Source: Comamonas testosteroni (lineage in GTDB: Bacteria; Pseudomonadota; Gammaproteobacteria; Burkholderiales; Burkholderiaceae_C). Taken from it: a stretch of DNA of 64,000 bases. Positions 1 to 64,000 of the stretch are shown in pieces; position 1 is the first letter of the stretch, and each line of letters opens with the position of its first letter. The DNA is taken from positions 1,550,001-1,614,000 of the forward strand of contig NZ_CP043568.1 in the NCBI RefSeq assembly GCF_014076415.1, read 5' to 3'. The notes under the pieces are model-generated. The model saw nothing but the letters and a program-made list of their open reading frames with translations. It did no database searches and was not told the DNA's origin. The position numbers and the translations under genes are program-made.

Positions 1-1316
1 AGCTGGTGGACCAGCTCGCCTCGGAAATTCGCGAAGGCCGGCTGGCACCGGGCACACGCCTGCCCACCCACCGGCAGCTGGCATCCCGGGAAGGACTGGC
101 CCTGGTCACGGCGACTCGTGTCTATGCCGAACTGCAGGCCATGGGCCTGGTCAGCGGCGAGACGGGGCGAGGAACTTTTGTGCGCGAAACCGCGCTGCCA
201 CGTGGCCTCGGTATCGACCAGCATGCCACTGCGATAGGCATGCTGGACCTGAACTTCAACGCTCCTGCTCTTCCAGGTCAAGCCGAGTTGTTGCGCTGCG
301 CATTGCGTCAACTTGCCGCCAGTGGAGATTTGGAGGCGCTGCTGCGCTATCAGCCGCATGGAGGCCGGGCCCATGAACGAGCGGCTGTCGCCCTATACCT
401 TGAAAACCGTAGGCTGACGGTTCCTGCCGAACAGGTGCTTATCGTGGATGGGGCGCAGCATGGACTCGCGAGCACGGCCATGGCATTGCTGCAAGCTGGC
501 GATGTAGTGGCTGTTGACGCTTTGAGCTACCCGGGCTTCAAGGTGCTGGCGCAACAGCTGAGGCTTGAACTGATTGCCATTCCGGCAGCTGGTTCGGGGC
601 CGGACCTCGATGCGCTGGAGCTGCTGTGCCAACGCCGCAAGGTGCGCGCGGTCTATGCAATGCCGACTCTCCATAACCCGCTTGGATGGGTGATGAGCAT
701 CAACCGACGTCATGCATTTGCAGCGTTGATCCGTCGCCATGGCCTGTTGCTGATCGAAGATGCCGCGTATGCGTTTCTTGCTCCGGATGCACCACCGCCC
801 ATGGCTGCACTGCTGCCAGAGTCAACGGTATATGTCTCTGGCTTTTCCAAGAATGTCGCCACGGGGTTGCGGGTGGGCTTTGTGGCTGCGCCGGCAACCT
901 GGATATCTCGGATAGAACGAGCTATACGCGCAACGACCTGGAACACCCCCGGCGTCATGACCGCCATGGTTGTGAGCTGGCTGAGAGACGGGACTGTTGC
1001 CAGGCTGGAAGCTCAGAAGCGAGAGGACGCCCAGATACGTCAGAAACAGGTGACGCAGGTCTTCAAGGGGCTGCCCTGTATGCGTCACCCCAGTTCGTAT
1101 TTTGTCTGGCTCCCCATGCCTGAAGACCTGAGGGCTGATCAGGTCGCGATGGCGCTGCAGACGGCAGGAATTTCCGTGTCAACGGCCGAACCCTTTGCCA
1201 CTGGCGTGCAAGTGCCGCAAGCACTGCGGCTGGCCTTGGGTTCGGTGCCGCTCGAAAAACTTCGGCATGCCTTGATGCGTGTCAGGCTGGCGCTGGATGG
1301 AGCCACGCTGCAATAG
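1..1316 (+). CDS. MocR-type (GntR HTH + aminotransferase fold) transcriptional regulator, 5' end cut by window
   Basis: The reading frame is open from the window edge; the first in-frame start is a GTG at 6, but Leu-Val codons precede it and the winged helix begins almost at once, so the true start is probably upstream. The N-terminal 65 residues form a GntR winged helix (PGTRLPTHRQLA, GRGTFV). The remainder is a fold-type I PLP aminotransferase domain with the Schiff-base lysine in SGFSKN (about residue 282 from the GTG) and the downstream Arg in GLRVGF. This layout is that of the MocR/PdxR/TauR regulators, which sense PLP-linked amino compounds and do not normally act as enzymes. The target is unknown; the neighbouring lyase/Bug operon is convergent, so no operator is visible here. 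Confidence 0.85.
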   Translation, partial: LVDQLASEIREGRLAPGTRLPTHRQLASREGLALVTATRVYAELQAMGLVSGETGRGTFVRETALPRGLGIDQHATAIGMLDLNFNAPALPGQAELLRCALRQLAASGDLEALLRYQPHGGRAHERAAVALYLENRRLTVPAEQVLIVDGAQHGLASTAMALLQAGDVVAVDALSYPGFKVLAQQLRLELIAIPAAGSGPDLDALELLCQRRKVRAVYAMPTLHNPLGWVMSINRRHAFAALIRRHGLLLIEDAAYAFLAPDAPPPMAALLPESTVYVSGFSKNVATGLRVGFVAAPATWISRIERAIRATTWNTPGVMTAMVVSWLRDGTVARLEAQKREDAQIRQKQVTQVFKGLPCMRHPSSYFVWLPMPEDLRADQVAMALQTAGISVSTAEPFATGVQVPQALRLALGSVPLEKLRHALMRVRLALDGATLQ

Positions 1317-1473
1317 AGGATGCAGCCCAGAGCTACCTGCGCATCCGGTTTCGGGGCCGTAGCCAGGGGAGTGAATGCTGCCGGCCAAGGTCACACCGGC
1401 CATGAAAACATGGCGTGCAGCGCTTGATGTATCTGCGCCGCATGCGACTCAGGCGCCGGGTCCGGAGACCGGA

Positions 1474-2334
1474 TTACTGGTACTTTTGCTCCAGCCCATC
1501 CCAGAAATCCTTGTTCACCAAGCGCTGGCGCTCAAGGAAAGGAGCGACGATGGCGGGGTCTTCATCGACCTTGTGATCGTCGCGCAGCAGGGTCAGGCAC
1601 TTTTGCATGCCGGCCACGGCGCCTTGCAGTGCGGCATTGGCGTAGAGCACAAAGCCATAGCCCAGCTCGCCCAGTTCGTCGGCGTTGAAGATGGGGGTCT
1701 TGCCGCCAATGACCATGTTCATGAGCTGGGGAGCTTGCAGGCGCTGCGGCAGGGCGCGCACTTCTTCGGCCTGGGTGACGGCTTCGACAAACAGGATGTC
1801 GGCGCCGGCTTCCTGAAACTGCTGGGCACGTTCGATGGCGGCTTCAAAGCCGTGGACGGCTGCAGCGTCGGTACGGGCCATGATGAGGGTGCCGCTGTCG
1901 CGGCGCGCATCGACGGCAGCCTTGATCTTGCCCAGCATTTCGCTGGTTTCGATCACGGCCTTGCCATTGAAGTGGCCGCAGCGCTTGGGGCTGACCTGAT
2001 CTTCAAGCTGAATGCAGTCGGCACCGGCACGCTCCAGCGTGCGCACGGCGTGGTAGGTGTTGACGGCGTTGCCGAAGCCGGTGTCGGCATCGACCAGCAG
2101 CGGCACTTCCACGGCGTCGCGGATGCGGGCCGTATGGTCGGCGATATCGCTGAGACCCATAAAACCCTGGTCGGGCATGCCGAACCACATATTGGTCACG
2201 CCGGCGCCGGTCACATAGATGGCTTCAAAGCCCAGATCGGCGATCAGCCGCGCCGACATGGCGTTGAATGCACCGGGCACGATGACGCCGCGGCGGGCAT
2301 CGGCCAGGGCCTTGAGTTGTTGCTTCGGGTTCAT
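1474..2334 (-). CDS. Isocitrate lyase/PEP mutase superfamily lyase (methylisocitrate or oxaloacetate lyase-like)
   Basis: 286 aa, the usual length for PrpB-like lyases and carboxyphosphonoenolpyruvate mutases. Seen in the sequence are the substrate/Mg motif VDADTGFG (81-88), EDQV (111-114) and the catalytic loop KRCGH (117-121), whose Cys is the general acid in true lyases, so C-C bond cleavage is more likely than phosphoryl transfer. The N-terminus differs from classical PrpB, and the substrate could be methylisocitrate, dimethylmalate or oxaloacetate. It is the last gene of a minus-strand operon behind two Bug receptors and a sigma-54 promoter, suggesting that it cleaves the di/tricarboxylate bound by those receptors. 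No other prpB candidate lies in the window, so it might also serve the methylcitrate cycle. Confidence 0.8.
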   Translation of the reverse strand: MNPKQQLKALADARRGVIVPGAFNAMSARLIADLGFEAIYVTGAGVTNMWFGMPDQGFMGLSDIADHTARIRDAVEVPLLVDADTGFGNAVNTYHAVRTLERAGADCIQLEDQVSPKRCGHFNGKAVIETSEMLGKIKAAVDARRDSGTLIMARTDAAAVHGFEAAIERAQQFQEAGADILFVEAVTQAEEVRALPQRLQAPQLMNMVIGGKTPIFNADELGELGYGFVLYANAALQGAVAGMQKCLTLLRDDHKVDEDPAIVAPFLERQRLVNKDFWDGLEQKYQ

Positions 2335-2459
2335 GAGATTTCTTGTTGAAAAGGACTTTGACGCTTATCTGATGGCTGTATCCAGCTATCAGGTTTGATA
2401 GCAGCATGCACTTCTGGCGCGTGCAGTCAGGCAGAGCTGCCTCGCAGCTCCGCAGAGGA

Positions 2460-3458
2460 TTAGTCCAGCGAAATATTCGCGTTCTTGATCACCGGTCCCC
2501 ACTTGGCGCGCTCGGCCTCCAGGTATTTGCCATAGGCCTGGGGCGTGCCGCCCATGATCTGGCCGCCGCTGCTTTCGATCATCTGGCGCAGCGACCTGTC
2601 GTTCTTGAGTGCTTCGTTGACGGCCAGGTTGAGCTTGGCCACCACGGCGTCGGGTGTGCCGGCCGGCGCAATCATGCCCAGCCAGTTGTACGACTCAAAG
2701 CCCTTGACCCCGGCTTCGTCCAGAGTAGGCACGTCGGGCAGCACGGCCACGCGGGTCTTGCTGGAGACGGCCAGGGCATTGATCTTTTTGGCCTTGATCG
2801 AAGGCCGGGCCGAGTAGCCCATCTCGAACATCATGGCCAGATGGCCGCCCATGAGGTCGGAGGCCGCCAGCGAGCCGCCCTTGTAGGGCACATGGGTCAG
2901 CTGGGTCTGGGTCTGGTAGGCCAGTAGCTCGCCCGACAGATGATGGGCCCCGCCCACGCCCGAGGAGCCATAGGTCAGATCGCCGGGCTTGGCCTTGGCG
3001 TGGGCCAGCAGTTGCTGCACGTTCTTGAAGGGCTGGTTGGGAGCGGTGGTCAGAAACAGGGGAGCCTGCTCGATGAGGATGATGGGCTTGAACGCCGTCC
3101 TGGCGTCATAAGGCATCTTCTTCATCAGCATGGGGTTGGTGACCAGGGGGCCTGGGGAGCCGAAGCCGAAGGTGTGGCCGTCGTTGGCCTTGGCGATGGC
3201 ATCCGTGCCTGTCACGCCGCCGGCACCGCCACGGTTGTCGATGATTACGGGCTGGCCCAGCACCTTGCCCAGCGAGTCGGCAATCAGGCGCGCGCGGGTA
3301 TCGGCATAGCCGCCTGCAGCATAGGGCACGATGAGCTTGACGGTGCGGGTGGGCCAGACTTCAGAGCCCTGAGCCAGCGCCGCAGAGGCACCGCCCAGCA
3401 AGGCAGTGGCGGCGGCGCAGGCAGTGGCGTGGAGCAAGGCGTTTCTACGGGAAATCAT
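2460..3458 (-). CDS. Bug/TctC-family periplasmic solute receptor
   Basis: 332 aa extracytoplasmic receptor of the Bordetella uptake gene (Bug) family. A twin-arginine-like N-terminus (MISRRNALL), a hydrophobic Ala-rich stretch and an ALAQ cleavage site form the signal peptide. The mature protein carries the family signatures WPTRTVKLIVPYAAGG and IIDNRGGAGG, where main-chain groups bind carboxylate ligands. Bug proteins feed tripartite tricarboxylate transporters (TctAB), but no tctA/tctB is present here, as is common for orphan Bug genes in Burkholderiales. It lies 76 bp downstream of a second Bug gene and 125 bp upstream of a lyase gene on the same strand, so the three are probably co-transcribed. 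Confidence 0.88.
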   Translation of the reverse strand: MISRRNALLHATACAAATALLGGASAALAQGSEVWPTRTVKLIVPYAAGGYADTRARLIADSLGKVLGQPVIIDNRGGAGGVTGTDAIAKANDGHTFGFGSPGPLVTNPMLMKKMPYDARTAFKPIILIEQAPLFLTTAPNQPFKNVQQLLAHAKAKPGDLTYGSSGVGGAHHLSGELLAYQTQTQLTHVPYKGGSLAASDLMGGHLAMMFEMGYSARPSIKAKKINALAVSSKTRVAVLPDVPTLDEAGVKGFESYNWLGMIAPAGTPDAVVAKLNLAVNEALKNDRSLRQMIESSGGQIMGGTPQAYGKYLEAERAKWGPVIKNANISLD

Positions 3459-3534
3459 GAATCAGCTATCAGTACTATTTTCAGGCTCCAGCGTATATGG
3501 GGCTTGCGCTGAGTGCTATGTTTTTTTGTGAATC

Positions 3535-4509
3535 TTATTTTTCCTGCATATGAGCTGCCTTGACGATCTCGCCCAGGCGCTTGCGCTCGGCATCGGCAAA
3601 CTTTACGAATTCCGCACGTGTGCCGCCGACCGGCTCGATGCCCAGTCCCTTGAGCTTCTCGACGGTGGCAGGCTCCTTCATGGCCTTGTCCACGGCGGCT
3701 GCCAGCTTGTCCAGAATGGCCGGTGGCGTGCCCTTGGGGGCATGAATGCCGGCCCAATGCGCGATCTGCAAATCGGCAAAGCCTTGCTCAACGGCGGTGG
3801 AGAGTTGCGGGTAGGCAGAGATGCGCTGGGTCCAGGTCGTGGCCAGAGGTTTGAACTTGCCTTCGTGAATGATGTGCGGCAGCGCGATGATGCTGGCTTC
3901 GGACGTGCCTTCGACCTGGCCGCCCAGCACGGCCGTGGTGCTCTCCGAACCGCTCTTGTAGGGCACGGGCTGCAGCTTGGCACCGTACTTCACATTCAGC
4001 ATCTCGGCCACGAAGTGGGGCGTGCTGCCCGTGCCGGCGGTGGCAAAGTTGAAGCCTGCGCCTTTCTTCGAGGCTTCGACGAAGTCGCGCAGATTGTTAT
4101 AGGGCGCGTTCTTGGGCACCACGATCACCGAAGGTGCCAGGCCGATCATCACCACGGGCTGCAGAGCATCATCCTTGAAAGGCATGGTCTTCTTGATCAT
4201 GCTGTTGGAGATGACGCCGGCCGCGCTGACCAGCAGCGTGTAGCCATCGGGCTGGGCCTTGGCCACGATATCGGCACCTACTGTGCCACCTGCGCCGGGG
4301 CGGTTGTCGATCACCACGGGTTGGCCGAGGATCTTGGAAGCGCCTTCGGCCGCCGAACGGGCCATCAAGTCATTGGCGCCGCCTGCGGAAAACGGCACCA
4401 CGAGGCGAATCGGGCGCGTGGGCCAGTCGGCGGCCTGGGCCAGGCCGGCTGCGCCCAGCACGGAAAGAGTCAAGGCCTGGACAACAAGATTGCGACGGTT
4501 CAAAAACAT
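3535..4509 (-). CDS. Bug/TctC-family periplasmic solute receptor
   Basis: 324 aa. The start MFLNRRNLVVQALTL is followed by a hydrophobic core and an AQA-A signal cleavage region. The mature part has WPTRPIRLVVPFSAGGAND and VIDNRPGAGGTVG, the paired ligand-binding loops of Bug proteins. It is the first gene of the lyase operon: an AGGAGA ribosome site precedes the ATG, and a sigma-54 promoter lies about 45 bp upstream (4553-4568). It is divergent from the PrpR_N-type activator, which probably controls it. The ligand is unknown; regulator and lyase context suggest a (methyl)citrate-like or branched dicarboxylate. Confidence 0.88.
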   Translation of the reverse strand: MFLNRRNLVVQALTLSVLGAAGLAQAADWPTRPIRLVVPFSAGGANDLMARSAAEGASKILGQPVVIDNRPGAGGTVGADIVAKAQPDGYTLLVSAAGVISNSMIKKTMPFKDDALQPVVMIGLAPSVIVVPKNAPYNNLRDFVEASKKGAGFNFATAGTGSTPHFVAEMLNVKYGAKLQPVPYKSGSESTTAVLGGQVEGTSEASIIALPHIIHEGKFKPLATTWTQRISAYPQLSTAVEQGFADLQIAHWAGIHAPKGTPPAILDKLAAAVDKAMKEPATVEKLKGLGIEPVGGTRAEFVKFADAERKRLGEIVKAAHMQEK

Positions 4510-4552
4510 GGATATCTCCTGGATCCAAATCCCTATTGGTATGGCCTGCTAC

Positions 4553-4568
4553 TGCAAGCACCGTGCCA
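4553..4568 (-). promoter_or_regulatory. Sigma-54 (RpoN) promoter of the Bug-Bug-lyase operon
   Basis: On the minus strand this reads TGGCACGGTGCTTGCA, a full match to the RpoN consensus TGGCACG-N4-TTGCA with correct GG/GC spacing. Transcription would begin near 4541, about 30 bp before the ATG at 4509, and an AGGAGA ribosome site lies between. The divergent gene encodes a sigma-54-dependent activator with an intact GAFTGA loop, giving an obvious partner. Confidence 0.88.
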
Positions 4569-4692
4569 GACAGATTCAGGGGAAACCCTTTAGATGTCAA
4601 GTGTTTGAAATCATTAGGTTTTTCTTGATTTTCTGCACTGCCTGCCTGTGCTGGTGTATGGGTTTTATTTCTATAGTGAAATAATTATTTTC

Positions 4693-6702
4693 ATGAATGA
4701 AACAGATGCGATATCGAACGATGGCGTCAAACGGATGCCGACTGCTGGCCAGCTGCATTTGCCTCACATCGTCACCGTAGGTCGTTACCGTGTGGGGCGG
4801 GTGCTGGAGCGGTTGGCACAGCCCTGGTCGGGCGAGGCCAGGTTCTCGCATATCTCGGCCTCGTTCGACGATGCGGTGGCCCAGGTGCAGGCACTCAATC
4901 TGCGCCAGCCCATCGATGCCCTGGTGGGAGCGGGAGCCAGTGGTGCCTGGATTCGCGAGCGCGTGGACATACCGCTGGCCATGGTCGAAGTGCGTGGCCT
5001 GGATTTGCTGCAGGCGCTGCGCCAGGCCAAGTTGCAGACCACCGAAGAAGCTCCGCGCGTGGGTCTGGTCAACTTCGAGGTGCCGTCTCCCGTGGTGGCA
5101 CAGTTCGACAGCCTGTTCGGCCTGGGTCTGGTCCAGATCGCCTATCAAGGTCCGCATGACGCGCCGGCCTGTGTGCAGAAACTCAAGGCGTCAGGCGTTG
5201 GAGCCGTGGTGGCACCGGGCCTGGTGGCCGATCTGGCAGAGCAGGCGGGCATGGCCAGCGTGTTGCTGTATTCCGATATTTCGGTGCGTCAGGCGCTCAG
5301 CGACGCCATGCTGCTGGCCCGTCATCGACGTGCCGAGCGTGACCGGCATCAACGGCTGGAAACCGTGTTGCATCAGCTGCAGGACGGTGTGGCGGCCGTG
5401 GACGAGCGTGGCCGCATTTGCGCGCTGAACCCACGCATGGCCGCCTTGCTCGGGGCCCCGGTCGAGGCCTTGCACGGCCGCATGCTGGACGAGGTGGCTC
5501 CGGCCCTGGGCACGGCCCGGGCACTGGCGGGCGAGGAGGGCGGAGAAGAGGTGGTGCAACTGGCTCTGCGTACCCTGGTGGTGCGACGTGCGCCAATTGT
5601 GGAGAACGGGCTGGTGACCGGCGCTTTGCTGGTCTGCCGCGATCCTGCCGTGATCCAGCGGGCCGATCGCAGCCTGCGCGCCAGTCAGCGGCAAAGAGCC
5701 GCCGGCGTGCGCTGGCGTATTGAGGACTATCTGGGCAGCAGCCCCGCTGCCCAGCGCGTGCGACTGCTGGCCAGGCAGTATGCGAACAGCGACGCGACGG
5801 TGCTGATCCTGGGCGAAAGCGGGACCGGCAAGGAGCTGGTGGCGCAAGGCATTCACAGCGCGGGACGGCGTGCGGAACAGCCATTTCTGGCGGTCAACTG
5901 TGCGGCGCTCAGTGAAAGCCTGCTGGAGAGCGAGCTTTTCGGTTACGAGGAAGGTGCTTTTACCGGGGCCAGGCGCGGCGGCAAGACCGGTTTGATAGAG
6001 GCGGCGCATACCGGGACCCTGTTTCTCGATGAAATTGGCGACATGCCGCTGGCGCTGCAATCGCGGCTGCTGCGTGTGCTGCAGGAGCGTGAGGTATTGC
6101 GCGTAGGTTCCACCGCGCCGATTCCCGTGGATGTGCGCGTGATTGCTGCCACCCATGCGGATCTGGCGGATCAGGTGGAGCGCGGCCGGTTCCGGCGCGA
6201 TCTCTACTACCGGCTGGCGGTGCTGCGCCTGAGCACGCCTTCGCTGCAAATGCGTGGTGCCGCCGATATTGCGGAACTGGGCCGCGCCTTGCTGGCTCTG
6301 CGCCTGAGCGCGGCAAGCGGGCTGCCCCGCGCACTGCATGACAGAGTGGAGCAGCAGCTCGATGCACTGCTGGCCAGGGCTGCAGCGCATGACTGGCCCG
6401 GCAATGTCCGTGAACTGGACAACTGGGTGGAGCGTTTGCTGGCCTGCAGCGACTATCTGGGCTCAGGCCGGGGCGGCCTTCTGGATATGGCGCGCCTGCT
6501 TGAAGTCTTTCCGGAGTGCGCCGACGGCCTGGCTCTGGCCGAGCCTGTCGCGGTCCTGCAGGCACAGCTCCGAGACGCGGGTCGCCTTGCCGAACAGAAG
6601 CGATTGCGCGAGGTGCTGGAGTCGGTCGGCGGCAATCAGCGCCAGGCCTGTGAAATTCTCGGCATCAGCCGGGCCACTTTGTGGCGGCGAATGAAAGCCT
6701 AG
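4693..6702 (+). CDS. Sigma-54-dependent activator with PrpR_N sensor domain
   Basis: 669 aa from the ATG at 4693; an upstream TTG frame is not needed. Domain order: PrpR N-terminal sensor (about 20-190, containing GAGASGAWIRE and VGLVNFEVPSP), a PAS segment (about 215-320), an AAA+ domain (about 345-570) with Walker A GESGTGKE (near 373) and the GAFTGA sigma-54 contact loop (near 420), and a C-terminal Fis-type helix-turn-helix (NQRQACEILGISRATLW). The family includes enterobacterial PrpR, which senses 2-methylcitrate. Here it is divergent from the Bug receptor operon and faces a consensus sigma-54 promoter, so it most likely activates that operon rather than prpC-acnD, which has its own ScfR-type regulator. 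The effector is unproven. Confidence 0.88.
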   Translation: MNETDAISNDGVKRMPTAGQLHLPHIVTVGRYRVGRVLERLAQPWSGEARFSHISASFDDAVAQVQALNLRQPIDALVGAGASGAWIRERVDIPLAMVEVRGLDLLQALRQAKLQTTEEAPRVGLVNFEVPSPVVAQFDSLFGLGLVQIAYQGPHDAPACVQKLKASGVGAVVAPGLVADLAEQAGMASVLLYSDISVRQALSDAMLLARHRRAERDRHQRLETVLHQLQDGVAAVDERGRICALNPRMAALLGAPVEALHGRMLDEVAPALGTARALAGEEGGEEVVQLALRTLVVRRAPIVENGLVTGALLVCRDPAVIQRADRSLRASQRQRAAGVRWRIEDYLGSSPAAQRVRLLARQYANSDATVLILGESGTGKELVAQGIHSAGRRAEQPFLAVNCAALSESLLESELFGYEEGAFTGARRGGKTGLIEAAHTGTLFLDEIGDMPLALQSRLLRVLQEREVLRVGSTAPIPVDVRVIAATHADLADQVERGRFRRDLYYRLAVLRLSTPSLQMRGAADIAELGRALLALRLSAASGLPRALHDRVEQQLDALLARAAAHDWPGNVRELDNWVERLLACSDYLGSGRGGLLDMARLLEVFPECADGLALAEPVAVLQAQLRDAGRLAEQKRLREVLESVGGNQRQACEILGISRATLWRRMKA

Positions 6703-6936
6703 CGGCATTGCTGCGTCATTGTCGGCAGCCCGTCATACGTATGATTTCGGCCAATGTCGTGAGTGCATGGCGTGAATTGCGGCAACCGGCGCAACAATCA
6801 TCTGCAAGCGGAGATTGGGCTGTGCCTCGGGCTTTCAGGGAGTGAAAGACTGCAGGCTGTCTGATGGGCCGGGTCGAGGCCGGAACCACAGCCGGGCCTG
6901 TTGTTTTATCGATTGAGATCGGGAGAGAGACGGCTT

Positions 6937-7884
6937 ATGTCTGATGTGAGCGAGCTTGAGAGCGAGAGTGCGGTCTATAGAACCTTGCTGGAGTCCACCA
7001 AGGCCATTCCCTGGAAGATCGACTGGGCGACCATGAAGTTCGCCTATATCGGTCCTCAGATCGAAAGCCTGCTTGGCTGGAGCCGTGAAAGCTGGGTCAG
7101 CGTCGAAGACTGGGCCATGCGCATGCACCCCGACGACCGCGAATATGTGGTGAATTTCTGTGTGAGCCAGTCCCAGGCCGGCGTGGACCATGAGGCTGAC
7201 TATCGCGCGCTGACCAAGGACAACGGCTATGTCTGGATTCGCGATGTGGTCCATGTGGTGCGCAACGAGCAAGGTGAGGCTCAGGCGCTGATCGGCTTCA
7301 TGTTCGACATCAGCGAACGCAAAAAGACCGAGGAAAGGCTGCTGAGTCTGCAAAAGGAGCTGGAGGTGCTCTCCTTCAAGGATGGTCTGACCAGCATTGC
7401 CAACCGACGCTGCTTCGATACCAGCTTCGAGCAAGAGTGGGAGCGCACGCGCAGCGATGGCAAGCCCCTGTCCATGCTGCTGTTCGATGTCGACTTCTTC
7501 AAGCAATACAACGATTTGTACGGTCATATCCAGGGAGACAAATGCCTGGTGGATATTGCTCAGACCCTGAGCCTGGCGCTGGATGGACAGCGTGACCTGG
7601 TGGCGCGCTACGGTGGCGAGGAGTTTGTGGTGCTGCTGCCCGAAGCCGACGCCGAAACCGCGCAAAAGGTGGCCGAGCGCTGCCAGCGCCTGATCCAGAA
7701 GCAGTCCATCGTGCATGCGCTGTCGCCCCATGGCCGGAGGGTGACCGTCAGCATTGGCGCGGGTACGGTGTTGCCGGCAGAGCATGATCGACCTGCCGGC
7801 TTTATAGAAGCCGTGGACCGGCAGCTCTATGTGGCCAAGAACAAAGGCCGCCACCGGATTGAAAGCGTGACCTTGAGCACTTGA
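6937..7884 (+). CDS. PAS-GGDEF diguanylate cyclase
   Basis: 315 aa from the ATG at 6937, which has GGGAGAGAG about 8 bp upstream; an upstream TTG is less likely. The N-terminal half is a PAS_3-type domain with PAC (WKIDWATMKFAYIG, WIRDVVHVV). A short helix (RKKTEERLLSLQKELE) links it to the GGDEF domain, which carries DGLTSIANRR, the metal-binding FDVDFFKQYND and the active motif GGEEF near residue 226. The inhibitory I-site RxxD is not conserved (GQRD occupies the position), so product inhibition may be absent. No transmembrane segment is apparent, so it is cytosolic. It is convergent with prpF, 37 bp away, and has no obvious functional link with its neighbours. Confidence 0.88.
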   Translation: MSDVSELESESAVYRTLLESTKAIPWKIDWATMKFAYIGPQIESLLGWSRESWVSVEDWAMRMHPDDREYVVNFCVSQSQAGVDHEADYRALTKDNGYVWIRDVVHVVRNEQGEAQALIGFMFDISERKKTEERLLSLQKELEVLSFKDGLTSIANRRCFDTSFEQEWERTRSDGKPLSMLLFDVDFFKQYNDLYGHIQGDKCLVDIAQTLSLALDGQRDLVARYGGEEFVVLLPEADAETAQKVAERCQRLIQKQSIVHALSPHGRRVTVSIGAGTVLPAEHDRPAGFIEAVDRQLYVAKNKGRHRIESVTLST

Positions 7885-7921
7885 GCCTTGCTGCAGGCTC
7901 TTGGCAGCGAAATACCTGGTG

Positions 7922-9115
7922 TCAGGCCTGAAGCGCCTCGCCAGGCACCCGTACCCAGCCTTCCATCAGAATGCGGGCGCTACGGCTCATCAAGGCCTTG
8001 GTGACCTGCCATTGACCCTGCTCGCTCCTGGCTTCGGCCCCCACACGCAGGGTTCCGCTGGGATGGCCAAAGCGTACGGACTGGCGCTCGCCGCCGCCCG
8101 CCGCCAGATTGACCAGTGTGCCGGGAATGGCGGCAGCCGTGCCGATGGCGACGGCGGCCGTGCCCATCATGGCGTGGTGCAGCTTGCCCATGGACAGCGC
8201 CCGCACCACTAGATCGATATCCTTGGCGGCAATGGCCTTGCCGCTTGATGCGATATAGCTTTGCGCAGGAGCGACAAAGGCTATCTTGGGCGTGTGCTGG
8301 CGTGTGGCGGCTTCGTCCAGATGCTTGATCAGGCCCATCCTGAGTGCGCCATGGGCGCGGATGGCCTCGAACCTGGCCAGGGCGGGGCCGTCGCTGTTGA
8401 TGGCATCCTGCAGTTCGCAGCCGGTGTACCCCAGCTCTCTGGCATCGAGAAAGATGGTCGGAATGCCGGCATTGATGAGGGTCGCGCAAAAGCGGCCGAT
8501 GCCGGGTACATCCAGCTCTTCGCTGACATTGCCGGTGGGAAACATGGCAGCGCCGTCCTCACCATCATCGGCGGGATCCAGGAACTCCAGGGCCACTTCG
8601 GCGGCGGCAAAGGTCACGCCGTCAAGTTCGAAGTCCCCGGTTTCCTGCACCTGGCCATCGCGGATCTGCACGTGGTTGATGATGGTCTTGCCGATATTGG
8701 CTTGCCAGATGCGGATGGTGGCCACGCCGTTGAGCGGAATGCGCTCGGCGGGAATCAGACCCATGTGAATGGCGCAGGGGCCGACGGCAGCACTCAGGTT
8801 GCCACAGTTGCCGCTCCAGTCCACAAAAGGCTGATCGATGGAAACCTGGCCGAACAGATAGTCCACATCGTGATCGGCACTTGCGCTCTGGCTGAGTATC
8901 ACGCCTTTGCTGGTGGAGGACGATGCATTGCCCATGCCGTCAATCTGTTTGCCATAGGGGTCGGGGCTGCCCAGGGTGCGCAGAAAGATGGCGTCGCGAA
9001 CAGGACCGGGCTGCCGGGCCGCTTCGGGCAGATCCTGAAGCTTGAAGAACACACCTTTGCTGGTGCCTCCGCGCATATAGGTGGCGGGAATGCGGATTTG
9101 CGAAGTGAGGGACAT
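7922..9115 (-). CDS. prpF: PrpF, AcnD-accessory aconitate/methylaconitate isomerase
   Basis: 397 aa from the ATG at 9115 (MSLTSQIRIPATYMRGGTSK), the usual length for PrpF; a longer frame adds nine residues of no family character. The PrpF signatures MRGGTSKG and DWSGNCGNLSAAVG, with the catalytic-type Lys and Cys regions of the diaminopimelate-epimerase fold, are visible. Known role: cis/trans isomerisation of 2-methylaconitate formed by AcnD, needed for growth on propionate when AcnD replaces PrpD. Here it is the last gene of prpC-gntR-acnD-ligT-prpF, separated from acnD by the small RNA ligase gene, which is unusual. Confidence 0.93.
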   Translation of the reverse strand: MSLTSQIRIPATYMRGGTSKGVFFKLQDLPEAARQPGPVRDAIFLRTLGSPDPYGKQIDGMGNASSSTSKGVILSQSASADHDVDYLFGQVSIDQPFVDWSGNCGNLSAAVGPCAIHMGLIPAERIPLNGVATIRIWQANIGKTIINHVQIRDGQVQETGDFELDGVTFAAAEVALEFLDPADDGEDGAAMFPTGNVSEELDVPGIGRFCATLINAGIPTIFLDARELGYTGCELQDAINSDGPALARFEAIRAHGALRMGLIKHLDEAATRQHTPKIAFVAPAQSYIASSGKAIAAKDIDLVVRALSMGKLHHAMMGTAAVAIGTAAAIPGTLVNLAAGGGERQSVRFGHPSGTLRVGAEARSEQGQWQVTKALMSRSARILMEGWVRVPGEALQA

Positions 9116-9169
9116 GGAATGGCAAACAAACAAGGTATTCAAGGCTCAAGCCAGGGCTTGGGCCTTGAA

Positions 9170-9745
9170 TCAGTGAAACAGGCGTAGCTGTTGGGGATGA
9201 GGCGGAGAGCCGCAAGCCAATGGCCAGCGATGCAGTACCTGGTAGCGTAACTGCTTGCCTGTGCCGGTTCGCTCGACCAGCTGGATCTCATCGACCAGCC
9301 AGTCGACGGGATCGATACGCCGAGTGGGCAGGGCATGCAGTGCTCTGTAGCTGATGGTGATGTGCGGTCTATGGCCCCCATCCTTGAAGCCTTGGGATTT
9401 CAACTCGGTCTGCAGCGTTGCCGGCAGTTGCTTGAAAGGCTCTGGACGTTCGCGGGTGCGCAAAGACCAGTGAATGCGCTCGCCCACCTCACCGTGAATG
9501 CGGTCGAAGCTGAGCTCGAAGGCCTTCAGCTGTGCCGCTTGCACGGCATTGCCTGCGGCCAGCAGGGCGAGCAGTGCCTCTTGCCCGGAGTCAAACGGGC
9601 CACACCAGGTTTGGTGCCAGTTATCTGGAGAGAACAGACGCTCGCCCAGTTCCCTATCAAGGCCCAAAGCGTTGACCCCGGCACGCAGGCGATGACGTAC
9701 CGGGCTGTGGGGCTGGGTGACAATCAGCATGCGTGCCTGGCTCAT
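9170..9745 (-). CDS. 2'-5' RNA ligase (LigT/2H phosphoesterase) family protein
   Basis: 191 aa. Two H-x-[ST]-hydrophobic motifs define the 2H phosphoesterase fold: HWSL in the middle and HITI in GHRPHITISY. Family members ligate or cleave 2',5' phosphodiester bonds in RNA, or act as cyclic phosphodiesterases; their cellular role is poorly defined. The start lies 9 bp after the acnD stop and the gene ends 54 bp before the prpF start, so it is probably translated from the same mRNA. That position inside a methylcitrate operon has no metabolic explanation and may simply be an insertion tolerated in the operon. Confidence 0.82.
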   Translation of the reverse strand: MSQARMLIVTQPHSPVRHRLRAGVNALGLDRELGERLFSPDNWHQTWCGPFDSGQEALLALLAAGNAVQAAQLKAFELSFDRIHGEVGERIHWSLRTRERPEPFKQLPATLQTELKSQGFKDGGHRPHITISYRALHALPTRRIDPVDWLVDEIQLVERTGTGKQLRYQVLHRWPLACGSPPHPQQLRLFH

Positions 9746-9754
9746 AGCGGCTCC

Positions 9755-12382
9755 CTAGCTCACAAGTTCAGCCGTTGACGTGGAACCGGCCGTTGCGCTG
9801 TCCGCCAGGAAGTCCTGGGCAAAGCGCTGCAGCACGCCACCGGCCTCGTATATCGAGACCTCTTCAGCGGTATCGAGGCGACACAGCACCGGCACTTCGG
9901 TGCAGGCACCAGTCGTTCGGTGGATATGAAGTGTAAGCGTGGCCTGGGGGCCGCGCTGGCCGATGACATCAAAGCTCTCGGTGCCATTCAACCCCAGCGT
10001 GTGGCGGCTTGTGCCGGGCAGGAACTCCAGCGGCAACACCCCCATGCCGATCAGATTGGTGCGGTGGATGCGCTCGAAGCCCTCGGCCACGATGGCCTCC
10101 ACACCGGCCAGGCGCACGCCCTTGGCGGCCCAGTCGCGGCTCGATCCCTGGCCATAGTCGGCTCCGGCGATGATGACCAGCGGCTGCTTGCGCTCCATAT
10201 AGATCTCTATGGCTTCCCACATGCGCAGCGTCCGGCCTTCGGGCTCGATGCGGGCGAGAGAGCCCTGGCGAACCTGGCCCTGGTCGTCCACCACCATTTC
10301 GTTGGAGAGCTTGGGATTGGCGAGGGTGGCACGCTGTGCGGTCAGGTGGTCGCCGCGATGCGTGGCATAGGAGTTGAAGTCCTCCTCGGGCAGACCCATT
10401 TTGTGCAGATACTCGCCTGCGGCCGAGTCCATCAGGATGGCGTTGGACGGCGAGAGGTGGTCGGTGGTGATGTTGTCGGGCAGTATGGCCAGTGGGCGCA
10501 TGCCGCGCAGAGTGCGCTTGGCGGCCAGCGCACCTTCCCAGTAGGGCGGGCGGCGGATATAGGTGCTCTGCGGCCGCCAGTCATACAGTGCCCTGACCTT
10601 TTCGCCCAGGTCTGCGTGGATGGCAAACATGGGTTCATAGACCGCGCGGAACTGCTCTGGTCGTACGGCAGCCTTGGCCACTGCGTCGATTTCCACGTCG
10701 CTGGGCCAGATGTCCCTGAGACGGATTTCGCGGCCCTGGAAGACTCCCAGCACATCGTTCTCGATATCGAAGCGGATGGTGCCTGCAATCGCATAGGCCA
10801 CGACCAGCGGCGGTGAAGCCAGGAAGGCTTGCCTGGCATAGGGGTGGATGCGGCCGTCGAAGTTGCGATTGCCGGAGAGCACGGCTGTGGTGTGGAGGTC
10901 GCGATCCACGATTTCCTGCTGAATGACGGGATCGAGTGCGCCGCTCATGCCGTTGCAGGTGGTGCAGGCAAAGGCCACCACGCCAAAGCCCAGCGCCTCC
11001 AGGTCATGCAGCAAACCAGCTTGCTGCAGATACAGCGGCACAGTTTTGGAGCCGGGGGCCAGCGAGGTCTTGACCCAGGGCTTGCGCGTCAGTCCCAGAT
11101 TGTGCGCGTTGCGTGCCAGCAGGCCGGCAGCGATCACATTGCGAGGGTTGCTGGTATTGGTGCAGCTGGTGATGGCCGCAATGATCACGGCCCCATCGGG
11201 CATCCGGCCCTCGGTTTCCGCCCACTCACCGGCAATGCCTCTTGCTGCAAGCTCGCTGGTTGCCAGGCGGGCGTGCGGATTGGAAGGGCCGGCCATATTG
11301 CGCACCACGCTGGACAGGTCAAAGCTCAGCGTGCGTTCGTATTCGGCATCTTCCAGGCTGTCTGCCCACAGACCTGCCTGTCTGGCGTAGCTCTCGACCA
11401 GTTGCACCTGCGCGGGCTCGCGCCCCGTCAGGCGCAGATAGTCGATCGTCTGTTCGTCGATCGCAAACATGGCAGCCGTGGCTCCATATTCGGGTGCCAT
11501 GTTCGAGATGGTGGCACGGTCCCCGATGGAGAGGCTGCGTGCGCCTTCGCCATGGAACTCCAGATAGCTGCCCACCACTTTTTGCTGACGCAGGAATTGG
11601 GTCAGGGCCAGCACGATATCGGTGGCGGTAATGCCCGGCTGCCGCTTGCCGCTCAGCTTCACGCCAACGATCTCGGGCAGGCGCATCCATGATGCGCGTC
11701 CCAGCATCACGCTCTCGGCCTCCAGCCCGCCCACGCCCACGGCGATCACACCCAGTGCATCGACATGCGGGGTGTGGCTGTCCGTGCCCACCAGAGTATC
11801 CGGATAGGCTTCACCATCGATAGCATGGATTACAGGGCTCATGCGCTCCAAATTGATCTGGTGCATGATTCCGTTGCCTGGTGGAATCACCTCGACATTC
11901 TTGAAGGCTCGCTTGCACCACTCAATGAAATGAAAGCGGTCCTCATTGCGTCGATCTTCGATAGCGCGGTTTTTCTCAAAGGCTTGAGGATCGTAGCCAC
12001 CGCACTCAACGGCCAGCGAATGGTCTACGATCAGCTGCACGGGCACCACGGGGTTGACGGCGGCCGGATCTCCACCTTGCCCGGCAATCGCATCGCGCAG
12101 GCCGGCCAGGTCGACCAACGCAGTCTGTCCCAGGATGTCATGGCAGACCACGCGAGCCGGAAACCAGGGAAAGTCGCGCTCGCGCTTGCGGTCGATGATC
12201 TGCGTGAGGTACTCGGTCAGGTGGGCCGGATCGCTGCGCCGTACCAGGTTCTCGGCATGGATGCGGCTGGTATAGGGCAGTGTGGTCCAGCTGCCGGGGC
12301 GTATGGCTTCCACAGCGGACCGGGCGTCGAAGTAGTGCAGCGCGGTGCCGGGCAACGGTTTGCGGTAGGTATGGTGGGTCAT
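9755..12382 (-). CDS. acnD: AcnD, Fe/S-dependent 2-methylcitrate dehydratase
   Basis: 875 aa from the ATG at 12382 (MTHHTYRKPLPG); an upstream start would add 38 residues unlike aconitases. The protein has the aconitase fold with [4Fe-4S] ligands in SCTNTSNP and ACTTCNG, substrate motifs VGTDSHTPH and DNITTDHLSPS, and the swivel-domain GADYGQGSSRDWAAKG. It dehydrates 2-methylcitrate to a 2-methylaconitate isomer, which PrpF then processes. Length, strand and neighbours prpC and prpF favour AcnD over housekeeping AcnA. No prpD is present, consistent with the AcnD/PrpF variant typical of Burkholderiales. Confidence 0.93.
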   Translation of the reverse strand: MTHHTYRKPLPGTALHYFDARSAVEAIRPGSWTTLPYTSRIHAENLVRRSDPAHLTEYLTQIIDRKRERDFPWFPARVVCHDILGQTALVDLAGLRDAIAGQGGDPAAVNPVVPVQLIVDHSLAVECGGYDPQAFEKNRAIEDRRNEDRFHFIEWCKRAFKNVEVIPPGNGIMHQINLERMSPVIHAIDGEAYPDTLVGTDSHTPHVDALGVIAVGVGGLEAESVMLGRASWMRLPEIVGVKLSGKRQPGITATDIVLALTQFLRQQKVVGSYLEFHGEGARSLSIGDRATISNMAPEYGATAAMFAIDEQTIDYLRLTGREPAQVQLVESYARQAGLWADSLEDAEYERTLSFDLSSVVRNMAGPSNPHARLATSELAARGIAGEWAETEGRMPDGAVIIAAITSCTNTSNPRNVIAAGLLARNAHNLGLTRKPWVKTSLAPGSKTVPLYLQQAGLLHDLEALGFGVVAFACTTCNGMSGALDPVIQQEIVDRDLHTTAVLSGNRNFDGRIHPYARQAFLASPPLVVAYAIAGTIRFDIENDVLGVFQGREIRLRDIWPSDVEIDAVAKAAVRPEQFRAVYEPMFAIHADLGEKVRALYDWRPQSTYIRRPPYWEGALAAKRTLRGMRPLAILPDNITTDHLSPSNAILMDSAAGEYLHKMGLPEEDFNSYATHRGDHLTAQRATLANPKLSNEMVVDDQGQVRQGSLARIEPEGRTLRMWEAIEIYMERKQPLVIIAGADYGQGSSRDWAAKGVRLAGVEAIVAEGFERIHRTNLIGMGVLPLEFLPGTSRHTLGLNGTESFDVIGQRGPQATLTLHIHRTTGACTEVPVLCRLDTAEEVSIYEAGGVLQRFAQDFLADSATAGSTSTAELVS

Positions 12383-12407
12383 TGTCTCGGGGATTCTTTT
12401 AGGAGTC

Positions 12408-12911
12408 TCAATAGGCCAGAGCCGAGAGTGAGGCTTCTGCGCTGCCGGCAGTGTGGCAGTGCGGGGGTTGTGAAAGGGACGCAGGCAATGGTGCAAGCAT
12501 CGGCGCTTGGGTTGTCGGCTGCATGGCGGGCTGTGTACCCAGTGCCAGTTGGAGCCGGGCCTGCGACACGCGCAGCAACTGCTCGCAAAGCTGCGTGCTG
12601 GCGGTCTGTGTCTGGCGTTGCTGGGCCAGATGGCCAGCCAGCAGGCTGCTCAGCAGGCGGGCCTCGGCGACCTGGGCTGCACTCAGGCAGGTCACGCGCA
12701 TGCCCCGCCTCGGCTGAGCCGTCAGCAATCCTTCATGGCATAGCAGTTTCATGGCTTCGCGCACAGGGGTGCGGCTCACGCCAAACTCCCGCGCAAGCGC
12801 GCCGTCGTTGAGATCGGAGCCAGGCGGTAGCTGGTGACTCAGAATACGCTCGCGCAGCTTGTCGGCGATGGCAATACACAGGGAATGGACTTGCATGGGC
12901 TGGGCAGGCAT
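12408..12911 (-). CDS. Short GntR-family regulator with degenerate effector domain
   Basis: 167 aa from the ATG at 12911 (alternative ATG at 12896); a still longer frame would run into prpC. Residues about 10-75 are a clear GntR winged helix (LRERILSHQLPPGSDLNDGALAREFGVSRTPVREAMKLL in part). The C-terminal segment begins like an FCD effector domain (LSAAQVAEARLLSSLLAGHLA) but soon becomes Gln/Pro/Ser/Ala-rich, without the metal-binding His/Asp pattern. It is about 60 residues shorter than normal FadR/VanR-type members. It sits 13 bp after prpC and 25 bp before acnD in the same operon, so it may modulate the operon or be a decaying regulator. No strong ribosome site is evident. Confidence 0.72.
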   Translation of the reverse strand: MPAQPMQVHSLCIAIADKLRERILSHQLPPGSDLNDGALAREFGVSRTPVREAMKLLCHEGLLTAQPRRGMRVTCLSAAQVAEARLLSSLLAGHLAQQRQTQTASTQLCEQLLRVSQARLQLALGTQPAMQPTTQAPMLAPLPASLSQPPHCHTAGSAEASLSALAY

Positions 12912-12924
12912 GGCGCGCGGCGGC

Positions 12925-14112
12925 TTACCGGCGTGCTTCAATGGGCACGAACTGCAGGTCATCCGGACCCACGTAATTGGCGCTGGGACGGATGATCTTG
13001 TTGTCCTGGCGCTGCTCGATGATGTGCGCCGCCCAGCCGCTGGTGCGGGCGATCACGAACAGCGGCGTGAACATGGTGGTGGGTATGCCCATCATGTGGT
13101 AGCTGACGGCACTGAACCAGTCGAGATTGGGGAACATGGCTTTTACCTCCCACATCACCGATTCCAGCCTCGCGGCAATGTCGTACATCTTGGTGCTGCC
13201 GGCTTCGTCCGAGAGCTTTTTTGCCACTCCCTTGATGACCGTATTACGCGGATCGCTCATGGTGTAGACCGGGTGACCGAAGCCGATCACGACCTCCTTG
13301 GCATCCACACGGCGGCGGATGTCGGCGTCTGCCTCTGCAGGGGTGTCATAGCGCTTCTGGATTTCGAACGCCACTTCGTTGGCTCCGCCATGCTTGGGGC
13401 CGCGCAGTGCGCCGATCGCGCCGGTAATGGCCGAGTACATATCGCTGCCTGTTCCGGCCACCACGCGGGCGGCAAAGGTCGAGGCATTGAACTCATGCTC
13501 GGCGTACAGATTGAGCGAGGTATGCATGGCGCGCACCCAGCTTTCGCAAGGCCTGACGCCATGCAGCAGATGCAGAAAGTGGCCGCCGATGGAGTCGTCC
13601 CCGGTTTCGACCTCGATGCGGCGGCCCGAGTTGCTGAAGTGGTACCAGTAAAGCAGCATGCTGCCCAGGCAGGCCATCAGGCGGTCGGCGATATCGCGCG
13701 CACCTGGAAGGTTGTGATCGTCTTTCTCCGGCAGCGCGCAGCCCAGGGCGGAGACACCGGTGCGCATCACGTCCATGGGATGGCTGGCGGCGGGCAACTG
13801 CTCCAGTGCAGTCCTCACGCTGCCGGGCAGGCCGCGCAAAGCCTTGAGCTTGGCTTTGTAGGCCTTGAGTTCGGCCTGTGTGGGTAGCTTGCCATGCACC
13901 AGCAGATGGGCGATTTCTTCAAACTCGCAGACCTCGGCAATGTCCAGAATGTCGTAGCCGCGGTAGTGCAGGTCGTTGCCGGTCTTTCCCACGGTGCACA
14001 GCGCCGTGTTGCCTGCGGTTACGCCGGACAGGGCGACGGACTTTTTGGGCTTGAAACTTGTGGCGGCATGGGTAGTGGCGGCTGGGGATGTTGCGGCGGT
14101 CAGAGTGCTCAT
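12925..14112 (-). CDS. prpC: PrpC, 2-methylcitrate synthase
   Basis: 395 aa citrate-synthase family protein. Active-site segments are present: the His in AEHEFNAST, the His in [15 protein letters not shown] and the Asp in [14 protein letters not shown]. The compact length and the sequence [20 protein letters not shown] at the N-terminus are typical of PrpC rather than GltA. It condenses propionyl-CoA with oxaloacetate, the entry to the methylcitrate cycle; propionyl-CoA is a major product of the steroid catabolism encoded downstream. First gene of the minus-strand prp operon, divergent from an ScfR-type regulator. Confidence 0.93.
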
Positions 14113-14161
14113 GGGTGTCTCCTTTGGATGTGCAGTGCAGGCCCTTGCTGGTCTGCGATAC

Positions 14162-14252
14162 TTCGCAATCTACGCATTTGCTTTTTATGCGTACAGAACT
14201 GAATTGGTGAATGCTTGCGAAGGTGATTGCATGTATTTGCAAATTTTGCGAA
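14162..14252. promoter_or_regulatory. Cluster of RamB/PrpR-like TTTGCAAA boxes in the prpC - regulator intergenic region
   Basis: The 171-bp divergent region holds TTCGCAA (14162-14168), TTGCGAA (14215-14221), the perfect palindrome TTTGCAAA (14236-14243) and TTTGCGAA (14245-14252). RamB of Corynebacterium and PrpR of Mycobacterium recognise AA(C)TTTGCAAA-like sequences, and the divergent gene encodes a member of that family. The boxes lie 30-120 bp from either start codon, so they could serve both autoregulation and prpC control. This is inference from motif and family. Confidence 0.6.
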
Positions 14253-14283
14253 TCTTTGAAGCCAGTTAATAGGGAGCGGGTAA

Positions 14284-15771
14284 GTGGCCAAGACATTCAT
14301 GGGCGTGCGCTTGCGCAGCCTGCGTGCCGAGCGTGGTCTTACGCAGGCTGCGCTGGCTCAGGCGCTGGAGTTGTCACCCAGTTATCTGAACCAGATAGAG
14401 CAGGATCAGCGCCCGCTCACGGTGGCCGTGCTGCTCAAGATTCACAGGGTGCTGGGCGTCGATATCCAGCAGTTCTCCGAGGATGAGGAGGCCCGCTTGC
14501 TCGCGCAGTTGCGCGATGCGGTGGCCGCCATGCCTCAGCCAGAAGGTGCAGTGCCGCTGCCCGAGCTGCGCGAGGTCGCAGCCAAGCTGCCGCAGCTGGC
14601 ACAGATGCTGCTGGCCATGCACCAGCGTCACCTGGCGGACGCCGAGCGGCTGGAGGCCTTGACCGCCCATCTGGGTGATGGCCGCGCCGGGTCGGATGCC
14701 GACACCTCAGTTCACAGAGATGTCGCCGGGAATGGCGCAATGGCAGGCCTGCTGGCTGAGCCATTGCGCCAGATGCCGTTCGAGGCGGTGCGTGATTTCT
14801 TCTTTTCCCACCGCAATTACCTTGATGCGCTCGATCGTGCTGCCGAAGCGCTGGCTCGGCAGGCTGCAGAGCAAAGTGGTCATCTGCATGATTGGCTGCA
14901 GTACCGGTTGCAGGCACGACATGGGGTATTGGTTCTGCGTGCTCATGTCGGGGCCGCTGAGAAAGCGGGCAGCCATAGGCGCTACGATGCGCTCACGCGC
15001 ACCTTGTATGTGGCACCGCAGCTGAGCCCTATGCAGCAGGCATTTCAGCTGGCTACGCAACTGGCATTGCTGGAGTTTGATTCCCTGATTGAAAGGGAGC
15101 TGCAAAGCGTGTCCTGGCAGGACGAGGCCACGCGCCGGCTGGCACGCATGGGGCTGGCCAACTATGTAGCCGGGGCATTCGTGCTGCCATATGGAGTGTT
15201 TTTGCGTGAGGCCGAAGGCCTTCGCTACGACATAGACTTGCTGGCAAGGCACTTCGGTGTAGGCTTCGAGACCGTCTGCCATCGTCTCTCAACCTTGCAG
15301 AGAAGCGACGCGCCGGGTGTGCCGTTTTTCTTTATCCGGGTGGACCGGGCCGGCAATATCAGCAAGCGCCAGTCGGCCACGCATTTTCATTTCTCCAAGA
15401 CAGGCGGCACCTGCCCGTTGTGGGTGGTGTACGAGGCTTTTACCCAGCCAGGTCGCATCGTTCCCCAGCTCGCCAGCATGCCGGATGGGCGTGTCTACCT
15501 GTGGATTGCTCGCACCATCAGCCATGCTGGTCAGGGCTGGGGGGCGCCAGGCAAGACTTTTTCCATCGGCCTGGGCTGCGACTTGCAGCACGCCGCACGG
15601 CTGGTGTATTCCCAAGGCATGGATTTGCGCAATATAGGAGCTGCGACCCCTATCGGCATGGGCTGCAAGGTATGCGAGCGCAGCGCTTGTCCGCAACGCG
15701 CCTTCCCGTACGTGGCCAAACCGCTCAAAGTCAATGAGAACGAGAGCGGGTTTGTCCCCTATGGCGGTTAG
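14284..15771 (+). CDS. XRE-family short-chain acyl regulator (ScfR/RamB/mycobacterial PrpR type)
   Basis: 495 aa from the GTG at 14284. An N-terminal XRE helix-turn-helix (RLRSLRAERGLTQAALAQAL, residues about 8-60) is followed by a linker, an IrrE/ImmA-like region (about 165-310) and a C-terminal DUF2083-type domain. Conserved cysteines occur in TCPLW (near 375) and GCKVCERSACPQRAF (near 460-469), matching the 4Fe-4S-binding positions reported for mycobacterial PrpR. The family activates methylcitrate/glyoxylate genes in response to acyl-CoA. The divergent position beside prpC supports control of the prp operon in this organism. Confidence 0.87.
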   Translation: MAKTFMGVRLRSLRAERGLTQAALAQALELSPSYLNQIEQDQRPLTVAVLLKIHRVLGVDIQQFSEDEEARLLAQLRDAVAAMPQPEGAVPLPELREVAAKLPQLAQMLLAMHQRHLADAERLEALTAHLGDGRAGSDADTSVHRDVAGNGAMAGLLAEPLRQMPFEAVRDFFFSHRNYLDALDRAAEALARQAAEQSGHLHDWLQYRLQARHGVLVLRAHVGAAEKAGSHRRYDALTRTLYVAPQLSPMQQAFQLATQLALLEFDSLIERELQSVSWQDEATRRLARMGLANYVAGAFVLPYGVFLREAEGLRYDIDLLARHFGVGFETVCHRLSTLQRSDAPGVPFFFIRVDRAGNISKRQSATHFHFSKTGGTCPLWVVYEAFTQPGRIVPQLASMPDGRVYLWIARTISHAGQGWGAPGKTFSIGLGCDLQHAARLVYSQGMDLRNIGAATPIGMGCKVCERSACPQRAFPYVAKPLKVNENESGFVPYGG

Positions 15772-15921
15772 TTGCTGCTGCCATGTACGGTGAAGTTGGA
15801 GATGAGGCATCTGACTCGGGATTGCGGTCACCAACTGATTAACAGAGGTGAGAATGCAGCAAAACAGAATTCTGTAATGCGTCGGTTGCTATTGCTTCAG
15901 TAGCTCTTTGCGCAAATTCGC

Positions 15922-15939
15922 TTAGTCTTCTTGGACGAT
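15922..15939 (+). promoter_or_regulatory. 18-bp shared operator, site 1 (operon A)
   Basis: TTAGTCTTCTTGGACGAT, in the opposite orientation ATCGTCCAAGAAGACTAA, an imperfect inverted repeat. It lies 66 bp upstream of the ATG at 16006. It is almost identical to site 2 (19479-19496) and shares the CGTCCA core with sites 3 to 6, each before a steroid gene or operon. Binder unknown. Confidence 0.65.
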
Positions 15940-16005
15940 GGGCTGAAGGCGATTTCTTTTTACGCTGTCTCCAAGTTTTGATTGCACATCAACAAGGAGA
16001 CAAGA

Positions 16006-16737
16006 ATGCGTTTAGCCGGAAAAGTTGCCGTGGTCACAGGGGCGGGCCAGGGCATGGGGCGAGCGATTGCACAGCGTTTTGCCGATGAGGGGGCCACTGT
16101 GGTGGCCGTGGACCTGAACGAAGAAGCAGCCAGGCAGACCCTGGAAGGCAAGCTTGGCAAGCATCTGGCCCGTTCCTCCAACGTGGCCGACAGCGCTGCG
16201 GTCGATGCGCTGTTTGTCGAAATCCGCGAAAAGCTGGGCACCGTCGACGTGCTGGTGAACAACGCAGGCGTAGGCTCAGTGGACCAGTTTGCCGATATTC
16301 CCGACGCGACCTGGGAGCGCGTGATTGGCGTGAACCTGAACGGCGCTTTCTACTGCGCCCGTGCCGCCGTCAAGCAGATGCAGGAAGGCAAGGGCGGTGC
16401 CATCGTCAATATCTCCAGCACCTCGGCTGTCAGCGGTGACGGTCCGGCGCACTACTGCGCTTCCAAGGCCGCCCTGATGGGTTTGACCCGTGGCATGGCC
16501 AAGGAGCTGGCGTCCAAGAAGATCCGTGTAAACACACTGGTTCCCGGTCCCACCAACACGCCCATGATGCAGGGCATTCCCCAGGAATGGGCCGATGCCA
16601 TCATCGCCGGCGTGCCCATGGGGCGCATGGCTGAGCCAGAAGACATCGCCAAGGTGGCCGTGTTCCTTGCCAGCGACGACAGCGGCTTTGTGACGGGTCA
16701 GAACGTGGCAGTCAACGGCGGCAGCGCCTTCCTCTAA
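16006..16737 (+). CDS. Short-chain dehydrogenase/reductase (SDR), steroid cluster
   Basis: 243 aa from the ATG at 16006, preceded by AAGGAGACA. Classical SDR with the cofactor motif TGAGQGMG (about 12-19), NNAG, catalytic Ser in ISSTSAVSG and YCASK. An NAD(H)-type acidic residue (VAVDLNEE) ends beta-2, so NAD+ is the likely cofactor. It opens operon A and is followed 12 bp later by another SDR. In the steroid context it may oxidise or reduce a ring hydroxyl/keto group (for example at C-12, C-7 or C-17) or a hydroxyacyl-CoA. Exact substrate not determinable. Confidence 0.85.
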   Translation: MRLAGKVAVVTGAGQGMGRAIAQRFADEGATVVAVDLNEEAARQTLEGKLGKHLARSSNVADSAAVDALFVEIREKLGTVDVLVNNAGVGSVDQFADIPDATWERVIGVNLNGAFYCARAAVKQMQEGKGGAIVNISSTSAVSGDGPAHYCASKAALMGLTRGMAKELASKKIRVNTLVPGPTNTPMMQGIPQEWADAIIAGVPMGRMAEPEDIAKVAVFLASDDSGFVTGQNVAVNGGSAFL

Positions 16738-16749
16738 GGAGAGACAAGC

Positions 16750-17517
16750 ATGAGCAAGCGTCTGGAAGGAAAGATTGCATTTGTGACCGGTGGTGGCTCC
16801 GGTATCGGTGCCGCAACGGCTGAACGTTTCGCACAGGAGGGGGCAACCGTCGTGATCTGCGGTCGCCGCAAACAGCCTCTCGAAGAAGTCGTGGCCAGAA
16901 TCAAGGCGGCAGGCGGCAGTGCCGAGGCCATCGTGGCCGACGTGGGCAACGAAGCCCAGTTTGTCGGTGCGCTGGAGCAGACTGCCAAAAAGCATGGCAG
17001 CCTGGACATTCTGGTCAACAACGCCATGGCCTACACCTGGGGCGGCATCGACGGCATGACCACGGCGGACTGGCATGCCAATTTTTCCACCTCGGTGGAC
17101 GGCACTTTCTGGGGGACGCGCACGGCGCTGAAGCTGATGGGCGCCAAGGGTGGTTCCATCGTCAATATCAGCTCCATCTGCGGCACTCTGGGTACACCGT
17201 TTATGTCCGGTTACTCGGCAGCCAAGGCGGCCATCATCAACTTTTCGCGTGCCGCGGCTGCCGAAGGTGCTGCAGCAGGCATCCGCGTGAACGTGGTGAT
17301 CCCGGCTGTGGTGGAAACGCCTGCCACGGCCGGCATGCTGGCTGATGAGGCATCGCGCAAGAACACCGAAAAGCTCATTCCCATGGGGCGCGTGGGGCAG
17401 TCCGGCGAGCTGGCCAATGCCGTGCTGTTTCTGGCCAGCGACGAGGCCAGCTATGTGACAGGTGCCGCCCTGCCCGTGGATGGCGGCCGTTCCGCGGTGC
17501 TGGTGACGGCGCTGTAA
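16750..17517 (+). CDS. Short-chain dehydrogenase/reductase (SDR), steroid cluster
   Basis: 255 aa; ATG follows AAGGAGAGACAAGC. Motifs: TGGGSGIG, ICGRRKQ at the end of beta-2 (two Arg suggest NADP(H)), NNAMAY instead of NNAG, catalytic Ser in ISSICG and YSAAK. The cofactor preference appears opposite to that of the preceding SDR, so the pair could invert a hydroxyl configuration through a ketone; this is inference. Genes on both sides are 12-16 bp apart, so it is part of operon A. Confidence 0.85.
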   Translation: MSKRLEGKIAFVTGGGSGIGAATAERFAQEGATVVICGRRKQPLEEVVARIKAAGGSAEAIVADVGNEAQFVGALEQTAKKHGSLDILVNNAMAYTWGGIDGMTTADWHANFSTSVDGTFWGTRTALKLMGAKGGSIVNISSICGTLGTPFMSGYSAAKAAIINFSRAAAAEGAAAGIRVNVVIPAVVETPATAGMLADEASRKNTEKLIPMGRVGQSGELANAVLFLASDEASYVTGAALPVDGGRSAVLVTAL

Positions 17518-17533
17518 GAAAGAGGCTGAAGAG

Positions 17534-18181
17534 ATGAGTGAACCCGTAAATCAGTGGCCACAAACGCTGGAAGAGCGTATCGATAGGCTGGAGTCCCTGG
17601 ATGCGATTCGTCAGCTGGCCGGCAAGTATTCCCTGTCGCTGGACATGCGTGACATGGACGCCCATGTGAACCTGTTTGCTCCCGATATCAAGGTGGGCAA
17701 GGAAAAAGTGGGGCGTGCGCATTTCATGGCCTGGCAGGACAGCACGCTGCGTGAGCAGTTCACGGGAACCTCGCACCACCTGGGCCAGCACATCATCGAG
17801 TTCGCGGACTGCGATCACGCCACCGGCGTGGTCTATTCCAAGAACGAGCATGAGTGCGGTGCGGAGTGGGTCATCATGCAGATGCTGTACTGGGACGACT
17901 ACGAGCGCATTGACGGCCAGTGGTATTTCCGTCGCCGCCTGCCCTGTTACTGGTATGCCTCCGACCTGAACAAGCCACCGATTGGCGACATGAAGATGCG
18001 CTGGCCCGGTCGTGAGCCCTACCATGGCGCTTTCCACGACCTGTTCCCGAGCTGGAAGGAATTCTGGGCCCGGCGCCCCGACAAGGATGAGTTGCCGCAA
18101 GTGGCCGCGCCCGCGCCGCTGGAGCAGTTCCTCAAAAGCATGCGCCGTGGCACACCCGCGCCGCGCATGCGTGTGCGCTAA
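17534..18181 (+). CDS. SnoaL-like (NTF2-fold) protein, candidate steroid dehydratase/isomerase
   Basis: 215 aa, longer than the usual 130-170 aa SnoaL domain because of a C-terminal extension (WPGREPYHGAFHDLFPSWKEFW and a basic tail). The N-terminal helix plus LAGKYSLSLDMRDMDAHVNLFAPD is the NTF2-like cone start, and polar residues SHHLGQHIIEF line the expected pocket. The same fold includes ketosteroid isomerase, scytalone dehydratase and the bile acid 7-alpha-dehydratases BaiE and Hsh2. Position between SDRs and an ene-reductase in a steroid operon fits elimination of a ring hydroxyl followed by reduction of the new double bond. No activity is proven. Confidence 0.72.
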   Translation: MSEPVNQWPQTLEERIDRLESLDAIRQLAGKYSLSLDMRDMDAHVNLFAPDIKVGKEKVGRAHFMAWQDSTLREQFTGTSHHLGQHIIEFADCDHATGVVYSKNEHECGAEWVIMQMLYWDDYERIDGQWYFRRRLPCYWYASDLNKPPIGDMKMRWPGREPYHGAFHDLFPSWKEFWARRPDKDELPQVAAPAPLEQFLKSMRRGTPAPRMRVR

Positions 18182-18190
18182 GGAGCCGGC

Positions 18191-19273
18191 ATGAGTCAAA
18201 CGCTTTTCACGCCCATCCAGCTGGGCAAGATTGCTCTGCAGAACCGCGTGGTCATGGCCCCCATGACGCGCAACCGCGCCGATGCCGATGGCACGCCCAC
18301 CGACATCATGGCCGAGCACTATGGCCAGCGCGCTGATGCCGGCCTGATCGTGGCTGAGGGGGCCTGGCCCGAGGTCACGGGTCAGGCCTACTGTCGTCAG
18401 CCCGGCATAGAGACTGCCGCTCATGTGCGCGGCTGGCGCCGTGTGACGGACGCCGTGCATGCGCGTGGCGGATCCATTGTGCTGCAGATCATGCACTCGG
18501 GTCGTATCGGCAGCAGCCATATCAAACCCGCTGGTGTGCGTTCCGTATCGGCGTCCGCCATTCAGGCTCAGGGCAAGATCTGGACCGATGCAGCAGGCAT
18601 GCAGGATTTCGACCAGCCCCAGGCATTGACCACCGAAGAAGTGCGCAAGGCGATTGCCGGACATGCTGCGGCTGCTCGGCGCGCCATGGATGCGGGCTTT
18701 GACGGCGTAGAGCTGCATGGCACCAGCGGTTATCTGAGTCTGCAGTTCCTGCACTCCAGCACCAATCAGCGTACCGATGAATATGGTGGCAACGCCAGCA
18801 GCCGCTCACGTTTCGCCGTGGAATGCCTGGGCTCCATGGGAGAGGCCATCGGCATCGATCGCGTGGGGCTGCGCCTGAACCCCGGCAACACCTTCAATGA
18901 CACGGCGGATGAAAACTCCGCTGCAACCCATGCCGAGCTGATGCGTCAGGCCGCCAGGCTGGGCATTGCCTATCTGCATGTGATGCGTGCGGTCTTCGAT
19001 CCTTCAATCGATGCCTTCAAGCTGGCGCGTGAGAACTTTGGCGAGAACCTGATTCTCAACGATGGCTTTGATGCGCAAAGCGCCGAAGCCGCGTTGCAGG
19101 CAGGCGAGGGCAAGGCGGTATCTTTTGCGCGGCATTTCATCGCCAACCCCGATCTTGTGCAGCGCATGCGCCGGGGCCTGCCTCTGGCCAGGTTTGACCG
19201 CAACACGCTCTACACCCCCGGTGCCAGGGGCTACAACGACTATGCGTCTGCAGAAGAAGTGCAGACCGTCTGA
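18191..19273 (+). CDS. Old Yellow Enzyme family NADH:flavin oxidoreductase
   Basis: 360 aa FMN ene-reductase with MAPMTRNRA near the N-terminus, QIMHSGR and the Arg/Asn-rich NQRTDEYGG. It is of the classical OYE/OPR type. The substrate-binding H-x-x-N motif is altered: ELHGTSGYL has His but Ser replaces the usual Asn, while the Tyr two residues on is kept. Such enzymes reduce alpha,beta-unsaturated ketones using NAD(P)H. Last gene of operon A; an intrinsic terminator lies 28 bp downstream. It may saturate an enone produced during steroid ring modification. Confidence 0.85.
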   Translation: MSQTLFTPIQLGKIALQNRVVMAPMTRNRADADGTPTDIMAEHYGQRADAGLIVAEGAWPEVTGQAYCRQPGIETAAHVRGWRRVTDAVHARGGSIVLQIMHSGRIGSSHIKPAGVRSVSASAIQAQGKIWTDAAGMQDFDQPQALTTEEVRKAIAGHAAAARRAMDAGFDGVELHGTSGYLSLQFLHSSTNQRTDEYGGNASSRSRFAVECLGSMGEAIGIDRVGLRLNPGNTFNDTADENSAATHAELMRQAARLGIAYLHVMRAVFDPSIDAFKLARENFGENLILNDGFDAQSAEAALQAGEGKAVSFARHFIANPDLVQRMRRGLPLARFDRNTLYTPGARGYNDYASAEEVQTV

Positions 19274-19301
19274 TCCATCAAGAAACTGAGTTCATCGTGT
19301 T

Positions 19302-19336
19302 GGCCGCATTCCCGCCTGGGGGTGCGGCCTTTTTTT
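19302..19336 (+). terminator. Rho-independent terminator after operon A
   Basis: GGCCGCA (19302-19308) pairs with TGCGGCC (19323-19329) around a 14-nt loop, followed by seven T. It separates the Old Yellow Enzyme gene from the promoter of tesB. Confidence 0.9.
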
Positions 19337-19478
19337 GCACTGCGGGTTTTCACGGCTGTCGCAAGGGTGTCGGATCGGCCTGTTTCAAGGGGCTGAAAGC
19401 AATCTAGTCTATTCCGCTGAACTGCATGCTGATTCTTGTATGGGTGCTATTAAATTTGGGTGACAAAGCGCTAGATCG

Positions 19479-19496
19479 TTAGTCTCAATGGACGAT
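19479..19496 (+). promoter_or_regulatory. 18-bp shared operator, site 2 (operon B)
   Basis: TTAGTCTCAATGGACGAT; the other strand reads ATCGTCCATTGAGACTAA. It lies 69 bp upstream of the ATG of the tesB-like gene and differs from site 1 at only three central positions, in a region otherwise unlike the site 1 promoter. Same relative placement as sites 1, 3, 5 and 6. Confidence 0.65.
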
Positions 19497-19565
19497 GTTT
19501 GCAAAGGCTCTCCTCTTCAGAATCCTCTGCATCACTAAAGGATTTGGGTTGGAGGCCCCGACATC

Positions 19566-20468
19566 ATGATGGAAATACGTGGACTAGCGTACGTTGTTGC
19601 CGAGAGCTCTGATTTGGATCGCTGGGTCAGCTATGCACGTGATGTGCTTGGCATGATGCCAAGCACCACTGCCGATGGCGATCTGCTGATCAAGATGGAT
19701 GAGCGTCAGTTCCGCTTCCAGGTTCAGCCTGGCAGCAATGACAGATACTCCGCATCTGGTTGGGAAGTGGCCAACAAGCAAGCCTTTGAGCAGGCGCTCA
19801 AGGTGCTGCAGGCAGCTGATGTGCACTACGAAATGGGCAGCTCCGAGCTGTGTGCCAAGCGCCATGTGCAGGAGCTGGCCATCGTGGTGGATCCGTCCGG
19901 AAACCGTCATGAGATCGTCTGGGGCTTCAAGTCCGACTTCAGCCATTTCGCATCGCCCCAGGGGGTTTCACGCTTCGTCACCGGCGACTATGGCCTGGGC
20001 CATACCGTGCTGCCCGCTCCCGACTTCGACAAGACCGTGGCCTTTGTGCGCAATGTACTGGGCTTTGGTCTTTCGGACATCTACAACTTCAAGCCCGCAG
20101 GCGATGCCGGCCCCACGGTCCGCATTCATTTCTTCCACTGCGCCAACGCTCGTCACCACAGTCTGGCGCTGGCCGAGTTCCCTTCCGCTTCGGGCTGCGT
20201 GCATGTGATGGTGGAGGTGGACAACATGCCCGAAGTGGGCCGTGCCATGGACCGCATGCAAAAGAGCCAGGTCAAGCTCTCTGCCACTCTGGGTCAGCAC
20301 ACCAACGACAAGATGATCTCGTTCTACATGAAGACGCCCTCCAACTTCGACCTGGAGTTCGGCTATGGCGGCGCCGTCATCGACTGGGAACACCACATCA
20401 CGCACGAGTTCACGACCGTAAGCCTCTGGGGGCACGACTTCAGCGTGGGCCGCCCTGAAAACAACTGA
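19566..20468 (+). CDS. tesB: TesB/HsaC-type extradiol dioxygenase (3,4-DHSA 4,5-dioxygenase)
   Basis: 300 aa two-domain vicinal-oxygen-chelate protein (ATG at 19566 or 19569). All type I extradiol residues align with BphC: Fe ligands His146 (GLGHTVL), His213 (CVHVMVEV) and Glu264 (FDLEFGYGG), plus second-shell His198, His245 (GQHTNDKM) and Tyr254. Length equals HsaC. In C. testosteroni TesB opens the aromatised A ring of 3,4-dihydroxy-9,10-secoandrostatrienedione. The immediately following CoA-transferase pair matches the gene order I recall for tesB in strain TA441. A biphenyl or other catechol dioxygenase is the alternative, less likely in this context. First gene of operon B. Confidence 0.83.
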   Translation: MMEIRGLAYVVAESSDLDRWVSYARDVLGMMPSTTADGDLLIKMDERQFRFQVQPGSNDRYSASGWEVANKQAFEQALKVLQAADVHYEMGSSELCAKRHVQELAIVVDPSGNRHEIVWGFKSDFSHFASPQGVSRFVTGDYGLGHTVLPAPDFDKTVAFVRNVLGFGLSDIYNFKPAGDAGPTVRIHFFHCANARHHSLALAEFPSASGCVHVMVEVDNMPEVGRAMDRMQKSQVKLSATLGQHTNDKMISFYMKTPSNFDLEFGYGGAVIDWEHHITHEFTTVSLWGHDFSVGRPENN

Positions 20469-20484
20469 TAGGAGGCTTGGAGAC

Positions 20485-21363
20485 ATGGCCAATAAATTGA
20501 TGACAGCGAAGGACGTTGTGGCATCCATCAAGGATGGCATGACGATCGGAATTGGTGGCTGGGGACCCCGGCGCAAGCCCATGGCACTGGTGCGCGAGCT
20601 GCTGCGCAGCCCAGTCAAGGATCTGACCGTGGTGGCCTATGGCGGTGCCGATGTGGGCATGTTGTGTGCGGCCGGCAAGGTCAGGAAGTTGATCTTCGCC
20701 TTTGTGTCGCTGGACTTCATTCCGCTTGAGCCGTACTTTCGCAAGGCCCGCCAGAGTGGTGAGATCGAGGTCATGGAAATTGACGAAGGTCATATGGTGC
20801 TGGGCCTGAAGGCTGCTGGCATGCGTATTCCCTACATTCCCACCCGAGTCGGTCTGGGTACCGATGTGCTCAAGCACAACAGCTCCATCCGCCTGATCGA
20901 GTCGCCTTACGACGGCAGGGAATGGGTGGCAATGCCCGCCATCAACCTGGATGTGGCCCTGCTGCATGTGGATCGCGCGGACTCCCGCGGCGTCTGCCAG
21001 ATTGCCGGCCCCGACATCTATATGGACGACCTGTTTGCGCGCGCCGCGACCAACACCTTCGTGAGCTGCGACGAACTGGTCGAGAGCAGCAGCTTCGAGT
21101 CGGAGCAAGCCGCCCGCCTGGTGTTCTGGGAGCGTTCCGAAACCACGGGCGTCGTGCACCTGCCAGGTGGTGCCCACCCATCGTCCTGCGCGCCCCTGTA
21201 TGGCTTTGATGTCAAGCACTTCAAGGAATACGCGGCCAGCAGCAAGGAAGAAGCCGGCTGGGACAGCTATCAGCAGAAATACGTGCAGTGCACGGAGCAG
21301 GAATATCTGGAAAAAGTGGGTGGCATGGAGGCAATCAAGCGCCTGCCCTTGCCCGTGTTCTGA
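20485..21363 (+). CDS. scdL1: IpdA-type CoA-transferase family ring hydrolase, alpha subunit
   Basis: 292 aa, CoA-transferase family I alpha-subunit fold. Closely follows mycobacterial IpdA in the N-terminal third (DGMTIGIGGWGPRRKPMALV, VAYGGADVGMLC, GKVRKLIFAFVSLD). Glu101 in EIDEGH aligns with the catalytic Glu of IpdA as I recall it. IpdAB is not a transferase: it hydrolytically opens the last carbocyclic ring (C ring) of the HIP-derived CoA thioester. ScdL1/ScdL2 are the C. testosteroni TA441 names for this pair. The ribosome site GATAGGAGG is strong and the beta subunit follows 12 bp later. Confidence 0.85.
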   Translation: MANKLMTAKDVVASIKDGMTIGIGGWGPRRKPMALVRELLRSPVKDLTVVAYGGADVGMLCAAGKVRKLIFAFVSLDFIPLEPYFRKARQSGEIEVMEIDEGHMVLGLKAAGMRIPYIPTRVGLGTDVLKHNSSIRLIESPYDGREWVAMPAINLDVALLHVDRADSRGVCQIAGPDIYMDDLFARAATNTFVSCDELVESSSFESEQAARLVFWERSETTGVVHLPGGAHPSSCAPLYGFDVKHFKEYAASSKEEAGWDSYQQKYVQCTEQEYLEKVGGMEAIKRLPLPVF

Positions 21364-21375
21364 GGAGGCCAAGAG

Positions 21376-22146
21376 ATGAGTGAAATTGCATTGGTAGATC
21401 GCGTCATCTGCGCCGCGGCACGTGCCTGGGAAAACGACGGCGAGGTGCTGGCCACCGGCATCGGCCTGGTGCCGCGACTGGCGGCTTCGCTGTGCATGCG
21501 GTCCATCAACACCGATCTGATCATGACGGACTCGGAGGCCTGGGTGGTCAGCGAGCCCGTGCCCGTAGGCCCGCGAGGTGAGTACAAGATCAAGCGTGAA
21601 AGTTGGATGGGCTTCTCGCGCATCTTCGACAACGTCTGGGGTGGCAAGCGCCACGCCATGGTGGGTCCCGTGCAGGTAGACCGCTTCGGTCAGGGCAATA
21701 TCTCCATGGTGGGCAGCGACTACGCCCGCCCCAAGTCCATGATGCTGGGCGTGCGCGGCTTCCCCGGTAATTCGATCAACCACGCCAACTCCTTCTTTGT
21801 TCCCAACCACAGCACCAAGGTATTTGTGTCGGGCGAGGTCGATGCAGTGGGCAGCGTGGGCTACAACCCCGCACGCCTGGCCAGGGGCTGGACGCTGGAG
21901 GAGACCACCGACATTCGCTTCATCTTCACCAATCTGTGTGTGATGGACTTTGGTGGACCCAGCCATCAAGTGCGCCTGGTGTCGCTGCATCCCGGCGTGA
22001 CGGCAGTGCAGGTCAAGGAGGCCACGGGCTTTCCGATCCATGTCCCCGAGAACGTGGGTGTGACACCTGATCCCACGCCCGAGCAACTGGCCTTGCTGGC
22101 TCAGCTCGATCCGCACAATCTGCGCGCTACGGCCATGGGAGTCTGA
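21376..22146 (+). CDS. scdL2: IpdB-type CoA-transferase family ring hydrolase, beta subunit
   Basis: 256 aa beta partner of the preceding gene, the usual IpdB length. Shows the CoA-transferase beta fold (ATGIGLVPRLAASLCM near the N-terminus; GGPSHQVRLVSLHPGVT near the C-terminus). The classical SENG motif with the CoA-accepting Glu of true transferases is absent (TDSEAWVVSEP instead), which agrees with a hydrolase role. GAGGAGG ribosome site; the next gene begins one base after the stop. Acts with ScdL1 in C-ring opening after D-ring cleavage. Confidence 0.85.
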   Translation: MSEIALVDRVICAAARAWENDGEVLATGIGLVPRLAASLCMRSINTDLIMTDSEAWVVSEPVPVGPRGEYKIKRESWMGFSRIFDNVWGGKRHAMVGPVQVDRFGQGNISMVGSDYARPKSMMLGVRGFPGNSINHANSFFVPNHSTKVFVSGEVDAVGSVGYNPARLARGWTLEETTDIRFIFTNLCVMDFGGPSHQVRLVSLHPGVTAVQVKEATGFPIHVPENVGVTPDPTPEQLALLAQLDPHNLRATAMGV

Positions 22147-22147
22147 T

Positions 22148-23050
22148 ATGGATGATGCATCCAGCGAATTTGTGGCACGCGAGGACAAGGCCGTCTATGA
22201 AACGGACGAGCCCGTTCTCTACAGCGTGGACAAGGGCATTGCCACGGTCACCATGAATCGACCCACGTTCAACAACGTGCAGAACTCGCAGATGACCTAT
22301 GCGCTGGATGCAGCCTTGCGCAAGGCGACCGACGACGACGACGTCAAGGTCATCGTGCTGCGCGGTGAGGGCAGGCACTTCAGCGCGGGTCACGACATCG
22401 GCACGCCCGGGCGAGACATCAACAAGCCCTTTGACCGCGTGCACCTGTGGTGGGATCACACCAACAAGCCCGGTGGCGAACAGCTGTTTGCCCGCGAGCA
22501 GGAGGTCTACCTGGGCATGTGCCGGCGCTGGCGCGAGATACCCAAACCCATGATTGCCATGGTGCAGGGGGCATGCGTGGCGGGCGGTCTGATGCTGGCC
22601 TGGGTCTGCGATCTGATCGTGGCCAGTGACGATGCGTTTTTCCAGGATCCCGTGGTGCGCATGGGCATTCCCGGTGTGGAGTACTTCGCCCACGCTCACG
22701 AGCTGCATCCGCGTATTGCCAAGGAGTTCCTGCTGCTGGGTGAGCGCATGCCGGCAGAGCGCGCCTATCAGATGGGCATGGTCAACCGCGTGGTGTCGCG
22801 TGCCGAGCTCGAGGACCAGGTCTATGCCATGGCCCAGCGCATGGCGGCACAGCCGCGTCTGGGCCTGGCGCTGACCAAGATGGTCGTCAACAAGGCTGAA
22901 GAGCTGCAGGGCCTGCGCTCCACCATGGACATGGCTTTTGGCTATCACCACTTTGCTCACGCACACAGTCAGGCGATGGGCATGGGGCAGCTGGGCGGCC
23001 AGGACGCCAGGTCCATGGCAAAGGCCAACAAAGAAGAGTCAAAGGCATGA
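22148..23050 (+). CDS. Enoyl-CoA hydratase/isomerase (crotonase) family protein
   Basis: 300 aa, about 40 residues longer than simple crotonases because of an N-terminal extension and a C-terminal tail (HAHSQAMGMGQLGGQDARSM). Oxyanion-hole segments GEGRHFSAGHDIG and GACVAGGLMLAWVCDLIVA are intact. In place of the usual catalytic Glu region it reads RMGIPGVEYFAHAHEL, so the chemistry may differ from simple hydration. Lies between the IpdAB and IpdC homologues, suggesting action on an HIP-derived CoA ester. It overlaps the ends of both neighbours tightly (spacing 1 bp and -4 bp). Confidence 0.82.
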   Translation: MDDASSEFVAREDKAVYETDEPVLYSVDKGIATVTMNRPTFNNVQNSQMTYALDAALRKATDDDDVKVIVLRGEGRHFSAGHDIGTPGRDINKPFDRVHLWWDHTNKPGGEQLFAREQEVYLGMCRRWREIPKPMIAMVQGACVAGGLMLAWVCDLIVASDDAFFQDPVVRMGIPGVEYFAHAHELHPRIAKEFLLLGERMPAERAYQMGMVNRVVSRAELEDQVYAMAQRMAAQPRLGLALTKMVVNKAEELQGLRSTMDMAFGYHHFAHAHSQAMGMGQLGGQDARSMAKANKEESKA

Positions 23051-24135
23051 GCAATATGAACGATATGGGCAGTCTGCGCACTCCTATCTGTGACCTGCTG
23101 GGGTGCCGCTATCCCGTCATCCAGACTGCCATGGGCTATGTGGCGGGGGCTGATCTGGTGATCGGTACGACCAATGCTGGCGGTTTTGGCTTCCTGGCAG
23201 GTGCCACCATTCCTGCCGACAGGATCGAAGCCGAGATTCTGCGTGTCAAGCGCGAGACCGATGATCAGCCTTTCGGGCTGAACTTTCACATGTTCCAGCC
23301 CAATGCCCAGCAACTGCTGGATCTGGCTGTGAAATACCGTCTTCGTGCTGTGAGCTATGGCCGCGGTCCGGACAAGAAGGTGATAGGCCGTCTGCGCGAA
23401 GCCGGCATCGTCTGCATGCCCACAGTGGGGGCTCTGAAGCACGCTCAAAAGGCGATCGAGATGGGGGCCAATGCCATCACCGTGCAAGGGGGAGAGGGGG
23501 GAGGCCATACCGGCAGCGTTCCCACCACGGTGCTGCTGCCTCAGGTAGTGGATGCGGTCGATGTGCCCGTGATTGCTGCAGGCGGCTTTTATGACGGCCG
23601 TGGCCTGCTGGCTGCTCTGGCCTATGGCGCATCGGGTATTGCCATGGGCACGCGGTTCTTGATGACCAGTGATTCCAAGGTGCCCGCTGCCACGCTGCAG
23701 CGCTATCTGGCTACAAAGGATGCGGAAAAGATCGCCATCTCCCATCTGGTCGATGGCATGCCCCAGCGCATGATCCCCAACGAATATCTGGCCATGCTGG
23801 AAAAAGCCAGTCCCGTGAAGCGCTTGCGCATTGCCCTGAGTCTGGCGTTGCAGTGGAAGGCCGAGACCGGCATGACCACGGGCCAGGCCTTGAGCATCTT
23901 CATGAAGGCCATGCGCGAAGACTCGTCTTCCGTCGCTCAGACCGTGATGGCTGCCAACGCCCCCATGTTGCTGCAGCGCTCCATGGTTGACGGCAATCCC
24001 GCAGAGGGCGTGATGTCCGCTGGCCAGGTGGCTGCTCTGATTGGCCGGCTCGACAGCTGCGAGGAGGTGATTGGCGGCATTGTCCGCCAGGCCATGGACC
24101 GTCGCAACGCATTGAACGCATTGACTCCCGCATGA
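23047..24135 (+). CDS. IpdC-like FMN-dependent enoyl-CoA reductase (nitronate monooxygenase fold)
   Basis: 362 aa TIM-barrel flavoprotein. Segments PVIQTAMGYVAGADLV, FGLNFHMF, VQGGEGGGHTG and AGGFYDGRGLLAALAYGASGIAMGTRF are the FMN-binding core; VDGMPQRM and MAANAPMLL match mycobacterial IpdC, with which it agrees in length. IpdC acts in HIP catabolism on an unsaturated CoA thioester, creating the double bond pattern needed for ring opening. Starts 4 bp inside the previous gene and ends with an ATGA overlap with the next. ScdK is probably the C. testosteroni name, but I am not certain of it. Confidence 0.83.
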   Translation: MSNMNDMGSLRTPICDLLGCRYPVIQTAMGYVAGADLVIGTTNAGGFGFLAGATIPADRIEAEILRVKRETDDQPFGLNFHMFQPNAQQLLDLAVKYRLRAVSYGRGPDKKVIGRLREAGIVCMPTVGALKHAQKAIEMGANAITVQGGEGGGHTGSVPTTVLLPQVVDAVDVPVIAAGGFYDGRGLLAALAYGASGIAMGTRFLMTSDSKVPAATLQRYLATKDAEKIAISHLVDGMPQRMIPNEYLAMLEKASPVKRLRIALSLALQWKAETGMTTGQALSIFMKAMREDSSSVAQTVMAANAPMLLQRSMVDGNPAEGVMSAGQVAALIGRLDSCEEVIGGIVRQAMDRRNALNALTPA

Positions 24136-24917
24136 CAACACGCCAACAAGACTGGTATATGTCCACTCAACAATTTCACTCCAATATTCATGACAACGGT
24201 GTGGCAGAGCTGGTGATCGACCGTGCTCCCGTGAATGCCTTGAATGCCGCCGGCTGGAATGGTCTGGCCAGGGAAATCCAGGCGCTGGGCGATAGAGCCG
24301 ATGTGCGCGTGATCGTCATCCGTGCCGAGAACCGCGGCTTCTGCGCGGGTGTGGACATCAAGGAGCTAGCGACCAACGACAAGCTCATCATCGATGTGAA
24401 CGCAGGCAACTACGCCACGTTCAAGGCAGTGCACCTGAACAAGGTACCCGTCATCACCGCCGTGCACGGCTTTGTGCTGGGCGGCGGAATCGGCATCTGC
24501 GGTGCATCGGACATCGTGATCGCCGCAGAAGACGCCACTTTCGGCCTGCCCGAGGTGGACCGAGGAGCCATGGGCGGTGCCGCCCATCTGCAGCGCATGT
24601 TCGGCGTGCAGAAGACCCGCTATCTGTTCTTCACGGGCGAGATGATCGCTGCGGCAGAAGCCCTGCGCCTGGGGGCCATAGAGCGTGTAGTTCCCCGTGA
24701 GCAGCTGCGCGACGTCGCCATGGAGATCGCCAACAAGATTGCCGCCAAGAGCCCCGCCATGATCCGCATCGCCAAGGAGGCGCTGACCGGCATCGAAGAT
24801 GGCAATCTCGAAGACAAATACCGCTGGGAGCAGGGATTCACCCTGCAAGCCTATATGAGTCCAGATTCCGCCGAGACGCGTAGCGCCTTTGTGGAAAAGC
24901 GCGACGCCAAATTCTGA
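24132..24917 (+). CDS. EchA20-like crotonase (D-ring hydrolase of HIP pathway)
   Basis: 261 aa from the ATGA-overlapping start at 24132; an ATG at 24159 is equally possible and gives a more typical crotonase N-terminus. It tracks mycobacterial EchA20 through NRGFCAGVDIKE, VHGFVLGGGIGICGASDIVIA, ATFGLPEVDRGAMGGAAHL, AKEAL and the end YRWEQGFT. EchA20 opens the five-membered D ring of the HIP-CoA intermediate before IpdAB opens ring C. Gene content (IpdA, IpdB, IpdC, EchA20) repeats the KstR2-regulon block of mycobacteria in a Betaproteobacterium. Confidence 0.85.
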   Translation: MTTRQQDWYMSTQQFHSNIHDNGVAELVIDRAPVNALNAAGWNGLAREIQALGDRADVRVIVIRAENRGFCAGVDIKELATNDKLIIDVNAGNYATFKAVHLNKVPVITAVHGFVLGGGIGICGASDIVIAAEDATFGLPEVDRGAMGGAAHLQRMFGVQKTRYLFFTGEMIAAAEALRLGAIERVVPREQLRDVAMEIANKIAAKSPAMIRIAKEALTGIEDGNLEDKYRWEQGFTLQAYMSPDSAETRSAFVEKRDAKF

Positions 24918-24945
24918 GCATCACTAGCGCGAAGAGGAAACAACC

Positions 24946-26100
24946 ATGGATTTGACATACACCCCAGCGCAGAAGACCTTCCGTGCCCAGGTACGTGAAT
25001 GGCTCAAGAACAATGTGCCCAAGGAACGACTGCAGAGCTATGACACCCGAGAGGGGTTCGAGCAGCACCGCCAGTGGGAAGCCAGGTTGGCCAGCGCCGG
25101 CTACAGCGCCGTGACCTGGCCCAAGGACCTGGGCGGCAGCGGCTGCGACCTGACCGAATGGCTGATATTTGAGGAAGAGTACTGGGCAGCCGATGCGCCA
25201 TCCCGCGTGAACCAGAACGGTATTCTGCTGCTGGGCTCCACGCTGATGGAATTCGGCACGCCCGAGCAGAAGGCCCGTTTTCTGCCCCGTATGGCCCGCT
25301 GCGACGATATGTGGGCCCAGGGTTGGTCCGAGCCCAACGCCGGCTCGGACATGGCTGCCATCAGCAGCCGCGCCACACGCATGGGTGACAAATTCATTCT
25401 GAACGGTCAGAAAATCTGGTCTACCCGCGCCATCTTTGCAGACTGGGTGTTCGGCCTGTTCCGCAGCGACCCGACATCGAGCCGCCATCATGGTCTGAGC
25501 TACATACTGGTGCCCTTGAATACGCCCGGCATCACCGTGCGCCCCATTCGTGCCATCAATGGCCGCGAGCACTTTGCCGAAATCTTCTTCGACGATGTCG
25601 AGGTACCCGTGGAGAACCTGCTGGGTGCAGAAGGCAAGGGCTGGCATGTGGCGATGGCGACGGCCGGCTTCGAGCGCGGCCTGCTGCTGCGCTCTCCCGC
25701 CCGCTATCAGCGCAGTGCGCAGAAGCTGCTGGACCTGTATCTGCGCAATCAGGTCGATGCCGACCGCGACCACTCCATTCGCGACGCTGTTCTGCGTGCC
25801 TGGCAAGGGGCGGAGGCATACACGCTGTCCTCCTATCACACGGTAGGCCGCCTCAACAAGGGCGCACAGATTGGCGCTGAAGCCAGTACCAACAAGATTG
25901 TCTGGTCCGAGCTGGACATCATGATTCACGAAACCGCGATGCGCATTCTGGGCGCGCGTGCCGAGCTCATCGATGACGCCGAGGCCAACGAATGGCTTGA
26001 AGGTTTCCTGTTCTCGCAGGCCGGTCCCATCTACGCGGGCAGCAACGAGATCCAGCGCAACATCATCGCTCAGCGCATGCTGGGTCTGCCCAAATCCTGA
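24946..26100 (+). CDS. Acyl-CoA dehydrogenase, alpha-type subunit
   Basis: 384 aa. FAD/substrate motifs WAQGWSEPNAGSDMA and NGQKIWSTRA, a middle beta domain, and the C-terminal IYAGSNEIQRNIIAQRMLGLP. The Glu of MCAD-type YEGT is replaced by Ala here; catalytic bases at the alternative (helix G) site are common in steroid ACADs. Paired with the next gene, 17 bp downstream, whose protein is the divergent partner type; such pairs form alpha2beta2 tetramers in actinobacterial steroid catabolism (FadE28/29, FadE31-33 types). Probably introduces a double bond during beta-oxidation of an HIP-derived acyl-CoA. Confidence 0.85.
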   Translation: MDLTYTPAQKTFRAQVREWLKNNVPKERLQSYDTREGFEQHRQWEARLASAGYSAVTWPKDLGGSGCDLTEWLIFEEEYWAADAPSRVNQNGILLLGSTLMEFGTPEQKARFLPRMARCDDMWAQGWSEPNAGSDMAAISSRATRMGDKFILNGQKIWSTRAIFADWVFGLFRSDPTSSRHHGLSYILVPLNTPGITVRPIRAINGREHFAEIFFDDVEVPVENLLGAEGKGWHVAMATAGFERGLLLRSPARYQRSAQKLLDLYLRNQVDADRDHSIRDAVLRAWQGAEAYTLSSYHTVGRLNKGAQIGAEASTNKIVWSELDIMIHETAMRILGARAELIDDAEANEWLEGFLFSQAGPIYAGSNEIQRNIIAQRMLGLPKS

Positions 26101-26117
26101 TCGGCAGGGAGACAACC

Positions 26118-27257
26118 ATGGACTTCACCTTTACCGAAGATCAAATCGCATTCCGTGACTCGATCAGCCGCTTTCTGATGACCGAAGCAGCCCCCGAGCT
26201 GCTGCGCGACATCTGGGAAACTCCGACCGGTCGCAGCCCCGAGCTGTGGGCCAGGATTGCAGAACAAGGCCTGATGGGCCTGTCCGCCCCCGAGGCCGAT
26301 GGCGGCATGGGCATGGCCGATGTGGACTGGGCACTGCTGCTGCAGGAAGTGGGTTATTACGCTCTGCCCGATTCCTTGACCGACACAGCCTATGTGGCCG
26401 TGGGCATGCTGAGTGCATTGCCGCAAGGACATGAGAGCCGTGTCTGGCTGTCCAGGATTGCCGAAGGCAGCTGCCGCGTGGCCGTGGGCCATCCCGTCAA
26501 CCCCAATGTGGCGGACGCCGCACTGGCCGATGTGCTGTTGCTGCCCCATGCCACGGCCACCGGCCTGGAACTGCACCTGGTCAGGCCTGCACAGTGCGAG
26601 ATCACGGCACTGGGCAGCATCGACTCCTCGCGCCGCCTGTCACGGGTGCGCTGGACGGCATCCGATGCCACGCGCTTGCTCGATGGAGCTCAGGGTCGGA
26701 AGGTCTGGGACACTGCCGGCGAGCGCGGGGCACTCGCCGCAGCTGCCCAGATGCTGGGCCTGGCCCAGCGCATGCTGGACCTGTCGGTGGACTATGTGGC
26801 ACAGCGCAAGCAGTTCGACAAGGTCATCGGCAGCTTTCAGGCCGTGCAGCACCACCTGTCGGACATCGTCACCAAGATCGAGTTTGCCAAACCAGTGCTC
26901 TACCGTGCCTTCTATGCGCTGCAGCACGGCGAACCCGATCTGGCCGTGCGCATCTCGCACGCCAAGCTCCAGTGCAGCGAAGCGAGCTGGTTTGCGGCAC
27001 GCAACAGTCTGCAGGTCCATGGCGCCATGGGTTACACCTGGGAAGTCGATCTGCAGATGTTCATGAAGCGCGCCTGGGTACTGGACGCTGCCTGGGGCGA
27101 CAAGGCATACCATGCGGCCCGCCTGACTCAGGGGCTGCTGCGCAGTCCCAATGCCCCCGTGGGCCCCGGATCGACTTTTGATCGAGAAATCGATTCATGT
27201 GCCTCCTGCTCTGCGCAGGATGCGGTGAAGAACATTGCTGAAGAGGTGGCTGCATGA
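26118..27257 (+). CDS. Acyl-CoA dehydrogenase, beta-type partner subunit
   Basis: 379 aa. The N-terminal and C-terminal ACAD helical domains are clear (FTEDQIAFRDSISRFL; YVAQRKQFDKVIGSFQAVQHHL; LQVHGAMGYTWEVDL), while the middle domain is short and lacks the standard FAD-binding motifs of the alpha-type protein. This asymmetric pattern is typical of heteromeric steroid ACADs that share one FAD per dimer. It ends with an ATGA overlap with the thiolase gene, indicating coupled translation. Partner most likely the product of the preceding gene. Confidence 0.84.
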   Translation: MDFTFTEDQIAFRDSISRFLMTEAAPELLRDIWETPTGRSPELWARIAEQGLMGLSAPEADGGMGMADVDWALLLQEVGYYALPDSLTDTAYVAVGMLSALPQGHESRVWLSRIAEGSCRVAVGHPVNPNVADAALADVLLLPHATATGLELHLVRPAQCEITALGSIDSSRRLSRVRWTASDATRLLDGAQGRKVWDTAGERGALAAAAQMLGLAQRMLDLSVDYVAQRKQFDKVIGSFQAVQHHLSDIVTKIEFAKPVLYRAFYALQHGEPDLAVRISHAKLQCSEASWFAARNSLQVHGAMGYTWEVDLQMFMKRAWVLDAAWGDKAYHAARLTQGLLRSPNAPVGPGSTFDREIDSCASCSAQDAVKNIAEEVAA

Positions 27258-28408
27258 GCGCCCAGGCCTATATCGTTGATGCGCTGCGCTCTCCTACCGG
27301 CAAGCGCAAGGGCTCTCTCGCCACCGTGCACGGCGCCGACCTCGGCGCCCATGTGATCAAGGCGCTGGTCGAGCGCAACGACATTCCCGCAGCCGATTAC
27401 GACGACGTGATCTTTGGCTGCGTGGACACCATCGGCTCCCTGGCCGGCGACATTGCCCGCACTTCCTGGCTGGCAGCCGGTATGCCCTTGAACGTTCCCG
27501 GCACCACGATCGACCGCCAGTGCGGCTCCTCCCAGCAAGCCATTCACTTTGCGGCCCAGGCCGTGATGAGCGGCACGCAGGACGTGGTGCTGGCCGGTGG
27601 TGTGCAGACCATGACGGCCATTCCCATCTCCTCGGCCATGCTCGCCGGCCAGCCCCTGGGCTTTACCACGCCGTTTGCCGAGAGCAAGGGCTGGCAGGCC
27701 CGCTTCGGCAACGCGCCAGTGAACCAGTTCTATGCCGCCCAGCGTATTGCCGACCACTGGGGTGTGAGTCGTGCCGATATGGAAGTGTTTGCCAAGGAAA
27801 GCCACGACCGCGCTTTGAATGCGATTGCCGATGGCCGCTTCGACCGTGAAATCGCCCCCTTTGGCGCTTTCAGGATGGACGAGACGGCTCGCCTTTCCAC
27901 TCTGGAGAAGATGGCCACGCTGGAGCCGGTGGACCCCAGCTATCCCTCCATCACGGCAGCCGTCTCGAGCTCCACCTGCGATGCAGCGGCTGCCGTGCTG
28001 GTGGTGTCCGAAGCCGCTCTCAAGCGCTACAACCTCAAGCCCCGCGCCCGCATTCACCATATGAGCGTGCGCGCCGATGACCCCATCTGGCACCTGACCG
28101 CTCCGATTCCCGCCACGGAATATGCGCTCAAGAAGGCTGGCATGACCATGTCCGACATCGACCTGGTCGAGATCAACGAGGCCTTCGCTTCCGTGGTCAT
28201 GGCCTGGCTCAAGGAGACCGGCTACGACCATGCCAAAACCAATGTCAACGGCGGCGCGATTGCGCTCGGTCATCCACTGGGGGCCTCGGGCGCAAAGCTC
28301 ATGACCACACTGCTGCACGAGCTGGAGCGCACGGGCGGGCGCTATGGGCTGCAGACCATGTGCGAAGGTGGTGGTCAGGCCAACGTCACCATCATCGAAC
28401 GTCTCTGA
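27254..28408 (+). CDS. Thiolase (acetyl-/propionyl-CoA acyltransferase), FadA6-like
   Basis: 384 aa. Nucleophilic Cys in TIDRQCGSSQQA (about 88-99), His in NVNGGAIALGHPLGASG and the second Cys in TMCEGGGQAN complete a degradative thiolase active site; NEAFA is also present. Downstream of an ACAD pair and the ring-opening enzymes, it fits thiolytic cleavage of a 3-ketoacyl-CoA arising from the opened C/D rings, like FadA6 in the mycobacterial KstR2 regulon. Followed by a perfect 10-bp hairpin and then two amidase genes. Confidence 0.86.
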   Translation: MSAQAYIVDALRSPTGKRKGSLATVHGADLGAHVIKALVERNDIPAADYDDVIFGCVDTIGSLAGDIARTSWLAAGMPLNVPGTTIDRQCGSSQQAIHFAAQAVMSGTQDVVLAGGVQTMTAIPISSAMLAGQPLGFTTPFAESKGWQARFGNAPVNQFYAAQRIADHWGVSRADMEVFAKESHDRALNAIADGRFDREIAPFGAFRMDETARLSTLEKMATLEPVDPSYPSITAAVSSSTCDAAAAVLVVSEAALKRYNLKPRARIHHMSVRADDPIWHLTAPIPATEYALKKAGMTMSDIDLVEINEAFASVVMAWLKETGYDHAKTNVNGGAIALGHPLGASGAKLMTTLLHELERTGGRYGLQTMCEGGGQANVTIIERL

Positions 28409-28416
28409 TGGCGCTC

Positions 28417-28440
28417 ATGCAGGCACCGCAGTGCCTGCAT
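28417..28440 (+). other. Intercistronic hairpin between thiolase and amidase genes
   Basis: ATGCAGGCAC (28417-28426) is a perfect inverted repeat of GTGCCTGCAT (28431-28440) around a 4-nt loop. No T tract follows, so it is not a standard terminator; it may protect the upstream mRNA or reduce expression of the amidases. Confidence 0.6.
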
Positions 28441-28503
28441 GCCTTGGAGTTCAGGTGTTAGCGGTTTAGCAGGTCGTCCAAAAAAATCAACGGAGACAAA
28501 GAC

Positions 28504-30069
28504 ATGCAAGACAAAGCGACGGATTCAGATCGCAGAGCATTCCTGGCCGGGGCAACTGCCACGGCGGCAGCACTGGGTCTGCCAGCAGCGCAAGCGCAAG
28601 TCGGCACCAGGACCGTTGCGCAGGCCGATGCCATCACCATGGCAGCGCAGATGCGCAAAGGCGATGTCACGCCGCTGGAGGCTCTTGATGCCGCCATTGC
28701 GCGCGTTGAAGCCTTGCCCAAGCTCAATGCCGTGGTCATCAAAGACTACGAACTGGCCCGCGCGCATGCCAAGAAGCTCTCGGCCATGGGCCGCGATGCA
28801 CGCAAACAGGCGACTGACAAAGCCCCGCTGTGGGGTCTGCCGTTTGTGCTCAAGGACCTGGGCCTGAGCATGGCAGGAACCGTGACCAGCAATGGTTGCC
28901 GCTTCTTCAAGGATGCTGTCGCTTCGCAGGACTCCACGCTGGTGACGCGCTACAAGGCTGCGGGTCTCAACATCTTTGGCAAGACGGCATCTCCCGAGTT
29001 CGGCATGACGACCACCACAGAGTCAAGGCTTTACGGCGTCACGCCCAACCCCTGGAACACCGGGCATACCACGGGCGGTTCTTCCGGTGGGACTGCCGCT
29101 GTGGTGGCGGCCGGCATTCTGCCCGTGGGCCATGCCAGCGATGGCGGCGGCTCCATCCGCATACCGACCGCACATTGCGGCCTGTTCGGACTCAAGCCCA
29201 GTCGTGGACGTGTGCCTGCAGGGCCGGGAGCGCTGGATGGCGCAACAGGTTTGTCGGTGAACCACGTCATCAGCCGCAGCGTGCGCGACGCTGCCTTGCT
29301 GCTGGACTTGAGTGCTGGGCCCGAATTCGGCTCGCGAGTGCGACCTCCCTCTGATGTTCCACGCGGCTACCTTGAAGCGATGCACCAGCCCGAGCACAAG
29401 CTGCGTATTGCCGTCTGGCGCAAGAACTACTTCGGGATTCCCGTACATGCCGAATGCCTGGAGGCCGTGGACAAAGCAGCCAAGGCCTGCGAGGCCCTGG
29501 GGCATTTTGTTGAAGAGGCCATGCCAGAGCTGCCGGTGAACGAAATTTTTGGCGGCATGGGTACAGGCATGTCGGCAGGTCTGCTCAGCGCCATCGAATA
29601 CCGTGAAAAGCAGCTGGGCCGCGCTGTGCGCGAAGACGAGATGGAGCCGTTGAACTGGGCCGCGTTGCAGGCCGCGAAGAAGGCCTCGGCGCTGGATCTG
29701 TACCGTGGCCGCGCAGGCTTCGACAAGGCGGGGCAATTGATCGATGCATTCCTGTCCAGGTACGACCTGATTCTGACGCCAACCACCGTGGTGCCTGCAC
29801 AGAAACTGGGCGTGCTGCGACTCGATCAGCCTTATCAAAGCTATGCCGCCGAGGCCATGAACTCCTCCGCCTTTACCTCGCTGTTCAACATCAGCGGTCA
29901 TCCGGCCATGTCCGTGCCGCTGCACTGGACGGCAGACCACCTCCCTGTGGGTTCCCACTTTGTCGCACCGTTTGGTGGCGAAGGCCGCTTGCTGCGCCTG
30001 GCGGCGCAGCTGGAGCAAGCACTGCCATGGGCACATCGCGTGCCCGACCTGTCCGCACTCAAGGCTTGA
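28504..30069 (+). CDS. Tat-exported amidase-signature enzyme (first of tandem pair)
   Basis: 521 aa. N-terminus SDRRAFLAG plus a hydrophobic Ala-rich stretch ending PAAQAQ is a twin-arginine signal peptide, so the enzyme is predicted periplasmic. Amidase-signature catalytic triad: Lys117 (VLKD), cis-Ser193 (TGGSSGG) and nucleophile Ser217 (DGGGSIRIP). Family members hydrolyse amides, including cyclic dimers and N-acyl amino acids. A tandem paralogue follows directly. Within a steroid operon a plausible role is hydrolysis of amide-conjugated bile salts outside the cytoplasm, but this is inference only; a general amide scavenger is the alternative. Confidence 0.83.
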   Translation: MQDKATDSDRRAFLAGATATAAALGLPAAQAQVGTRTVAQADAITMAAQMRKGDVTPLEALDAAIARVEALPKLNAVVIKDYELARAHAKKLSAMGRDARKQATDKAPLWGLPFVLKDLGLSMAGTVTSNGCRFFKDAVASQDSTLVTRYKAAGLNIFGKTASPEFGMTTTTESRLYGVTPNPWNTGHTTGGSSGGTAAVVAAGILPVGHASDGGGSIRIPTAHCGLFGLKPSRGRVPAGPGALDGATGLSVNHVISRSVRDAALLLDLSAGPEFGSRVRPPSDVPRGYLEAMHQPEHKLRIAVWRKNYFGIPVHAECLEAVDKAAKACEALGHFVEEAMPELPVNEIFGGMGTGMSAGLLSAIEYREKQLGRAVREDEMEPLNWAALQAAKKASALDLYRGRAGFDKAGQLIDAFLSRYDLILTPTTVVPAQKLGVLRLDQPYQSYAAEAMNSSAFTSLFNISGHPAMSVPLHWTADHLPVGSHFVAPFGGEGRLLRLAAQLEQALPWAHRVPDLSALKA

Positions 30070-30096
30070 ATGCCCAGCAGCAAGAAGGAGGAGAGC

Positions 30097-31659
30097 ATGG
30101 AATCAGTGAATCAAGGTGTGGATCGTCGCGGCTTTATTCAGGGCGCAGGTGCCGTGGCCGCAGCAGCAGCCATGCCGGCAGTGGCTGCACAGAAGAAAAA
30201 TGAGGCGACGGCGGTGGACGGCTACGCCTGGGCAGAACAGATCCGCCGGGGCGATATCACGCCGCTGGAAGCGCTGGAGGCGGCGATTGCACGCACGCAG
30301 GCCTTGCCCAAGCTCAATGCAGTGGTCATCAAGGACTACGATCTGGCACGTGATCAGGCCAGGCAGATGTCGACTCTGGGCAGCGCTGCGCGTGCCGAAG
30401 CCACAGCCAGGGCGCCCATGTGGGGCGTGCCCTTTTTGCTCAAGGACCTGAACCAGTATCTGAAGGGTACGGTCACCACCAATGGCTGCCGCTTTTTCAA
30501 GGGGGCCGTGGCAGAGTACGACAGCACCCTGGTTGCACGCTACAAGGCGGCCGGGCTCAATATCTTCGGCAAGACGGCATCGCCCGAGTTCGGCCAGACG
30601 CCCACGACCGAGTCCTTGCTCTATGGCAAGTCGCCCAACCCCTGGAATGCTGCCCATACGACAGGCGGCTCCTCGGGTGGTGCGGCATCGGTGGTTGCCG
30701 CAGGCATTGTGCCCGTGGCCCATGCCAGCGATGGAGGCGGCTCCATCCGCATTCCCGCTTCGCACTGCGGCCTGTTCGGCCTCAAGCCCAGCCGCGGCCG
30801 TCTGCCTGCCGGTCCGGCCAATATGGAAGGCTGGATGGGCTTGTCCATGAACCATGTCATCAGTCGCAGCGTGCGCGACAGCGCTCACCTGCTCGATCTG
30901 ACGCAGGGGCGTGAGCCTGGCTCGCGCACCGTGCCGCCGCGCGACGTGGAAGGCAGCTATCTGGATGCCCTCAAGCAGGCGCCCAAGAAGCTCAGGATCG
31001 CCGTCTGGACCGGAAACTACTTTGGCATTCCCGTACATGCGGACTGCCAGGCGGCGGTGGACAAGGCCATCAAGGCCTGTCTGGCGCTGGGACATGAAAT
31101 CGTGGAAGACATGCCGGAGTTGCCTGTGGCTGAGGTGTTCTCGGGCCTGGGCGTGGTGACATCCGTGGGCATGATGGCCAGCATCCGTGCCCGCGAAAAG
31201 CTGCTGGGTCGCGCAGTGCGCCAGGATGAGGTGGAGCAGGTGGACTGGCTGTATCTGGAAAAGGCCAGGTCCTATACCGCCGAGCAGATGCTGATGGCGC
31301 GTACCAACTTCGATACGGCCGGCCAGATTCTGGACCGCTTCTTTCTCAAGTACGACCTGATCCTGACTCCCGTGATGGCCGTGCCGCCACCGCTGTTGGG
31401 TGTGCTGACGCTGGACCAGCCTTATGACTCATTCGCGCGCGAAGCCGTCAAGGCTTCGCCCTATACCGCGCTTTTCAATATGACAGGCCAGCCCGCCATG
31501 TCTGTGCCCATGCACTGGACCAGGGACAACTTGCCTATAGGCGCGCACTTTGCTGCGCCGTTTGGCCGCGAAGGGCGCCTGTTGGCGCTGGCAGCGCAGC
31601 TGGAACAAGCCGCTCCCTGGGCGCATCGTCAGCCCGATCTGTCGGTTTTCAAGGCGTGA
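30097..31659 (+). CDS. Tat-exported amidase-signature enzyme (second of tandem pair)
   Basis: 520 aa from the ATG at 30097, which has AGGAGGAGAG just upstream; an in-frame ATG at 30070 lacks one. Signal peptide VDRRGFIQGAG with hydrophobic region to AVAAQ. Catalytic Lys116, cis-Ser192 and Ser216 correspond exactly to those of the preceding amidase, and long stretches are nearly identical (for example GGGSIRIP and GLFGLKPSRGR), so the two genes arose by tandem duplication. Differences concentrate after residue 320, where substrate loops usually lie. Same operon; same uncertainty about substrate. Confidence 0.83.
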   Translation: MESVNQGVDRRGFIQGAGAVAAAAAMPAVAAQKKNEATAVDGYAWAEQIRRGDITPLEALEAAIARTQALPKLNAVVIKDYDLARDQARQMSTLGSAARAEATARAPMWGVPFLLKDLNQYLKGTVTTNGCRFFKGAVAEYDSTLVARYKAAGLNIFGKTASPEFGQTPTTESLLYGKSPNPWNAAHTTGGSSGGAASVVAAGIVPVAHASDGGGSIRIPASHCGLFGLKPSRGRLPAGPANMEGWMGLSMNHVISRSVRDSAHLLDLTQGREPGSRTVPPRDVEGSYLDALKQAPKKLRIAVWTGNYFGIPVHADCQAAVDKAIKACLALGHEIVEDMPELPVAEVFSGLGVVTSVGMMASIRAREKLLGRAVRQDEVEQVDWLYLEKARSYTAEQMLMARTNFDTAGQILDRFFLKYDLILTPVMAVPPPLLGVLTLDQPYDSFAREAVKASPYTALFNMTGQPAMSVPMHWTRDNLPIGAHFAAPFGREGRLLALAAQLEQAAPWAHRQPDLSVFKA

Positions 31660-31718
31660 TTTCAAGAGCGCAGACAGGCTGCGTGCCTGCTCTGCACAGC
31701 AAGCAAAAGGGGAAACAA

Positions 31719-32594
31719 ATGGGTATTTGCAACCAGAGAACCGTCGTCATCACCGGTGCAGGCGGTGGCCTGGGCCGCGCTTATGCGCTGGCCTTCGCGC
31801 AAGAAGGTGCAAATGTGGTGATCAACGACATCCGTGCCGAAGCCGCTCAGGCCGTGGCCGAGGAAGTCAAGGCCGGTGGCGGCAAGGCGCTGGCCAACAC
31901 GGGTGACATCACCACTGTGGCCGGAGCGCAATCGATTCTGGATGCGGCACTGGCCGCCTTTGGCGATGTGCAGGTCATCGTCAACAACGCGGGCGTGCTG
32001 CGTGACCGCATGTTCCTGAGCCTGTCCGAAGAGGACTGGGATATGGTCATGCGCGTGCATCTGCGCGGACATTTCTGCATGGCCAAGGTGTTTGGCGGCT
32101 ACTGGCGCGATCAGAAGAAGGCCGGCAAGGACGTGGATGCGCGCATCATCAACACCAGCTCCGGCGCGGGCCTGCAAGGCTCCATCGGTCAGAGCAACTA
32201 TGCCGCAGCCAAGGCCGGCATCGCCGGTCTGACTCTGGTGCAGGCCGCGGAGCTGGCGCGCTACGGCATCACCGCCAACTGTCTGGCACCTGCTGCGCGC
32301 ACGTCCATGACCGAAGGCGCCATGCCCGATATGGTCAAGAAGCCCGAGTCCGGCTTCGACGTCTGGGACCCGATGAATGTGGCCTCCATCGTCGTCTGGC
32401 TGGGCAGCACCCAGTCCAGGCATGTGACGGGCCGCTGCTTTGAAGCCAAGGGCGGCGAGCTGTCCGTGGCCGACGGCTGGTTCACCGGCAAGATCAATGA
32501 CAAGCAGGCGCGCTGGGAGCCTGCCGAGCTGTCAGCTGTGGTCGATCAACTGATCGCCGAGGGCAAGGCCCCTCAGAAGGTCTACGGGACCTAA
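31719..32594 (+). CDS. SDR of the 17-beta-HSD4/MFE-2 type (3-hydroxyacyl-CoA dehydrogenase-like)
   Basis: 291 aa from the ATG at 31719, preceded by AGGGGAAAC. Motifs TGAGGGLGRAYALAF, NNAGVLRDRMF, Ser in NTSSGAGLQGS and YAAAK are the hallmark of the dehydrogenase domain of peroxisomal-type multifunctional enzyme 2, which oxidises (R)-3-hydroxyacyl-CoA. The C-terminal extension (WFTGKINDKQARWEPAEL) is also typical. Together with an R-specific MaoC hydratase in the next operon it could form the (R)-branch of steroid acyl-CoA beta-oxidation. Confidence 0.85.
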   Translation: MGICNQRTVVITGAGGGLGRAYALAFAQEGANVVINDIRAEAAQAVAEEVKAGGGKALANTGDITTVAGAQSILDAALAAFGDVQVIVNNAGVLRDRMFLSLSEEDWDMVMRVHLRGHFCMAKVFGGYWRDQKKAGKDVDARIINTSSGAGLQGSIGQSNYAAAKAGIAGLTLVQAAELARYGITANCLAPAARTSMTEGAMPDMVKKPESGFDVWDPMNVASIVVWLGSTQSRHVTGRCFEAKGGELSVADGWFTGKINDKQARWEPAELSAVVDQLIAEGKAPQKVYGT

Positions 32595-32663
32595 ACAGAA
32601 GAAACAGCCGGGGCATGGGGCCCGGCCTTCCCATTCGATGAAGAACTCAGGACGCGAGCCATC

Positions 32664-33803
32664 ATGGATTTAAGTCTGAACGAAGAACAAAAAATGATCG
32701 CCGAGAGCGCCGCGGTGTTTCTGCAGGAAAAAAGCAGCACGGCGCAGGTGCGCAAGGTTTCTGAAACCGAGGGCGGGCTGGACCGTGCCCTGTGGCAGGA
32801 AGTGCTGGACATGGGCTGGTGCAGCGTGGCCCTGCCTGAAGCCGCAGGTGGCATGGGTCTGGGCTGGCGCGAGCTGGTGCTGCTTCAGGAGCAGATGGGC
32901 TATCACCTGGCCTGCGTGCCGTTTTTTGATGCTGTTGTCGCGGTGACGCCTTTGTGGCAGGCGTTGAGCCAGACCGAGCAGGGCCTGGGCGTGGTGGAGC
33001 GCCTGGCCACCTCGGGCCGGATCTGCGTGCTGGGCATGACGGTGCGCGGCGAACTGCCCGAGGCCGCGATCGTGAAGCTCGAAGGCGATGCGCTGGTGCT
33101 CAATGGCCAGTGGAGTCAGGTGGGATCAGGCGCACATGCCGATGTGTTCCTGCTGCCCGCTACCCTGCCTTGCGGCTCGATGGGCCTGCTGGAGGTGCAT
33201 GCCAAGACCGAAGGTCTGAGCGTGCAGGCGCTGGCGACGGTGGACGCCACACGCAGCAGTGCCGATGTCATGGCCGTTAATGTGAGATTGAGCGGCGCTG
33301 CCGTGCTGATGCATGGCGAGGCGCTCAGGAGCCTGTGGGCGCAGACGCGCAATCTGGCGGCCATCGGCTTGGCGGCTGAGCAGGTCGGCGTGGCCGAGCG
33401 CGCGCTGAATCTGGCTGTGGAATACACCAAGGAGCGCCAGCAGTTCGGCAGGGCCGTGGGCAGCTTTCAGGGCGTCAAGCACCGGGCAGCGCAGATGCTG
33501 GTGAAGGTGGAGACCGCTCGTTCTGCCGTCTATGCAGCAGCTTTCATAGCTGATACCGCTGACGGCACAAGCGATCTGAGCTACTTTGCGGCTCAAGCTC
33601 GCACAGATGCAACGGAGGCTGCTCTCTTTTCCACGCGTGAAAGCATTCAGTTGCACGGCGGCGTGGGATTCACCTGGGAGTTTGATCCGCATCTGTTCTT
33701 CCGACGCGCGCAGGCATCCAGCCAGCGCATGGGCACGGTGGAGCAGTGGCGCGAGCTGGTGGCTGCGCGTTTGTTGGACGAGAGCGTGACGGAGGCCGCA
33801 TGA
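32664..33803 (+). CDS. Acyl-CoA dehydrogenase, beta-type partner subunit
   Basis: 379 aa. N-terminal LNEEQKMIAESAAVFL, a short divergent middle domain and the C-terminal YTKERQQFGRAVGSFQGVKHRAAQ and IQLHGGVGFTWEFDPHLFFRRA. Like the protein at 26118 it is the partner-type ACAD subunit of a heteromer, and it ends in an ATGA overlap with an alpha-type ACAD gene. Order within this pair is beta then alpha, the reverse of the earlier pair. Likely substrate is another HIP or side-chain acyl-CoA. Confidence 0.84.
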   Translation: MDLSLNEEQKMIAESAAVFLQEKSSTAQVRKVSETEGGLDRALWQEVLDMGWCSVALPEAAGGMGLGWRELVLLQEQMGYHLACVPFFDAVVAVTPLWQALSQTEQGLGVVERLATSGRICVLGMTVRGELPEAAIVKLEGDALVLNGQWSQVGSGAHADVFLLPATLPCGSMGLLEVHAKTEGLSVQALATVDATRSSADVMAVNVRLSGAAVLMHGEALRSLWAQTRNLAAIGLAAEQVGVAERALNLAVEYTKERQQFGRAVGSFQGVKHRAAQMLVKVETARSAVYAAAFIADTADGTSDLSYFAAQARTDATEAALFSTRESIQLHGGVGFTWEFDPHLFFRRAQASSQRMGTVEQWRELVAARLLDESVTEAA

Positions 33804-34978
33804 AGATGCAGGAGTCGGAAATCAATGAAGCCTTTCGCGCTGAAGTGCGTGAATGGATGGCGCAACATCTGGCAGGGCGGTTCGCCCCGCTCAAGCATGC
33901 CAGCGGTCTGGGTGCCGAGGGTTATGACGCACAACTGGCCAAGGAGTGGGAGCAGGAGCTGGCCAAGGGCGGCTGGACAGGGCTGGGCTGGGAGGCCCGG
34001 TATGGCGGCCGTAACGCCCCGCTGGCCCAGCAAGTCATCTTCCACGAGGAGTATGTACGCTGCGGTGGCCCAGGCCGCATCGGTCACATTGGCGAGACCC
34101 TGCTGGCCCCCACGCTGATGGCTTTTGGCACGCCCGAGCAGAAACAGCGTTTTCTGCCTGGCATTCTGGCCGGTACCGACTATTGGGCTCAGGGCTACTC
34201 AGAGCCCGGCGCGGGCTCCGACCTGGCGGGCATTCGTACCAAAGCCCATCGTGATGCGGCCACGGGCGAATGGGTGATCAACGGTCAGAAGGTCTGGACT
34301 TCCTGGGCCCATGAGTCCGAATGGGTGTTTGTGCTGGCTCGCACCGACGAGGTCGGAGCGAGCACTGCCAGCCCCCGCCATGCGGGCATGGTGCTGCTGC
34401 TGGTGCCCATCAAGCAGGCCGGCGTGGAGGTGCGTCCGATTCGCCAGATCACCGGCACCTCGGAGTTCAATGAAGTTTTCTTCGACGGTGCACGTACCGA
34501 CGGCACCCTGCACCTGGGCCCCGTGGGCGATGGCTGGAAGGTCGCCATGTATCTGCTGGGCTGCGAGCGCGGTGCGTCCACTCTGGGCCAGCAGGCGCAT
34601 TTCCGTCATGAGCTGGACCTGATCCTGGCCCTGGCCAGGCGCAATGGCGCGGCCCGCGATCCGCTGATCCGTCAGCGCCTGGCCAAGGCCGATATGGGCC
34701 TGCAGACTCTGCGCGCCCATGCGCTGCGCTCCAGCGATGAGAGCACGCCCTTCCGTGTGGCTTCCGTATCCAAATATGCATGGTCCAACTGGCACCGTGA
34801 TCTGGGAGAGCTGGCCATGGATGTGCTGGGCGAGCAGGGCGAACTGGTGCTCAAGGATCCGGCGTTCAGCGCTTTGCAGCAGCTATGGCTGGTCAGCCGT
34901 GCCGACACCATCTACGCAGGCACCAACGAGATTCAGATGAACCTCATGGCCGAACGCGCACTGGGCATGCCGCGCTGA
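33800..34978 (+). CDS. Acyl-CoA dehydrogenase, alpha-type subunit
   Basis: 392 aa from the ATG at 33800 that overlaps the upstream stop (ATGA), with GGAGG 5 bp before. Motifs GYSEPGAGSDLAGI, NGQKVWTSWAHESEW, the beta-domain GTSEFNEVFFDGA and the C-terminal IYAGTNEIQMNLMAERALGMP give a full FAD-binding ACAD. It would pair with the preceding gene product. Last gene of operon B; a hairpin terminator starts 60 bp downstream. Confidence 0.86.
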   Translation: MKMQESEINEAFRAEVREWMAQHLAGRFAPLKHASGLGAEGYDAQLAKEWEQELAKGGWTGLGWEARYGGRNAPLAQQVIFHEEYVRCGGPGRIGHIGETLLAPTLMAFGTPEQKQRFLPGILAGTDYWAQGYSEPGAGSDLAGIRTKAHRDAATGEWVINGQKVWTSWAHESEWVFVLARTDEVGASTASPRHAGMVLLLVPIKQAGVEVRPIRQITGTSEFNEVFFDGARTDGTLHLGPVGDGWKVAMYLLGCERGASTLGQQAHFRHELDLILALARRNGAARDPLIRQRLAKADMGLQTLRAHALRSSDESTPFRVASVSKYAWSNWHRDLGELAMDVLGEQGELVLKDPAFSALQQLWLVSRADTIYAGTNEIQMNLMAERALGMPR

Positions 34979-35038
34979 GCGAGTGCCCTGGTGCTCGGTC
35001 ATTGGAGTAGGTGAATACGCTGAGTGGCTCCAAAGAAG

Positions 35039-35082
35039 ATGCTGTGAACCGCGGGTTCTTCCTTGTGGTTTGCAGCATTTTC
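35039..35082 (+). terminator. Probable Rho-independent terminator after operon B
   Basis: ATGCTGTGAACC (35039-35050) pairs with GGTTTGCAGCAT (35067-35078) over 12 bp with two G-U pairs, followed by TTTTCTCC. It ends the long tesB operon before the operon C promoter. Confidence 0.7.
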
Positions 35083-35122
35083 TCCTTTGAAATGTCCTTC
35101 CAGCGACACTAGGGAATGACCT

Positions 35123-35140
35123 ATCGTCCAAAGTGACGAT
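35123..35140 (+). promoter_or_regulatory. 18-bp shared operator, site 3 (operon C)
   Basis: ATCGTCCAAAGTGACGAT: arms ATCGTC and GACGAT are perfect inverted repeats. 53 bp upstream of the ATG at 35194. Same core as sites 1, 2 and 4 to 6. Because the LuxR-family gene is the last gene of this operon, the site would provide autoregulation if LuxR is the binder. Confidence 0.68.
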
Positions 35141-35193
35141 GCTGCAGCGCAGCGGGAGCCGGAAGATCAGGGTAACTACCTTCTGAATGACAA

Positions 35194-35979
35194 ATGACTA
35201 GCGCTCCCTCCTACGTTGCTCCCCACGGCCTGCTCAAATACAAAACTGTGCTCGTTACCGCTGCTGCTGGCGCCGGTATCGGCTTTTCAGCTGCAAAACG
35301 AGCAGCGGAGGAGGGCTGCAAGGCCTTGTTCATCTCCGATGTGCATGAGCGCCGGCTGGCCGAAGCCGTGGAGCAGATCAAAAAGGACACGGGTTTGACC
35401 CAGGTCTTTGGCAAGCTCTGCGACGTGAGCAGGGAAGAACAGGTTCAGGCGCTGATCTCCGAAGCCGACAGCGCCATGGGCGGGATCGATGTGCTGATCA
35501 ATAACGCGGGTCTGGGCACCAGTTGCAAGGTCGTCGACATGGGCGATGACGAGTGGAACAAGGTCATCGACATCACGCTGACCGGCACCTTCCGCATGAC
35601 GCGCGCAGCGCTCAAGCTGATGCAGCCACGCGGCAAGGGCGTGATCGTCAACAACGCCTCGGTGCTGGGCTGGCGCGCCCAGACCGAGCAGGCTCACTAC
35701 GCAGCGGCCAAGGCAGGCGTGATGGCCCTCACGCGCTGCTCGGCGCTGGAAGCGGCCGAATTCGGCATCCGCATCAACGCCGTGGCACCTTCCATCGCCA
35801 TTCACGCCTTTCTCAAGAAGTCCGCCTCTGAAGAGCTGCTGGCCAAGCTGTCCGAGAAGGAAGCCTTTGGCCGTGGTGCCGAGCCCTGGGAAGTAGCCAA
35901 TGTGATGATCTTCCTGGCCAGCGACTACTCCTCGTACATGACGGGTGAAGTGGTGTCCGTCAGCTCGCAGAGGGCCTGA
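35194..35979 (+). CDS. IpdF-like SDR (HIP-CoA pathway hydroxy/keto dehydrogenase)
   Basis: 261 aa. The nucleotide motif is TAAAGAGIG rather than the usual TGxxxGxG; this variant plus NNASVLGWRAQ, HYAAAKAGVMALTRCSALEAAEFG and ASDYSSYMTGEVVSVS resemble SDRs of the mycobacterial KstR2 regulon such as IpdF. These act on a ring hydroxyl of HIP-CoA derivatives. First gene of operon C, with the MaoC gene starting 2 bp after its stop. Other SDRs of that regulon are possible equivalents; I cannot distinguish them without alignment. Confidence 0.82.
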   Translation: MTSAPSYVAPHGLLKYKTVLVTAAAGAGIGFSAAKRAAEEGCKALFISDVHERRLAEAVEQIKKDTGLTQVFGKLCDVSREEQVQALISEADSAMGGIDVLINNAGLGTSCKVVDMGDDEWNKVIDITLTGTFRMTRAALKLMQPRGKGVIVNNASVLGWRAQTEQAHYAAAKAGVMALTRCSALEAAEFGIRINAVAPSIAIHAFLKKSASEELLAKLSEKEAFGRGAEPWEVANVMIFLASDYSSYMTGEVVSVSSQRA

Positions 35980-35981
35980 GC

Positions 35982-36467
35982 ATGAATGCAGTCGCAGACA
36001 AGATGCTGTTTGACTCGGCAGCCTCGGTGCAGGCATCGGTGGGACGTCAGCTGGGCGAGACCGAATGGGTGCAGATCACGCAGGAGCGCATCAATCAGTT
36101 TGCCGATGCCACGGGCGATCACCAATGGATTCATGTGGACCCGGAGCAGGCCAGGAGCGGCCCGTTCGGCGCCTGCGTGGCCCATGGATATCTGACGCTG
36201 TCGCTGGCCAATCTGTTTTTGCCTCAGCTGGTCAGCTATCAGGGGCTGAAGATGGGCGTCAACTATGGTTGCGAGAAGGTGCGTTTTCCGGCTCCGGTGC
36301 TGGTGAACAGCTTCGTGCGTGGCAGTGGCGAGGTGGTGGCGGCGACCCCGATCGGGGAAGACGGCGTACAGGTCACGATCCGAATCACCGTACAGGTCAA
36401 GAATCAGGATAAACCCGGCTGTGTGGTTGAAACCATCAGCAGGCTGTTCTTTATCCCGGAAAATTGA
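35982..36467 (+). CDS. MaoC-like (R)-specific enoyl-CoA hydratase
   Basis: 161 aa single hot-dog domain. The hydratase-2 motif [14 protein letters not shown] supplies the catalytic Asp and His, and [16 protein letters not shown] is the conserved helix; length equals single-domain MaoC proteins such as Rv0130. It hydrates 2-enoyl-CoA to (R)-3-hydroxyacyl-CoA, matching the MFE-2-like SDR at 31719. Lies between an IpdF-like SDR and a thiolase in operon C, so a role in beta-oxidation of the opened steroid skeleton is likely. Confidence 0.86.
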
Positions 36468-36604
36468 GTGTGTGCAAGCGCCTGCTTCGGTGGGCGGTTG
36501 CATTTTTTTGTGAGGAGGGACGAGCCACCGACAGAGTGGCCGACCTCGATACGGCAGCAAAAGCTGCCCAGGGCGCGACGAAAAGAAAGTTAGGAGACAA
36601 AGAC

Positions 36605-37807
36605 ATGAAAGACGCAGTCATCGTTTCGACGGCACGTACTCCCATAGGCAAGGCTTACCGTGGTGCCTTCAACGACACCGAAGCCCCGGTGCTGGGCGGA
36701 CACGTCATTCGCGCGGCGCTCAACAAGGCGAACGTGGCTGGTGCGGATGTGGATGATGTCATTTTGGGCATTGCCGCGCAGCAGGGCACGCAGGGCTACA
36801 ACCTGGGGCGTCTGTGCGGCTACACCGCCGGCCTGCCGGAATCCGTGGGCGGCATGGTGATCGACCGCATGTGTGCATCGGGCCTCATGAGCATTGCCAC
36901 GGCTGCCAAGGGTGTCATGACCGGCGAGATGAATATTGCCGTCGCCGGAGGCCTGGAGTCCATTTCCCTGGTTCAGAACAAGTACAAGAATTCGTACCGA
37001 GCCCAGTCGAAGGCGGTGCTGGCCGCAGAGCCCACGGCTTACATTCAAATGATAGAGACGGCCGAGCTGGTCAGTCAGCGCTACGGCATCAGCCGTGAAG
37101 CCCAGAACGAGTACTCGCTGCGCAGCCAGCAGCGCGTGGCCGCCGCACAGGCCCGTGGCCTGTTCGACGATGAAATCGTGCCGCTGACCACGGTCAAGCA
37201 GCTGTTTGACAAGGAAGGCAATGTCACCGGCAGCGAGGAAGTCACGCTGACCCGCGACGAGGGCAACCGTGCCGACACCACGCTGGAGAGTCTGGCCAAG
37301 CTCAAGCCTGTATGGAAGAACGGCCAGTGGGTGGAGCAAGGCCAGTTCATCACGGCCGGCAATGCATCCCAGCTGTCCGATGGTGCCAGCGCCTGTGTGG
37401 TGATGAGTGCCGACGAAGCCCGCAGTCGCGGACTCGCGGCACTGGGCACCTATCGCGGCGTGGCCGTGGCAGGCTGCCGTGCCGATGAAATGGGGATCGG
37501 CCCCGTCTATGCCATCCCCAAGCTGCTCAAGCAGCATGGGCTGACGGTTGGCGACATCGGCCTGTGGGAAATCAACGAGGCATTTGCCTGCCAGGTGATC
37601 TACAGCCGCGACAAACTGGGCATTCCCGATGAGCGCCTGAACGTCAACGGCGGCGCGATCTCCATCGGCCACCCCTTCGGCATGTCGGGCGCACGTCTGG
37701 TGGGTCATGCCCTGCTGGAGGGGCGTCGCCGCGGCGTGCGTTTTGTGGTGGTGAGCATGTGCATTGGCGGCGGCATGGGCGCGGCCGGCCTGTTTGAGCT
37801 GAACTGA
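36605..37807 (+). CDS. Thiolase (acetyl-CoA acetyltransferase family)
   Basis: 400 aa from the ATG at 36605, which has TAGGAGACAAAG upstream; a frame from 36464 would add 47 residues not typical of thiolases. Nucleophile Cys in [12 protein letters not shown], His in [17 protein letters not shown], Cys in [11 protein letters not shown]. The preceding 137 bp contain no gene and no obvious promoter motif. Probably cleaves a 3-ketoacyl-CoA in steroid skeleton beta-oxidation. Confidence 0.87.
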
Positions 37808-37843
37808 TCTGTCTGCAACCAACCTTCAGCCAAGGAGTTGAAC

Positions 37844-39091
37844 ATGATGGTCAGCGCTTTCGCCAAGATGGGTTTTTCCACCTACACGCCAAGTTCCATC
37901 GCTTGCGTGATCAAGGATGTGCCCATATTCGACACCCCGGCCCCCGTGCGCGCATCGGTCGATGCGCCCTTCGTGAGCGCAGAGCAGTTCAGTGCGCTGA
38001 TCAGTCAGCTCTATGAAGCTGCCATGGACCCGGAAGGCTGGAAGCCTTTTCTGGAGACTCTGCGTCTGCAACTGGGAGGCAATTACGCCTCGCTCATAGT
38101 GCGCCCCGGCTCCGCCGATGATGTGGGGCTGATCGTCTCGGCCGCAGGCGACCGCCGCGATCTGATGCCGAACTGCCCCAAGATCAGCATGAGCCCGTTT
38201 CGTAGCATGCCTACCGACCGTATCGTGACGGTGGGGGATGTGATGCCCGAGTCCGAGTGGCGCGCTTCGAGCTACTACAACGACTGGTGCAAGCAGCTGC
38301 AGGTGTTCCACGTGATGGCTGCCGACATCGTCACCAAGGACAGCTGCGTCTACGGTCTGCGCATCACGCGGCCCGAAGGTGCCCCGGCTTTCAACAAGCA
38401 GGAGCGTGCCTTTGGCTCCATGATGCTGCCGCATATCAAGCGCGCGCTGAACCTGCATCTGTCGGTGAACCAGGACCGTCAGGTCATCTCCCTCTACAGC
38501 AAGGCCACGGCCCAGCTGATGGTGGGGGTGGTCATCCTCGATCAGAACGGCAATGTGCTGGAGTGCAATCCCGCCGCGGCCAGCATTCTGGACATGCAGG
38601 ACGGCCTGAAGATCTCCGGCGGCATGCTGGAGGCCAACTACGCCAACGACAACCGCAAGCTGCAGCGCCTGATCAAGGATGCGCTCATGCATACCCAGGT
38701 CTCGCGCCTGTCCATGACCGAAGGCATGTCGGTCAGCCGCCAGTCGGGCCAGCTCAACTGGGGCGTGGTGGTGCAAAGCATTTCTCCCGACGAGTGGACC
38801 GAGGGCAAGCAGCGCCCCAGTGTTGCCGTCTTTGTACGCGACACCGGCGGCAAGGCCGACCCTCCCGTGAAGCTGGCCCAGCAGCTGTTCCAGCTGACGC
38901 CGGCCGAGACTTCGCTGGCCATCCAGCTGGCCAATGGCCTGTCGCTGGAGGAGGCCGCCGAAGCGCTCAACATCCGCCGCAACACGGCGCGAGCCCATCT
39001 GCGCTCCATCTTTTCCAAGACGGGGGTGCGCCGCCAGACCGAGCTGGTGCGCATCTTCCTCAACAGCGTGGCCTGGCTGGGGAACAAGTGA
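37844..39091 (+). CDS. LuxR-family transcriptional regulator of the steroid cluster (TeiR/TesR-like candidate)
   Basis: 415 aa from the ATG at 37844 (AAGGAG 7 bp upstream; TTG at 37838 is too close to it). Residues about 345-405 form a LuxR/NarL-type helix-turn-helix (QLTPAETSLAIQLANGLSLEEAAEALNI, RRNTARAHLRSIFSKTG). A PAS-like segment precedes it (VGVVILDQNGNVLECNPAAASIL, near 228-250). The N-terminal region (EQFSALISQLYEAAMDPEGW) is typical of large LuxR activators of catabolic genes. The size and cluster resemble TeiR/TesR, the LuxR-type activator required for testosterone use in C. testosteroni, but I cannot confirm identity. Last gene of operon C, before a strong terminator. Confidence 0.83.
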   Translation: MMVSAFAKMGFSTYTPSSIACVIKDVPIFDTPAPVRASVDAPFVSAEQFSALISQLYEAAMDPEGWKPFLETLRLQLGGNYASLIVRPGSADDVGLIVSAAGDRRDLMPNCPKISMSPFRSMPTDRIVTVGDVMPESEWRASSYYNDWCKQLQVFHVMAADIVTKDSCVYGLRITRPEGAPAFNKQERAFGSMMLPHIKRALNLHLSVNQDRQVISLYSKATAQLMVGVVILDQNGNVLECNPAAASILDMQDGLKISGGMLEANYANDNRKLQRLIKDALMHTQVSRLSMTEGMSVSRQSGQLNWGVVVQSISPDEWTEGKQRPSVAVFVRDTGGKADPPVKLAQQLFQLTPAETSLAIQLANGLSLEEAAEALNIRRNTARAHLRSIFSKTGVRRQTELVRIFLNSVAWLGNK

Positions 39092-39110
39092 CGACGGTCG
39101 GTGTAGATAA

Positions 39111-39135
39111 AAAGCGGGCTTCGGCCCGTTTTTTT
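39111..39135 (+). terminator. Rho-independent terminator after the LuxR gene
   Basis: CGGGC (39115-39119), TTCG loop, GCCCG (39124-39128) with flanking A/T pairs, then seven T. A UUCG tetraloop stem ending operon C. Confidence 0.93.
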
Positions 39136-39448
39136 GTATCTGGAGCAGAGCCGGGCTCACTGCGTTCAACCCTGACCGTGGAAAATTCCTCGCGACAGCA
39201 TGTTGATGGGAGGCCCGGTTCAGGTCGCTTGTGATCGGGTGTAGAGCAGCCTCGACTTCAATCGTTTGAAAACAAGCTGGCGGTCGAGGTGCGAATGCCT
39301 GCCAGGGCAAGATAACCCCCGCCCCTCATCAGAAAAACCAAGGCACAATGACCGGCGCAGGGGTGAGTATCCGGTGTTCCTGCGGAAGAAAGCACTTGCA
39401 TGGCTAAATAGAAGAAATGTGACTGGCTCGCTCAAATAAAGCAACGAC
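39136..39448. other. Intergenic stretch without a recognised gene
   Basis: About 310 bp between the terminator of operon C and the GGDEF gene. No ORF with family character and no copy of the 18-bp motif. AT content rises towards 39400-39448, where the promoter of the GGDEF gene would be expected; no clear -10/-35 pair stands out. Confidence 0.5.
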
Positions 39449-40963
39449 ATGAAACTATTTCGCAAGCCTGCTTTTGATCACTTCAACTTCATTTCTAGTG
39501 CGCCCTATGCAATGCTCTTGGTGGGGGGGGGCATTGCGCTGTCCATGACAGTGATCTGTACCGTCGTCCTCTATCAGAGCCGGCTGGATACGATGGAGCA
39601 CGCGATAGAAACATCGCGCAATGTGGCCCTTCTTGCTGAAAATGACGTGGTTCGGAACTTCGAGCTCTATGCACTGTCGTTGCAAGCCGTGGTCGATGGA
39701 CTCAACGATTCCGAAGTGATGGCCGCCTCGCCGCATGTGCGTAATGCGGCCTTGTTCGACAAGGCCGCAACCGCCACCTATCTGGGATCCATCCTGGTTC
39801 TTGACGCAGACGGAAAAATTGCCCTTAATGCAGGGGGCGCGGATTTGGTGAACGGGCATTACGCGGATCATGACTTTTTCAAAGTGCATAAAGAGAGTCC
39901 AAGCATCGGGCTCTACGTGGGGGACCCTTATTCATCCACGCTGCATGGCGGCTCCCTGAGCATTCCTCTGAGTCGTCGGATTTCCCATGCGGACGGCTCT
40001 TTCGCCGGCATTGTGCTGATGGATGTTCAGCTGGAGTACTTTCAGAAACTGTTTTCTGCGCTTTCGCTAGGTAAACACGGATCGCTGGCCTTGATAAGGA
40101 AAGATGGAGCCATGATGATGCGGCAGCCCTTCGATGCAAGAGTCATCGGGCGCAATATCCGCAATGCAAGCACGTTCCGGCAGTTCATGTCGGCACCCGA
40201 AGGCAGCTTTTCGGATACGTCGTACCTCGATGGCACCCAGCGGGCTTATTACTTTAAGAATCTGCCCAGCCTGCCATTCATCATCATGGTGGCCAAGGCG
40301 CATTCCGATATTTACGCGGCCTGGCGACAGAGAGCCTTGCTGATAGCCTCTGTCATGGCGACGCTCACGATGGCTTTCATTGGCCTGTCTTTCGCTTTCG
40401 GAGCGCAGCTCAAACGCCGCATGCGCGCAGAGTCCGAATTGGCGATGCTGGCGCGTACCGACGGACTGACTGGCTTGAGCAACCGCCGCAAACTCGATGA
40501 AATCATCGACCACGAATGGCGCAGGGCAAAAAGAAATCACAGCGCTTTTTCGCTGTTGTTCGTCGATATCGATTGGTTCAAGGCCTATAACGACACTTAC
40601 GGGCATCAGGCCGGGGATGCTGCTCTGGCGACCGTGGCGAAATGCATTGGCGACAATATTCGGCGCCCGGAAGACAGTGCTGCACGCTATGGAGGTGAGG
40701 AATTCATCGTGGTGTTGCCGGACACCCCCCTGGACGGAGGGGTGCTCATTGCCGAGAATATTCGTGAGGCGGTCGCTCAGCTTGCCATTGCGCACACTGG
40801 AAGCGAATTCGGGTGCATCACGGTCAGCATAGGTTGTGCTGCCTGGGTGCCGGCAAGAGATCTGGACATGTCGACGATTTTGCGTTCGGCCGACAAGGCG
40901 CTGTACAGCGCCAAGATGACTGGCCGTAACAAGGTCGCTTCATCAAGCGTGCATTCAACATAG
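39449..40963 (+). CDS. Membrane-bound diguanylate cyclase with dCache-type sensor
   Basis: 504 aa. Two transmembrane helices (about 20-42 and 292-316) bracket a periplasmic dCache-like domain (VLDADGKIALNAGG; HDFFKVHKESPSIGLYVG; SGRRIS-like SRRISHADGSFAGIVLMDV). The cytosolic GGDEF domain has DGLTGLSNRR, FVDIDWFKAYND and GGEEF near 415, with an intact I-site RPED upstream, so product inhibition is likely. Its ligand may be a small carboxylate or amino acid. It lies alone between steroid operons without a shared promoter; a link to steroid chemotaxis or biofilm control is possible but unproven. Confidence 0.88.
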   Translation: MKLFRKPAFDHFNFISSAPYAMLLVGGGIALSMTVICTVVLYQSRLDTMEHAIETSRNVALLAENDVVRNFELYALSLQAVVDGLNDSEVMAASPHVRNAALFDKAATATYLGSILVLDADGKIALNAGGADLVNGHYADHDFFKVHKESPSIGLYVGDPYSSTLHGGSLSIPLSRRISHADGSFAGIVLMDVQLEYFQKLFSALSLGKHGSLALIRKDGAMMMRQPFDARVIGRNIRNASTFRQFMSAPEGSFSDTSYLDGTQRAYYFKNLPSLPFIIMVAKAHSDIYAAWRQRALLIASVMATLTMAFIGLSFAFGAQLKRRMRAESELAMLARTDGLTGLSNRRKLDEIIDHEWRRAKRNHSAFSLLFVDIDWFKAYNDTYGHQAGDAALATVAKCIGDNIRRPEDSAARYGGEEFIVVLPDTPLDGGVLIAENIREAVAQLAIAHTGSEFGCITVSIGCAAWVPARDLDMSTILRSADKALYSAKMTGRNKVASSSVHST

Positions 40964-41082
40964 TGCCCTGCAAACCCTTGCAGGGGCCTTGTGTCTCCTG
41001 GGCTTGTCTTGCGTTGGAGCGTGAAACCCGGTTCTCGGTCCACGACATTTGCCCGGCAAAGAGCACTGCATGCAAAACTAAT

Positions 41083-41158
41083 AGCTGCTAGCGCTTGATA
41101 TCAATAGGTATCAGAGTTAAAAGAATATGAATTCTATTGATTTATTGCGCTGGCAGCT
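41083..41158. repeat. Long imperfect inverted repeat with AGCTGCYAGCGC arms (copy 1)
   Basis: Left arm 41083-41107 begins AGCTGCTAGCGC and ends CAATAG; right arm 41134-41158 is its imperfect reverse complement (CTATTG to GCAGCT). The same terminal sequence occurs in copy 2 at 60698-60775. I recall similar intergenic AGCTGCTAGCGCTT palindromes from Comamonadaceae genomes. It lies between the convergent GGDEF and racemase genes and could act as a bidirectional terminator. Confidence 0.72.
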
Positions 41159-41191
41159 TCTATTTTGATAGTGGCTATATCAGGCAGCTGC

Positions 41192-42376
41192 TCAGGCGCA
41201 TGCCTTGCTTTCGCGCAGCGCCGCAATATCTGCCCTGGCATAGCCCAAGGATGCGAGCACGGCATCGGTGTCCTGCCCGATCCTGGTTCCTGGTGTGGGG
41301 CTGCGCGCGGGGGTGCGTGAAAAGCGTGGGGCCGGTGAGGGCTGGCGCTGGGTGCTGCCGTCCACTTCCAGGTCGATGAACAGATTGCGCTGGGCGTTGT
41401 GCGGATGAGCAGGTGCCTCGGCCAGACTCAGTACCGGGGCAAAGCAGACATCGCTGCCTTCGAGCTCTTCGCACCACTGTGCCTGCGTCTTTCTGCACAC
41501 GATTTCTGCCACGCGGGCCTTGACTTCGGGCCAGTCGGAGCTCTGGTACTGTCGCTTGGGATCGATATCGGTCAGGCCCAACTTTTGCAGCTGCAAGGCA
41601 TAGAACTGCGGTTCGATGGCGCCCAGGGTGATGTGCTTGCCATCTGCGCACTCGAACACTTCATAGAAGGGTGAAGTGTTGAGAAAGTGATTCTGCGCGG
41701 GATCGTCCTTCCAGTAGCCCATGCCGCTGCGCATCTGGTGCATCAGGCCACTCATGGCGGTCACTCCGTCGATCATGGCTGCGTCCACCACCTGACCCCT
41801 GCCGGATTGACGTGCCTCGTGCATGGCGCACATGATGCCGAACAGCAAGAACATGGCGCCGCCCGCCATATCGCCCACGATGGTGGGCGGCAGCACGGGA
41901 GCTTGGCCGGGGCGCATGGAGGTGGATAACACGCCTGTCAGCGCCACATAATTGATGTCATGGCCTGCGGCCTGGGACAGGGGGCCGGTCTGGCCCCAGC
42001 CGGTGACGCGGCCAAAGACCAGGCGGGGTGCGCGGAGGGCGACTTCCTCGGGACTGAAGCCCAGGCGCTCCATCACGCCGGGTCTGAAGCCTTCGATCAG
42101 CGCGTCGGCAGACTCGATAAGCTTCCAGGCGGCGGCGCGTCCGCCCTCTGACTTGAGGTCCAGCGCGATGGACTTCTTGCCCCGGTTCTGCGCCATGCGC
42201 GGGTAGCGGGATGCAGCTGCATGGTCGGCGCTGCGCTCGATGAGAATCACTTCGGCACCCATATCGGCCAGCATCATGCCGGCAAAGGGGGCAGGGCCTA
42301 TGCCTGCCAATTCGATGACGCGAATTCCGCTCAAAGGCCCCGGGCCCTGACCTTGGAAAGGGTGTTCTGTACTCAA
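41192..42376 (-). CDS. Alpha-methylacyl-CoA racemase (CaiB/BaiF family III)
   Basis: 394 aa from a TTG start at 42376 with AGGAGA 8 bp upstream; no nearer ATG fits. Motifs match AMACR/MCR: GIGPAPFAGMMLADMGAEV, His139-Asp140 in AGHDINYVALTGVL, Asp169 in VGDMAGGAM, and Glu255 in GAIEPQFYA, spaced as the catalytic residues of mycobacterial MCR. Such enzymes epimerise 2-methylacyl-CoA so that stereospecific dehydrogenases can act. The substrate could be the side chain of bile acids or the methyl-branched acid left after ring opening. Divergent from the SDR at 42509 with an 18-bp site between them. Confidence 0.88.
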   Translation of the reverse strand: MSTEHPFQGQGPGPLSGIRVIELAGIGPAPFAGMMLADMGAEVILIERSADHAAASRYPRMAQNRGKKSIALDLKSEGGRAAAWKLIESADALIEGFRPGVMERLGFSPEEVALRAPRLVFGRVTGWGQTGPLSQAAGHDINYVALTGVLSTSMRPGQAPVLPPTIVGDMAGGAMFLLFGIMCAMHEARQSGRGQVVDAAMIDGVTAMSGLMHQMRSGMGYWKDDPAQNHFLNTSPFYEVFECADGKHITLGAIEPQFYALQLQKLGLTDIDPKRQYQSSDWPEVKARVAEIVCRKTQAQWCEELEGSDVCFAPVLSLAEAPAHPHNAQRNLFIDLEVDGSTQRQPSPAPRFSRTPARSPTPGTRIGQDTDAVLASLGYARADIAALRESKACA

Positions 42377-42434
42377 GTCGGTCTCCTGTTTTTGTCTGCG
42401 ACTTTTCCATCTTGTGGATCCCGCCGGTTTTGAC

Positions 42435-42452
42435 CCCGTCCATTTGGAGTAT
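42435..42452. promoter_or_regulatory. 18-bp shared operator, site 5 (racemase / SDR divergent promoters)
   Basis: CCCGTCCATTTGGAGTAT, close to site 6 read on the minus strand (CTCGTCCAAACAGAGTAT) and sharing CGTCCA with all other sites. It lies 58 bp from the racemase start and 56 bp from the SDR start, in the middle of the divergent region. Less palindromic than site 4. Confidence 0.5.
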
Positions 42453-42508
42453 GTCCGGGATGAAAGCCAGGCCAACACTGGATATTCCATAGAAAAGGAG
42501 AGCAAGAT

Positions 42509-43252
42509 ATGTTCAGGCTGGATGGGAAAGTGGCGCTGGTCAGCGGTGCCGGGCGCGGCATGGGGTTCGGCATCGCGCAGGCACTGGCCGCGCAGGGCGC
42601 GCATGTGGTGGTGAACGACTTTCATCAGGACCGCGCCGAGAGTGCGGCGTGTCAATTGCGCGAGGCGGGATTGAAGGCATCGGCACAGGCGGCGGATCTG
42701 ACGGATCGCGACGCCATTTTTGCCATGGCGCAGCGCATCCGGGACGAGGTCGGCGTGGTCGATATCTTTGTGCACAACGCCGGCATCCCGGCCCAGGGCT
42801 GGGGCTACACGCCGTTTCTGCAGTCGCCCGAGTCCGAATGGAACGCCTGGCTGCAGCTCAATCTGCACGGGTTGATGCATGCCTGCCAGGCTCTGCTGCC
42901 CGCCATGCAGCAAAAGGGCTGGGGGCGCATCGTGGCCATCAACTCCGATGCAGCGCGCACGGCCACGGGCATGGGGCTGTGCGCCTATGGTGCAGCCAAG
43001 GCGGCAGCGATTGGCTTCATTCGCAATCTATCGGGCGAGGTCGGCCCGCATGGAGTGACGGCCAACGCCTTGTCGCTGGGCACCATGAACAACTGGGAGG
43101 GCTCGGAGAAGATCGCCAGAAAAGGCACTTCCGTGGGCCGGGCCGGCTCGCCCCAGGATGTGGGTGCGGCCGTGAGCTATCTGGCATCGACCGAAGCGGA
43201 GTGGGTCAACGGCCAGGTGCTGCCGGTCAACGGCGGTGGTCTGGTGGCCTGA
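42509..43252 (+). CDS. Short-chain dehydrogenase/reductase (SDR)
   Basis: 247 aa; AAGGAGAGCAAG precedes the ATG. Motifs SGAGRGMGFGIA, HNAGIPAQGWG (an NNAG variant with His), catalytic Ser in INSDAAR region, YGAAK. VVNDFHQDRAESA after beta-2 suggests NAD(H). Single-gene unit: divergent from the racemase and closed by a terminator at 43272-43305. Likely a hydroxysteroid or 3-hydroxyacyl-CoA dehydrogenase; substrate unknown. Confidence 0.83.
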   Translation: MFRLDGKVALVSGAGRGMGFGIAQALAAQGAHVVVNDFHQDRAESAACQLREAGLKASAQAADLTDRDAIFAMAQRIRDEVGVVDIFVHNAGIPAQGWGYTPFLQSPESEWNAWLQLNLHGLMHACQALLPAMQQKGWGRIVAINSDAARTATGMGLCAYGAAKAAAIGFIRNLSGEVGPHGVTANALSLGTMNNWEGSEKIARKGTSVGRAGSPQDVGAAVSYLASTEAEWVNGQVLPVNGGGLVA

Positions 43253-43271
43253 GCCCGACAGCTTTTCCAAC

Positions 43272-43305
43272 AGCCTTCCGGTGGGGTAAGCCGGGAGGCT
43301 TTTTT
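43272..43305 (+). terminator. Rho-independent terminator after SDR
   Basis: AGCCTTCCGG (43272-43281) pairs with CCGGGAGGCT (43291-43300) with one G-U pair, followed by a T run to 43305. Confidence 0.9.
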
Positions 43306-43540
43306 GTCACTCATGAGCACGAGAGCTGTGGCACCGAAGGCGACAAAGCCCCCGATGCGGGCATTCTTGCGGCGCAAACCGGCTTTCGCGCCCGGAGGGG
43401 CAAGTCATGTGCCACCAGGGGAGGTTGCGGCCTGTTTTTCTCATAGTCTGCCCCTAGTCTGAATCAGGTAGGTTGGGGCAAAAGCCGTATGGCAATCTGA
43501 AAAAGAACTCGATAACAACCTGGTGATGTGAGGAAAGCAG

Positions 43541-44746
43541 ATGGAGGCATTGATCTTCGACCATGTCCGTACCCCCCGGGGCAAGGGCAAGCCGGATGGA
43601 GCGCTGCATGAGGTGACGCCGGTCTGGCTGGCCGCGCAGCCGCTGGTGGCGCTGCGTGAGCGCAATCGGCTCGATACGGCGATGGTGGACGACGTGGTCA
43701 TGGGCTGTGTGGTGCCAGTGGGCGAGCAGGGCGGTAACGTGGGCCGCATGGCGGTGTTGCAGGCCGACTATGCACAGAGCGTGGCCGGCGTGCAGATCAA
43801 CCGCTACTGCGGCTCGGGCCTGGAGGCGGTGAGCTTTGCGGCGGCCAAGGTCATGTCCGGTCAGGCCGATATGACGATCGGTGCCGGTGTGGAGATGATG
43901 TCCCGCGTGCCCATGGGCTCGGACGGTGGTGCCTGGGCGCAGGACCCGCAGCTGGCCAGCAAGACCTATTTCGTGATGCAAGGCATCTCGGCCGATCTGC
44001 TGGCATCGCTGCGCGGCCACAGCCGCCAGGATCTGGATGCTTACTCGGCCGAAAGCCATCGTCGTGCGGCTGCGGCCTGGGCTCAAGGGCGCTTCGACAG
44101 GTCTGTCGTGCCTGTCAAGGACTTCCTGGGCATGACGCTGCTGGAAAAGGACGAGACCATTCGAGCCGAGACCACGGTCGAGTCGCTGGCGGCACTCAAG
44201 CCCGCGTTCACCGAAATGGGCCAGAAGTACGGCTATGACAGCGTGGCGCTGCAGCGCTATCCGCAGGTCGAGCAGATTCACCATCATCACCATGCCGGCA
44301 ACAGCTCGGGCATTGTCGACGGTGCGGCTGCCGTGCTGATCGGCACGGCTGAGGCCGGTGCCAGGCAGGGCATGAAGCCCAGGGCCCGCATCCGCGCGTT
44401 TGCCAGCATAGGCTCCGAGCCGACCCTGATGCTGGACGGCCCGGCCCATGCCGCGCGCAAGGCGCTGGAGCGTGCGCGCATGCAGGCTTCTGACATCGAC
44501 CTGTGGGAGCTCAACGAGGCCTTTGCCACGGTGGTGCTGACCATGATGGAGGAGCTGGACATTCCCCATGAGCGCATGAACGTCAACGGCGGAGCGATCG
44601 CCATGGGCCATCCTCTGGGAGCCACCGGCGCCATGATTCTTGGCACGGTGCTGGACGAGCTGGAGCGCAGCGGCAAGCGCACGGCGCTGATCAGCCTGTG
44701 CGTGGCGGCGGGCATGGGCTCGGCCATGATCATCGAACGCGTGTGA
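43541..44746 (+). CDS. Thiolase (acetyl-CoA acetyltransferase, FadA-type)
   Basis: 401 aa; GTGAGGAAAG precedes the ATG. Nucleophile Cys in QINRYCGSGLEA, NEAFA, His in NVNGGAIAMGHPLGATG and the second Cys in SLCVAAGMGSA (the usual CxGGGxG is altered to CVAAGMG). A natural run of five His (IHHHHHAGNSSG) occupies the loop before the substrate-binding AGNSS. It heads a plus-strand run of FadB-like, GMC, ACAD, MFS and ligase genes; with the next gene, 17 bp on, it forms a FadAB-type trifunctional set. Confidence 0.87.
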   Translation: MEALIFDHVRTPRGKGKPDGALHEVTPVWLAAQPLVALRERNRLDTAMVDDVVMGCVVPVGEQGGNVGRMAVLQADYAQSVAGVQINRYCGSGLEAVSFAAAKVMSGQADMTIGAGVEMMSRVPMGSDGGAWAQDPQLASKTYFVMQGISADLLASLRGHSRQDLDAYSAESHRRAAAAWAQGRFDRSVVPVKDFLGMTLLEKDETIRAETTVESLAALKPAFTEMGQKYGYDSVALQRYPQVEQIHHHHHAGNSSGIVDGAAAVLIGTAEAGARQGMKPRARIRAFASIGSEPTLMLDGPAHAARKALERARMQASDIDLWELNEAFATVVLTMMEELDIPHERMNVNGGAIAMGHPLGATGAMILGTVLDELERSGKRTALISLCVAAGMGSAMIIERV

Positions 44747-44763
44747 GTGAGGAAGCAGAAATC

Positions 44764-46935
44764 ATGACAACAGAGATCATTCGCTACGCCGTAGATGAGG
44801 ACGGCATCGCCACGCTGACGCTGGATTACCCCGGCAAGACCATGAATGTGATCGATCAGGCGTTCATGGACAGCCTGGAGGTCTGTATTGCACGCATGCA
44901 AGGCGACGACCGGGTGCGCGGCGGCATCATCACCTCGGGCAAGGACAGCTTTGTCGCGGGGGCCGACCTGATGGGCATGGAGGCCAATATCGACGCCATG
45001 GCAGACATGCCCATCGAGGAACTGTTCGCGTCCTGCGCATCGCTGTCCAGGCTGCTGCGCAAGTTGGAGACCCTGGGCAAGCCGCTGGTGGCGGCCATCA
45101 ACGGCATGGCGCTGGGCGGTGGTTATGAAATCTGCCTGGCCTGCCATCGCCGCATTGCAGCCGATGCACCCATGGTCATGCTCGGTTTGCCCGAAGCTCA
45201 AGTGGGCTTGCTGCCCGGCGCCGGCGGCACCCAGCGCCTGCCGCGCATGATCGGCATTCTGGCTGCCATGCCTTTTCTGATGGAAGGCAAGCAGCTGCAG
45301 GCCGTTAAGGCCAGGGAAGCCGGTCTGGTGGACGAAGTGGTGGCTCCCGAGCAGTTGCTAGGCGCTGCCAAGGCCTGGCTGCTGGCCAGTCCCACGGCGG
45401 TTCAGCCCTGGGATGTGAAAGGCTTTCGCATCCCGGGTGGCGGCCCGCTGGACCCACGTGTGGCCCCGGCTTTCGTGGTGGGCAACACCCTGCTGCAGGC
45501 AAAGACATTTCACAATATGCCGGCGCCGCTGTGCATTCAGAGCTGCATCTACGAAGGCTGCCAGCTGCCCATGGACAAGGGTCTGCGCATCGAGAGCAAG
45601 TACATGGCCACGCTGTCGCGCAGCCCTGTGGCGCGGGGCATGATCCGCACGCTCTTCGTCAACAAGACCAAGGCCGAGAAGGGCATGCACCGTCCCGCAG
45701 GTTTTGAGCCTTTCAAGTGCCGCAAGCTGGGCCTGATCGGCGCGGGAATGATGGGTGCGGGCATTGCCCTGGTGGCCGCCCAGCGCGGTATTCAGGTGGT
45801 GCTGATAGACCGGGATCAGGCAGCTGCGGACAAGGGAAAGCTGTACTCCCAGAAGGTGCTGGCCAGGCAGGTGGACAAGGGCCGCCACAGCCGCGAGAAG
45901 GCCGATTCCATCCTCGCTCGCATCACGCCCTGCACCGATTACGAGCAGCTGCGCGATGCCGACATGGTGGTCGAAGCCGTGTTCGAAGACCGTGCCATCA
46001 AGGCCGAAGTGACCCGCAAGCTGGACTCTGTGCTGCCGCCTGGCTGCGTGCTGGCCAGCAATACCTCGGCCCTGCCCATCAGCCTGCTGGCGCAGGCGAG
46101 CGAGCGGCCCGATCGCTTCATCGGTCTGCATTTCTTCTCGCCGGCCGACAAGATGCCGCTGGTGGAAGTGATTCGCGGCAAGCAGACATCGGATGCCACG
46201 CTGGCGCAGGCACTGGACTTCGTGGCTCAGCTCAGGAAAACGCCTATTGTCGTCAACGACAAGCGCGGCTTTTTCACCAGCCGCTTCATCGGTGCATTTG
46301 TGGATGACGCCATCGGCATGGTGGCCGAAGGCATTGCCCCTGCATTGATAGAGAACTGTGCAAAACATGCGGGCATGCCTGTGGGACCTCTGGCGATTAC
46401 CGACGAGTTGTCGATTGATCTGTCCAAGCATGCGGGCGAAGCCCAGGCCAAGGAGTTCCCCGAGGAATACAGGCCCGGTCGCTCCGTGCCCGTAATCGGC
46501 AAGCTGTTCGAGCTGGGCCGCCTGGGCCGCAAGGTGGGCAAGGGCTTCTATGACTACGACCCTAGTGAGGGTGGCAGCGGCAAGCGCATCTGGCCCGGGC
46601 TGGCCGAGCATTACCCGCTCAAAGCCCTGCAACCCAGCGCGCACGACCTCAAGCAGCGCATTCTCTATGTGCAGGCCGTCGAAGGCGCGCGTGCCATGGA
46701 GGAGGGCGTGCTGCTGGCGCCGGCCGATGGCGACATCGGCTCGATTTTCGGCGTGGGCTTTCCGGCCTACACCGGCGGCCCCTTCTGCTTTATCGACGGC
46801 ATAGGTCTGCCGCAGTTCGTGGCGGAGGCCGACCGTCTGGCCGATCTGTTTGGCGAGCAACTGCGCCCGCCGCAGCTGCTGCGCGATATGGCGGCCAAGG
46901 GCCAGACCTTCTACGGAAAGAGTGCAAGAGCCTGA
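44764..46935 (+). CDS. FadB-type fusion: enoyl-CoA hydratase / 3-hydroxyacyl-CoA dehydrogenase
   Basis: 723 aa from the ATG at 44764; the in-frame extension overlapping the thiolase gene is not family-like. N-terminal crotonase domain (about 1-290) with SFVAGADLMGM, ALGGGYEICLACH and GLPEAQVGLLPGAGGTQRLPR; then the NAD-binding 3-hydroxyacyl-CoA dehydrogenase (about 318-500) with GLIGAGMMGAGIALVAA, NTSALPIS and HFFSPADKMPLVEVI, and C-terminal helical domains with GPLAITDELS. It performs hydration and (S)-specific oxidation. Along with the adjacent thiolase it gives a complete beta-oxidation module within the steroid region. Confidence 0.9.
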   Translation: MTTEIIRYAVDEDGIATLTLDYPGKTMNVIDQAFMDSLEVCIARMQGDDRVRGGIITSGKDSFVAGADLMGMEANIDAMADMPIEELFASCASLSRLLRKLETLGKPLVAAINGMALGGGYEICLACHRRIAADAPMVMLGLPEAQVGLLPGAGGTQRLPRMIGILAAMPFLMEGKQLQAVKAREAGLVDEVVAPEQLLGAAKAWLLASPTAVQPWDVKGFRIPGGGPLDPRVAPAFVVGNTLLQAKTFHNMPAPLCIQSCIYEGCQLPMDKGLRIESKYMATLSRSPVARGMIRTLFVNKTKAEKGMHRPAGFEPFKCRKLGLIGAGMMGAGIALVAAQRGIQVVLIDRDQAAADKGKLYSQKVLARQVDKGRHSREKADSILARITPCTDYEQLRDADMVVEAVFEDRAIKAEVTRKLDSVLPPGCVLASNTSALPISLLAQASERPDRFIGLHFFSPADKMPLVEVIRGKQTSDATLAQALDFVAQLRKTPIVVNDKRGFFTSRFIGAFVDDAIGMVAEGIAPALIENCAKHAGMPVGPLAITDELSIDLSKHAGEAQAKEFPEEYRPGRSVPVIGKLFELGRLGRKVGKGFYDYDPSEGGSGKRIWPGLAEHYPLKALQPSAHDLKQRILYVQAVEGARAMEEGVLLAPADGDIGSIFGVGFPAYTGGPFCFIDGIGLPQFVAEADRLADLFGEQLRPPQLLRDMAAKGQTFYGKSARA

Positions 46936-47023
46936 CAAGAGCACAGATGTGCCGCGAGGGGCGGGCCAGGGCTTGCCCCATGTGCAGACACTCATCCGAT
47001 AAATACATCAATGGAGACAGGAC

Positions 47024-48730
47024 ATGGATGAAGTCTTCGATTACATCGTCATAGGCGCGGGCTCGGCGGGCGGCACACTGGCTGCGCGGCTGAGCGAGAA
47101 CCGGCAGCACAAGGTCTTGTTGCTCGAAGGCGGCGCGAGCCATCAGGATTTGCTGGTCTCCATGCCTTCGGGCTGGGGCCAGATGATCAACAGTCCCCGT
47201 TATTCCTGGGGGCACGAAACAGAGCCCGAGCGCTACGCAGCCAAGCGCCGCATCAGTCTGCCGCGAGGCAAGCGCCTGGGCGGCTCATCCTCCATCAATG
47301 GCATGATTTATGTGCGCGGCGATCGGGCGGACTTCGACAGCTGGGCCGAGCAAGGGGCAGCGGGCTGGAGCTATGACGAGTTGCTGCCCTACTTCGTGCG
47401 CACAGAAGACCAGCAGCGCAGCGAACAAGAATTCACCCGGCCCTGGCATGGGCGGGGCGGGCCGCTGACGGCCAACAATCTGCACAACCCACATCCTGTA
47501 TCGCTGGCCATGGTGCAGGCTGCCGTTCAAGCCGGCATGCCCGCCTGCAAGGATTTCAACAACGGCCATCCCGACGGTGCAGGGCTGTTTCAGGTCAATC
47601 TCAAGGACGGTCAGCGCTCGTCGGTGGCCAAAAACGCCATCGAGCCCGCCATGCAGAGGCGCAATCTGGATGTGCGCATGCAGGTGCTGGTCACCCGCAT
47701 AGGTCTTGACGGGCTGCGCGCCAGCACGGTGCACTGGAAGGACAAGGCCGGCGCAAGCCACACCGCCCGCGCAGGCAAGGAGGTCCTGCTGTGTGCAGGG
47801 GCCCTGCAGTCGCCCCAGTTGCTGATGCTTTCGGGCATCGGCCCGGCAGCGCATCTGCAGGAGATGGGGGTCGAGGTCAAGGTGGATCTGCCCGGCGTGG
47901 GCGCCAATCTGCAGGACCATGCGATTGTCCCCATGTCCTGGCGCATGAAGGCCGGCACGCCCAGCCTCAACCGCTCGCTGCGCGGCCTGGGCATCGGCGC
48001 TTCGCTCATCCAATACCTGCTGACCAGGCAGGGCGCCATGGCCATGCCGGCTTCGGAGTTTGCCGCCTGGTTCAGCAGCGATGCGAGCCTGCCCTACAAC
48101 GACATCCAGATTCACGGCCTGCCCGTGACCGGCGATATCGAAGGCTATATGCAAAAGGGCAGGAGCTATCGTACCGAGGCCTTCCCCGGCATGACGATGG
48201 CGCCCTACCAGGTGCGCCCTTATTCACGCGGCCAGCTCCGGCTCAAGAGCCGCCATCCCGAGGAGCTGGCCAGCATTCGCATGAACTATCTGCATGACGA
48301 GCGTGACCGCAAGGCGCTGCTCCATGGAGTACGCATGGCCAGCAGGATTGCCCGCCAACCCGCGCTGGCCGGCCTGATCGAAACGCAGACACGCCCGGCA
48401 CCTGGCCTGCAAAGCGACGAGGAGCTGCTGGACTGGATCTCCATGTACATGGGCTCGGGCCACCACGCCAGCGGCAGCTGCCGCATGGGCCATGTCACTG
48501 ACCCGCGAAGCGTGGTCACGCCAGACCTCCGGGTCAAGGGCGTGCAGGGGCTGCGTGTGATCGATGCCTCGATCATGCCGCACCTGGTGTCGGGCAATAC
48601 GAATGCTGCATCGGTGGTGATTGGCGACAAGGGTGCGGATCTGGTGCTGGGTCTGGCGCTTCCCGCTGCAAGGCAGTGGAATGTGGCTGCGGTGCTACCG
48701 GATGTCGCACATGTCACTGCCGTGGTTTGA
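47024..48730 (+). CDS. GMC-family FAD oxidoreductase
   Basis: 568 aa; CAATGGAGACAGG ribosome region. FAD motif VIGAGSAGGTLAARLSE, GMC signature 1 RGKRLGGSSSINGMIYVRG and signature 2 GALQSPQLLMLSGIGP; catalytic His in GSGHHASGSCRMG and the C-terminal NTNAASVVIGDKGADLVLG. It resembles choline dehydrogenase/alcohol dehydrogenase GMC proteins rather than bacterial cholesterol oxidase, and no signal peptide is seen. Likely oxidises an alcohol group on a steroid or its side chain. The ACAD fusion gene starts 29 bp after its stop. Confidence 0.85.
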   Translation: MDEVFDYIVIGAGSAGGTLAARLSENRQHKVLLLEGGASHQDLLVSMPSGWGQMINSPRYSWGHETEPERYAAKRRISLPRGKRLGGSSSINGMIYVRGDRADFDSWAEQGAAGWSYDELLPYFVRTEDQQRSEQEFTRPWHGRGGPLTANNLHNPHPVSLAMVQAAVQAGMPACKDFNNGHPDGAGLFQVNLKDGQRSSVAKNAIEPAMQRRNLDVRMQVLVTRIGLDGLRASTVHWKDKAGASHTARAGKEVLLCAGALQSPQLLMLSGIGPAAHLQEMGVEVKVDLPGVGANLQDHAIVPMSWRMKAGTPSLNRSLRGLGIGASLIQYLLTRQGAMAMPASEFAAWFSSDASLPYNDIQIHGLPVTGDIEGYMQKGRSYRTEAFPGMTMAPYQVRPYSRGQLRLKSRHPEELASIRMNYLHDERDRKALLHGVRMASRIARQPALAGLIETQTRPAPGLQSDEELLDWISMYMGSGHHASGSCRMGHVTDPRSVVTPDLRVKGVQGLRVIDASIMPHLVSGNTNAASVVIGDKGADLVLGLALPAARQWNVAAVLPDVAHVTAVV

Positions 48731-48759
48731 GCCTTGGAAGAATGGGTGGAGACACAAAG

Positions 48760-51177
48760 ATGAACTTCGATTTCAGTGACGACCAGAACGCATTGCGCAA
48801 CGAAATACGAAAATTCCTGACCAGGGAATCGCCGCTGACGCAGGCGCGTGCCTTGCTCGAGGGCGAGGGCGAGAGTCATCATGCCCAGGACGTATGGAGC
48901 GGCATGGCCCAGTTGGGTGTGAGCAGCCTGATGCTGCCGGAGGACTGTGGCGGTATCGGCCTCGGTGCCATGGAAATGTGCGTGGTGGCCGAGGAAGTGG
49001 GCCGCCAGCTCAGCCCCGTGCCTCTGGCATCGACCATGTATCTGGCGGTGCAGGCCGTCCTGCTATCTACACAGGAGCAGTCTGCACAACGACGGCAATG
49101 GTTGCTGCCGGTTTCGGGTGGAAGCATTGGCTGCCTGGCAGCGCCGACGGACGGACAGGACCCTCCATCCGCTCTGCCCCTGTTCGACGGCAGGACCTTG
49201 AAGGGGGAATGTCCGCTGGTGGCCGACGGCATGGCCGCGCAATGGGGGGTGGCGCTGGCGCGCAATGCGACGGGTGCGGATGTGCTGGTGGCCTTCAGGT
49301 GTGACGGCTCGGTGCAGCGCAAGAAGCTCAGGACGCTGGATCCTTCCAAGCCCTATGCCTTGTTGCGCTTTGACGGCACAGCGGCCGAGCAGCTCGGCGC
49401 AGCCAGCAGCGCAGCCCAGGTGCTGGAACGCGTGCGCAATCGCGCTGCCGTGATGCTGGCCTTTGAACAGCTGGGAGCAGCCGACTCCGCGCTGGAGATG
49501 GCCTGCCGCTATGCCAGGGAGCGCAAGGCCTTTGGCCGGCCCATTGGCTCCTATCAGGGCATCAAGCACAAGCTGGCCAATCTCTACACCAACAACCAGC
49601 TGGCTCGTGCGCATTGCTACTACGGAGCCTGGGCGCTGACGGCAGACATGGCTCTGGCTGATGGTGCGCCCGAGCTGCCCGGCGCAGCCGCCGCAGCACG
49701 CGTGAGCAGCACTCAGGCGCTATCGGATGCTGCACAGGAAAACCTGCACACCCACGGCGGCATGGGCTATACATGGGAGCTGGATTGCCATCTGTTCTAC
49801 CGCCGTGCGCGCCAGCAGGCCGTGGAGCTGGGCAGTATCCACGCCTGGCGCGAGCAGGTGGCGACCGAGTTGCAAAAGCGGTTGCTTGCTCCTGTGCAAG
49901 AGACGATAGTGCAGGGCTCGGCCGCAGCTGACCGCCAGTCCATGGACTTTGAGGACACGCCTGAAGAAGCCGCCTTCCGCGCCGAATGCCGCGCCTGGCT
50001 GCAAGCCAATGCCCAGCCCAAGGCAAGTGCCGATGATTACTTCGGTCGCGACATGACTGCCGAGCAGCGCATGGAAGCAGCCCGGGTCTGGCAGGGCAGG
50101 AAGGCAGCAGCGGGTTTGGGTGCGATTACCTGGCCCAAGGTGCTGGGTGGCCGTGGCGGCACGCCCATGCAGGAGCTGATCTGGCGCCAGGAAGAGGGCC
50201 GGGTCAAGGTACCCACGGGCATGTTCAACGTCAGCCTGGGCATGGTGTTGCCATCGGTGATGGCGCACGCCAGCGCTGAAGTGCTGGGCAAGCATGTGGC
50301 TTCGGCCCTGGAAGGCAAAAACCTCTGGTGCCAGCTGCTGAGCGAGCCGGGGGCCGGCTCCGATCTGGGCATGGTGCGCACGCGTGCCGAACGCGCCACC
50401 GATGGCCGCGAGGGCTGGATCATCAACGGGCAAAAGGTCTGGACCTCTCTCGCGCAGTTTGCCCAGTTTGGTCTGGTATTGACTCGTACCAATCCCCAAG
50501 CCAGCAAGTTTGAAGGCTTGACCACCTTCTTCCTTGACATGAAGTCGCCCGGCATTACCGTGCGCCCGATTCGCCAGGCGGGGGGCGAGTCCGAGTTCAA
50601 CGAAGTCTTCTTCGAGGACGTGTTCGTGCCCGATAGTCAGGTGGTGGGAAAGCTGGGCGGTGGCTGGAAGGTCACGCTGACAGGCTTGATGGCAGAGCGC
50701 CTGGCCATTGGCGGAGTGATGCCCGCCGAGCTGTGGCGCACCACGGCTGGCCTGCTGGCCGATCATCGATTTGACGGCAGGCCTGCGCTGCAGGACGGTC
50801 GCCTGCGCGAGCGCTGGGCCGACCTCTATCTGAAGGAGCAGGCTCTATGGCTGCTGCAGTGCCGCGCGCTGACGGCGCTGAGCAAGGGCCGCCAGCCCGG
50901 CCCCGAAATGAGCGGTGCCAAGAACGTGGCTGCTGCCGCGCTGCAGTCATTCAGCTATTTCGCCATCGATTTGCTGGGCGAGCGCGGCGTGCTGGCTGCC
51001 AGCGAACTTGGCGAGCGTTTTGCCATGGTGGAGCGCCTGTGGTTCGGCTCTGCCGGCATGCGCATTGCGGGCGGAACCGACGAGGTGGTGCTCAACAGCA
51101 TTGGCGAACGCGTGCTGGGGCTGGCTGCCGAGCCCCGTACGGACAAGGACCTGCCCTTCTGCGAACTGCTTGCCTAG
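48760..51177 (+). CDS. Fused double acyl-CoA dehydrogenase (beta-type + alpha-type)
   Basis: 805 aa from the ATG at 48760 (GGTGGAGACAC upstream). Residues about 1-390 are a complete partner-type ACAD (FSDDQNALRNEIRKFL ... YARERKAFGRPIGSYQGIKHK ... HGGMGYTWELDCHLFYRRA). Residues about 405-805 are a complete FAD-type ACAD (FEDTPEEAAFRAECRAWL ... LLSEPGAGSDLGM ... NGQKVWTSLAQFAQ ... IAGGTDEVVLNSIGERVLGL). The order equals that of the separate genes at 32664/33800, joined by a short linker. Fused ACADs such as FadE34 act on steroid side-chain CoA esters in mycobacteria. Followed by a hairpin terminator. Confidence 0.88.
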   Translation: MNFDFSDDQNALRNEIRKFLTRESPLTQARALLEGEGESHHAQDVWSGMAQLGVSSLMLPEDCGGIGLGAMEMCVVAEEVGRQLSPVPLASTMYLAVQAVLLSTQEQSAQRRQWLLPVSGGSIGCLAAPTDGQDPPSALPLFDGRTLKGECPLVADGMAAQWGVALARNATGADVLVAFRCDGSVQRKKLRTLDPSKPYALLRFDGTAAEQLGAASSAAQVLERVRNRAAVMLAFEQLGAADSALEMACRYARERKAFGRPIGSYQGIKHKLANLYTNNQLARAHCYYGAWALTADMALADGAPELPGAAAAARVSSTQALSDAAQENLHTHGGMGYTWELDCHLFYRRARQQAVELGSIHAWREQVATELQKRLLAPVQETIVQGSAAADRQSMDFEDTPEEAAFRAECRAWLQANAQPKASADDYFGRDMTAEQRMEAARVWQGRKAAAGLGAITWPKVLGGRGGTPMQELIWRQEEGRVKVPTGMFNVSLGMVLPSVMAHASAEVLGKHVASALEGKNLWCQLLSEPGAGSDLGMVRTRAERATDGREGWIINGQKVWTSLAQFAQFGLVLTRTNPQASKFEGLTTFFLDMKSPGITVRPIRQAGGESEFNEVFFEDVFVPDSQVVGKLGGGWKVTLTGLMAERLAIGGVMPAELWRTTAGLLADHRFDGRPALQDGRLRERWADLYLKEQALWLLQCRALTALSKGRQPGPEMSGAKNVAAAALQSFSYFAIDLLGERGVLAASELGERFAMVERLWFGSAGMRIAGGTDEVVLNSIGERVLGLAAEPRTDKDLPFCELLA

Positions 51178-51185
51178 TGACTTGG

Positions 51186-51217
51186 CGCGGCACACCGCAA
51201 TGTGCCGCGTCCTTTTT
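51186..51217 (+). terminator. Rho-independent terminator-like hairpin after the fused ACAD gene
   Basis: CGCGGCACA (51186-51194) and TGTGCCGCG (51201-51209) form a perfect 9-bp stem, followed by TCCTTTTT. May be partial, because the MFS and ligase genes downstream lack a clear promoter. Confidence 0.8.
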
Positions 51218-51280
51218 GCCGGGCATACGAAGCTCCATTCAATCCACGTGGCGGAGATCACGTTTTTCAGGAGACAGGAA

Positions 51281-52639
51281 ATGAGTGCATCTGCTGCGGC
51301 CCGTGTGCCGCAAGCCGCTTCGGCCAGGGTGATGCCGGTCAGCAATGTGACGGGCTGGCGTCGTCACTATCTGCTGCTGGTGCTGTTGCTCGTCTATGGC
51401 GTGAGCATGATAGACCGTCAGATCATGGGGGTGCTGATTCAGCCCATCAAGCAGGAGATGGGGGTTTCGGACAGTGCCATGGGCTTGCTCACGGGACTGG
51501 CCTTTGCTCTGTTCTACAGCATTCTGGCCGTACCCTTTGGCCGCTTTGCCGACCGTACCAACCGCCGCAACCTGATTGCCTGGTGCTGCGCCGGCTGGAG
51601 CGTTGCCACGGGTCTTTGCGGCATGGCGGTGGGCTTCTGGAGCCTGACGGCCGCTCGTGTGGGCGTGGCTGTGGGCGAGGCGGGCAGCACGGCGGCATCG
51701 ACCACCATGATCGCTGACGTCTACCCGCCCGAGCAGCGCAGCCGAGCCATGAGCGTGTTCAGCCTGGGGCCGCATCTGGGCTCGCTGGTGGGCCTGGGGG
51801 TGGGAGCCTGGATTGCCCAGCACCATGGCTGGCGTGCGGCCTTTCTGTGGCTGTCTGTGCCCGGCGTGCTGATCGCTTTGATGTTGCGCTTGACTTGCCG
51901 TGAGCCCTTGCGCGGCGCGCAGGAAGGTCGTGCCGTGGTGCAGGCAGCAACCGAGAGGTTCAGCGAGGTGATGTCAGCCCTGGTGCGCAACAAGGCGTTT
52001 GTGGGCCTGGGGCTGGCCAGCATGCTGATGGCGTTCTCGGGCTATGCGATCGGCATGTGGAATACCGCGTTTCTGGTGCGCTCCCATGGTCTTCAGCTCA
52101 AGGATGCTGGCGCCATCATGGGATTCATCGGCGGGCCGGGGGCGATTTTGGGGGCTTTGCTCAGTGGCTGGGTCACCGATCTGATGGCAAGGAGGGATGT
52201 GCGCTGGCAGATTGGCGTTCCGGTTGTGGGGACGCTGGTTTCGATTCCGCTGGGGCTGGCGTTCTATCTGAATGACTCTGCGGGACAGTGGACGCTGGCC
52301 GGTCTGCAGATTCCGCATGCGATTGCCTACTACGGCCTGTTCTCCATCTTCTCCAGCTTCTGGGCTGCGCCGGTGTTTGCTGCATTGACCAATGTGATTG
52401 CCTCCAGCCGTCTGGCGACTTCGCTGTCCATCTACAACCTGCTGCTGACTGCGATTGGCGGTGGTCTGGGACCTCTGACGGTGGGTCTGCTCAGCGATGC
52501 ATTCATCGTTCGGGCGGGCAATGAATCGCTGCGCTGGGCGCTGGTCAGCATGCTCGCCTTTTATGCGCTGGCGCTGCTGATCTACGCCTGGACCATCAAG
52601 CCCTATGCATCGATGGTGACTGCGAAAAAGATCGCTTGA
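51281..52639 (+). CDS. MFS transporter, steroid region
   Basis: 452 aa from the ATG at 51281 (CAGGAGACAGG upstream). About 12 hydrophobic segments; the MFS loop 2-3 motif reads GRFADRTNRRNLIAW, and the N-terminal SMIDRQIMGVLIQPIKQEMG is shared almost word for word with the other MFS genes of this window. Substrate is probably a steroid, bile acid or a released organic acid; direction of transport cannot be told. Between the fused ACAD and an acyl-CoA ligase, so uptake followed by CoA activation is a reasonable reading. Confidence 0.85.
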   Translation: MSASAAARVPQAASARVMPVSNVTGWRRHYLLLVLLLVYGVSMIDRQIMGVLIQPIKQEMGVSDSAMGLLTGLAFALFYSILAVPFGRFADRTNRRNLIAWCCAGWSVATGLCGMAVGFWSLTAARVGVAVGEAGSTAASTTMIADVYPPEQRSRAMSVFSLGPHLGSLVGLGVGAWIAQHHGWRAAFLWLSVPGVLIALMLRLTCREPLRGAQEGRAVVQAATERFSEVMSALVRNKAFVGLGLASMLMAFSGYAIGMWNTAFLVRSHGLQLKDAGAIMGFIGGPGAILGALLSGWVTDLMARRDVRWQIGVPVVGTLVSIPLGLAFYLNDSAGQWTLAGLQIPHAIAYYGLFSIFSSFWAAPVFAALTNVIASSRLATSLSIYNLLLTAIGGGLGPLTVGLLSDAFIVRAGNESLRWALVSMLAFYALALLIYAWTIKPYASMVTAKKIA

Positions 52640-52903
52640 GGCGATTTGAAGACAGAGGATGGAGAGAGTTTCCACTGAGATTTTGCTTTCTTCGGCCAAG
52701 TCCTGGGAAATGCCTTGGCGCATGTTTTTTAAGGGCCGGTGCTGTCGGACGCTGCTGACCGATCTGCGAGCATGCACCCTCGAAACCACAAGGGTCTGTA
52801 CCAGGTTCAAGCGGACGATGAGTGTGGACAGACCGTCGTCGAGCATTGCAGCACCTGCGGGACAAGTGGATTCGTAAAACGGGAAGACAGAGGGAGACAA
52901 GAG

Positions 52904-54529
52904 ATGACACGGACCTTCAATCTGGCGGATATTTTTGAGTTGGTGGTGCAAGCTGTGCCGGATCGCATTGCCTTTGGCTGCGGCGGGCAGACGCTCAGTT
53001 TCAGGCAGCTCGATGAGCGAGCCAATCAGCTGGGCAATGCGCTGCGTGCGCGTGGCATAGGTCGGGGAGACAACGTAGGCATCCAGCTCTACAACTGCGC
53101 CGAGTATCTGGAGGCCTTTTTCGCCTGCAGCAAGATCGGTGCCGTGCCGGTCAACGTCAACTACCGCTACGTGGCCGATGAGCTTCAGGGGCTTTTCAAC
53201 AGCCTGGACCTGCGCGGCTTGGTCTATGGAGCGGACTTCGATGCGTCGGTGCTGGAAGTCATTGCCCTGGTGCCCACTTTGCGCCTGGCGCTGCGGGTTG
53301 GCGAGGAGCGTCATGGCCTGCCCAGGACAGTGCAACCCTACGAATGTGTGCTGGCCGAAGGTGAAAAGGAACTCACGGATGCTGAGCGCAGCGATGACGA
53401 TATCTTCATGCTCTGCACCGGCGGCACCACGGGGCTGCCCAAGGGCGTGATGTGGCCGCATAAATCCCTGTTCATGGGAGCCTTGGGTGGTGGCGGCTAT
53501 TACTTCCGCAGACCTCCCATCGAAAGGCCGCAGGAGCTGCTGCAACTGGTGCCCAACAGCCCGGCGCTGGCCTATCTGGCTGCGGCCCCGCTCATGCATG
53601 GCGCAGCCATGTGGGCCACCCTGATCAGCCTGTTTTCCGGGCATCCGGTCTATGTGAGCGATCGCAAGAACTTCGATCCCGTACATGTTCTGGACCTGAT
53701 CGAGCATCATCAGATCAATGTGATGGCCGTGGTTGGCGATGCCATGGCCTTGCCCATCATCCAGGAGCTGGAGAACAACCCCGGGCGCTGGCCTCTCAAG
53801 TCACTGATGATCTTCGGCAACGGTGGTGCCGTTTTCTCGCGTCATCTGCAGGAGCGGCTGCTGGTGCAGGTGCCGCATCTGGTGCTCAACAACGGCATGG
53901 CCAGCTCCGAATCCGGCGTTCTGGGCGGGGGAGAGAAGACGCCCGAGGGCGAAGGCTTTATGCGCATCGCGCCGCGTCCCGATCTGAGCGTGATTTCCGA
54001 AGATCTGCGCATCCTGACTCAGCCAGGGGAGGAAGGCACTCTTTCGCGCCGTGGTCACATGCCCCTGGGCTATTACGGTGACCCCAGGAAAACGGCCGAG
54101 ACCTTTGTGGTTGTGGATGGAAGCCGCTGGGTGCTGACAGGAGACAGGGCCCGCATCGATACCACGGGTGAATATGTGGTGCTTGGCCGTGGCTCGCAGT
54201 GCATCAACACAGGAGGCGAGAAGGTCTACCCCGAAGAGGTGGAGGAAACCGCGCGCCGCTACCTGCCGGTGCAGGATGTGGTGGTCGTGGGCCTTCCCGA
54301 CGAACGCTGGGGCAGCAAGGTGGTGGCTGTGGTGCAGGTGCAGCCGGGCCGCGAGTTCGATCTGCAGGAGTTCGAAAAGATCTGCCGCAGCAATCTGTCG
54401 GGCTACAAGCTGCCGCGTGCCGTGTATCTGGCCCAGGAAGTCAAGCGCAGCCCTGCAGGCAAGGCTGATTATCGTTGGGCAAAGGCCTATGCGGCAGAGC
54501 ATGAACCGCTGAGCGCCATCGAGGCATGA
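52904..54529 (+). CDS. Steroid/fatty acid-CoA ligase (AMP-forming, FadD-type)
   Basis: 541 aa from the ATG at 52904, preceded by AGGGAGACAAGAG; the longer frame lacks family character. AMP-binding motif CTGGTTGLPKGVMWPHKSLF (about 170-189), NNGMASSESG, YYGDP, the GDRARID core and the C-terminal catalytic Lys in RSPAGKADYR. The TGGTTGLPKGVMW version and overall length resemble FadD19/FadD17-type ligases that activate steroid side-chain carboxylates. Within this region a bile acid or side-chain acid is a plausible substrate. A 264-bp leader precedes it, and a terminator follows at 54599. Confidence 0.86.
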   Translation: MTRTFNLADIFELVVQAVPDRIAFGCGGQTLSFRQLDERANQLGNALRARGIGRGDNVGIQLYNCAEYLEAFFACSKIGAVPVNVNYRYVADELQGLFNSLDLRGLVYGADFDASVLEVIALVPTLRLALRVGEERHGLPRTVQPYECVLAEGEKELTDAERSDDDIFMLCTGGTTGLPKGVMWPHKSLFMGALGGGGYYFRRPPIERPQELLQLVPNSPALAYLAAAPLMHGAAMWATLISLFSGHPVYVSDRKNFDPVHVLDLIEHHQINVMAVVGDAMALPIIQELENNPGRWPLKSLMIFGNGGAVFSRHLQERLLVQVPHLVLNNGMASSESGVLGGGEKTPEGEGFMRIAPRPDLSVISEDLRILTQPGEEGTLSRRGHMPLGYYGDPRKTAETFVVVDGSRWVLTGDRARIDTTGEYVVLGRGSQCINTGGEKVYPEEVEETARRYLPVQDVVVVGLPDERWGSKVVAVVQVQPGREFDLQEFEKICRSNLSGYKLPRAVYLAQEVKRSPAGKADYRWAKAYAAEHEPLSAIEA

Positions 54530-54598
54530 AACGGAGGAAGGAACAGTTACAGACAGCAGAAAGGATACCCTGTTCGTCGCGCCTGACGACGGGATTTA

Positions 54599-54627
54599 AA
54601 GGAGGCCCAGGCCTCCTTCTTTTTTGT
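54599..54627 (+). terminator. Rho-independent terminator after the acyl-CoA ligase
   Basis: GGAGGCC (54601-54607) and GGCCTCC (54610-54616) form a tight stem with a 2-nt loop (so probably six pairs in practice), followed by TTCTTTTTTG. It ends the ligase transcript just before the convergent small gene at 54630. Confidence 0.85.
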
Positions 54628-54629
54628 TT

Positions 54630-55070
54630 TCAGCGTGCCGCAGCGCAGATACGGCGCGCCGTCTTCTCGGACGTCAGCGCCACAAAGGCCTTGGCCTGCG
54701 CGTCATAGCGGTGTGCAATCACATACTGGCTGCAGTGATCCGAATAGCGCGCGCAGGTTTGCATGGCAATGCAAAGATGAGGTCCGGTTCCCCAGACCTT
54801 GGCAGGCGGCCGATCGTAAATGCCTTCGTACAGCGTCTGCTCCTGCGCTCCCCCGTCATTCCATCTGGCCACGATTTCAGAAGAGAAATGGTCAAAGCCG
54901 ACGCTGCTGTAGCTTACTTCGTAGTCAATCGTGCCCAGCCTGGTGATGGACGTGCGGCCCGTGACCTGCTTTTCCCAGGCCGCAGCTTCCTGCGCGCCGC
55001 AAGGCATGGCGCAAAAGCTCAGCAGCATGAGCCACGTCTTAAGCGGGGTATAGAACTTGCGCAAATGCAT
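54630..55070 (-). CDS. Small secreted protein of unknown function
   Basis: 146 aa. N-terminal signal peptide (KTWLMLLSFCAMPCGAQ-E) predicts export. The mature part has five Cys, four clustered as CIAMQTCARYSDHC and one near the end (RRICAAAR), suggesting disulfides in the periplasm. No family recognised. Convergent with the acyl-CoA ligase and separated from it by the terminator; 275 bp of non-coding sequence upstream contain no recognised motif. Base composition and codon use resemble a real gene but are less biased than the neighbours. Confidence 0.6.
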   Translation of the reverse strand: MHLRKFYTPLKTWLMLLSFCAMPCGAQEAAAWEKQVTGRTSITRLGTIDYEVSYSSVGFDHFSSEIVARWNDGGAQEQTLYEGIYDRPPAKVWGTGPHLCIAMQTCARYSDHCSQYVIAHRYDAQAKAFVALTSEKTARRICAAAR

Positions 55071-55345
55071 GGAGTACAGACATGGAGGATGACGGGGTCA
55101 CTATATCGCTGGCATCCGCATGGCTTGAACACGATCTGCCCAAGGCACCTGTTCGAGGCACCTGATCTCTGAGAAGGTGGCTGCGCGGCGCAATCTGTCC
55201 GACAACAAGCTGCAACTGAAGGCGGCCATGGTCTGGAAGGTGAGTTGCGCAGAAGATGCCCAGGTCGTCAAGGTCGTCGTGCGCGACCAGTTGGCTCCAC
55301 AGCAGGCCCAGGCTTCTTTTTTCGACGGCCCATTCGGTGGCAGGA

Positions 55346-56725
55346 CTATTGCTGCCGTGTCGGGGTTGCTTCTGGGCTTTTGACCATGCGCACATAGTCC
55401 TTGAGCGATAGCAAGTAGCAAAGTACGGCCACCAGACAGCAGCCGACCATGGCCACCATGCCATAGCGCAAGGATTCCTTGCCGTAGCTGGCAGTCAGCC
55501 CATCGCTGATCAAGCCCACGATCAGCGGCCCCAGACCGCCGCCAACAGCAGAGGCACACAGCCCGAAGATTGCCATTGCCGTGGCCATGCGCGTGGAGGG
55601 CACCACATTGGTCAGCGCTGCATAGGTGGGCGGAACCCAGAAGCTCATCAGAACGCCAAACACCAGATAGGCGGGAAGCGCATGCGGCACTTTCATGCCC
55701 CAAAGCGGCCAAACGCCTGCAGCGGGGGCCAGATAGAAATAGATGCCAAACGGTATGGAGATCATCACTCCGATGGCCGGCAGCCAAAGCTGCCAGCGCA
55801 CGTCCCGGCGGATCAGGCGATCCGTCAGCCATGCGCTGATGAGTGCACCGGTGACGGCCGCGCTTGCACCCAGCACGCCAAATATGGCGCCTGCCTCCTT
55901 GAGGGACAGGCCATAGGAGCGCACGAGAAAAGAGGTGTTCCAGATACCTATGGCCTGGCCTGCAAAGGTCAGAATCACTCCCGCGGTGGCAATGCCGACG
56001 AACGCGTGGTTCTTGCGCAGCGAGTGCAAGACCTGCAGGAACTTTTCCTGTGTCTGAGGAATGTCGGCACTCTCAAGTTGCATGGTCTTTCGCCGTGGCT
56101 CCACACAGGTAAAGCGCAGCAGCATGGCCACCACCATGCCGGGGATGGCCATCCAGATGAAGACATGGCGCCAGCCGTATTCCTGTGCAATCCAGGCGCC
56201 GGCCCCCAAGCCGAACAGCACGCCGAAATGAGCGCCCAGCATATAGATGCCCATTGCGCGACTGCGCTGCTCGGTGGGGTAGGCGTCGGCGATCATCGAT
56301 ACCGACGGAGCGCTGCCGCCCGCCTCTCCAATCGCCACCGCTACGCGGGCCGCGGCCAGCGTCCAGAAGCCCACAGCCAGCCCGCACAAGGCGGTTGCGA
56401 TGCTCCAGGCCAGGCAGCACCAGGCGACCAGATTGCGTCGGTTGGATCGGTCTGCATAGCGTCCGAACGGGATCGCCAACACGCTGTAGAACAGCGCAAA
56501 GGCAAGACCTGTCAGCAGACCCATGGCTCCGTCGGAGATGCCGAACTCGGCTTGCACGGGCTGGATGAGCACGCCCATGATGTTGCGGTCGGCCATGGCC
56601 ATCGAGTAGACGATGAACAACACGAATAGCATGTAATTGCGCTGCGTATTGCTCAGGACGGATGGCTGCGCGAAAGCTGGGTGGGTCGAGCTGATCTGGT
56701 CCGTTCTGGAGGCAGGGATGTGCAC
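55346..56725 (-). CDS. MFS transporter, steroid region
   Basis: 459 aa from a GTG at 56725 with AGGAGACCTCC just upstream; the frame extends far upstream but without family similarity. Twelve hydrophobic segments; DRNIMGVLIQPVQAEFG and GRYADRSNRRNLVAWCC are nearly the same as in the MFS at 51281, so the two are paralogues. Immediately downstream of the D-aminoacylase-like pseudogene on the same strand (85 bp), suggesting an uptake-plus-hydrolysis unit. Substrate unknown. Confidence 0.83.
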   Translation of the reverse strand: MHIPASRTDQISSTHPAFAQPSVLSNTQRNYMLFVLFIVYSMAMADRNIMGVLIQPVQAEFGISDGAMGLLTGLAFALFYSVLAIPFGRYADRSNRRNLVAWCCLAWSIATALCGLAVGFWTLAAARVAVAIGEAGGSAPSVSMIADAYPTEQRSRAMGIYMLGAHFGVLFGLGAGAWIAQEYGWRHVFIWMAIPGMVVAMLLRFTCVEPRRKTMQLESADIPQTQEKFLQVLHSLRKNHAFVGIATAGVILTFAGQAIGIWNTSFLVRSYGLSLKEAGAIFGVLGASAAVTGALISAWLTDRLIRRDVRWQLWLPAIGVMISIPFGIYFYLAPAAGVWPLWGMKVPHALPAYLVFGVLMSFWVPPTYAALTNVVPSTRMATAMAIFGLCASAVGGGLGPLIVGLISDGLTASYGKESLRYGMVAMVGCCLVAVLCYLLSLKDYVRMVKSPEATPTRQQ

Positions 56726-56810
56726 GGAGGTCTCCTGTCTGGATGAAAAACGAGTGCAGGCGTCAAGAGCCGGGCTTGCTTTGAGGCCTGGAGGGGAGGG
56801 CTGGCAGCGT

Positions 56811-58432
56811 TCAGCTGGTCCTCTGCTCGCTGCGCTTGAGCAAGCGGCCCGGCAATGCATCGGTGGCCATGCTGTCGCGGTAGGTGATCTGGCCGGACTT
56901 GATGGTGTAGCGATAGCCCTGCGCGCCTTGCAGGAAGCGCTTGCCGCCGGCGGGTAGGTCGCGAGCGATGTGCGGCGGCAGAATCTTGAGCGCCTGCAGA
57001 TCGATGATGTTGAGATTCGCCAGCTTGCCGGCCTGCAGGATTCCTCGGTCGGCAAAGCCATAGAGCGAAGCCGGCCGCTGCGTCAGCATATGGACGGCCT
57101 GCTCGATGCTGAACAGGCCGCGCTCGCGCACCCATTCGGTGAGCAGAAAGGTCGTTGCGCTGCCGTCGCAGATGGTGCCCACATGGGCGCCGCCATCGCC
57201 CAATGCGGGAACGGTGTGGGGATGGCTGAGCAGCTCGTGCAGGGCGTGGCAGTCATGGTCCAGATAATTGGCCATGGGCAGATAGCTCAGCGCCTGGCCT
57301 TCATTGCCCAGCATGAAGTCATACATCCAGTCCAGCGGAGGCTGGCCGGCTGCGTCGGCCAGAGCCTGAACCGAATCGCCTTCTTGCGGCAGATAGTTGG
57401 GCTCTTGGCCGCTCCAGGGGTACATGCCCGCAAAGTTCTGGCCGAAGTACTCCATGAACAGGTGGGGATTGCGGTCCTTCTCGCCGAGGATGGCGCTGCG
57501 CGTGCCCGGTCGCGAAAGCTCTTTGATGCGTTCTGCAGGACTGAGCTGCGCCAGCGCTTCATGGCTGGGCTTGCAGGAGAAGGGGTTCAGGCTGCATTCA
57601 AACCCCATGAGTACGCCCACAGGGCGGTCAAGCACCTGGCCCATGATGCGCAGCCCGCGGGCATTGGCGGTTTCAATATGCTGTAGCAACTCTCGGTGCA
57701 GCTGCGGGCGGTGCGGATACTGAAGCACGGTGAGCGTGCCGGCGCAGCCCGTGTCCTGACTGACGCGTGTGAGAATGCCGAACTCGTCATCGACATGCTC
57801 GAAGTCCGAGATCATCTGGAAAACGCTGTTCGGATAGCTCTTGAGCGAGAGTCCCAGCCTCCGGCTGCCAGGCCTTGCTTGATCAGTTCCTGCATGGTTC
57901 TGATGTCCTCGGCGCTGGCCTGCTCGCGCCTTATGGCGCGCTCGCCCATGGCATAGACACGCAGTGGACCGTGAGGCAGCAGGGCGGCAATATCGATGTC
58001 GTAGCGCTGCTCTCCCAAGGCCCTCAGGTATTCAGGGAAGCTTTCCCAGCTCCATGGCAGGCCTTCATGCAGCGCGGTGTCGGGGATGTCCTCGACGCCC
58101 TCCATGAGTGCAATCAGCGTGTCGCGGTCCTCGGGCCGGCAGGGGGCAAAGCCCACGCCGCAGTTGCCCATCACTGCGGTGGTTACGCCCTGCTGGGAGC
58201 TTGGCCAAAGCCTTTCATCCCAGGTCGCCTGACCGTCGAAGTGCGTGTGCACATCCACAAAGCCCGGCGTCACCAGCAGTCCGCTGGCGTCGATCTCCTG
58301 TGCCGCGGTGCCAAGATCTTGGCCGATGGCGGCTATGCGCTCATTGCGCACACCGATGTCTGCGCTGTAAGCGGGGGCACCGGTGCCGTCCACGATGCGG
58401 CCGTTACGGATCAGCAAGTCGAATTGCTGCAT
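56811..58432 (-). pseudogene. Frameshifted N-acyl-D-amino-acid deacylase family amidohydrolase
   Basis: Two overlapping frames together give one 540-residue amidohydrolase. The N-terminal part (58432 to 57812) has IRNGRIVDGTGAPAYSADIG and the metal-binding [15 protein letters not shown]. The C-terminal part (from about 57860 to 56811) has GDGGAHVGTICDGS and MLTQRPASLYGFADRG. Reading through in the C-terminal frame upstream of its first ATG gives GLSLKSYPNSVFQM, joining sensibly to the N-terminal part at GLAAGG. The break lies near 57855-57862 and fits loss of a single base. Either a sequencing error or a recent inactivation. If intact, it would hydrolyse N-acyl amino acids or similar amides. 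Confidence 0.82.
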
Positions 58433-58526
58433 ATGTCAGTCTCCTTGAGGTTCTGGTGCGCGGCCGATCCCGCAGCAGCATTCCATTAAGAGGCAATTCG
58501 CACGCAAGGCCTATCAGGGTTAGGGA

Positions 58527-58544
58527 ATCGTCCGTTGGGACGAT
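58527..58544. promoter_or_regulatory. 18-bp shared operator, site 4 (amidohydrolase / MFS divergent promoters)
   Basis: ATCGTCCGTTGGGACGAT, a perfect inverted repeat with 7-bp arms and a 4-bp centre; the most symmetrical copy and the best guide to the consensus. It lies between the divergent amidohydrolase (94 bp from its ATG) and MFS gene (about 100 bp from its start). Confidence 0.72.
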
Positions 58545-58643
58545 GTGAGTGCGGCAGCTCATGCCTCACGATGCTCAGGGCGGCGCCGGGATGCGGCAGC
58601 CATCTCGTCCTGGCAGCGGCGCAGAGGTGTGAGCTGCGGCGTG

Positions 58644-59960
58644 ATGCAAAAAACCCAGAAAACAATGACCCAACCAAATCATCAGAACCCATCGAGAGGG
58701 TATGTGCTGGCGCTGCTGACAGCCTTGTCCGCGCTGACCTTCATGGACCGGCAGATCCTGGCCGTGCTGCTGCAGCCCATCAAGCAGGAGTTCGGCTTCT
58801 CTGACCTGCAGATCGGCCTGATCACCGGGCTCGGTTTTGCGCTGACGTTCGCAGTGCTGGGCATTCCTCTGGGACGACTGGCAGACAGGCATGAGCGTCG
58901 CAGCCTGATTGCATGGTGCCGTGGCGTTGGTGGCAGCGTGGCGGCGCTGGGCGCGCTGGCCACCGGTTCGGGTGGACTGACGGCATCGCGCGCCGGTGCG
59001 GCATTGGGGGATGCCGGTGGCGGCGCTGCGTCCATGTCCATCCTGGCCGATCTGTACAAGCCCCATGAGCGCTCGCGTGCCATGAGTGTTTTTGGTGTCG
59101 GCAATGCGACGGGCGCCTTGCTGGCCTTGCTTCTGGGGCCGTTGTTTGCCGAGTTGTGGGGTTGGCGAGTGACCATGGTCATCATCGGCGTGGCCATCAT
59201 GGTCCTGTCCCTGGTGCTGCGCCTGAGCATCGGCGAACCCGTTCGTACCATCCCGCAGGTGATCTCCGCCCCGCGGGACGGCAGGCAACAGGCCCAGTCT
59301 GCCGTCGCTCTGATATGGACAGAGCCCGTGACCCGGTTTCTGATCATGGGCGCTGCCTGTGTCCTGATCGCGGGAATCTCGATCGGCGCCTGGAATGTGG
59401 CCTTGCTTGCGCGGCGTTTCGATCTCAGTCTCAAGCAGGCAGGGATGATTTCTGCAGGGGCTGCCGTGCTCTCGGTATCGGGCAGCCTGTTCTCTGGCTG
59501 GTTGACGGACCGGCTGGCGCGCAGCGATGTGCGCTGGCAGATTCGCATCCCCGTGATCGGCACCAGCCTGGCCATGGTGCTGGGCTTCGGCTATCTGCTG
59601 GTGGGATCGGACATGTTCATGCTGTCCATGGCCTGCATGTTGATTTATTCGTTTTTCACGGCCTGGTGGGCTCCGGCCACCTACGCGGCCCTGAGCCTGG
59701 TCGTGCCGACCGAGCGGCGCGCCACGGCCAGCGCCATGGTCCTGATGGCCGGAGCCCTGCTGGGCAACGGAGTGGGACCTATCGTGGCGGGCTGGCTCAG
59801 TGATGCGCTCAACACCGTTGCACCCGGCGAAGGCCTGCGCTATGCCATGGCGATCATGATGTGCACGCTGTTGCCGGCGGTGTGGGCGTTTTACCGTGCT
59901 CTGCAGCACTACCCTGGCGCCTATCGCAAGGCCCACGCCCCCGTGGCAGTTGCCGCATGA
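58644..59960 (+). CDS. MFS transporter, steroid region
   Basis: 438 aa from the ATG at 58644; an ATG at 58665 is an alternative and neither has a strong ribosome site. Twelve hydrophobic segments with TFMDRQILAVLLQPIKQEFG and GRLADRHERRSLIAWCRG, the same subfamily as the other MFS genes here. Divergent from the amidohydrolase with a perfect 18-bp operator between them. Its stop overlaps the start of the EthD-domain gene (ATGA). Confidence 0.82.
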   Translation: MQKTQKTMTQPNHQNPSRGYVLALLTALSALTFMDRQILAVLLQPIKQEFGFSDLQIGLITGLGFALTFAVLGIPLGRLADRHERRSLIAWCRGVGGSVAALGALATGSGGLTASRAGAALGDAGGGAASMSILADLYKPHERSRAMSVFGVGNATGALLALLLGPLFAELWGWRVTMVIIGVAIMVLSLVLRLSIGEPVRTIPQVISAPRDGRQQAQSAVALIWTEPVTRFLIMGAACVLIAGISIGAWNVALLARRFDLSLKQAGMISAGAAVLSVSGSLFSGWLTDRLARSDVRWQIRIPVIGTSLAMVLGFGYLLVGSDMFMLSMACMLIYSFFTAWWAPATYAALSLVVPTERRATASAMVLMAGALLGNGVGPIVAGWLSDALNTVAPGEGLRYAMAIMMCTLLPAVWAFYRALQHYPGAYRKAHAPVAVAA

Positions 59961-60697
59961 AGGCGGAAGAAGTGACCGGGAAGGATTCTTGCGTCGTCTG
60001 GAAGATGATCTATCTGGCGCGGCGCAATCCGGCGCTGCGCCCAGAGGAGTTTGCGCAGGCCTGGCGCGAGCATTCCGCGCTGGGTCGTCAGTGCCGCAAT
60101 GTGGGCCAGCGGGTCAAGGCCGTGGCCCAGTGCTCACGACATCTACAGGCAGATGCAGCAGCCTTGAGCAAGGACTATGACGGCGTCAATCTCATGGTGC
60201 TGGCAGAGCGCGAAGCAGGCTCTGCGATCTGGAGCGACCCCGAAACCCTGGCCATCATGCGCCCCGACGAGCCGCGCGTGTTTGCCGACTATGTGCGTAA
60301 TTTCTCGCTGCTATGCCGTCAGCAGGTGTTGTGTGGCAGCCTGTGCGCAGATGTCCTGCCGCAGCACAAACAAGTCATGCTGATCGGCTTTTTGCAGCGC
60401 AGCGACGTCTGGCGGGGCGCTGCGGCCTTGCCTGAGATCTGTCCACCGCAATGGCAAAGCCTTGCCCTGGGCCTGGCCAGCCGCATTGTCTGCAACACCG
60501 TCGATGAGCAAGCACCTTCCGGCTACGGCTACCGCCATGTGGTCGAGTGGTGGTTTGACTCGGTGGAGCAGGCGCAGGCGGCATCGGCTTCACTCGATGT
60601 CTCGGCCAGTGCGCAGGACGGCGAGTTCGGCTGGGGCGAACATGTCTTCGTGCTAACAGAAGTGACGCATGCCAGACCTGAGGAATTGAAAAAGTAG
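59957..60697 (+). CDS. EthD-domain protein of unknown function
   Basis: 246 aa from the ATG at 59957 overlapping the MFS stop. The first half contains an EthD/dimeric ferredoxin-like motif (MIYLARRNPALRPEEFAQAWREHSALG), and the second half looks like a second, more divergent copy (LIGFLQRSDVWRGAA ... HVVEWWFDSVEQAQA), giving a pseudo-dimer. EthD proteins are needed for some P450 and oxygenase systems, but their activity is undefined. Adjacent to a convergent Rieske oxygenase gene. The stop codon abuts a long inverted repeat. Confidence 0.68.
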   Translation: MKAEEVTGKDSCVVWKMIYLARRNPALRPEEFAQAWREHSALGRQCRNVGQRVKAVAQCSRHLQADAAALSKDYDGVNLMVLAEREAGSAIWSDPETLAIMRPDEPRVFADYVRNFSLLCRQQVLCGSLCADVLPQHKQVMLIGFLQRSDVWRGAAALPEICPPQWQSLALGLASRIVCNTVDEQAPSGYGYRHVVEWWFDSVEQAQAASASLDVSASAQDGEFGWGEHVFVLTEVTHARPEELKK

Positions 60698-60775
60698 TAG
60701 CTGCCAGCGATTTATAAATAAGGAATTCAATATGTTTTGTATTGAATTTCCTTGGAGATAAAGCGCTGGCAGCTA
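60698..60775. repeat. Long imperfect inverted repeat with TAGCTGCCAGCG arms (copy 2)
   Basis: Left arm 60698-60732 (TAGCTGCCAGCG ... TTCAATA) and right arm 60740-60775 (TATTGAA ... GCGCTGGCAGCTA) form a stem of roughly 35 bp with a short loop. Same terminal sequences as copy 1 at 41083-41158. It lies between the convergent EthD and Rieske genes and probably ends both transcripts. Confidence 0.78.
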
Positions 60776-60857
60776 TGGTTTTCAAGGAGAGTCCCTCGCC
60801 CCGTCAACAAAAGGCCCATGCAAGCGCATGGGCCTTCAGCCTTGGAGATTCTCGGGA

Positions 60858-61967
60858 TCAGGCCGTCGCTTCCTCGGCTTCCTGGGTATAGGCCACCATT
60901 CCGCGCGGAATGTACCTGCCTTCGCACTGGTCCAGATATTCGGCCGCCTTGGCGCGCGGGTTGTAGAACTGCTTGTACCAGATGCGGGCCTTGAGGAAGG
61001 CGCCGTCGCTGGGGATGAACAGCGGGTTCAGGCAAGCTGCCTTTTGCGACCAGACTTCGAAGTCCTGGGCAAAGGCCAGTCGGCTGGCTTCCTGGTACTG
61101 TTTGGCCGCGATTTCATCCGCCTTGGTGGGCAGGCCGCCATGCGCTGTCTTGACCAGCAGGTTGTGCCAGACCTTGATCCTGCCGTCCTCGATGGGGGTA
61201 TGCATGATCATCATGAAAGAGTTGAACATGCCGCTGACCTTGGAGACCAGGATGGCGGGACCGTGGTACCAGGTATCGGTGTGCAGATCGGCACTGGCGC
61301 CGCCTTCGCCCACCAGGGTGCGATGGCCGCCGCACTGGCGCTGGATGGCGTTGTGGCCCTTGAATTCGTTCTCGAAGCGCGCCACCGTGGAGCCGTGGAT
61401 GGGGCTCAGGTGGCCATAGTCGGCGATATTGTCAACCACTTCCATGGGATGCTGGCTCAGCTCGCCCAGGTAATCCCACTGGCCGTTGACATAGGTCTCG
61501 TCACTCCAGTCGCCAAAAGCGGGCAGATCGTAGTCGGGCTCGCCGCCTTCGGGGTCGAACCAGACCCAGATGGCGCCGTATTGCTCGACCACCTTCCAGC
61601 TCTTGACCGCAGCAGCAGCCGGGATGGCACCGTCGTGATAGGGGATGTGGTTGCACTTGCCATCCGCGCCGAAGCGCCAGCCATGATAGGGGCAGCGAAT
61701 GCCGTCGCCTTCCACATTGCTGCCGCCTCCGTCGATCACCACATAGCTGGTGGTGTTGGGCGCTGCCAGATGGGTCTTCATATGGGGGCAGTAAGCGTCC
61801 AGCAGCACGACCTTGCCGCTTTCGCGGCCACGGTACAGCGCGAAATCCTGGCCGAAGAAGCGCACAGCCACAGGCTTGTGGGTGTCGAGCGCCCTGGCCT
61901 CGGAAATCATGAACCAGCCACGCGGGTAGGTGAATTCACCGAGGCGGTAGTCCTTCGTGGTTGCCAT
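60858..61967 (-). CDS. KshA-like Rieske non-heme iron oxygenase
   Basis: 369 aa terminal oxygenase subunit. Rieske [2Fe-2S] ligands Cys60, His62 (CPHMKTHL) and Cys92, His95 (CPYHGWRFG); mononuclear iron ligands Asp183, His186, His191 in DNIADYGHLSPIHG. The N-terminal RGWFMI and the C-terminal segment FAQDFEVWSQKA ... WYKQFY resemble 3-ketosteroid 9-alpha-hydroxylase KshA. The true KshA of C. testosteroni lies in another cluster as I recall, so this may hydroxylate a different steroid or a different position. No ferredoxin or reductase gene is in the window. An 18-bp site lies 62 bp upstream. Confidence 0.87.
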   Translation of the reverse strand: MATTKDYRLGEFTYPRGWFMISEARALDTHKPVAVRFFGQDFALYRGRESGKVVLLDAYCPHMKTHLAAPNTTSYVVIDGGGSNVEGDGIRCPYHGWRFGADGKCNHIPYHDGAIPAAAAVKSWKVVEQYGAIWVWFDPEGGEPDYDLPAFGDWSDETYVNGQWDYLGELSQHPMEVVDNIADYGHLSPIHGSTVARFENEFKGHNAIQRQCGGHRTLVGEGGASADLHTDTWYHGPAILVSKVSGMFNSFMMIMHTPIEDGRIKVWHNLLVKTAHGGLPTKADEIAAKQYQEASRLAFAQDFEVWSQKAACLNPLFIPSDGAFLKARIWYKQFYNPRAKAAEYLDQCEGRYIPRGMVAYTQEAEEATA

Positions 61968-62029
61968 TGCAGAGGTCTCCGTATTTAGTTTTGGACGGAT
62001 GAATCTTCTGGCAAGCGACGTCGCCGCGC

Positions 62030-62047
62030 ATACTCTGTTTGGACGAG
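62030..62047 (-). promoter_or_regulatory. 18-bp shared operator, site 6 (Rieske oxygenase)
   Basis: Minus strand reads CTCGTCCAAACAGAGTAT, 62 bp upstream of the Rieske start codon and close to site 5 (CCCGTCCATTTGGAGTAT). A weaker related stretch, ATCCGTCCAAAACTAA, follows nearer the gene at 61985-62000. Confidence 0.5.
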
Positions 62048-62125
62048 TGAAGGTGCGGCTTTGATCTGGCGCAAACCGCCCAGGGTTTGCCCTGGGTTGG
62101 GTGTTTGCGCACGCTTACATGCTGC

Positions 62126-62962
62126 TCATGCTGCCGCAGCCACGCGCTCTTTGTGAAGTGGTTGCAGGTCAATCATGGTGTAGCTCTTGGCCAGCGGCAG
62201 AGCGTCTTTCTCGGTGCCCAGCCAGAACAGTGCCGCAGCGATTTCTTCGGGGGTGGAGGCACCATAGCGCTGAGCCAGAAGGCCGTCGTCGCCCAGTGTG
62301 GCCTTGACGGCCTCGGTCGTCACCACGCCGGGGTTGACGCTGAAGGCGCGCACATTCTGCTGCTTGTATTCGGTGTTGATGCAGCCGGCCAGGCGCGCGA
62401 TGGCGGCCTTGGAGGCTCCATAGGCAAAGCCCCAGCCGCCCTGGTCGGCGGGCACGGGCGGGTTGTACTGGCCCGCAGCCGAGCACACATTGATGATGCG
62501 GCCGCCGCCTTGTGCCGCCATGGCCGGCAGCAGGCGCTGAGCCAGATGGAAAGGAGCGATGACATTGCCCTGCATGGAGCGCTGCAGCGATTCGGCCGTT
62601 ATTTCGGGGATCAGGTGGTTGATCTCGCGGTTCTGGTAGACGGCGTTGTTGATCAGCAGATCGACACGGCCAAAGCGTTTCAGCACAGCGTCGGCGGCCT
62701 TGTCCAGGCTGGTCAGATCCATCAGGTCCATGACATGCGGAAACACCTCGCCGCCAGCGGCCTCGACGGCCTTGGCTGTGGACTCCAGACTGCCGGACAG
62801 AAGCTGGCCGCCTGGCAGGCGCAGCTGGTTTTCCATCTGCGCACCTTCGGTCAGCGTGCGGGCAGTGATGGCCACGCGCCATCCCTTGATGGCAAAGAAG
62901 ACGGCGGTTGCAGCGCCAATGCCGCGGCTGGCACCGGTGATGAGAACTACGGGTCGGCTCAT
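62126..62962 (-). CDS. Short-chain dehydrogenase/reductase (SDR)
   Basis: 278 aa from the ATG at 62962, which has TTGGAG upstream; an upstream ATG at 62995 overlaps the MFS gene. Motifs TGASRGIGAATAVFF, ITARTLTEG at beta-2 (Arg suggests NADP(H)), NNAVYQN, Ser in VCSAAGQYN and YGASK. A 17-residue insertion before YGASK (PVPADQGGWGFA) is notable. It is followed by the Rieske oxygenase gene on the same strand (158 bp with an operator), and preceded by an MFS gene, suggesting uptake, oxidation and hydroxylation of one substrate. Confidence 0.84.
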   Translation of the reverse strand: MSRPVVLITGASRGIGAATAVFFAIKGWRVAITARTLTEGAQMENQLRLPGGQLLSGSLESTAKAVEAAGGEVFPHVMDLMDLTSLDKAADAVLKRFGRVDLLINNAVYQNREINHLIPEITAESLQRSMQGNVIAPFHLAQRLLPAMAAQGGGRIINVCSAAGQYNPPVPADQGGWGFAYGASKAAIARLAGCINTEYKQQNVRAFSVNPGVVTTEAVKATLGDDGLLAQRYGASTPEEIAAALFWLGTEKDALPLAKSYTMIDLQPLHKERVAAAA

Positions 62963-62984
62963 GAGAGTCTCCAATTTTTGATGA

Positions 62985-64000
62985 TCAGGCGGCATTCATC
63001 TGCAACTGCTGCAGGCGCTGCTTATAGGGGCGGATGGCCAACGCGAAGAAAAGCGAAGTGATGACTAGCAGCGAGGTCACGCCCATCAGCGCCCAGCGCA
63101 GGCCTTCTGAGCCATGGGCCCTGGCAAAGTAGTCCGACAGAATGCCGGTTACCAGCGGACCCAGGCCCACGCCCAGCAAGGTCATGAAAAGATTGAGAAG
63201 TGCCGAGGCAACGCTGCGTTCGGCGGCAGTCACCATCTGGCTGACGGCGCTGTATGAGAGGGTGGCAAACCAGCTCGCAAAAAAGCCGAACAGCAGGGCA
63301 AATGCCATGGCATAGGGGACCTTGATGCCGGCAACCGTCCAGAAGTCGGACACGGGCCAGAAAAACACGGCCACGCCTGCAGGCACGGCGCAGAATGTGC
63401 CCATGGCGGCCAGACGCAGCTGCCAGCGAGAGTCGCGCTGCGTCAATCTGTCGCTGAGCCAGCCGCAGAACATGGCGCCGAACACGGCACCCAGGCCGCT
63501 GGCCAGGCCGAACACCAGGCCGGCGTGGGAGATGCTCATGCCGTGAATGCGCATGAAAAAGCTCGGCGCCCAGACACCGTAGCCATAACCTGCAATACCG
63601 GCCACGCCGCAGGCGATGCAGATATTGCGCAGCGGTGCCATGCCCAGCAAACGCCTGACCTGGCCAAACATGGATTCTCGCGGAGTGTTGCCTTGAGCTG
63701 CGGGCCTGGTGCTTTCATAGGCGCCGCGTGCGGGCTCCCTGACGAAGAAATACACCAGCAGCGCAAGAATTACGCCCGGAATGCCGAAGGCGAGAAAGAC
63801 GGAGCGCCAGCCATAGTGCTGGGCCACCATGCCGCCGATGACCAGACCCAGCAGCGTTCCCAGGTTGGGGCCCATCATGAACAGACTGATGGCAAACGAA
63901 CGCATCTTGGGAGGGTACAGGTCGGAGACTATGGACACCGAGGGAGCCATGCCGCCGGCCTCGCCCACGGCCACGCTCATGCGGGCCAGCAGCATATGCC
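62985..64000 (-). CDS. MFS transporter, N-terminus outside the window
   Basis: At least 338 codons with the frame open to the window edge; roughly the first 100 residues are missing. RMSVAVGEAGGMAPSVSIVSDLYPPKMRSFAISLFMMGPNLG matches in part the same loop of the other MFS genes (VAVGEAG, SMIADAYP). About nine hydrophobic segments are visible. Its stop is 22 bp upstream of the SDR start on the same strand, so the two are probably one transcript. Fourth MFS paralogue of the window. Confidence 0.85.
   Translation of the reverse strand, partial: HMLLARMSVAVGEAGGMAPSVSIVSDLYPPKMRSFAISLFMMGPNLGTLLGLVIGGMVAQHYGWRSVFLAFGIPGVILALLVYFFVREPARGAYESTRPAAQGNTPRESMFGQVRRLLGMAPLRNICIACGVAGIAGYGYGVWAPSFFMRIHGMSISHAGLVFGLASGLGAVFGAMFCGWLSDRLTQRDSRWQLRLAAMGTFCAVPAGVAVFFWPVSDFWTVAGIKVPYAMAFALLFGFFASWFATLSYSAVSQMVTAAERSVASALLNLFMTLLGVGLGPLVTGILSDYFARAHGSEGLRWALMGVTSLLVITSLFFALAIRPYKQRLQQLQMNAA

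Follow-up and report, generated by a model that had tools for sequence, protein, structure and literature searches.

The 64-kb window analysed here is the whole stretch of Comamonas testosteroni DNA to which coordinates such as 15922-62047 refer, and seven-digit positions are those of the chromosome, where the steroid cluster occupies 98 kb (1.566-1.664 Mb). Within the window, six copies of an 18-bp dyad, with a consensus of approximately WTMGTCY-N4-GGACGAT and a G immediately after it on the gene side, precede genes of steroid degradation. These boxes, their predicted promoter elements and the candidate regulator are as follows.

15922..15939, + strand: box 1, TTAGTCTTCTTGGACGAT, 66 bp before an SDR gene (16006-16737); matrix score 19.0
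15961..15966, + strand: -10-like hexamer TACGCT, 21 bases past box 1
19479..19496, + strand: box 2, TTAGTCTCAATGGACGAT, 69 bp before tesB (19566-20468); matrix score 22.2
19518..19523, + strand: -10-like hexamer CAGAAT, 21 bases past box 2
19566..34978, + strand: tesB-scd gene run, putatively controlled from box 2, as drawn from gene families (up to 24917), gene calls and the induced block GM003933-3920 (PMC10637631 Table 4)
35123..35140, + strand: box 3, ATCGTCCAAAGTGACGAT, 53 bp before an SDR gene (35194-35979); matrix score 23.1
35162..35167, + strand: -10-like hexamer GAAGAT, 21 bases past box 3
37844..39091, + strand: tesR/teiR, LuxR-type (GerE) regulator of 415 aa, the most likely candidate binder of the boxes
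42409..42414, - strand: -10-like hexamer CAAGAT for the - strand gene, 20 bases past box 4, a one-base departure from the rule
42435..42452, no strand assigned: box 4, CCCGTCCATTTGGAGTAT, common to a divergent CoA-transferase III gene (-, 41192-42376) and SDR gene (+, 42509-43252); matrix score 16.1, leave-one-out score 13.3
42474..42479, + strand: -10-like hexamer AACACT for the + strand gene, 21 bases past box 4
58527..58544, no strand assigned: box 5, the perfect palindrome ATCGTCCGTTGGGACGAT, between two divergent genes; matrix score 23.8
58567..58572, + strand: -10-like hexamer CACGAT, 22 bases past box 5, a one-base departure from the rule
62003..62008, - strand: -10-like hexamer GAAGAT, 21 bases past box 6
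62030..62047, - strand: box 6, CTCGTCCAAACAGAGTAT, 62 bp before kshA (-, 60858-61967); matrix score 18.5

The SDR gene behind box 1 is the first of a four-gene run, and the one behind box 3, scdG by position, heads the gene run whose last member is tesR. The kshA product carries the KshA_C domain (PF19298, E 1.2e-56, Pfam). No clear -10-like hexamer was seen on the minus side of box 5. A sequence-only reading of the window had already listed these six sites, and all six sequences lie where it placed them. Its start-codon distances are correct for sites 1, 2, 3 and 6 (53-69 bp), while the values for sites 4 and 5 had been swapped: box 4 lies 56 bp from the ATG at 42509 on one side and, on the other, 58 bp from a TTG at 42376, a start assigned from the frame and an upstream AGGAG, and box 5 is 99 bp from an MFS transporter gene (+, 58644-59960, predicted start) and 94 bp from an amidohydrolase gene (-, from 58432). 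The weaker copy that it proposed at 43454 has a matrix score of -1.1 and was rejected as a box. More boxes lie beyond the window, at 1614354, 1632059, 1653486, 1653541, 1656040 and 1663684. Another, at 1631415, sits within a called gene, and weaker boxes were found at 1616019, at 1645047 and in the gap that separates hsdA from the FadH-like pair.

Enrichment of the box in the steroid cluster

The core first proposed for these sites, CGTCC and GASKA at fixed spacing, holds: CGTCC-N5-GASKA has 7 matches in the window, where box 5 counts twice because it is a perfect palindrome, against 0.27 expected, and none of 100 dinucleotide shuffles reached 7. With one mismatch allowed, 19 matches were found against 8.5 expected. 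Across the genome, the loose pattern has 43 matches, with 11 in 1.566-1.664 Mb and 32 elsewhere (binomial 8e-11), and a refined pattern matches 14 places in 5.95 Mb, of which 10 are in the steroid cluster and 2 adjoin a TesR paralog. Reversed-word controls are commoner than the pattern in this genome (35 versus 14 for the refined form and 221 versus 43 for the loose one), an excess that probably reflects a better fit of the reversed word to genome composition and codons, and we therefore placed weight on clustering, shuffles and permuted matrices. The form TCGTCC-N4-GGACGA with two mismatches occurs at 451 places in the genome (1197 for its reversed control) and was discarded as a genome-wide pattern because it is too loose.

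We also scored sites with an 18-bp weight matrix built from 12 cluster sites, which means that it was trained on the cluster; leave-one-out scores of these sites range from 13.3 to 22.9. At a score of at least 15.5, the matrix gave 14 hits in 400 kb, and 13 of these lie within the cluster, whereas 40 column-permuted matrices gave at most 5 hits in 400 kb (mean 0.9) and at most 2 in the cluster (mean 0.25). Of 218 matrix sites, a crude test placed 35 within a long ORF. The motif does not occur at random frequency, as seen from both the refined-pattern genome scan and the permuted matrices, and we conclude that it is real and marks a regulon.

Position of the box relative to the predicted promoter

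In a non-redundant set of 54 promoters, 39 have the hexamer NANNNT, which resembles a -10 element, starting exactly 21 bases past the dyad, in comparison with 0-7 promoters at each of the 49 other offsets. Two of the eight promoters from this genome in the set lack NANNNT at that offset (the minus side of 1608527 and the plus side of 1653486). The arms of the box are 98.4% conserved versus 74.1% for the flanks. Judged from these predicted -10 positions, the fixed spacing puts the dyad centre at -42.5, which is the geometry of a class II activator, with an operator centre near -42.

Agreement with testosterone induction

We compared the boxes with testosterone RNA-seq data from the related strain JLU460ET (PMC10637631 Table 4), mapped by hand through gene order and description. 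A box is present in all 21 induced transcription units (scores 11.2-23.8) and absent from all eight uninduced units (best score at most 5.9), with uncertain mapping for three of the eight. GM003882 and GM003883 are both induced (4.40 and 3.34, respectively; PMC10637631), and the unit that possibly matches GM003883 lacks a box (best score -1.4); it was excluded from this comparison as ambiguous. Only 2 of 167 control upstream regions score above 11. A count of 6-mers ranked GGACGA first of 1163 words, with occurrences in 12 of 14 induced regions versus 5 of 168 controls. According to PMC6895838, TesR is required for induction of tesB-tesR, tesA1-tesG and tesA2-ORF18, and a mutant with the teiR deletion alone is described in the literature as unable to use testosterone.

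TesR as the candidate reader of the box

The LuxR-family protein encoded at 37844, which the sequence-only reading had put forward as the regulator, is TesR/TeiR, a known master regulator of steroid utilisation, and is the best-supported putative reader of the regulon. A GerE domain (PF00196) covers residues 353-406 of the 417-aa ORF at 37838-39091 (E 2.4e-6, 27.5 bits, cut-off 23.5), so that TesR has the C-terminal helix-turn-helix of a LuxR-type regulator by Pfam, and residues 1-415 are 99% identical to the C. testosteroni ATCC 11996 protein (L159). At E 1e-5, GerE is the sole Pfam family in TesR; neither the N-terminal autoinducer-binding domain of AHL-receptor LuxR proteins nor the N-terminal receiver domain of NarL/FixJ proteins nor a kinase catalytic domain was detected at that threshold. 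The predicted model of TesR looks PAS/GAF-like (mean pLDDT 69.9). Among the 50 Foldseek matches listed are sensor regions from kinases and phytochromes as well as one WalK model, so that the fold search speaks neither for nor against a kinase. Reviews describe TeiR as a polar membrane kinase, a role that suits a simple DNA-binding activator poorly.

Among the 74 TesR-relative loci, 66 contain a box that scores at least 15.5, and five of the eight loci without one are shorter than 14 kb. At a score of at least 14, TesR-relative loci gave 73 hits in 604 kb and 72 in 523 kb, where permuted matrices averaged 2.0 and 1.5 hits and reached at most 9 and 10. Genus-wide, pattern hits number 12-19 in 12 genomes with TesR versus 1-10 in 25 genomes without it, and a prediction recorded beforehand for further genomes held in four of four. 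The sites are conserved in related strains and genera, so that both refuting outcomes named with the sequence-only reading, random frequency and lack of conservation, were contradicted and the regulon reading is supported. The boxes accompany the recognition helix NTARAHLRSIFSK, and one relative whose recognition helix differs (L276) is preceded by ATCATCC-N4-GGATGAT. From this co-occurrence and helix conservation, we strongly infer that TesR binds the box.

Relatives of TesR adjoin steroid-gene homologs in Diaphorobacter, Rhodoferax, Caldimonas, Collimonas, Massilia, Cupriavidus and Paraburkholderia, which argues against the statement in PMC6895838 that C. testosteroni alone carries tesR-like genes. 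Two TeiR-like genes are reported in P. stutzeri Chol1 (PMC8399759). We considered whether the 40%-identical relatives in Cupriavidus and Paraburkholderia serve another pathway and rejected this idea, as most of these loci hold HsaA, KstD, TesB or IpdA homologs.

Alternative explanations

Chance similarity or a functionless dispersed repeat could be proposed from the 32 of 43 loose matches that lie outside the cluster, but shuffles, permuted matrices, the fixed -10 spacing, the conservation of arms over flanks and the presence of boxes across genera leave this explanation with negligible probability, and at the level of the tests run it is already refuted. It is also improbable that another regulator binds the box, such as HsdR or another LysR protein, the XRE/ScfR-like protein at 14284 or one encoded elsewhere, and that TesR works as an upstream kinase or sensor. 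The membrane-kinase description of TeiR, the LysR and XRE genes in or beside the cluster and reports of HsdR/RepA at hsdA speak for such a binder. Against it, the XRE protein and both LysR proteins are found in none of the 74 TesR-relative loci at 35% identity, where 66 have boxes, although LysR_1628 has matches of 30-32%, under that cut-off, in five of the 74. Furthermore, Pfam at E 1e-5 detects GerE and no kinase in TesR, and boxes occur at the TesR paralogs L163, L177, L178 and L180-L182, where a search for nine other cluster proteins found none. These comparisons bear on regulators encoded at the loci themselves.

A less remote possibility, which we nevertheless consider doubtful and which is compatible with a TesR operator, is that the box is common to TesR and its paralogs at 2302996 and 5204175, so that TesR and the paralogs would form a small, cross-regulating or competing network instead of a single TesR regulon. 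At 2302996, the paralog's recognition helix is nearly the same as that of TesR; one box lies 143 bp upstream of this paralog and a second one 3.4 kb on. A LuxR repressor of 3,17beta-HSD is reported in the species. In contrast, the teiR deletion alone is reported to abolish testosterone use, and the paralog at 5204175 has no box nearby. This 59% paralog and its relatives share the same recognition helix without a nearby box, which also counts against the box as the TesR operator.

Proposed mechanism and implications

Taken together, these results suggest that the 18-bp dyad is very probably the TesR/TeiR operator, at which a steroid-competent TesR dimer would act as a class II activator. For the dimer and the ligand step, we infer that a steroid or steroid metabolite would make TesR competent and that the dimer would contact the dyad through its GerE helix-turn-helix. 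With the dyad centred at -42.5, its gene-side half and the next G would overlap the -35 position, followed at a fixed distance by a weak -10, and TesR would activate sigma-70 RNA polymerase from there. A single box could drive one promoter or two divergent promoters. The predicted regulon comprises genes for A/B-ring cleavage, KshA, side-chain and C/D-ring degradation and transporters, and control by box 3 of the gene run with tesR at its end would provide positive feedback.

A defined operator at a fixed promoter position would open the TesR regulon to single-base tests and is relevant to the question of whether TeiR acts as a kinase or simply as a DNA-binding activator. Biosensors could draw on it for a steroid-inducible promoter, and it predicts more pathway genes. 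Under the broader proposal given below, the box could serve to find missing ones, such as two DUF1329 genes, a 67-aa ORF and an SDR gene at a paralog locus. This last SDR gene adjoins a gene of the choloylglycine-hydrolase family. A helix-to-operator code would likewise become workable, with the variant dyad at L276 as a hint. Whether the box and the TesR family are a general control of aerobic steroid degradation across many beta- and some gamma-proteobacteria, as a counterpart of the actinobacterial KstR, is a proposal on which we are evenly divided.

Comparison with known systems

The regulon was described as hidden by the sequence-only reading, which is apt for the DNA site, as we found no description of a TesR/TeiR site or operator in the portions of the open-access literature covered (the literature beyond may describe promoter elements), and inapt for TesR control, which is already established genetically (PMC6895838). 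New here, relative to those sources, are the DNA site, its sequence rule, its promoter position and its spread. The letters GGACGAT in the open-access LuxR literature, where traced, belong to primer sequences.

The system matches the TesR/TeiR regulon of C. testosteroni TA441 and ATCC 11996 in its regulator, its type of cluster (100-120 kb) and its induced genes. Activator boxes of the LuxR type (the lux box and its relatives) hold the class II position at -42.5; they are likewise imperfect dyads read by a GerE helix-turn-helix, with a centre that overlaps -35, whereas their half-site differs from the GGACGAT of the TesR box. TesR shows no autoinducer or receiver domain by Pfam and looks PAS/GAF-like in the predicted model. 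VqmA is a regulator that combines PAS and GerE domains. Five VqmA chains match the TesR model among the 50 Foldseek matches listed (E 5.5e-6 to 8.4e-5), a lead on fold only, given TM-scores on the query of 0.20-0.23 and the modest pLDDT of the model. The ACTU motif of CrbR in the Pseudomonas acetate regulon is likewise an imperfect inverted repeat with a LuxR-family reader at catabolic promoters, but its sequence is different (e.g., TACTACCATCGTCGAAT) and CrbS/R is a two-component system (PMC5715377). KstR and KstR2 of actinobacteria likewise govern pathway-wide steroid regulons, but they are TetR-type repressors of a protein family unrelated to the proposed activator TesR.

The 18-bp dyad as a signature of the steroid cluster

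An 18-bp dyad (approximately WTMGTCY-N4-GGACGAT, hereafter the box) had been proposed from a sequence-only reading to recur before steroid promoters and to bind the only regulator inside the steroid block, a LuxR-family protein. The features concerned, in window coordinates, are the following:

15922, 19479, 35123, 42435, 58527 and 62030: boxes 1 to 6
37844..39091 (+): TesR (TeiR), LuxR-type (GerE) regulator

All six sites are present at these coordinates. The window covers bases 1550001-1614000 of a 5.95-Mb genome that we judged, from named relatives, to belong to the Comamonas testosteroni group. The loose pattern CGTCC-N5-GASKA matched 7 times in the window versus 0.27 expected. A refined pattern derived from the box sites, TMSTCHNNNYRGACGA, has 14 matches in the whole genome: ten between 1.566 and 1.664 Mb, which is the steroid cluster (one of them, 1631416, within a called gene). 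Of the other four, 2302838 and 2306396 lie at a TesR paralog, 3088812 is 29 bp upstream of a DUF1329 gene, and 4564877 (locus L270) lacks weight-matrix support. The reversed-word control for this pattern gave 35 genome matches, against the 14 for the pattern itself. With an 18-bp weight matrix, 14 sites in 400 kb scored at least 15.5, of which 13 belong to the cluster, versus a mean of 0.9 for 40 permuted matrices. Using 14 induced upstream regions, picked from published induction data and our own gene calls (one per upstream region), we found GGACGA to rank top among 1163 six-base words, with occurrences in 12 of the 14 versus 5 of 168 controls.

To assess conservation, 12 sites of the host were offered to nine relatives, which yielded 39 site-spanning alignments that cover 11 sites and eight relatives, with none for box 5 and none with Rhodoferax. 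Identity was 537/546 in the arms, 137/156 in the spacer and 2296/3098 in the flanks, figures that somewhat favor the sites because the local alignments had to span them.

Agreement with published testosterone induction

PMC10637631 reports log2 changes across GM003846-GM003938 (93 numbers), which make up the corresponding cluster in C. testosteroni JLU460ET. We matched 30 transcription-unit leader genes to JLU460ET by order and description, with a Pfam check in part, and compared the 3-h testosterone column only. A box (scores 11.2-23.8) lies within 250 bp of all 21 units that changed by at least 4.2, and the best score is at most 5.9 for all eight units that changed by at most 1.94, with the gene number uncertain in three of these eight. 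The 21 induced units are not independent, because many are divergent and between them they draw on 14 best-scoring boxes. Four of them (hdhA; hsdA and the FadH pair; DUF1329) depend on three boxes below 15.5 (11.8, 11.2 and 14.9), all outside the matrix training set; two of 167 control upstream regions scored above 11, both at 14.9, and these are probably one divergent site at 1699030. The edge of the regulon also fits: the XRE gene preceding box 1 shows no change, and the SDR gene that follows the box is induced 6.9.

The mapping has loose ends. GM003859 is labelled an acyl dehydratase, and its paired gene, 1653616, has a thiolase C-terminal domain; GM003882 (4.40) and GM003878 (1.36) lack a mapped counterpart. 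Unit 1628417 (GNAT and GreA domains) was dropped as ambiguous between GM003881 (unchanged) and GM003883 (3.34), and if it corresponds to the latter, it would be an induced unit without a box.

A dCache-GGDEF diguanylate cyclase (39449-40963, +) also lies within the steroid cluster, without a box, and its likely JLU460ET counterpart shows no testosterone induction in the PMC10637631 table.

Co-occurrence of the box and TesR

TesR orthologs (at least 91% identity) were identified in 12 of the 37 genomes from the same genus, and each of these 12 has 12-19 matches to the TMSTCHNNNYRGACGA-type pattern versus 1-10 in the 25 others (palindromes count twice). Among four further genomes, TesR was forecast only for G061, which has 15 matches; G061 has two TesR-like genes (74% and 71%), and G062-G064 have only relatives of 23-33% identity, as forecast. 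At a matrix score of at least 14, we found 73 sites in 604 kb (37 loci; permuted mean 2.0, maximum 9) and 72 sites in 523 kb (27 loci, approximately 40% identity; permuted mean 1.5, maximum 10). Both sets comprise named TesR-relative loci, some of them near relatives or overlapping, minus L151-L156 and 10 C. testosteroni-group loci, and were compared with 20 permuted matrices.

A box of at least 15.5 is present in 66 of 74 TesR-relative loci (L157-L230; the eight without one are L162, L169, L175, L183, L190, L193, L194 and L201). The cluster's XRE and two LysR proteins were found in 0 of the 74 (35% identity, 50% coverage); LysR_1628 has 30-32% matches in five. A relative of the CoA-transferase (20485) occurs outside the genus in 4 of 321 class genomes. 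This control is small: for one of the four the match is 32%, and for two the contig is no longer than 14 kb. These four genomes gave no TesR match at E 0.001, a search that is weak as evidence of absence, and 0-2 pattern matches each, with no matrix score above 15.1 in the stretches around the CoA-transferase gene. TesR matches outside the genus in the 321 class genomes have 24-33% identity.

Promoter geometry and proposed mechanism

The 218 matrix sites have 335 gene-facing flanks. We kept 54 of these: each lies outside any long ORF, is oriented towards an ATG ORF (at least 600 nt, with a ribosome-binding site) and differs from the rest, sharing fewer than 27 of 45 bases; the -10 played no part in selection. 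NANNNT begins 21 bases from the dyad end in 39 of the 54 (33/46 flanks from other loci, 6/8 from the host), and in 0 to 7 at each of 49 other offsets. On the opposite side of 19 of these sites, four have NANNNT at this offset. A G directly follows the dyad in 80% on the gene side versus 32% on the other. Taking the T at offset 26 as -7 would place the dyad centre at -42.5 and make the final T of the dyad and the next G the second and third -35 bases.

TesR is known from the literature as a positive regulator. Box 3 stands before the scdG-like gene run, whose last gene is tesR; this block is induced 4.88-5.57, which makes positive feedback through box 3 likely. We infer a mechanism that would comprise TesR binding to the box, dimer formation and a ligand step. 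In the predicted TesR model (mean pLDDT 69.9, pTM 0.46), an N-terminal part rich in helices and containing a sheet is followed by a second, alpha/beta part, which may be read as PAS-like, and then by a helix-turn-helix. Foldseek leads were phytochromes, PDE6, DhaR and VqmA, and Pfam gave no kinase domain at E 1e-5.

Recognition helix, paralogs and outlying sites

In a survey of 56 small or medium GerE-relative loci (289 kb, most approximately 4 kb), six had a matrix match, three of them at proteins with NTARAHLRSIFSK and two (the related loci L099 and L244) with a different recognition helix; the NTARAHLR loci L240 and L241 had none. The sixth match is a variant palindrome, ATCATCCAAATGGATGAT (ATCATCC-N4-GGATGAT; L276:1427-1444), close to a GerE relative whose recognition helix reads NTVRSQLQSIF; this pairing hints at a helix-to-operator code. 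The TesR paralog at chromosome 5204175-5205392 (L114, L240; 59% identity) has nearly the same recognition helix and no box nearby, as is likewise the case at L121, L190 and L194.

Another paralog locus, at chromosome 2302838-2306411 (L111, L112), contains two boxes along with an SDR and a gene of the choloylglycine-hydrolase family; it may be an outlying bile-salt branch of the regulon. A fragment at 2567349-2567567 resembles the TesR helix-turn-helix (63% identity), contains two stop codons and looks like a decayed copy.

Far from the cluster, a DUF1329 gene begins 29 bp beyond the box at chromosome 3088811 (L269:8811-8828). A 91%-identical gene in genome G001 (L272) has a box 52 bp before the first aligned residue (residue 9); the G021 stretch yielded no ortholog. 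The cluster itself holds a second DUF1329 gene (1645192), which combines a weaker box with strong induction.

The amidohydrolase at 56811-58432 (-) is spread over two frames that overlap (206 and 334 aa), possibly through gene disruption or a sequence error; related loci L150 and L133 have a single ORF of approximately 570 aa that faces the same box.

Relation to known systems

Our searches of open-access literature returned no description of a TesR operator rule. Passages of PMC12239570 mention a TesR-like LuxR regulator for the Caenibius progesterone cluster and give no site for it. The TesR regulon itself is already known genetically.
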